From the NCBI GenBank assembly GCA_002730475.1, contig PCAG01000034.1:1-18894 (forward strand): a DNA stretch of 18,894 nucleotides, written 5' to 3'. Within the stretch, counting starts at the first letter, position 1, and every line of letters starts with the position of its first letter. The notes beneath the pieces were generated by a model, which was not told the DNA's origin, did not search any database, and saw only the letters and a program-made list of their open reading frames with translations. Below are positions 1 to 18,894 of the stretch, in pieces. The position numbers and the translations under genes are program-made. Origin of the DNA: Spirochaetales bacterium (GTDB lineage Bacteria; Desulfobacterota_D; UBA1144).

Positions 1-366
1 CTCAAAAAGAACGATTTTGTCGTTGGGATTCACGATACGGCTCACGAATATCCTCGCGTTAGCATTGGCGAAACAGTCAGCATAGCTGTTGATATGCATG
101 TTTTAGTTGCAAGATGTTTTGTTCTCAACAGCGCCCCATCAAAAACACGCTACGTAGATCACTTGAATAAAAACAACAGTGCAACATGTAAAGAGATCTT
201 AGATGCTTTTAGTTTTTTTGAATGCAGGGAGCACAAAGCTGACTGGCGTCCTTGCAATCTAGAATGGGTAACAAATGGTGAAAACGTAAAAAGGAGGCCT
301 AAAGCCGCCAAGATTAACAAAAGGTTCTTCATGGATGGCCGGTCCAGAATTTATTTTTGTGTCTAA
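1..366 (+). CDS. HNH endonuclease, 5' end outside window
   Basis: The frame is open from base 1, so the start lies upstream; 121 C-terminal residues are visible. The pattern fits a homing-type HNH nuclease: a histidine in MHVLVARCF (bases 94-120), the core VDHLNKNN (about 247-270 in coding order, D53-H54 of the visible part), and the closing asparagine in CNLEWVTNGENVKR. The spacing between DHLN and NLEWV is longer than in most relatives I know, so a loop insertion is likely. Such genes are common free-standing mobile elements in large phages. Its last 32 bases overlap the next gene when that gene is read from its ATG at 335. The family call is by motif; activity is not shown. Confidence 0.75.
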   Translation, partial: LKKNDFVVGIHDTAHEYPRVSIGETVSIAVDMHVLVARCFVLNSAPSKTRYVDHLNKNNSATCKEILDAFSFFECREHKADWRPCNLEWVTNGENVKRRPKAAKINKRFFMDGRSRIYFCV

Positions 367-799
367 AATTACTGAAGAAAGACCTTGGGGTTCGTTCACT
401 GTCTTGGACGAAGGCGTCGGAGAAAGCGAATTTGGCCTACGGCCCACGCGGAGAAAAGGTGTTGACCTTTCTGAGCCTGTGGAGAAGGTATACGAATTCA
501 TACGTAAGTCATTCAAAATAAAGAGGATAACTATTAACCCCAAGCAGTCATTGTCGCTACAATATCACTTCCATAGAGACGAACATTGGATATGCGTTGA
601 GGGACTAGCGTCTGTTCTTATTGATGGTGAGGAGACTCTTCTCTCTGTCGGCAAGTCAATCGACATAAAAAAAGAACAAAGGCACCGACTATCAAACCCA
701 ACTGATAAGACTACGCAAATCATTGAGATTCAATTAGGAGACTACCTCGAAGAAGACGATATTGTTCGTCTAGAAGATATTTACGGAAGAACGACTTGA
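335..799 (+). CDS. ManC-type mannose-6-phosphate isomerase cupin
   Basis: A 154-residue protein matching the C-terminal cupin domain of type II mannose-6-phosphate isomerase/GDP-mannose pyrophosphorylase. The family interconverts fructose-6-P and mannose-6-P for nucleotide-sugar supply. Visible signatures are RPWGSF (16-21), the metal-binding LSLQYHFHRDEHW (73-85, histidines 78, 80 and 84), HRLSNP (117-122) and IEIQLGDYLEEDDIVR (130-145). The pyrophosphorylase domain is absent. About 28 residues between RPWGSF and KIKRITINP are extra compared with the usual domain. Two starts are possible: ATG 335 with a weak AAAAGG upstream, or GTG 359, which would give the family-like N-terminus MSKITEERPWGSF. 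It shares a TTGA stop/start overlap with the next gene and probably feeds the local glycan pathway. Confidence 0.8.
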   Translation: MAGPEFIFVSKITEERPWGSFTVLDEGVGESEFGLRPTRRKGVDLSEPVEKVYEFIRKSFKIKRITINPKQSLSLQYHFHRDEHWICVEGLASVLIDGEETLLSVGKSIDIKKEQRHRLSNPTDKTTQIIEIQLGDYLEEDDIVRLEDIYGRTT

Positions 800-1446
800 G
801 AAAACAAAAAACATTTTTAGAGATAGGTACAAGCGACTTCAATACATTACTTCCCTTATGTAGAAACGGGTGGAGTGGTATTCTCGTAGAGCCTATTCCT
901 TTATTAGCGGAAAATTTACGAAAAGAAATAGCGGCCGAAGGCCTTCAAGCGACCGTTCTTAATATGGCCATCTCGGATCATGATGGCGAGCTCCAAATGC
1001 GTAAAATTGTGGGTCATGAATATCTCGGTCTTACAGATTCGGTAGAAAGCTGCGGTCTGGTATCGACACCTGTTGGGTCCGAGGCTTTTGAAAAGGTATG
1101 GTTCAAGGGAACATCCTATGTCGACTTGTCGAAAACAGGGGGAAGCAACGGGACCCCAGCCGACGATCGGCTTTCTTTTGAAGAAATCACCGTAAAGTGC
1201 ATGAAGTTAAGCTCATTGATGCAAAGGTTCGAGATTCATAGCTTAGACCTTATGCAAATTGACGTAGAAGGGCATGAGTTGCATATACTTGAAAGTTACG
1301 ACTTCCGAATTCATCCCATGGTCGTGAAAGTCGAACACGAACATATGCCAGCTAACGGGAGAGATTTAAAGGATATAGTAAAACTGCTCGAAAACAATAA
1401 ATATCATACGTTTGTAGAAGAAAAGGATATTTATGGAATTTATTAG
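796..1446 (+). CDS. FkbM-family methyltransferase
   Basis: A 216-residue SAM-dependent methyltransferase of the FkbM type, which usually O-methylates sugars or secondary metabolites. Visible motifs are the SAM-binding loop FLEIGTSDFNT (7-17), the acidic strand end LVEP (30-33), MAISDHDGEL (57-66) and the family hallmark QIDVEGHELHILE (154-166). The start is TTG 796, overlapping the upstream stop as TTGA; this start places the SAM motif seven residues in, which is normal for short phage versions. Tight coupling to the sugar isomerase cupin suggests it methylates the glycan made by this cluster. The acceptor cannot be read from sequence. Confidence 0.82.
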   Translation: MRKQKTFLEIGTSDFNTLLPLCRNGWSGILVEPIPLLAENLRKEIAAEGLQATVLNMAISDHDGELQMRKIVGHEYLGLTDSVESCGLVSTPVGSEAFEKVWFKGTSYVDLSKTGGSNGTPADDRLSFEEITVKCMKLSSLMQRFEIHSLDLMQIDVEGHELHILESYDFRIHPMVVKVEHEHMPANGRDLKDIVKLLENNKYHTFVEEKDIYGIY

Positions 1447-1456
1447 CCAAAAGTAG

Positions 1457-1485
1457 TTGACAGAGCCGAAAGTAGAATTTATACT
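1457..1485 (+). promoter_or_regulatory. Sigma70-like promoter P1, near-leaderless
   Basis: TTGACA (1457-1462), a 17-base spacer and TATACT (1480-1485). Transcription would start near 1491-1493, only two to four bases before ATG 1495, and there is no Shine-Dalgarno sequence. The spacer carries GAAAGT with AAG at 1470-1472, the same offset as in P2, P3 and P4. It lies just after the FkbM stop codon. Confidence 0.75.
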
Positions 1486-1494
1486 CTTTTTCTT

Positions 1495-2142
1495 ATGAGC
1501 GATTCATTAGCTTTTTTTAAGCCGAACTCAAAATCGACGGGTCATCTTTGCAGCTTCAAATACAGCAAACTTGACAATTCATTCATGGCCGAGCTCGTTA
1601 AGCAGTCAAGCTGGAATGCGCAAACTCACCAAGGCTCCTTTGCTGGCAAAGACCCATCTAAAAAGGTCAGCGTTAAGCTTAGCGAGACTGAAATAGGGCA
1701 AATCCTTGCTTGCATCAAAAAGAACATTGATGTTTGCGGAGGCAAAGCATGGTATCATGCGAGCAAAAACCAGATTACTCGAATCAAGTTCGAGCCTTGG
1801 TTTAAAATGTCAAACGAAGGTGGAACTTGGGTTAAGTCCGGAGGCCAACTTGGATACTCTTTTAAAGTTCAGAAAGAAGATAGAGAGGACTCCTCCAACA
1901 AAAGCAATTTTCAAATCACTTTAGGCTATGGTGAATCAGAGGCTCTATTGTCTTACCTCATGGCGGGCCTTGCGGATTTCAACAGTTCTAGGCTTGAGAA
2001 ATACTCGAAGAAGCAAAAAGAGTGGATTAACAACTCCAAGAAGGCCAAGCCTGCAGAGCCATCGTCAGGAGACGAGTTCGCCGACATTGATAGCGCCTCC
2101 CCTTCTAAAGGAGACGGGTCTATTGAAGTAGAACCATGGTAA
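1495..2142 (+). CDS. Putative ssDNA-binding protein, Whirly-like
   Basis: A 215-residue protein I cannot place firmly. The core (about 58-165) alternates strands and helices: KVSVKLSETEIGQILACI, a charged hairpin, TRIKFEPW, GYSFKVQKE, then NFQITLGYGESEALLSYLM. This order of a strand, an ETEIG-type turn and a C-terminal helix that follows an E-rich loop resembles Whirly-type ssDNA-binding domains. The tail (about 182-215) is low-complexity, acidic (DEFADID, EVEPW) and ends in an aromatic residue, as do phage and bacterial SSB tails that recruit partners. It is first in its operon behind promoter P1, and its stop overlaps the glycosyltransferase start. An ssDNA-binding role is an inference from fold pattern and tail. 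Confidence 0.45.
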   Translation: MSDSLAFFKPNSKSTGHLCSFKYSKLDNSFMAELVKQSSWNAQTHQGSFAGKDPSKKVSVKLSETEIGQILACIKKNIDVCGGKAWYHASKNQITRIKFEPWFKMSNEGGTWVKSGGQLGYSFKVQKEDREDSSNKSNFQITLGYGESEALLSYLMAGLADFNSSRLEKYSKKQKEWINNSKKAKPAEPSSGDEFADIDSASPSKGDGSIEVEPW

Positions 2143-4088
2143 AAAAGAAAAAAATATTATTTCATACCGATATGGCGCTTGCCAAGACGGGCTTTGGCAG
2201 AAATGCCAAGGCCCTTCTCACTTATTTATATAAGACAGGCAAGTATGAGCTCGTTAACCTTGCCTGTGGCATTGTCGACAATCCAGATTCGGAAGACTTT
2301 GTTAGAACGCCTTGGAAAACCATTGGGGCGATTACAAGCGACCAATCTAAACTTAACGAAATCAACTCTTCTACGGACCAGAAAAGGGTACGGGATGTTT
2401 CGTATGGCAGCGAATATATAAACGAAGTAGTCAAAAGAGAAAAACCAGACATCTATATTGGGGCGCAAGACTTTTGGGGCGTTGACTTTTCCATTAGGTC
2501 AACTTGGTTTAAAAAGATTCCTTCTGCTATTTGGGTTACTTTAGACTCGCTTCCTATTTTCGAAGCCGCAATTAAAAACGCAAAAGACATAGAAAATTAT
2601 TGGGTTTGGAGCAGCTTCGCCGAGAAAGAACTTCATAGGCTTGGATACGATCACGCGAAAACCGTCCATGGGATAGTTGACGAGACGTTCTTTAAAAAAC
2701 TAGACAATAACGAAAAATCTATACTAAGAGCTAAACATGGTATCGACAGCGACACTTTCCTAACTGGTTTTGTATTTAGAAACCAACTCAGGAAGTCGGT
2801 TCCTAATCTTCTTGAAGGATACAAAAAATTTAGAGAAAAGGTCCCCGAACGTAAAACCGCGCTTCTCCTACATACCAACTATTCCGAAGGATGGGGGATA
2901 CCTAAGTTAATTACAGAATATGAAATAGACGAAAAAGAAATACTCACTACTTACGTTTGCAAAAAATGCGGCGACTATAAAGTAATGCCGTTTCATGGCC
3001 AAGAGATAGGCTGCGTCTACTGTGGGGAAGCTGGTGGATTTAGCACCACTGGCGTAAACCAAGGCGTAACCGAAGTACAGCTTAATGAAGTATATAATTT
3101 AATGGATGTCTACTGCCACCCTTTCACTAGCGGCGGTCAGGAGATACCAATACAAGAGGCTAAGATGACTGAACTAATCACCCTAGTCACTAATTATAGC
3201 TGCGGAGAGGAGTGCTGCGAACATGGAGCCTATTCGCTTCCCTTAGATTGGTCTGAGTATAGAGAGCATGGAACTCAATTTAAGAAGGCCTCAACCTCGC
3301 CCGATTCAATTTGTGATAGATTGATAGAAGTTCTTAATATGCCCGAAGAGGCTAGAGCTTTTTGGGGTGAACAAGCCAGAAAATGGACTTTATCGAAGTT
3401 CTCCAATTCCGTTGTTGGTGGTTTCATTGAGAATTTCATAGACTCACAGCCTCTTCATGATTTTGATTTTATTGAGGCTGAGGTCGACAAAAAAGATCCA
3501 GACGCTTTCGTCCAACCCATAGAGGATGACGCGGAATGGATTAAACAACTATATAAGCTAATCCTTAAGAGAGACGTCGACAAAACCTATGAAGGCCATA
3601 CTTATTGGATGGGGGAACTTTCGAAAGGGTCTCAAAGAGGAGACATCGAAAACTACTTTAGAGAGGTTGCTCGAAGGGAGTTATCCGGCGACATAGATAA
3701 CTCTTACGACATAGAAGAGCATCTGGATGACGACGACAAAGGAAAAAGGATAGCTTTCGTGCTTCCGGGAAATGAGAGAGACGTTCTTTACAGCACAAGC
3801 CTCCTTGAAAGTCTGAAAAAGACCTACCCATCTTACAACATTTATTATATAACAAACAAAGAATATTTTACCATATTGGAGGCCAATGAGAACTTACACA
3901 AAGTTATAGAGTTTAACAAAATAATGGAAACCCAATTTTACCTAGAGGGAAGGGGCGAAGAAGAAGGATACTTTAACATAGCTTTCTTCCCCTACTTCAC
4001 CACTCAGAAGAACATCAATTATACACATAATGGTGAAGACATAATCACCCATGACCTCAAGTGCCTTAAAAACTTCCCAATAAGATAA
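2136..4088 (+). CDS. Multidomain glycosyltransferase, N-terminal part
   Basis: 650 residues with three modules. Residues 1-435 look like a GT-B glycosyltransferase (GT4/GT1 type): an N-terminal ILFHTDMALAKTGFGRNA, then VTLDS, and a nucleotide-sugar site region HPFTSGGQEIPIQEAKMT (328-344) with the paired glutamates E336 and E341. A four-cysteine zinc-ribbon-like insert (C275, C278, C293, C296) interrupts the second Rossmann domain. Residues 465-515 (EWIKQLYKLILKRDV... YWMGEL) resemble DUF4214. Residues 537-650 begin another Rossmann fold (RIAFVLPGNERDVLYSTSLL) like the N-half of GT9 heptosyltransferases, which is then cut by TAA 4086-4088. The next gene continues that fold in the same frame. 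It overlaps the upstream gene by seven bases, so it is probably translationally coupled. Confidence 0.72.
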   Translation: MVKKKKILFHTDMALAKTGFGRNAKALLTYLYKTGKYELVNLACGIVDNPDSEDFVRTPWKTIGAITSDQSKLNEINSSTDQKRVRDVSYGSEYINEVVKREKPDIYIGAQDFWGVDFSIRSTWFKKIPSAIWVTLDSLPIFEAAIKNAKDIENYWVWSSFAEKELHRLGYDHAKTVHGIVDETFFKKLDNNEKSILRAKHGIDSDTFLTGFVFRNQLRKSVPNLLEGYKKFREKVPERKTALLLHTNYSEGWGIPKLITEYEIDEKEILTTYVCKKCGDYKVMPFHGQEIGCVYCGEAGGFSTTGVNQGVTEVQLNEVYNLMDVYCHPFTSGGQEIPIQEAKMTELITLVTNYSCGEECCEHGAYSLPLDWSEYREHGTQFKKASTSPDSICDRLIEVLNMPEEARAFWGEQARKWTLSKFSNSVVGGFIENFIDSQPLHDFDFIEAEVDKKDPDAFVQPIEDDAEWIKQLYKLILKRDVDKTYEGHTYWMGELSKGSQRGDIENYFREVARRELSGDIDNSYDIEEHLDDDDKGKRIAFVLPGNERDVLYSTSLLESLKKTYPSYNIYYITNKEYFTILEANENLHKVIEFNKIMETQFYLEGRGEEEGYFNIAFFPYFTTQKNINYTHNGEDIITHDLKCLKNFPIR

Positions 4089-5279
4089 ATGCATTTAATA
4101 GAAAAGTATAGCCTAGAGACGGGCGTCAAAATAGGTAAGCCAGAGCTTTACGAGAAGTTTTACCCAGTTCCAGTTTCGGGCAAATATATAACTCAGTATG
4201 TCGAACAGGGCATACAGTCCATGCAGTACGAATATTGGGAAGACGTCATTGAGCTAATTAACCCCTATCTCAAGCAGAACGACATAAAGATATTAAACCT
4301 CAACCCCTCCCCAGTTAAATCCTTGGATAATCTTTTCCAAATAGAAGAAAAAATAGACGCAGGCCAATTATCTTATATCTTGAAGAACTCTTTGCTTCAC
4401 TTTGGAGAAACCAGTTTCGCCACTGATGTTGCAGTAATGCATGACATAAACTTGGTGGCTTTGTACTCTATGAGTCATCGAGAATGCTTGGAACCGTATT
4501 GGGGAAACCGGTCAAAACAAATTCTGTTTGAGCCTGAAACTGATTTCCCAGCACGATGCCACAAGCCTTCCTACTCTTCTACGGAAGTCAAAAAGTCCAT
4601 AAACAGCATCGCCTCAGAAAAGATAGCTGGAGGTATTCTTTCCCTGCTTGGGATAGACTACAAGTTTGATTACGAAACTGTTTTTGTTGGGTCTTTGTTT
4701 GTTAATAAACAAGTTGAAGTGATTCCCGAGACTATTGCTGATGTAGACTTTTACCCTATGAGCATTAGAATGGATTACCACTTTAACGAACGTAATTTGG
4801 TTCAGCAGTTTTCAACTACCGACAAACCCATTAATATCATTACGAACAAACCAATTAGCGAAGCCGCGCTTCTGAAAATCAGAAAAAGAATAGAATGTAT
4901 TTACTACCTAATAGAAGACGACGAAAACCCCGCCTTCATAGAAAAAGCTAAAAGGTTTCAAATTCCATTTAAGCTAATGTCTTATATGGAAAAGTCTAAA
5001 ATCCAAGACAAAAAACTTAAATACATGGACTTGGCCCCAATATTTAAGCAGAAGATAGCTGACCCCAAAGAAATCAAAGAACTTAAGAACGAAGACTTAA
5101 GTAATCTTTATTATTTTTCCAACAAAAGAGTTTTAAATAAGGGAAAAATATACTTGAGCAAGGCCGGATACGACGCCGGACAGGCTCATGAATCGAAAGA
5201 TAGCCCTCAGAAAATAGTTGATTCAGAAGACTTTTGGAAGGAGCTAGACTGCTTTAAGATAGTTAGAAAAGTTTCTTGA
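4089..5279 (+). CDS. GT9-like glycosyltransferase, C-terminal part
   Basis: 396 residues beginning with the ATG that directly follows the TAA of the previous gene, in the same frame. The opening MHLIEKYSLETGVKIG reads as the helix that normally follows the first Rossmann half of a GT9 enzyme. Residues 102-138 (LHFGETSFATDVAVMHDINLVALYS...) match the sugar-nucleotide side of GT9, where a glycine-rich turn precedes a helix and a VALYG-like strand. The remaining ~250 residues are not recognisable; they contain ETVFVGSLFVNKQVE and a charged C-terminus. It therefore looks like the second half of a split ~1,047-residue protein rather than an independent gene. Reinitiation at the adjacent ATG is the simplest way to make it. 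Confidence 0.6.
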   Translation: MHLIEKYSLETGVKIGKPELYEKFYPVPVSGKYITQYVEQGIQSMQYEYWEDVIELINPYLKQNDIKILNLNPSPVKSLDNLFQIEEKIDAGQLSYILKNSLLHFGETSFATDVAVMHDINLVALYSMSHRECLEPYWGNRSKQILFEPETDFPARCHKPSYSSTEVKKSINSIASEKIAGGILSLLGIDYKFDYETVFVGSLFVNKQVEVIPETIADVDFYPMSIRMDYHFNERNLVQQFSTTDKPINIITNKPISEAALLKIRKRIECIYYLIEDDENPAFIEKAKRFQIPFKLMSYMEKSKIQDKKLKYMDLAPIFKQKIADPKEIKELKNEDLSNLYYFSNKRVLNKGKIYLSKAGYDAGQAHESKDSPQKIVDSEDFWKELDCFKIVRKVS

Positions 5280-5304
5280 CTATTCTGAAAGCGTTAGTTA
5301 TTCT
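5276..5304 (+). promoter_or_regulatory. Sigma70-like promoter P2, near-leaderless
   Basis: TTGACT (5276-5281), a 17-base spacer and TATTCT (5299-5304). The expected transcription start is about 5311, with the start codon at 5313 and no Shine-Dalgarno sequence. The spacer holds GAAAGC with AAG at 5289-5291, aligned without gaps to P1, P3 and P4. Its -35 box overlaps the last codons and stop of the upstream gene. Confidence 0.72.
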
Positions 5305-5312
5305 ATATTTTC

Positions 5313-6059
5313 ATGGCAGCGAAGAAAAAGTTAATCAAGAAGGAGGCAGTTGGCAATCCAACCGCCAGAGCTAGGAACGAGCTTGGGCTTATTTCGGACG
5401 GCAGCATAGAATACACTTATGACGATAACGGTTTGGTCGATTGGCGTAAGATGGTCAAACAGGAGTTTCTTGTGCCCAACAAGCAAAAGACAAAAGAGAC
5501 TGATATCTCTAATTTAGCAGATAAGGATTTATTGATTTTGTTGGGTGGAATAAAGAACTTGGCCCAAATTAGAGGTTTTTCTAAGGTGGAATACAGAGTC
5601 TATTCTGCCGCCCCAGATTACGTTATGACTTCTTGCGGCATAACTTGGCTGCCTAACTACGAGACAGAGAATAAAGAGGTTTACTTTGAGGCTCTGGCTG
5701 ACGCATCAATGAGCAACACTAAAAGCTTCGCTAGGAACTTTTTGGCTGCCATTGCCGAGAACAGAGCTTTCGTCAGATGCGTTAGAAACTTTTTAAGAAT
5801 CAACGTGGTTGGACAGGACGAGATGGGAGACGCAAGCCTTCTTACTGAGTCTAATAGCGCTTCAACAGCCACTAGCGCGGCAGACCCACATTCTTTGCTT
5901 TCTTCTGTGATGCAAGAAAAAGGTGTGTCTTTCGACGATCTTAAAAAGAAGCTGGTCACCGAGGGGAAAATAAAAGAGTTCGAGTATAAGTCTTTGCAAG
6001 ATATCCCCAAGAGCCAGATCTTCGCTTTAATTAAAAGGCTTAAAACAATTAAAGGGTAA
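5313..6059 (+). CDS. Putative single-strand annealing recombinase
   Basis: 248 residues. I see a Rad52/Sak/Erf-like pattern but no certain family match. The segment KDLLILLGGIKNLAQIRGFSK is followed by RVYSA, a strand-rich part, FEALADASMSN and AIAENRAFVRCVRNFLRINVVGQDE (146-170). The last resembles the 'aETRAvnRALR' helix typical of phage annealing proteins. A linker rich in Ser/Ala/Thr (173-192) leads to a small C-terminal helical domain (205-245), as in many phage recombinases that dock with SSB. It follows promoter P2 directly, heads an operon and mirrors the SSB-like gene behind P1, which supports a recombination role. Alternative: another DNA-metabolism protein. Confidence 0.45.
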   Translation: MAAKKKLIKKEAVGNPTARARNELGLISDGSIEYTYDDNGLVDWRKMVKQEFLVPNKQKTKETDISNLADKDLLILLGGIKNLAQIRGFSKVEYRVYSAAPDYVMTSCGITWLPNYETENKEVYFEALADASMSNTKSFARNFLAAIAENRAFVRCVRNFLRINVVGQDEMGDASLLTESNSASTATSAADPHSLLSSVMQEKGVSFDDLKKKLVTEGKIKEFEYKSLQDIPKSQIFALIKRLKTIKG

Positions 6060-6061
6060 TT

Positions 6062-6829
6062 ATGGAAACCGCAAGCTACTTAGCTACCATAAAAGTCGGA
6101 GACGCTATTGAGCCGACCAGAAAAGCCATTTCTTGTGGCGTTAGTTTTCTTTTTAGGGAAGATGGCTTTGTTTGGACTAGGCTTTTTACCGCCAAGTCTA
6201 GAGGAGAAGCTGTCCAAAGAGCTTCTAATTGGTTTTTCTCCTTAAAATGTAGCAAACACGCCAAAGCAAACATCCCTCACGTAACTGTTAAAGACTTAAC
6301 TGTAGACGACCCGCGCAATGAAGTTTTTTTCTATAAGAGGTTTAGGTGTTTCGATGCAAATAGCAAACTTCTTGAAGACGAAACAATTGAACGACTTCTA
6401 AAAGAGTCGAGAGGGAAGCTCAGGAAGTCCAAGCTAGATAGAAAAAAATTCGCATGTAGATCTTCAGTTGAGTGGAATAGAAATTCAAAACGCCTCTCTT
6501 ATCGTCCCCCATGCTTGGAGTGGACTGGATTTCCTAGGCTTTATTTGGAACCAGATACCGGCGCTTTTATCTACAAATTAAAAAAACAAAGCCAACAAAC
6601 CGTTGGCACCAAATATAGTTTCAGAAAGAGTGTCAATACCACCCCGATGCCACGCAAAGAAGGGGATGGAAGGAGAGTTTGGACCGGCAAGGTGATAGAC
6701 ATAGAAAAAGGCTTTAAAATTCAGGAGCTACGCTATAAGTCTGTCCGACTTAAAGCTAAGAGCCTAGAGGCCGCAAGGAAAGAGATTAGTTTGAAGTGGT
6801 CCGAAACACACTCCGCTGATGATAGCTGA
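6062..6829 (+). CDS. Hypothetical basic protein
   Basis: A 255-residue protein of no family I recognise. It is rich in Lys and Arg, especially 113-240, and contains a short aromatic segment PPCLEWTGFPRLYLEPD. The N-terminal 60 residues look like a small strand-helix unit (SFLFREDGFVWTRLFTAKSRGEAVQRASNWF), and a similar unit recurs at 206-248, ending KAKSLEAARKEISLKW. That suggests an internally repeated fold in which a strand pair is followed by an 'A..A...' helix. It begins three bases after the recombinase-like gene and overlaps the next gene by 11 bases, so it is translated from the same transcript. A nucleic-acid-binding role is possible but unproven. Confidence 0.6.
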   Translation: METASYLATIKVGDAIEPTRKAISCGVSFLFREDGFVWTRLFTAKSRGEAVQRASNWFFSLKCSKHAKANIPHVTVKDLTVDDPRNEVFFYKRFRCFDANSKLLEDETIERLLKESRGKLRKSKLDRKKFACRSSVEWNRNSKRLSYRPPCLEWTGFPRLYLEPDTGAFIYKLKKQSQQTVGTKYSFRKSVNTTPMPRKEGDGRRVWTGKVIDIEKGFKIQELRYKSVRLKAKSLEAARKEISLKWSETHSADDS

Positions 6830-7616
6830 AGACGTCAGCTTTTTTCTGAACACTATCCCACCTAGGCTTAAAGAGTCTAAGTCTCTACGGGCATCGGTTG
6901 AAAGTCTGCTTTCGCAGAGCCTCCCTCCTAAATGTATATATGTTTGTGTCCCTGAGTTTTATAAGAGGTTCAATCAGGCCGTTAATGATGAAGATATACC
7001 TGATTGGCTTTTAGATTATGATAACTCAGATGCTGTTTCAGTTAACATCTTAACCGGAGAAGATTACGGCCCTGCCTCGAGGTATATTTACGCCAAGAGC
7101 GTGCTCCATGATGATGAAATGGTGTGTTCCGCTGACGATGACGTAGCCTACAACAAAGACGCTTTGGAGAAGCTACTAGACTACAAAACCGCTTTCAACT
7201 TGGATGCTGCTAGTAATTGGTCTTATTTATGGTGGAATGATATAGATGATCCTAAAGACATAGATCTTGATGTTAGATACCTACAAGGAGTGGACATGAT
7301 ACTAACTCACATTTCCAACCTAGAAGGTCTGGAAGACTTCCTTGAGGACGTACATGAAAACATTCCTCATTCGTTTTTTAATGATGACGTAGCTATATCT
7401 TTTTTCTTGCGTCTCAAAAATAAGAAAGTAGGGTCTATAAATATCGGAGAAGCTGGAGAGCGAGCGTATATAGAGCAGCCTTCAAGTTCCAAATCTTCTA
7501 TGCACAATACAATTTACGATGGCCTCGGCAGGGGGCTTAGATTCCATAGAACAACTGAAATAATTTCGTATTTAAAGGAGAACTACCCCATTAAAAAACT
7601 AAATAGTGAATCTTGA
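6819..7616 (+). CDS. GT-A fold glycosyltransferase
   Basis: 265 residues. The N-terminus SFFLNTIPPRLKESKSLRASVESLLSQSL is the usual first strand and helix of GT2-like enzymes. EDYGPASRYIYA (81-92) precedes the metal/nucleotide-binding strand EMVCSADDDVAYNKDALEKL, with the DDD at 106-108. FFNDDVAISFFL (about 189-200) resembles the late acidic motif of this group, where an Asp acts near the acceptor. The next gene has the same motif order (EDDLGP, YCDDDILYP, SDDLILSNYF), so the two look like diverged tandem duplicates. The stop overlaps the next start as TTGA. Donor and acceptor cannot be assigned. Confidence 0.75.
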   Translation: MIAEDVSFFLNTIPPRLKESKSLRASVESLLSQSLPPKCIYVCVPEFYKRFNQAVNDEDIPDWLLDYDNSDAVSVNILTGEDYGPASRYIYAKSVLHDDEMVCSADDDVAYNKDALEKLLDYKTAFNLDAASNWSYLWWNDIDDPKDIDLDVRYLQGVDMILTHISNLEGLEDFLEDVHENIPHSFFNDDVAISFFLRLKNKKVGSINIGEAGERAYIEQPSSSKSSMHNTIYDGLGRGLRFHRTTEIISYLKENYPIKKLNSES

Positions 7617-8467
7617 TAGTCTCTTTTACAACAACCCCTAGTCGAATCTCAAATTGCTCCAAGGTAGTTGATGCCATCGTTGACCAAACCTTACGGGCTG
7701 ATCTCATAATCTTAAACGTTCCTCTAAAATCCTCCAAAACAGGCGAATTATACGAGGTACCAGAAGGCCTTAAAGCCCCGAACGAGAAGCTTTTCATCAA
7801 TATCGTCGAAGATGATTTGGGGCCTGTAACAAAATTGGTACCCACTATAAAATACTTACGAGACAGCGGTTACCCCAAAAACACCAGAATAGTCTATTGC
7901 GATGACGACATCCTCTACCCTAGGCCCATGCTTGAATCGTTTTCTAAAACAGAAGAAGACTCTGTTTGGGCTGCGAGCGCTTTTCGTCTTTTAGACTCTG
8001 GAGTAAGCGGAGTAAGGAGTCACAACTCTGTCGCTGCTATTGCTGAAGGATATGGTGGAGTATGTGTTACTTTGGGTATGTTTGGTGATGATTTTTTCGA
8101 TTATATAGATAAACTGATAAGCCATTCTGACGCGCTAAAGTATTCTGATGATCTTATCTTAAGTAACTATTTTGCAAAGCGCGGCATACCGGTCAAGGTA
8201 AACGCTAAAAGCTATAGTTTTGACATATTGTATTCCACTGTAGCAGACGCAAAAAAAGTAAAATTATTGTCGGAAGATATAGACTTCGACCCCAAATTAG
8301 CAGAAGAACTCCCCTTGTCATACGCTCTTTCTTACGGGGACAGAACCGCTTTGAGCATGATCTATGCGCCCAATACTTTTAAGAATCTTTTGTTTTGTAT
8401 GGAAATATTGCGAAATGAGGACGAGTTGTTTCTTTACAGAGAGTATTCTGGGGCTAAAATAGTGTAA
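7613..8467 (+). CDS. GT-A fold glycosyltransferase, paralogue
   Basis: 284 residues starting at TTG 7613, which overlaps the upstream stop as TTGA. No better start is nearby and the first residues IVSFTTTPSRI are the expected family opening. EDDLGPVTKLVPTI (66-79) and RIVYCDDDILYP (92-103, DDD at 97-99) form the nucleotide-sugar and metal site. KYSDDLILSNYFAKRGIPV (about 179-197) is the late acidic motif. The arrangement repeats that of the preceding gene, pointing to duplication and divergence. It probably adds one sugar in the same glycan; specificity is not predictable. Confidence 0.77.
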   Translation: MIVSFTTTPSRISNCSKVVDAIVDQTLRADLIILNVPLKSSKTGELYEVPEGLKAPNEKLFINIVEDDLGPVTKLVPTIKYLRDSGYPKNTRIVYCDDDILYPRPMLESFSKTEEDSVWAASAFRLLDSGVSGVRSHNSVAAIAEGYGGVCVTLGMFGDDFFDYIDKLISHSDALKYSDDLILSNYFAKRGIPVKVNAKSYSFDILYSTVADAKKVKLLSEDIDFDPKLAEELPLSYALSYGDRTALSMIYAPNTFKNLLFCMEILRNEDELFLYREYSGAKIV

Positions 8468-8476
8468 ATAATTGAT

Positions 8477-9250
8477 ATGTTAGTAGATTGTTTTGTGTTC
8501 CATAATGAAATGAGTGCACTTGAAACGCGCCTAAAGGAGCTTTATAGTCACGTTGATAAGTTTGTTTTGGTGGAGGCTGACACTACATACGATGGCACTT
8601 CAAAAAACCTGAACTACGACGAAAACAAGGGCGACTTCAGCACGTGGAGCGACAAAATAGTTCACGTTTCAGGAACCCTTACCCACAACACGAACGCTGG
8701 CAGACTGAGTGTAGCTCAGGATTCTCATTATTCATTGATTAAAGACAAATTGGCAACTATGAGTCTCTCGTCTACAGACCAAATAATGATTTCCGACGCA
8801 CCTGAGATACCAGACATGAGTAAGATCAGTGACTCTCATTTCACGCAAACTTCAACTTGCTCCCAATACTTTTACGAATACGACATAAATCACTTACTCC
8901 GCGACGACTGGGACGGCACAATTTTGACTAATTGGAGTAAAATCCAATCCGATGGTATTACGGCTCTTAGAATGGAGAAAGGAAGACTTTTCGGAGTAAA
9001 GTCTGGCTGGCGTCTATCTTCCTTCGAGGCCGCAGCTGATGTTTATTATGATTTTAGCCATAATTATGCGAGCTTCATTCGTCATATTTACAATGGAAGA
9101 GACAGAATAAAAACCTTAACTACGACGCTAGAAAAAGTTACAGAAAACATCACAGACGGAATACATTCAGGAACCGTCGATGAATCCAAGGCGTTGGAGG
9201 TTATCTCAAGCCATGCCGCAGGGTCTATTCCTCCCACTTTAGTCTCGTAA
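8477..9250 (+). CDS. GT17-like glycosyltransferase
   Basis: 257 residues. The N-terminal half follows glycosyltransferase family 17 (beta-1,4-N-acetylglucosaminyltransferase type): DCFVFHNEMSALETRLKEL (4-22), VDKFVLVEADTTYDG (26-40), a loop with DKIVHV and then DQIMISDAPEIPD (101-113). In the family the last motif is usually DxDEIP; here it reads DAPEIP, so the second Asp is replaced. Either the site has shifted or the enzyme is altered. Length is near that of bacterial GT17 proteins, with a helical C-terminus rich in Thr and Ser. No Shine-Dalgarno sequence is obvious; the gene starts nine bases after the previous stop. Confidence 0.7.
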   Translation: MLVDCFVFHNEMSALETRLKELYSHVDKFVLVEADTTYDGTSKNLNYDENKGDFSTWSDKIVHVSGTLTHNTNAGRLSVAQDSHYSLIKDKLATMSLSSTDQIMISDAPEIPDMSKISDSHFTQTSTCSQYFYEYDINHLLRDDWDGTILTNWSKIQSDGITALRMEKGRLFGVKSGWRLSSFEAAADVYYDFSHNYASFIRHIYNGRDRIKTLTTTLEKVTENITDGIHSGTVDESKALEVISSHAAGSIPPTLVS

Positions 9251-9251
9251 C

Positions 9252-9962
9252 GTGAACGCCATACTGCAGTCTGTCTGTAATAACTACGAAGACATCATAT
9301 CTATTACGAGCCCCGTAAACCAAAGATACTCTAAGAAGGTTGGCGCTGAGTACGTCCTTCACAAACAAAAATTCGAACACAATAGGTATCCGTCTTGGAA
9401 TAAGATATATTCGACTATAAACCTGTTCGAAGAAGGGTATGACTATGTGTTTTTTTTAGATGGGGATGCGATGGTAGTTGACCATAGCAGAAACATATTT
9501 GATTTAGCTACCGACCCTAAAATTCTCTTCCATGTTTGCGCTGAAGAAATGCAGAAGCCGTTTAGCATTTGTATGGGGGCGTTTTTAATTAAAAGAGACC
9601 CTCTTATGCTTCGCTTTTTGAATGATATTTTGGAAACAGATTCAACGACAGGATTCGTTTCGTCGCCGTCGTCTTTTGTTTCTTTTTATGAAGAGGAGCA
9701 CTTCTTTATGAACTGGGGATGGGAGCAATCAGCCGCAGTAGATATTTTGCGCAGAGACTCTGAGTTATATAAAGATGTCGTTAAAATATATACGAACTCA
9801 TATTTCAATAACACTGGTAACTGGGTGTTTCATACTAAAATGAAACCATGTGAAGGTCCGGGAAAGCTCACAAGAGACGAGGCCAGAAAAAACTGGAAAT
9901 GTCCAAGAACCAGTGATAAGGTCAAAATGCTTAACGAGAGAAAAAAGGAACTAACATTTTGA
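9252..9962 (+). CDS. GT34-like glycosyltransferase
   Basis: 236 residues from GTG 9252, one base after the previous stop. The core resembles the galactosyl/mannosyltransferase family GT34 (MNN10/GMA12 type): NKIYSTINLFEEGYDYVFFLDGDAMVVD, in pieces at 50-77, with the DxD D70-G-D72, then CMGAFLIKRDPLMLRFL and a conserved-looking NWGWEQSAAVDIL. A transmembrane anchor, present in eukaryotic relatives, is missing, as expected for a phage or bacterial enzyme. It is the last gene of the second glycosyltransferase operon. Its final 12 bases overlap a convergent minus-strand gene. Confidence 0.7.
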   Translation: MNAILQSVCNNYEDIISITSPVNQRYSKKVGAEYVLHKQKFEHNRYPSWNKIYSTINLFEEGYDYVFFLDGDAMVVDHSRNIFDLATDPKILFHVCAEEMQKPFSICMGAFLIKRDPLMLRFLNDILETDSTTGFVSSPSSFVSFYEEEHFFMNWGWEQSAAVDILRRDSELYKDVVKIYTNSYFNNTGNWVFHTKMKPCEGPGKLTRDEARKNWKCPRTSDKVKMLNERKKELTF

Positions 9963-10274
9963 TATTGTTTCTACCTGTTTAATTATAATAAATGAATTCT
10001 CTATTATTATCCGGTTTACCACCACTGTTTTAGAATAGTTTAATTCGGTATCTATTCTAATACCGTCTTCATTCTCTTGTGGGGTTATTAAATACTCGAC
10101 ATAGTCAAGCAACCCTCTAGGTTTCATAAAATAAAAATAGGCATCCTTCAAGTCTTGTTCGCATTCTATCAGAACATCTAAGCCCAAGTCGCACTTGCTT
10201 ACCATAGTCACATACCTAAACGGTAAGTTTTCGCTTGGGGGTTCTGCCAGTTCAGACTTTATCAGCAAAGGCAT
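9951..10274 (-). CDS. Hypothetical minus-strand protein
   Basis: An unrecognised minus-strand gene converging on the GT34-like gene with a 12-base overlap. From ATG 10274 it encodes 107 residues; the frame stays open to a TTG at 10298, but that codon lies beside the U-tract of the upstream terminator, so ATG 10274 is preferred. The protein is acidic in the middle (CDLGLDVLIECEQDLKDAY) and rich in beta-branched residues at the end (VVVNRIIIENSFIIIKQVE). It fills a gap of some 340 bases otherwise lacking a plus-strand gene, and its composition looks coding. No signal peptide or membrane helix is clear. Confidence 0.55.
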   Translation of the reverse strand: MPLLIKSELAEPPSENLPFRYVTMVSKCDLGLDVLIECEQDLKDAYFYFMKPRGLLDYVEYLITPQENEDGIRIDTELNYSKTVVVNRIIIENSFIIIKQVETISKC

Positions 10275-10296
10275 AGCTAAAATTACACTTTCGAAC

Positions 10297-10341
10297 AAAA
10301 AAAACCCCCACTCGCTAATTTTCTCAACTAACGATGGGGGT
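10297..10341 (-). terminator. Rho-independent terminator (minus strand)
   Basis: Stem of ten pairs between 10304-10314 and 10332-10341 with one bulged base (10311). It includes five consecutive G-C pairs and, on the minus strand, is followed by eight T residues. It lies 20 bases after the stop of the minus-strand exported-protein gene and would end that transcript. Confidence 0.85.
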
Positions 10342-10360
10342 CGACTATGCTACTGCGATA

Positions 10361-10681
10361 CTACTTCCCGCTCTTTACTCCTGCTGCTGAGATATCCAGC
10401 TTCTTTCCCTTGATTCCAAGGGATAGCTCTGGAGATTTAACTCCGAGCTTTAAGAAAGGAAGAGACAAGCTCGCTCCTTTTTCGGAAGAGGCTGAGGCTG
10501 CCACCGAAGTGCCAGCTGCCGCTCCCAATGTTAAACTCGGAATAGGAACAGTCAGCTTTTGTCCAAATAAAACCAGACTAGGCTTGCTTCCGAATTCTGC
10601 ACCAAACCAGCCAGCGTTAGCTTGCCCTGTTGAACAAGCGAAGAAGGCTGCCGTCATCGCTATAATAACTAATTTCTTCAT
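10361..10681 (-). CDS. Small exported protein, possible lipoprotein
   Basis: 106 residues from ATG 10681 on the minus strand. The N-terminus has a textbook export signal: MKKLVIIAMTAAFFACSTG, basic then hydrophobic. Cleavage could be after QANA by signal peptidase I, or before C15 (FFAC) if it is a lipoprotein; the lipobox is not ideal. The mature part is rich in Ala, Ser, Gly, Leu and Lys with repeated short strands (SLTLG, SLSLP, ELSLG), suggesting a small beta-rich surface protein. An AGGTG stands 12 bases before the start. With its own terminator and opposite strand it has the look of an independently expressed accessory gene ('moron'). Function unknown. Confidence 0.72.
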   Translation of the reverse strand: MKKLVIIAMTAAFFACSTGQANAGWFGAEFGSKPSLVLFGQKLTVPIPSLTLGAAAGTSVAASASSEKGASLSLPFLKLGVKSPELSLGIKGKKLDISAAGVKSGK

Positions 10682-10749
10682 AATTAAGACTAACACCTAA
10701 TGTGTCGCCAACTAATTTACACTCATGCTATATCTTTGCAAGTTTTTTC

Positions 10750-10778
10750 TTGCTTTTTTTAAAAGTGGGAAGTAGAAT
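10750..10778 (+). promoter_or_regulatory. Promoter P4, leaderless spacing
   Basis: TTGCTT (10750-10755), a 17-base spacer and TAGAAT (10773-10778). The expected transcript start coincides with the GTG start codon at 10785. The -35 box is weak, but the spacer contains AAAAGT with AAG at 10763-10765, the same offset as P1-P3. Confidence 0.55.
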
Positions 10779-10784
10779 GTTTTT

Positions 10785-11411
10785 GTGGCTGAAATAATAG
10801 GTATATCTGGTTACGCTGGATGCGGGAAAGACTTGTTTTTTAACCTATTTAAAGAGGAGCTTTCTAAAAGAGGAGCTACAGCAGAAAGGGTAGCGATAGC
10901 TGACCCCTTAAAACTTGAAGTTAGAGATACGTTGTTACAACTCAAAGGTATAGATCCAATGAACTGCTCCAGAACCCAAAAAGACGAGATTAGAGACCTC
11001 TTGGTTTTTTATGGTTGTCAAAAAAGAAACGAGACGCATGGCAGATATTGGACAAATAAAGCCTCCAAGACAATCAAAGATTTATCAGATAAATTCGACT
11101 TTATATGCGTGACTGACGTAAGATTTAATAAATTTGTGAGAGATGAAGTTTCTTGGGTAAAGAGTGAATTAGGCGGTAAGTTGTTGGTCATCAAGCAGTT
11201 CCTTTTAAGCTACGATGATCCTTATAAAGTGAAGAAGACTCTTCAAACTGCTCCTAACAGCACAGAAGAATGGAACATGAAAAGGGTTGAAAAAGATTGT
11301 GACTTTATGTTAGAGTGGCCTTTCTCTGAGGATTCTAGCCACATTGAAGAAAATCTCAGGCCAGCAGTCAGGGAATTTGTAAATAGTCATTATGAAAATA
11401 GAAGTAAGTAG
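10785..11411 (+). CDS. Deoxynucleoside monophosphate kinase, T4 gp1-like
   Basis: 208 residues from GTG 10785. The P-loop GISGYAGCGKD (6-16, with K15) opens the protein, as in T4 gene 1 dNMP kinase, which phosphorylates dNMPs to dNDPs for phage DNA synthesis. Further family-like pieces are RVAIADPLKLEVRD (38-51), FYGCQKRN, and the later strand ICVTDVRFNKFVRDEV, which corresponds to the lid/base region of NMP kinases. Length is slightly below T4 gp1 (241 residues). No Shine-Dalgarno sequence is seen; promoter P4 would start the mRNA at the GTG itself. It probably works with the dCMP deaminase at the window's end in dNTP supply. Confidence 0.8.
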   Translation: MAEIIGISGYAGCGKDLFFNLFKEELSKRGATAERVAIADPLKLEVRDTLLQLKGIDPMNCSRTQKDEIRDLLVFYGCQKRNETHGRYWTNKASKTIKDLSDKFDFICVTDVRFNKFVRDEVSWVKSELGGKLLVIKQFLLSYDDPYKVKKTLQTAPNSTEEWNMKRVEKDCDFMLEWPFSEDSSHIEENLRPAVREFVNSHYENRSK

Positions 11412-11655
11412 TATATTCTACGACGCCCTAGAGGCAAAGTACCGCGCAGAGATAGTTGAAGCTATCGCAACATTGGAAGTGTATTTTAAAGTTCCAGTAG
11501 GCATTGGTGAACACTCAGATCTATTAGCGGAGCATAACAAGTGGGTGGAGAAGCTAGCTCAAGCTGAACATAATTTAGCGGCTCTCCACGAGCATTTTCA
11601 ACAGGTACAGCCAGTTGGAGGCAACGAACCAGATTCAAGTAAAAAAGGAGATTAA
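11392..11655 (+). CDS. Hypothetical small helical protein
   Basis: 87 residues overlapping the end of the kinase gene by 20 bases. It is predicted mainly helical from the pattern (YDALEAKYRAEIVEAIATLEVYF and LLAEHNKWVEKLAQAEHNLAALHEHF), with a heptad-like second half that could form a coiled coil and an acidic, disordered tail. No family recognised. Its position suggests co-translation with the kinase. It ends four bases before the next start, and the Shine-Dalgarno for that gene lies inside its last codons. Confidence 0.65.
   Translation: MKIEVSSIFYDALEAKYRAEIVEAIATLEVYFKVPVGIGEHSDLLAEHNKWVEKLAQAEHNLAALHEHFQQVQPVGGNEPDSSKKGD
11645..11650 (+). promoter_or_regulatory. Ribosome binding site AAGGAG
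   Basis: AAGGAG nine bases before ATG 11660. It fixes the start of the repeat protein at 11660 and rules out the upstream in-frame ATG at 11615, which has no such site. Confidence 0.75.
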
Positions 11656-11659
11656 TAAA

Positions 11660-12535
11660 ATGGGTTTATTTAGTTTTTTCAGAAGAGTAAGAATGGGCAA
11701 ATGCCTATCTTGTGAGCACGAAGCCCCAATAAGGGATTTCGGCAAAGAATATAGAGACGAATACGGCACGTCGGTCAAAAGAGGACCTTCGAGATGCACC
11801 GCTAAGACACGCGGCTCGGGAGCGAAAGGTTCAGGGGCGAAAGGTTCAGGGGCGAAGAGTTCAGAGGAAAAAGGCTCCAAGAGAAGCCCTAGAAAAAGCG
11901 TTAAAGGGTGGACTACCTCCAGCAAGGGTTCCTCTAAAGGCTCCAGCAAGGGTTCTTCTAAAGGCTCCAGCAAGGGTTCTTCTAAAGGCTCCAGCAAGGG
12001 TTCTTCTAAAGGCTCTAGTAGGTTTGAGCGAGTTGAGGACAAAGGCTCCAAAGGCTCTTCGAGAAGGAGAACAAACAAAAAAACAAAAACAACAAAAAGC
12101 CAGAAAGGCCCATCTTACGACAAAGGTGCATCTGCACCATCACGAAAAAGGACAGATAGCCGTCATAACCTTGGGTATGAAGAGGGAGCTCCCCCCTCTG
12201 ACAGCCGTCATGATCGTGGATATGAAGAGGGAGCTCCCCCCTCAACCAGAAGCTATGTCGGAAGGACTGTCACAGAAGACGAATTGAAGGTTCTTAGGAA
12301 GGAGAAGGCTATCAGAGATGAGGAGACGCGCATCCTCAGAGAGAAACAGGCCGCAGAAGGTTATAGAGACAAAGGTGCACCTCCGCTATCAGGAGACAAG
12401 GGTTCAGACAGCCGTCATGATCTTGGATATGAAGAGGGAGCCCCGCCACCATCTGGAAACGGTTCAGACAGCCGTCATAATCTTGGATATGAAGAGGGAG
12501 CTCCTCCTAGCGGGACACCGCCGACAGGGGTTTAA
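11660..12535 (+). CDS. Low-complexity repeat protein
   Basis: 291 residues. Residues 1-45 form a small N-terminal unit with three cysteines (GKCLSCEHE and C47). The rest is largely disordered: three GSGAK units, eight SSKG units, a Lys/Arg/Thr-rich stretch, then four copies of a 14-residue motif DSRHxLGYEEGAPP separated by spacers. One short coiled-coil-like segment (TVTEDELKVLRKEKAIRDEETRILREK) sits between copies two and three. The first half is strongly basic, the second contains acidic YEEG blocks, so the two halves could attract each other. No enzyme motif. Possible roles: nucleic-acid binding scaffold, condensate former or adhesive. Terminator hairpins follow immediately. Confidence 0.75.
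   Translation: MGLFSFFRRVRMGKCLSCEHEAPIRDFGKEYRDEYGTSVKRGPSRCTAKTRGSGAKGSGAKGSGAKSSEEKGSKRSPRKSVKGWTTSSKGSSKGSSKGSSKGSSKGSSKGSSKGSSKGSSRFERVEDKGSKGSSRRRTNKKTKTTKSQKGPSYDKGASAPSRKRTDSRHNLGYEEGAPPSDSRHDRGYEEGAPPSTRSYVGRTVTEDELKVLRKEKAIRDEETRILREKQAAEGYRDKGAPPLSGDKGSDSRHDLGYEEGAPPPSGNGSDSRHNLGYEEGAPPSGTPPTGV
11813..11857 (+). repeat. Three 15-base tandem repeats (GSGAK)
   Basis: Three adjacent 15-base units at 11813, 11828 and 11843, each encoding GSGAK. The second and third are nearly identical (gcgaaa versus gcgaag at the end); the first differs at several third positions. Confidence 0.9.
11918..12013 (+). repeat. Four 24-base tandem repeats (SSKGSSKG)
   Basis: Four head-to-tail 24-base units at 11918, 11942, 11966 and 11990. 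Units two to four are identical; unit one has a single change (tcc for tct). Each unit alternates two spellings of SSKG. Near-identity at silent positions points to recent expansion by slippage or unequal recombination. Confidence 0.92.
12155..12508 (+). repeat. Four dispersed 42-base repeats (DSRHxLGYEEGAPP)
   Basis: Copies at 12155-12196, 12200-12241, 12407-12448 and 12467-12508. All encode DSRH[ND][LR]GYEEGAPP with few silent differences. Copies three and four are also preceded by the same 'ggttca' (GS). Pairing (1+2, 3+4) suggests duplication of a doublet. Confidence 0.9.
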
Positions 12536-12550
12536 GGGACATATTGTCCC
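12536..12550 (+). promoter_or_regulatory. Hairpin GGGACA-tat-TGTCCC after stop codon
   Basis: A perfect six-pair stem with a three-base loop starting right after the TAA of the repeat protein. Its right arm (12545-12550) could also pair with GGGACA at 12581-12586 in the downstream terminator, which would break that terminator. There is no T-run, so it is not a terminator by itself. Confidence 0.6.
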
Positions 12551-12572
12551 TAGCAGATGCGTTTGCTTTACC

Positions 12573-12609
12573 AGCGTCTTGGGACACAATGTCTCAAGGC
12601 GCTTTTTTT
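12573..12609 (+). terminator. Rho-independent terminator
   Basis: A 14-pair stem (12573-12586 with 12590-12603, two G-U pairs) closing a three-base CAA loop and followed by a run of seven Ts. It ends the kinase/repeat-protein operon and isolates hsp20. Confidence 0.88.
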
Positions 12610-12646
12610 ATTAGTAAAAATGCATGTTTTTAGTTGGCATGACTTT

Positions 12647-12655
12647 TGCTAGACT
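12647..12655 (+). promoter_or_regulatory. Extended -10 promoter before hsp20
   Basis: TGC-TAGACT forms an extended -10 element with TAGACT at 12650-12655, 14 bases before ATG 12664. This is the same spacing as P2 and P3, so the transcript would again start next to the start codon. A second candidate -10, TATAAG, lies at 12655-12660. No good -35 is visible. A promoter is needed here because a strong terminator lies just upstream. Confidence 0.45.
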
Positions 12656-12663
12656 ATAAGAGT

Positions 12664-13029
12664 ATGTTAAATACATTAGACAGATTAAATAATAGAGGGA
12701 GTAAGATTTATCAAAATCTTCTCGATGAGGTTCTTGACCCGTTTCTTAATGTCTCGGGCTCCAAGGTTTTCGGCTTCGAGGAAAAGGATGACGAATATCT
12801 CGTTAACTTAGAAATGGCAGGAGTAGAAAAAAAACAGTGCAAAGCTGAAGTTAAAGATGGACTCTTAAGAGTGTCCGCTAAGACAGATAGAAGAAGCTTC
12901 GATTATGCAGCTTCTATCCCTAGAGACGCTGCCGCAGCCTCAGCCAAGGCTACGATAAAAAATGGACTATTAACAATAGTGATACCCAAATCAGAAAACG
13001 CAAAAGGCCAATTAATTCAAATTAGTTAA
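12664..13029 (+). CDS. Small heat-shock protein (Hsp20)
   Basis: 121 residues from ATG 12664; an in-frame TTG at 12646 would lie upstream of the predicted transcript start and is less likely. The alpha-crystallin domain spans about 34-108: EKDDEYLVNLEMAGVEKKQCKAEV in pieces, KDGLLRVSAK (64-73), and the closing NGLLTIVIPK (100-109). The C-terminal LIQIS supplies the I-x-I motif used for oligomer assembly. Hsp20 proteins hold unfolding proteins in solution; many T4-like marine phages carry one, presumably to aid folding or assembly during infection. The gene has its own promoter and terminator, so it is a single-gene unit. Confidence 0.9.
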   Translation: MLNTLDRLNNRGSKIYQNLLDEVLDPFLNVSGSKVFGFEEKDDEYLVNLEMAGVEKKQCKAEVKDGLLRVSAKTDRRSFDYAASIPRDAAAASAKATIKNGLLTIVIPKSENAKGQLIQIS

Positions 13030-13051
13030 GGTTTTTGGTCTTTTTCTTGAC

Positions 13052-13085
13052 AGGCATAGCGCTTTTTGTGCTATGCCTTTTCTTT
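13052..13085 (+). terminator. Rho-independent terminator after hsp20
   Basis: An 11-pair stem (13052-13062 with 13068-13078, one G-U pair), a five-T loop and a T-rich tail. It lies 22 bases after the hsp20 stop and separates it from the MscS-like gene. Confidence 0.85.
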
Positions 13086-13094
13086 ATATGGGTG

Positions 13095-13100
13095 TAAACT
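13095..13100 (+). promoter_or_regulatory. Candidate -10 box TAAACT
   Basis: TAAACT stands 14 bases before ATG 13109, the position used by the other leaderless promoters here. No -35 can be assigned because that region is occupied by the terminator stem. Supported mainly by spacing and by the need for a promoter after the terminator. Confidence 0.35.
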
Positions 13101-13108
13101 AAATTGAC

Positions 13109-13435
13109 ATGGAGCAGGAAGCTTTAGAACAAACGGCTCGAGGTTTTCTCGGGGAATATGGTTGGCTTTTGTTGGCCGGTGCAGCAGCAATAATCTTCAA
13201 GGATATAGTTTCTCAGTTTGCAGCTGGATTAACAATATGGTTTAGTAAAGACTACACTCCAGACGATATAGTTTTGATCGGAGGGAGAAAGGCTCGTATA
13301 GTTAGAGTGGGTTTGAAAAATACAACTTTTCATTTTCCAGACACTCACACCAAGAAAACAGTGTCAAATTCAGCCTTTACCCATCTCGATATAGAGAGGC
13401 AGATGAAAGACTGGGATGACGGAGGAAAAAAGTAA
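13109..13435 (+). CDS. Miniature MscS-like membrane protein
   Basis: 108 residues. One hydrophobic helix (about 18-42, GWLLLAGAAAIIF then KDIVSQFAAGLTIWF) is followed by a beta domain: SKDYTPDDIVLIGGRKARIVRVGLKNTTFHF and a segment ending TVSNSAFTH. This order matches the pore-lining TM3 and the adjoining beta domain of MscS channels: KDxxxNxxAGL, then 'pf..GD.V.i.g..G.V..igl..T' and 'iPNs'. Full MscS proteins are near 286 residues with three membrane helices and a C-terminal alpha/beta cage; here only the pore helix and beta ring would remain. It could form a minimal channel or alter host MscS by co-assembly; neither is shown. Confidence 0.65.
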   Translation: MEQEALEQTARGFLGEYGWLLLAGAAAIIFKDIVSQFAAGLTIWFSKDYTPDDIVLIGGRKARIVRVGLKNTTFHFPDTHTKKTVSNSAFTHLDIERQMKDWDDGGKK

Positions 13436-13604
13436 AAAACAAACAGCTTTAAACCTTTTGGATATGATAATTGAAAAAGCGTATTCTGAAGATTTAAATT
13501 TTAAAAAACAAATGGTTAAACAACACAAAGCGTCAAAGGCTGTAGGTGAAAGCTGGATGTGCTTTCATCTCAAAGTTTTGAGAGAGTTGTTAGGAGGAGA
13601 ATAA
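13416..13604 (+). CDS. Hypothetical 62-residue protein
   Basis: Starts inside the end of the MscS-like gene (20-base overlap). Highly charged and probably helical (ALNLLDMIIEKAYSEDLNFKKQM), with a KxxxxVGESWMCFHLKVLRELL segment. No family recognised. The last codons carry the AGGAGG ribosome site of the next gene, showing tight packing. Confidence 0.6.
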   Translation: MTEEKSKKQTALNLLDMIIEKAYSEDLNFKKQMVKQHKASKAVGESWMCFHLKVLRELLGGE

Positions 13605-13608
13605 AATT

Positions 13609-13758
13609 ATGTGGATAACATTGATTATAAGTGTGAGCCTTAATTGCGCTTTGGGCTATTGGATCTTCACCCTTAAGAAGGGTGCCTTTGCAAAAGCGGC
13701 AGCAGAAATAAAAGAAGCTGCGGAAGCAGTTAAGGACATCACAGATGAAACAAAATGA
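13609..13758 (+). CDS. 49-residue single-pass membrane protein
   Basis: A small gene from ATG 13609 with AGGAGG at 13592-13597. The N-terminal half is a clear membrane helix (MWITLIISVSLNCALGYWIF), followed by a charged Ala-rich amphipathic helix (KAAAEIKEAAEAVKDITDE). The likely orientation is N-out with the helical tail in the cytoplasm, given the KK after the membrane segment. The size and shape resemble small phage inner-membrane proteins, but I recognise no family. It overlaps the next gene by 14 bases. Confidence 0.7.
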   Translation: MWITLIISVSLNCALGYWIFTLKKGAFAKAAAEIKEAAEAVKDITDETK

Positions 13759-14080
13759 CGAGCCAAAAGCTGACCCAGTGAGGTTACTCGAAAAAGCCTT
13801 GGAAATCGCTGACAAGACCAAAATCTGTCAAGAGAGCGTTTTATGGCTTGAAAGACAAATAGATGCGGTTAGTGAAGATTTCGACGCGTTAAATGCTGGC
13901 GAGTATGATCATTTAGGTTTTTCAGAGAAAGAAGAATTCACCTTAAACCTTACTCGAAGGATGAGGACACTTTACAGCAAGAACAAATTAGAGCAGAAAC
14001 TGCTTGACTCGCTAGAAAGTGAGATGTACTCTGTTGATTTGAAAATTACGGAGATAGACAGTGCCGAAAAAGAAGATTGA
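13745..14080 (+). CDS. Hypothetical helical protein
   Basis: 111 residues, no recognised family. Predicted almost wholly helical and rich in Glu, Lys and Leu: VRLLEKALEIADKTK, QESVLWLERQIDAVSEDFDAL, EFTLNLTRRMRTLYSKNKLEQKLLDSLE. The heptad pattern suggests a coiled coil or a helical bundle. It starts within the preceding membrane-protein gene and overlaps the next (GTG 14061) by 20 bases. Confidence 0.65.
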   Translation: MKQNDEPKADPVRLLEKALEIADKTKICQESVLWLERQIDAVSEDFDALNAGEYDHLGFSEKEEFTLNLTRRMRTLYSKNKLEQKLLDSLESEMYSVDLKITEIDSAEKED

Positions 14081-14228
14081 AGATAAGTTTTACGCGGTAG
14101 TTTCCAAAGATGGAAGCTTCTTGCATGGAGCCTTTCCTTTCACAGAGGAGGGCCTCATAAAAGCTGAAAAATACGCCAGCGAAGTAACCAAAGCAACAAA
14201 AGACAAGACTGAAGTAGTTCTTTCATGA
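14061..14228 (+). CDS. Hypothetical 55-residue protein
   Basis: From GTG 14061 to TGA 14226-14228. It reads MPKKKIEDKFYAVVSK, then DGSFLHGAFPFTEEG, and ends in a helix KAEKYASEVTK followed by TEVVLS. It looks like a compact beta-alpha-beta unit. It fills the gap between two better-supported genes with short overlaps, which supports it; no family recognised. The next ATG begins one base after its stop. Confidence 0.6.
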   Translation: MPKKKIEDKFYAVVSKDGSFLHGAFPFTEEGLIKAEKYASEVTKATKDKTEVVLS

Positions 14229-14229
14229 C

Positions 14230-14424
14230 ATGAATATATCAGAGTTCGAGAGAAACAAACCCGTAAAGACTTACAGAGCGATAAAAAATACGACAAAAAA
14301 ATATAAAAATGTCATTAAAAATATGGAGATGATGGACGACGACGACTGTACTAGGGTTGAAATGGCCAACGATTTCATAAAAGACTTGGAAAAAATAATG
14401 GAAGTTTTTCAATCTGGAGAGTGA
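14230..14424 (+). CDS. Hypothetical 64-residue protein
   Basis: A charged, helical small protein with a basic N-terminal half (KTYRAIKNTTKKYKNVIKN) and an acidic middle (MEMMDDDDC). Its stop overlaps the next start as TGATG. No family recognised; no ribosome site is obvious, so coupling to the upstream gene is likely. Confidence 0.55.
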   Translation: MNISEFERNKPVKTYRAIKNTTKKYKNVIKNMEMMDDDDCTRVEMANDFIKDLEKIMEVFQSGE

Positions 14425-14675
14425 TGGCTAAAGCCACCCTAGTAACCTGCTTCTGCACAATACAGGTTACCAGTGCAAATGAATACGAAGCTCAGAACGA
14501 AGTAGACAAAATGGTAAAAAGGGAATATCCCCTGTCAGATAACGTCACGTTAATAGTAGACGAGATAATACACACGACCACAAATTGTTGTGGCGCAGAA
14601 TACAAAAAAGAAAAAGATGGGAATGTTCGACGAGATAATAGTTCCGAGGTCCTACCTCAGAAACTTGTTAAATAA
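14424..14675 (+). CDS. Hypothetical 83-residue protein
   Basis: Starts at ATG 14424 within TGATG. The first part alternates strands and a helix: TLVTCFCTIQVTSANEYEAQNEVDK, then VTLIVDEIIHTTTNCC. This gives a small alpha/beta fold with a CC pair. The final ~20 residues overlap the next gene by 59 bases and look less structured. No family recognised. Confidence 0.55.
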   Translation: MAKATLVTCFCTIQVTSANEYEAQNEVDKMVKREYPLSDNVTLIVDEIIHTTTNCCGAEYKKEKDGNVRRDNSSEVLPQKLVK

Positions 14676-15225
14676 AGAGGACGAGAGACTCTTCAAAAAA
14701 GACCATGTTTTCCAGACTAAGGATCTGGACAACGTGATGGACCTCTACAAAGTCCACAGACGACAACTCTTTAGGCTCAATCGTTCTGAGATAGCCTTAA
14801 AGGAGGGCGTTCAGCACACCTCATTAGCAGACCAATGGGACAAGGTCAGAGACAATATAGACATAAATTTTCACGATCATCTCAAAGATCGCAAAGGTGA
14901 CGAGTATTCAGTTGAGTTTGAATTCACTTTTAAAAACGGTAAGGTAGATAAGAAGAAACTCATCTCCCTAAACCTTGAAAAGACAAAAGCAGAAAGAGAG
15001 TTAATAGATGAGATGTGGGATATAGAGCAAGAGATTTTCGATGACTTCCGCAGTACATCTTTAAAATATAGGTTTTTCTCTTGGCTTGAGGGTCATCTTA
15101 ATAAAATGACTAATTGGGCGAGAAAAAAACACCGCCTCCCTATCGAATTAAGAAAGATGGCGTATGAAAAGTCTGGAAGGTTAGAAAAAGACCCTAAATC
15201 TTTAAACATTTACATGGACGTATAA
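14617..15225 (+). CDS. Phage protein of the MGMFDEI type
   Basis: 202 residues from ATG 14617; an ATG at 14623 is also possible. The opening MGMFDEIIVPRSYL, the block FQTKDLDNVMDLYKV (about 33-47) and the later EYSVEFEFTFKNGKVDKKKL follow the order seen in a widespread, unnamed family of phage proteins that begin MGMFD and contain FQTKdL. The C-terminal third is helical and charged (WDIEQEIFDDFRS, FFSWLEGHLNKMTNWARKKH). Function of the family is unknown to me. An AAAAAAG tract before the start is a weak ribosome site. Confidence 0.65.
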   Translation: MGMFDEIIVPRSYLRNLLNKEDERLFKKDHVFQTKDLDNVMDLYKVHRRQLFRLNRSEIALKEGVQHTSLADQWDKVRDNIDINFHDHLKDRKGDEYSVEFEFTFKNGKVDKKKLISLNLEKTKAERELIDEMWDIEQEIFDDFRSTSLKYRFFSWLEGHLNKMTNWARKKHRLPIELRKMAYEKSGRLEKDPKSLNIYMDV

Positions 15226-15230
15226 AGACT

Positions 15231-15446
15231 ATGCCAATTAACGTAAACGATAAGGAACTAATAGAATTTTCTAATTTAGTTAATGAGTGTTGTGCCGTTA
15301 TGGATCACGACTATGTAGCGGAATGGCTACAAAAGAAACACCCAGACCTTAATATGGAAAGGCCAATAGATAGGTTCAGATCTGGCGGCTCCAAGTCTGT
15401 CTATCGGCTTTTATATTTTATAGAAAAAGACGAAGCCGACCTATAA
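15231..15446 (+). CDS. Small protein with DUF2384-like domain
   Basis: 71 residues. The C-terminal half (VAEWLQKKHPDLNMERPIDRF, then GGSKSVYRLLYFIEKDE) has the spacing of the MbcA/ParS/Xre antitoxin toxin-binding domain: Trp-Leu, a short loop, 'P-hydrophobic-D', then 'G...V...L..IE'. The N-terminal half is helical and too short for a full helix-turn-helix. No toxin of the RES type is seen next to it. It might act as an anti-host or regulatory protein; the match is by eye and modest. Confidence 0.5.
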   Translation: MPINVNDKELIEFSNLVNECCAVMDHDYVAEWLQKKHPDLNMERPIDRFRSGGSKSVYRLLYFIEKDEADL

Positions 15447-15447
15447 T
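15442..15447 (+). promoter_or_regulatory. Candidate -10 box TATAAT
   Basis: A perfect TATAAT 12 bases before ATG 15454, overlapping the stop codon of the upstream gene. No -35 is recognisable and TAA plus flanks make this easy to get by chance. It fits the leaderless spacing seen elsewhere here. Confidence 0.3.
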
Positions 15448-15453
15448 GTTGGT

Positions 15454-15690
15454 ATGGCTGTAGATAGTCAATTCGATTTTAAAATAGTTAATGTAGTTCC
15501 CAATCTTGATGGCTCAGCCAGTTACGAATTTGAATATTCGGATGAATTTGCTGATTTCTTCAAAGAAACCACCGGAAAAGAAATAACTGAAGAAAGCTTT
15601 CAGGAGTTTATGACTAACGCTATAAAAGAAAACCTTGAAAAAAAAGGCGCTTCGAATGTCATTCCTATGTCGAAAGTCCTTGACAAGTAA
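15454..15690 (+). CDS. Hypothetical acidic protein
   Basis: 78 residues, no recognised family. A strand-rich start (FDFKIVNVVPNLDGSASYEFEY) is followed by acidic helices (EFADFFKETTGKEITEESF and FMTNAIKENLE). Its length and charge resemble small phage proteins that sit on host enzymes, but nothing specific supports that. Promoter P3 for the next gene overlaps its last codons. Confidence 0.55.
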   Translation: MAVDSQFDFKIVNVVPNLDGSASYEFEYSDEFADFFKETTGKEITEESFQEFMTNAIKENLEKKGASNVIPMSKVLDK

Positions 15691-15708
15691 GCAAGCGTTG
15701 ACTACTCT
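15680..15708 (+). promoter_or_regulatory. Sigma70-like promoter P3, near-leaderless
   Basis: TTGACA (15680-15685), a 17-base spacer and TACTCT (15703-15708). The expected transcript start is about 15715, with ATG at 15717 and no Shine-Dalgarno sequence. The spacer has GCAAGC with AAG at 15693-15695, aligned with P1, P2 and P4. The 'GCGTT' that follows is shared with P2. Confidence 0.7.
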
Positions 15709-15716
15709 ATTTTCCG

Positions 15717-16040
15717 ATGTCTATTGTTAAGTGCGTTTTTAAGATCAGATATAACGATTCCGACACCAACAGGGTTGACCGTTTGGTCAGTCTTTGTAAG
15801 GGGGATAGGAAATTTCTAAAAGAATACAGAGTCAGAGCCGATGGAAGAATATCTTCTATTGACATAAAATTTAAAAAGTCCGAAACTCTGATCAAGTACA
15901 ACAGGGGTTGGATAAACTCAATGGTTTCCAGCGATGGAGTCTTCCTCCCTGACAGAGCTATTAATCAAATCAGAGAAGCTATCGCTAAAGCCGAAGTAGT
16001 ACTTAGTAAAAAACGCAAAAGGAAAACAACTAATGAATAG
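15717..16040 (+). CDS. Hypothetical basic protein
   Basis: 107 residues, first gene behind promoter P3. Mixed strands and helices: VKCVFKIRYNDSD, YRVRADGRISSIDIKFKKSE, then a long helix RAINQIREAIAKAEVVLSKK and a lysine/arginine tail (KKRKRKTTNE). The tail suggests nucleic-acid contact. No family recognised. It overlaps the next gene by eight bases. Confidence 0.6.
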   Translation: MSIVKCVFKIRYNDSDTNRVDRLVSLCKGDRKFLKEYRVRADGRISSIDIKFKKSETLIKYNRGWINSMVSSDGVFLPDRAINQIREAIAKAEVVLSKKRKRKTTNE

Positions 16041-16551
16041 TGGTTTAGATTGTCTCACGCCAGTAGGGAAAAAGTTCATCAAACACCAGATAGAGACTGG
16101 TTATTTGATAGAAAAGATTTGGGATGTAACTGTCAAACACACAGAAGATGACGCGGCAGAGTTTGATTGTTATATTTATTCCAATAAGGAGCTAGTGGGG
16201 GTTGGCGAAATAAAGACCCGCCCCCTTTTCAACAGGAAACTTAAAACGATTTGCACGTTAAAGAAACTAGAAGAGAAAGGAACTTACTTAATAGACGCAG
16301 CAAAGCTTGACGTTTTGCAGGAGCAAAGCCGAAAGAATAAAGTAACCTCTTATATCTTCGTCAACCTCCCCAACGACAAAAAGCTTTTAGTGTTTAAAAT
16401 AACAAACAAAAAAGGAGAGTTCCTTTTCGAGTTCGAGAGAGACTGGCAAAAGACCAAATTCAGCAGCAACGACTATAAAGGAGACAAGAATGCGTTGTGC
16501 GCTTTTCTACCAATAGTAGGCAATAAGTATTTCAAAAGTTTCGATTATTAA
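16033..16551 (+). CDS. PD-(D/E)XK nuclease-like protein
   Basis: 172 residues. The central pattern AAEFDCYIYSNKELVGVGEIKTR (41-63, quoted in part) gives D45, then E59-x-K61 on the following strand, the usual metal-binding layout of PD-(D/E)XK enzymes. An N-terminal helix with GKKFIKHQIETGYLIEKIW could hold the first acidic residue, and SYIFVNLPNDKKLLVFKI would be the later strands of the fold. Many phage members act in DNA repair, recombination or host DNA degradation. Sequence alone cannot say which, and the family is divergent enough that a structural match would be needed. Confidence 0.55.
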   Translation: MNSGLDCLTPVGKKFIKHQIETGYLIEKIWDVTVKHTEDDAAEFDCYIYSNKELVGVGEIKTRPLFNRKLKTICTLKKLEEKGTYLIDAAKLDVLQEQSRKNKVTSYIFVNLPNDKKLLVFKITNKKGEFLFEFERDWQKTKFSSNDYKGDKNALCAFLPIVGNKYFKSFDY

Positions 16552-16558
16552 TTTTATT

Positions 16559-16810
16559 ATGGAAAATATAACTCCAGTTCAGTTGGTGCTGGCGATTTCT
16601 TCGCTAGTGTGTCTTGTCTTAGTTATTAAAGATATGTTTACCGAGGGCAAAACAGGGCTAGGCATAGCTTGTATAGTTCTAACTTTTGTTTGCGGTATTG
16701 GAAGCATTATCGCTTTTGTTTGGGGCTGGATGAATACGGGGGGCAAAGTCATGGTTACTTGGACTATGATTTGGATAGCCAGCGTTTTAGCAGCAGTATC
16801 TGGCTTTTAA
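16559..16810 (+). CDS. Small three-helix membrane protein
   Basis: 83 residues with three hydrophobic segments: PVQLVLAISSLVCLVLVI (6-23), LGIACIVLTFVCGIGSIIAF (34-53, ending in a VWGW motif) and VTWTMIWIASVLAAVSGF (66-83). Short charged loops lie between (KDMFTEGK, NTGGK). No cleavable signal. It resembles many unnamed small membrane proteins of phages and bacteria. It sits between the nuclease-like gene and the tRNA; role unknown. Confidence 0.72.
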   Translation: MENITPVQLVLAISSLVCLVLVIKDMFTEGKTGLGIACIVLTFVCGIGSIIAFVWGWMNTGGKVMVTWTMIWIASVLAAVSGF

Positions 16811-16817
16811 ATTATTT

Positions 16818-16894
16818 GCCCCGATAGCTCAATTGGATAGAGCATCTGCCTTCTAAGCAGAGGGTTGCCGGTTCGAGCCCAGCTCGGGGTGCCA
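16818..16894 (+). tRNA. tRNA-Arg (UCU)
   Basis: A complete cloverleaf with an encoded CCA end (16892-16894). Acceptor 16818-16824 pairs with 16884-16890 (one G-U). The D stem is GCTC 16827-16830 with GAGC 16840-16843. The anticodon stem is TCTGC/GCAGA around the loop CTTCTAA; anticodon TCT at 16852-16854. The T loop starts TTCGA at 16872. One T-stem pair is a C-A mismatch (C16869 with A16881). It reads AGA (and by wobble AGG), the arginine codons that dominate the surrounding genes. Confidence 0.93.
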
Positions 16895-16904
16895 TATATG
16901 ATAA

Positions 16905-17897
16905 ATGAAAGCTGTAGTAGTAGGATGTGGAATTTCTGGAGCGACTGCTGCTTTTTTATTAAAGAGCAGGGGCTATGACGTAGAGGTTTTCGAGACCCGC
17001 AAACACATAGCTGGCAACTGCTATGATGAGGTTGTTCATGGCGTTACTGTTCATAAATATGGCGCTCATGTTTTTCACACAAATAGGGAAGAGATTTGGA
17101 ACTTCGTAAATAAGTTCGCGGAGTTTAACAACTTTTGTCCTAACGTTTGGGCGAACACCAGAGAGGGTCTAATTCCCATACCCTATAATGACCTAACAAG
17201 AGACATTATAGGAGACAAGACCCAAGAGGAAATAATAGATTTAATATTCAGAGAATACAGCGAAAAGATGTGGGGAGAGTCTTGGGAAAATCTTCCAGCA
17301 GAAATAACTTCAAGGATCGCAAAAATAAAAGACGGAACCGACAGGTGTTACCATAACGATCCTTATCATGGTGTTCCTATTGGCGGATTCGTTAAGATGT
17401 TCGAAAATATGCTCGAAGGAGTTAAGGTTCATCTTGGTTGTACTAGAACGGATTGGCAAATAGTTCGGAATAGAGACCTTCTTGTTTTTACCGGCTCTAT
17501 AGATTCTTATTTTAGATATTGTTATGGCAGGCTGGACTATAGGTCTTTGATTTTTGAGTGGCATAAGGGCGAAAAACAAAAAGTTTTTCAAATAAACGAA
17601 TGTAACAAAGACAAAACTTGGCTTAGGTCTATTGACCATTCTTTCTTCTACGGGAACGAAAATCTGAAACATGGTATAATACACAAAGAGTATTCTTGTA
17701 CTTACGACCAAGTTTTTGGCTCCAACGAACCATTTTACCCTGTGAACTTTGGCGAGAACCCAGCAATGTACAAAAAATATAAGAAACTAGCGGACAATAC
17801 GGAAAACGTAATATTCACAGGTAGGCTCGCTACCTACAAGTACGTTGATTTAGACACCGCCGTAAGCCAAACTATGGTGAATCTTAAAGATATATAA
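16905..17897 (+). CDS. glf: UDP-galactopyranose mutase
   Basis: 330 residues, slightly shorter than the usual 360-390. It converts UDP-galactopyranose to UDP-galactofuranose using reduced FAD. Visible are the dinucleotide-binding GCGISGATAAFLLKSRG (7-23), the FAD/substrate region NCYDEVVHG and KYGAHVFHTN (about 52-61), WGESWENLPAE, the substrate-contact area GRLDYRSL (209-216), and the C-terminal FAD motif FTGRLATYKYVDLDTAV. All key landmarks seem intact, so an active enzyme is likely. It starts 11 bases after the tRNA and may share its transcript. It would feed galactofuranose into the glycan made by the glycosyltransferases further left. Confidence 0.92.
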   Translation: MKAVVVGCGISGATAAFLLKSRGYDVEVFETRKHIAGNCYDEVVHGVTVHKYGAHVFHTNREEIWNFVNKFAEFNNFCPNVWANTREGLIPIPYNDLTRDIIGDKTQEEIIDLIFREYSEKMWGESWENLPAEITSRIAKIKDGTDRCYHNDPYHGVPIGGFVKMFENMLEGVKVHLGCTRTDWQIVRNRDLLVFTGSIDSYFRYCYGRLDYRSLIFEWHKGEKQKVFQINECNKDKTWLRSIDHSFFYGNENLKHGIIHKEYSCTYDQVFGSNEPFYPVNFGENPAMYKKYKKLADNTENVIFTGRLATYKYVDLDTAVSQTMVNLKDI

Positions 17898-17914
17898 GTG
17901 TAAGTCTTTGATGC

Positions 17915-18058
17915 ATGTGTTTATGTGATAAGTGTAAAAACAAATTTGAAGAAGTTTATTTATTTTGGATCAAAACAAAAGCAAAATATATTTTGGTTTG
18001 TGAAAAATGTAAGAAAAGTATTTCTCTAATGATCTCGACAGACATGGCCCAATTTTAG
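17915..18058 (+). CDS. 47-residue zinc-ribbon microprotein
   Basis: A short gene from ATG 17915 to TAG 18056-18058. It has two CxxC pairs (C4-D-K-C7 and C29-E-K-C32) about 21 residues apart, which is a classic four-cysteine zinc ribbon: MCLCDKCKNKF then YILVCEKCKKS. The second pair follows a strand, as expected. No ribosome site is visible. Possible roles are binding nucleic acid or RNA polymerase; nothing specific can be claimed. Confidence 0.6.
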   Translation: MCLCDKCKNKFEEVYLFWIKTKAKYILVCEKCKKSISLMISTDMAQF

Positions 18059-18087
18059 CCCCAGAATACTCTCTGGCAACATTTTTT

Positions 18088-18117
18088 TTGGATAAACCCG
18101 TTGGAGCGAGTTATTAC
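18088..18117 (+). promoter_or_regulatory. Candidate promoter before exported protein
   Basis: TTGGAT (18088-18093), an 18-base spacer and TATTAC (18112-18117), which is 14 bases before ATG 18126. A better -10, TATAAT, lies at 18118-18123 but would start transcription inside the gene, near the second ATG at 18138. The AAG spacer element is absent. Confidence 0.4.
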
Positions 18118-18125
18118 TATAATGT

Positions 18126-18665
18126 ATGAATAAGTTAATGAAAAAGCTAATTGCGATATCAATGATGTTCTGCGCTATTAATTTAGCGGCAGATGAGAAC
18201 CAAGAGCTAAAGCTTCTTGGTAGGACTATCATTTACGAAGACGGAAGTTGGGTTAAACCTAATGAACCTAAATTTAAGCTAACCAAACCCAAAACTTGGT
18301 TTAAGAGAAACTATGTTCGACACTATATGCAGGGAACACAAGAAGTAACTTCGTCTATTATTCACTTTGAATGGAAGAAGTTTAAACATGCTGCCATCAC
18401 AGGCGATAGAGTCCCAATGAAAGATGTCGTATCAGTTTTAAGACTAAAGGATACTTACAAGGCCATAAAGACACACCCAGAGGCCGCTCTAGTTCCTTTA
18501 AGTATGACTGTTGGAGCAGTAGCAGAGGGGGGTGAAGGAACCACAATGTTTACTGTTGGGGTTATAAAAAATATTGGCGAAATAACCCTTAAAACCCTAA
18601 AGTTCATAAGTAAACCTGTTGCAAAGATTATTCCCCTAAGACAAGAGGAAGAAGTTCGACAATAA
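18126..18665 (+). CDS. Exported protein of unknown function
   Basis: 179 residues from ATG 18126, or 175 from ATG 18138 (MKKLIAISMM). A signal peptide is clear: a basic start, the hydrophobic run LIAISMMFCAINLA and a probable cleavage after NLA or LAA. The mature part is basic with WFKRNYVRHYMQG, then TSSIIHFEWKKFKHAAITGDRVP, and a hydrophobic Gly/Val-rich C-terminal region (AALVPLSMTVGAVAEGGEG... FTVGVIKNIGEI) that could insert in or lie on a membrane. No family recognised. A second exported protein in this window strengthens the case for phage functions at the cell envelope. Confidence 0.7.
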   Translation: MNKLMKKLIAISMMFCAINLAADENQELKLLGRTIIYEDGSWVKPNEPKFKLTKPKTWFKRNYVRHYMQGTQEVTSSIIHFEWKKFKHAAITGDRVPMKDVVSVLRLKDTYKAIKTHPEAALVPLSMTVGAVAEGGEGTTMFTVGVIKNIGEITLKTLKFISKPVAKIIPLRQEEEVRQ

Positions 18666-18894
18666 GAGTCTCTTGGGAAAAATATGCTTTAGATTTGGCG
18701 AAAGCCGCTTCTTCTCGCAGCGAAGACCCTTATGTAAAAGTAGGGGCTTGTGTGCTTAGGTCTGATATGTCTGTTGTGGCGGTTGGGTATAATGGAGCTC
18801 CGTCAGGGGTAGAAATAGACTGGTCTGATAGAGACGAGCGACGTAAAAGAGTCATACATGCTGAATTAAACGCTTTAAGATATGTTAATCCTAA
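18662..18894 (+). CDS. dCMP deaminase, 3' end outside window
   Basis: 77 codons visible. SWEKYALDLAKAASSRS (4-20) and VKVGACVL, VAVGYNGAPSGV (39-50) match the N-terminal part of deoxycytidylate deaminases, and HAELNAL (66-72) is the zinc/catalytic motif with H66 and E68. The family converts dCMP to dUMP, the precursor for dTMP. The second zinc motif (PCxxC) would lie beyond the window. There is no ATG, GTG, TTG or CTG in frame between the stop at 18611-18613 and the conserved domain; the only ATN codon is ATA 18662, which overlaps the previous stop as ATAA. A TTG at 18695 would remove the first helix. The start is therefore uncertain. Confidence 0.85.
   Translation, partial: MRVSWEKYALDLAKAASSRSEDPYVKVGACVLRSDMSVVAVGYNGAPSGVEIDWSDRDERRKRVIHAELNALRYVNP

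Follow-up and report, generated by a model that had tools for sequence, protein, structure and literature searches.

How is transcription started in a compact phage genome whose first genes carry a promoter immediately in front of the start codon, and what is the middle of that promoter for? The question is raised by the window analysed here, a stretch of 18,894 nucleotides in which four sites (1457, 5276, 10750 and 15680) align without gaps as a -35 box, five bases, an element, six bases and a -10 box. Their sequence pattern and spacing, their recurrence in relatives and their gene context are observed directly. On this basis we consider it probable that they are σ70-type phage promoters built from three blocks, that most of them yield near-leaderless transcripts, that host RNA polymerase is the likeliest enzyme to use them, and that their spacer is either read by a factor or acts through its shape. 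The three blocks would be TTGAC as the -35 box, an element in the middle of the spacer (about -24 to -20), which in this lineage reads GAAAG, and TANNNT as the -10 box, 17 bp from the -35 box. With 6–9 nt in most cases between the -10 box and the start codon, the predicted transcripts begin at this codon or a few bases from it, and ribosomes would load onto mRNAs with little or no leader. The polymerase would most likely be that of the host with its primary σ, while the spacer element, whose sequence is kept within the lineage, would probably be read by a lineage-specific factor together with the polymerase or act via local DNA shape.

Promoters and genes of the window

1457–1485, forward strand: promoter 1, TTGACA-GAGCC-GAAAGT-AGAATT-TATACT; -35 TTGACA at 1457–1462, GAAAG at 1468–1472, -10 TATACT at 1480–1485; start codon of gene 1495–2142 9 nt downstream
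1495–2142, forward strand: gene behind promoter 1, 215 aa
5276–5304, forward strand: promoter 2, TTGACT-ATTCT-GAAAGC-GTTAGT-TATTCT; -35 TTGACT at 5276–5281, GAAAG at 5287–5291, -10 TATTCT at 5299–5304; gene 5313–6059 8 nt downstream
5313–6059, forward strand: gene behind promoter 2, conserved phage protein, 248 aa
10750–10778, forward strand: promoter 3, TTGCTT-TTTTT-AAAAGT-GGGAAG-TAGAAT; weak -35 TTGCTT, AAAAG at 10761–10765, -10 TAGAAT at 10773–10778; GTG of gene 10785–11411 6 nt downstream
10785–11411, forward strand: gene behind promoter 3, 208 aa, deoxynucleoside monophosphate kinase-like (phrog_139, E 1e-14)
14004–14032, forward strand: promoter 5, TTGACT, GAAAG at 14015–14019, -10 TACTCT at 14027–14032; inside gene 13745–14080
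14061–14228, forward strand: probable promoter 5 gene, 55 aa, preceded by a Shine-Dalgarno sequence
15680–15708, forward strand: promoter 4, TTGACA-AGTAA-GCAAGC-GTTGAC-TACTCT; -35 TTGACA, GCAAG at 15691–15695, -10 TACTCT at 15703–15708; gene 15717–16040 8 nt downstream
15717–16040, forward strand: gene behind promoter 4, 107 aa

The earlier note had described the gapless alignment with AAG at a constant offset and a -10 box beginning 12–15 nt before the start codon; both hold, the measured distances being 15, 14, 12 and 14 nt. All four of its sites are real, but the list lacked a fifth copy at 14004. The window thus holds five copies of the pattern TTG-N10-AAG-N7-TANNNT, where 0.39 would be expected; none of 200 shuffles reached this number. 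Each of the four originally noted promoters has a counterpart before the orthologous gene of the syntenic relative G001, including L016:7692 for promoter 1, place 75794 for promoter 3 and L017:237 for promoter 4 (TTGACT..GAAAG..TAACCT, with a gap of 14 nt). The gap between -10 and start is 11, 6, 6 and 14 nt at these counterparts versus 9, 8, 6 and 8 nt in the window. A terminator-like hairpin at 10738–10753 overlaps the -35 box of promoter 3.

Promoter 5 is leadered: GTG 14061 lies 28 nt past its -10 box and is preceded by the Shine-Dalgarno sequence GGAG at 14050–14053, with a leader of ~22 nt. Its counterpart in G001 (L016:18529) keeps the three blocks and their spacing, although part of this conservation may reflect the protein, since the region is coding. 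Weaker candidates had been proposed at the same -10-to-start distance before four further genes. This distance is found for 13095 and 15442 (12–15 nt), but it is only 9 nt for hsp20 (12655) and 8 nt for 18126 (18118), and by inspection none of the four contains TTGAC or the AAG element.

Where downstream genes have a known function, it concerns replication or nucleotides, as for a Pol III PHP subunit, DnaB helicase, a RecA operon and dNMP kinase; most sites precede genes without known function. The products of 1495–2142 and 5313–6059 match neither Pfam nor PHROG; the former has an acidic C-terminal tip, which may resemble that of SSB proteins, and the latter has 1635 homologues at E <= 0.001. 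Proteins P0002–P0008 are relatives of 5313 at 78–93%. A relative of the 5313 protein was not found in genome_contigs in a search for the host, and a single distant match (33%) of UDP-galactopyranose mutase in a Bacteroides MAG is uninformative in this respect.

Recurrence in relatives and the length of the leader

In G001, TTG-N10-AAG-N7-TANNNT is found in 11 copies versus one match for a backward-pattern control. When start-proximal TTGAC-N17-TANNNT sites of the window and G001 were picked blind to the spacer, AAG occupied spacer positions 8–10 in 11/11 (8/8 in G001 alone), which was matched by 0/5000 shuffles. Conversely, TTGAC-N7-AAAG occurs 13 times in about 103 kb, each time followed by TANNNT at spacer 17. 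The motif is not as common inside genes as before starts: 9/11 copies in G001 and 4/5 in the window lie 6–14 nt before a start codon.

The wider family gives the same picture. Among 72 loci of relatives, which include several pieces of the records G002 and G003, TTGAC-N17-TANNNT occurs at 208 sites versus 56–109 at other spacings, and 148 of the 208 have ATG or GTG 4–10 nt downstream, compared with 0/96 in reversed sequence. The gap peaks at 6 nt (6 nt in 90, 7 nt in 22 and 8 nt in 26 sites), so that 138 of the 148 start-proximal sites fall within 6–8 nt. In the window and G001 the gap is looser, running from 6 to 14 nt over 11 sites, and several of their mRNAs may therefore carry a few leader bases. 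The family scan also returned 26 start-proximal sites at spacing 14, which probably represent the same promoters read with an overlapping TAnnnT. Over 17 records, 121 pattern matches stand against 10 control matches. In the T5/T4 control, only six starts lay within 80 nt (at 2, 5, 31, 33, 37 and 53 nt), one of them in the leaderless range.

These sites are concentrated on few genes. As many as 140 of the 159 class sites precede orthologues of just four genes (62, 48, 19 and 11), so that the independent cases are far fewer and the figures for A-rich spacers given below partly reflect shared descent. The orthologue group of 1495 contributes 48 start-proximal TTGAC promoters (77 loci plus the window). 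For 5313, the 87 loci given comprise 59 distinct promoters, 24 repeats and four without result (L004, L005, L006 and L092), of which L004 does carry a promoter by another scan. A 6-nt gap was obtained for 42/59 by a script that, given several in-frame starts, kept the one preceded by the best promoter, and these gap figures are therefore biased towards the pattern; in 37/59 the promoter-adjacent start is the sole in-frame start upstream of the matched region.

Apart from 14004 with its 28 nt, the -10 boxes would place +1 at or a few nucleotides from the start codon. A Shine-Dalgarno-like 4-mer at -16 to -4 precedes 4/159 class genes versus 156/674 internal genes; gene calls were the longest open frames, and the figures for the other genes may be too low. 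The absence of a Shine-Dalgarno sequence, taken by the earlier note as a mark of the class, thus holds for nearly all its members, but internal genes often do without one too, as many operon-internal genes of the window also do. Its proposal of a dedicated leaderless class is supported as to the family and the start-proximal -10 box, but calling the class dedicated is too strong for this lineage, because the same promoter drives the leadered 14004 and the ribonucleotide reductase gene of G001. The latter has a leader of about 120 nt, for which no riboswitch match was found in Rfam up to E 1. Together with the G001 orthologue of 14004, these make three clear leaders among the 16 AAG-pattern copies of the window and G001, and the promoter class is not strictly leaderless.

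The mid-spacer element and its possible readers

Counting the -10 hexamer as -12 to -7, the element at spacer positions 6–10 lies at -24 to -20. G is found at position 10 in 11/11 and at position 6 in 9/11 sites of the window and G001. The constant mid-spacer element postulated earlier is supported for AAG in these sites, but the letters GAAAG are specific to this lineage and are not family-wide. What is common to the family is A at spacer positions 8–10, with frequencies of 0.62/0.61/0.87 in 117 distinct start-proximal spacers versus 0.30/0.34/0.36 in 50 distinct control spacers. In some lineages outside this one, the A-rich element is spelled differently but sits at roughly this position. 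In G006 the consensus is AGAA at 8–11 (exact in 3/5 sites; 0/2000 shuffles), in G011 ATAA at 8–11 in 6/6 sites (1/2000 shuffles), and in G005 an A-tract at 7–11 of a 16-bp spacer, unbroken in 10/11 sites (0/5000 shuffles). For G005, the 11 sites that combine TTGAC with a 16-bp spacer were used; among those with another spacing or a weaker -35 box, which were left out, L148:9030 (TTGAAA, 16 bp) has no A-tract. G005 has 13 sites at 16 bp versus 1–5 at other spacings, and 10 of its 12 copies of TTGAC-N7-AAAAA have TANNNT at 16 bp. Of the 11 records that were shuffle-tested, only G001, G006, G011 and G015 gave <=3/2000, while the spacers of G003, G014, G016 and G020 contain no element worth the name (582–849 of 2000 shuffles). 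This per-record test used 99 of the 121 matches and left out G017 (13) and G019 (4), both close to G014, as well as G009 (2, the same sites as in G011), the single G004 site and two overlapping G018 matches.

GAAAG was also considered as a motif of phages at large and rejected. When viral_contigs was scanned for GAAAGCG placed 4–11 nt before ATG, 15 stretches came up, two of them from G001, and tblastn of the window proteins against the 15 matched only one G001 stretch (L028). Several of the remaining stretches have a single site in common, which is distant from any usable start; L031 and L032, which gave no match to the window proteins, carry a site of the GAAAGCG type at 4 and 9 nt, respectively, from an ATG downstream. 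Two further protein searches for close relatives returned nothing, or G001 only.

That ordinary σ70 promoters lie near starts by chance in a compact genome, and that the alignment was overfitted, would be conceivable from the four sites first given and from the compactness of phage genomes. We reject this as highly improbable, because spacing, gap peak and spacer element are found again in independent sequence, above the control levels, in the window, in G001 and in the relatives searched. A sequence-specific activator or repressor, encoded by phage or host, that occupies the spacer between the -35 and -10 boxes and evolves in step with its site would account for letters that each lineage has as its own, and we regard it as well possible, if short of an even case. 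It agrees with AAG at 8–10 in all 11 window and G001 sites, with other letters in about the same register in G006, G011 and G005, and with the open-complex structure, for which the description in PMC4593229 gives a stretch from -29 to -18 free of polymerase contacts. Against it, no such protein was found, the element spans no more than about 5 bp and lacks palindromic symmetry, and the shuffle tests single out only four of 11 records and no real element in another four. A spacer-reading factor, as the earlier note had suggested, is nevertheless possible on this evidence. Alternatively, the A-rich centre may act by DNA shape with no dedicated reader, the rigidity of an A-tract or a narrow minor groove near -22 helping σ regions 2 and 4 to reach both boxes. 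The family-wide A at 8–10 and the pairing of A-tract and 16-bp spacer in G005 point in this direction, as do the passages on spacer composition altering promoter strength in PMC8695583 and on phased A-tracts in bacterial and phage promoters in PMC9825172. Shape by itself would not demand the G at position 10 (11/11) or at position 6 (9/11), and we hold this explanation to be possible yet rather doubtful.

A small σ70-family factor of the phage, rather than the host primary σ, could also read these promoters. A related σ-like protein of 199–214 aa is present in nine records including G001, and in G001, G003, G014 and G017 its gene ends next to or within one such promoter. However, TTGAC-17-TANNNT is the primary-σ consensus, and at the place where the two large phage σ proteins read VTRERIRQIE, the small σ reads ISTQTAINLH, a correspondence judged by eye, because the hhalign alignment covered only 59 columns of region 2. 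A sequence search for a similar solved structure yielded nothing of note (one unrelated match, E 0.83). Moreover, a TGTAATAA-like box before another gene may be the target of the small σ instead. We regard its use of the present promoters as unlikely. The pattern TGTAATA..GGAG..ATG has five matches in 13 records versus no control matches; as a general class, the late box was rejected, since with so few matches it rests on one gene family. The protein of this family matches neither Pfam nor PHROG, and the gene is called late solely from its place among very long genes.

We retain as probable the three-block promoter, with host polymerase as the likeliest enzyme to use it. More tentatively, and with some doubt, its middle block may be read by a factor that changes with the lineage, site and reader having co-evolved into a per-lineage switch for genes that include those of replication. 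If so, GAAAG here and AGAA, ATAA or the A-tract elsewhere would each be a lineage's own switch. Many uncultured phages would offer a clear sequence case of a promoter class built for leaderless mRNAs while other genes keep their Shine-Dalgarno sites. By shifting the 70S initiation capacity of the cell, a phage with such a class could give preference to one set of messages.

Comparison with known promoter systems

The sites are of the σ70 type, with a TTGACA-like box and TANNNT at 17 ± 1 bp (peak at 17, and 16 bp in G005). They are not extended -10 promoters (TGN-TANNNT): TG occupies spacer positions 15–16 in 2/11 sites of the window and G001, and 1457 and 5276 have none. Nor are they T4-type middle promoters, in which a MotA box replaces the -35 box, as the pattern demands no more than TTG and yet TTGAC is present in 4/5 of its hits in the window and 10/11 in G001. 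The MotA box is given as TGCTTtA in the relevant part of PMC9004378; TTGCTTT at 10750 resembles it, but the G001 counterpart reads TTGCTAT.

As in the Z-element and its contact with the β' zipper, described in sections of PMC5101437 and PMC4593229, spacer DNA would influence promoter recognition. The Z-element, however, lies at -17/-18, whereas the element described here lies at -24 to -20, within the contact-free stretch of the open-complex structure described in the latter. Leaderless σ70-type promoters are already known; the new part is the element at a place where the published structure shows no polymerase contacts, and no description of a mid-spacer mode of promoter reading was found in the literature searched. 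Among cellular genes, the TA-led or leaderless genes of Actinobacteria and Deinococcus-Thermus have the same geometry, the corresponding passages of PMC3160421 and PMC12340547 placing TANNNT some 12 bp before the start. For Deinococcus, these passages give 6–7 bp between box and ORF and a -10-based pattern that a -35 box can enhance. The phage pattern differs from it by including TTGAC at 17 bp and the mid-spacer element.

The closest parallels for the phage itself concern σ factors and leaders. T4 late promoters are served by the phage σ factor gp55 with its own -10-like late box, a plan that the TGTAATAA-like box would fit. The comparison of the small σ with gp55 is one of plan, and that box rests on one gene family. 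The Thermus phages φYS40 and P23-45 are said to have leaderless transcripts, in φYS40 from middle and late genes, whereas one presumed late gene here has a leader with a Shine-Dalgarno sequence. Both phages reportedly share with λ cI what is predicted here, namely phage genes expressed from leaderless mRNAs. λ cI is named as leaderless in a passage of PMC9031893, and a statement in the AR9 paper (PMC5312081) calls phage transcripts 'often leaderless'. Different from these known leaderless transcripts, the phages considered here present a recurrent promoter with a mid-spacer element that extends across many uncultured relatives.

The promoter family and its closest relatives

Promoters with a TTGac box, AAG in mid-spacer and a TANNNT -10 box were described in the earlier note at four sites of the window; their sequences are as it stated, and their gapless alignment was confirmed. 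The mid-spacer element reads GAAAG in the lineage of the window. Together with a fifth copy, they are (genes are named by start position):

1457, promoter upstream of gene 1495
5276, promoter upstream of gene 5313
10750, promoter upstream of gene 10785
15680, promoter upstream of gene 15717
14004, fifth copy, within gene 13745-14080; its leader measures about 22 nt, and GTG 14061 is preceded by a Shine-Dalgarno site; kept in the relative G001

The pattern TTG-N10-AAG-N7-TANNNT occurs five times in the window, against a shuffle mean of 0.39 and a shuffle maximum of two. In G001, 11 copies were found versus one match to the backward-read pattern, and nine of the 11 are located 6-14 nt upstream of a start codon. 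The G001 copy orthologous to 14004 has its start codon 28 nt downstream, and a copy is present about 126 nt upstream of the ribonucleotide reductase start. The latter promoter (L014:17412-17565) has the form CAAAG and a leader of about 120 nt, for which an Rfam search gave no match.

G001, an 84-kb IMG/VR contig (loci L001, L013-L017), is the nearest relative of the window and is taken for an uncultured phage. Among its products are Pol III alpha and PHP subunits, DnaB helicase, a UvsX/RecA protein and ribonucleotide reductase. The window codes for, among others, a deoxynucleoside monophosphate kinase-like protein, Hsp20, a protein with an MscS-like domain and UDP-galactopyranose mutase, and contains one tRNA-Arg gene. 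Matches to window genes 1495 to 16810 are collinear, except for 7613, 8477 and 9252 (no match) and the Hsp20 gene (partial). The Hsp20 gene (12664-13029) is complete in the window and flanked by two strong terminator-like hairpins (12573-12603 and 13052-13078); its G001 match comprises the last 41 residues only (L001:15873-15995). Gene 11660-12535 contains long Lys-Gly-Ser repeat runs and is matched in G001 over its first 47 residues only. In the phages collection, neither DNA similar to window 5000-12600 nor a relative of protein 5313 was present. Relatives of this protein are encoded on 12 virus contigs; searching with a profile gave 433, and the 80 best were retained.

Placement before start codons across the family

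The placement close to start codons is a family-wide feature. Removing redundancy by shared 31-mers reduced 101 family loci to 77, and to 72 without the five G001 pieces. These 72 loci contain 208 TTGAC-N17-TANNNT sites, versus 56-109 at other spacings, and in 148 of the 208 an ATG or GTG follows 4-10 nt after the -10 box (6 nt, n=90; 7 nt, n=22; 8 nt, n=26); reversed sequences of the same loci contained no start-proximal sites. Across 17 records, TTGAC-N18-TANNNT-N4-9-ATG matched 121 times, versus 10 for the backward pattern. When spacers of 16-18 bp are considered, the start codon lies at 4-10 nt in 158 of the 197 family sites having any start within 80 nt; a small control, the first 50 kb each of T5 and T4, yielded six starts within 80 nt (at 2, 5, 31, 33, 37 and 53 nt). 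A Shine-Dalgarno-like 4-mer precedes only 4/159 class sites, versus 156/674 operon-internal genes and 88/337 others. At 37 of 59 distinct promoters of 5313 orthologues, there is no further in-frame start upstream of the matched region, and these mRNAs would therefore be practically without leader if the promoters are used.

A TATAAT at 15442-15454, without a recognisable -35 box, is located 6 nt before gene 15454 and overlaps the stop codon of the preceding gene; G001 likewise has TATAAT there, 6 nt before an ATG.

Including the window and G001, the 159 start-proximal sites form 20 groups by downstream protein. The largest are without assigned function (5313 orthologues, 62 sites; 1495 orthologues, 48; a 92-aa protein, 19), followed by the Pol III PHP subunit (11 sites) and 16 small groups. 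The family search covered some of the 20 groups, and the assignable genes belong to replication and nucleotides: the PHP subunit, DnaB helicase, a RecA-containing operon and the dNMP kinase-like gene. This role is seen in the assignable genes; a strict tie to replication would go beyond them.

The mid-spacer element

The spacer element is real in the window/G001 lineage. Selection here required TTGAC and TANNNT at a 17-bp spacing, close to a start codon, and ignored the spacer letters; all 11 sites carry AAG at spacer positions 8-10, with G at position 6 in nine. Their spacer score was reached by none of 5000 shuffles, also with the window excluded. In the converse search of about 103 kb, TTGAC-N7-AAAG occurred 13 times, each time with TANNNT at the right distance (13/13). 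Taking the -10 hexamer as -12 to -7, GAAAG occupies -24 to -20. Two virus contigs that are not among the established relatives (L031:7526-7561, L032:9792-9832) both carry TTGACC-CGGAA-GAAAGCG with TANNNT at 17 bp and ATG 4 and 9 nt downstream; it is possible that the same element is used elsewhere.

Across the 72 loci, 117 distinct start-proximal spacers have A frequencies of 0.62, 0.61 and 0.87 at positions 8-10, versus 0.30, 0.34 and 0.36 for 50 distinct control spacers that lack a neighbouring start, values that are influenced by shared descent of few genes. The record-by-record test used 99 of the 121 matches. Position 8-11 is ATAA in 6/6 sites of G011 (score reached by 1/2000 shuffles) and has the consensus AGAA in G006, exact in 3/5 sites (0/2000), while 3, 15, 36 and 55 of 2000 shuffles reached the score in G015, G013, G021 and G002, respectively. 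By shuffle test, G003, G014, G016 and G020 yielded no such element (582-849/2000). G005 has 16-bp spacers with an uninterrupted A-tract at 7-11 in 10/11 sites (0/5000). On these spacers, we read the A-rich centre as one family feature, from which some lineages appear to have sharpened their own sequence.

The element may be read by a putative co-acting factor or may act via DNA shape. In the window/G001 lineage, the invariant G at position 10 favours reading of the bases; in the G005 lineage, the A-tract favours shape.

In AT-rich relatives, a palindrome-like CAGTATA..ACTG overlaps the -10 box of one promoter and looks like a repressor site:

G014:118279, promoter with CAGTATA..ACTG
G015:24924, the same
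G017:59504, the same
G020:72613, the same
G021:1553, the same

Sigma factors, proposed reading and known systems

Among 12 records searched, σ70 region 2 matched in seven, region 4 in seven and either in ten, with three region-2 matches in G005 and two in G011. Nine records encode a small σ-like protein of 199-214 aa:

L015:1599-2207, small σ70-family protein gene of G001
L125, L126, L128 and L131-L135, small σ70-family protein genes of the others

The G001 protein matches phrog_1740 (RNA polymerase sigma factor, E 1.2e-7), with Pfam regions 2 and 4 under the cut-off. In G001, G003, G014 and G017, the end of the small σ gene adjoins or overlaps a leaderless-type promoter. In the probable -35-reading helix, the small σ differs from the large σ of G005 and G011. 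The large proteins (293-318 aa; G011 and G005, L121:299-1177, L123:188-1141) contain regions 2 and 4, including VTRERIRQIE, and the G011 gene has its own start-proximal TTGAC promoter (L144:7014, gap 9 nt).

Upstream of the orthologues of a 527-aa G001 protein of unknown function, G014, G015 and G016 have a TGTAATAA box and a leader that contains a Shine-Dalgarno site, and the arrangement in G001 and G018 is similar. This gene region is taken for late, and the arrangement hints at a possible second promoter class, which the small σ may read. TTGAC is absent from the TGTAATAA-like box region (L013:4889-4948, L136-L139). At 13093-13109, TGTAAACT is located 8 nt before the MscS-like gene, identical in G001; it lacks both TTGAC and AAG and is closer in look to the TGTAATAA-like box than to the TTGAC/AAG class.

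For the TTGAC class, the host polymerase would be the likeliest reader, because -35 box, spacing and -10 box match primary-σ promoters. Judged by the spacing, transcription would start at the start codon or within a few nt of it. The open-access literature searched yielded no report of a conserved -24 to -20 element in phage promoters, and the phage family was not recognised there.

Genes of σ70 type without a leader are already known, as are leaderless phage transcripts. The same start-site inference has been drawn for bacterial starts that have TANNNT about 12 bp upstream (PMC3160421), the distance between box and ORF in Deinococcus is 6-7 bp (PMC12340547), and phage transcripts are termed often leaderless (PMC5312081). 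An open-complex structure has no contacts from -29 to -18 (PMC4593229), a stretch that includes the mid-spacer element, and the family's element is distinct from the Z-element, which is located at -17/-18 (PMC5101437).
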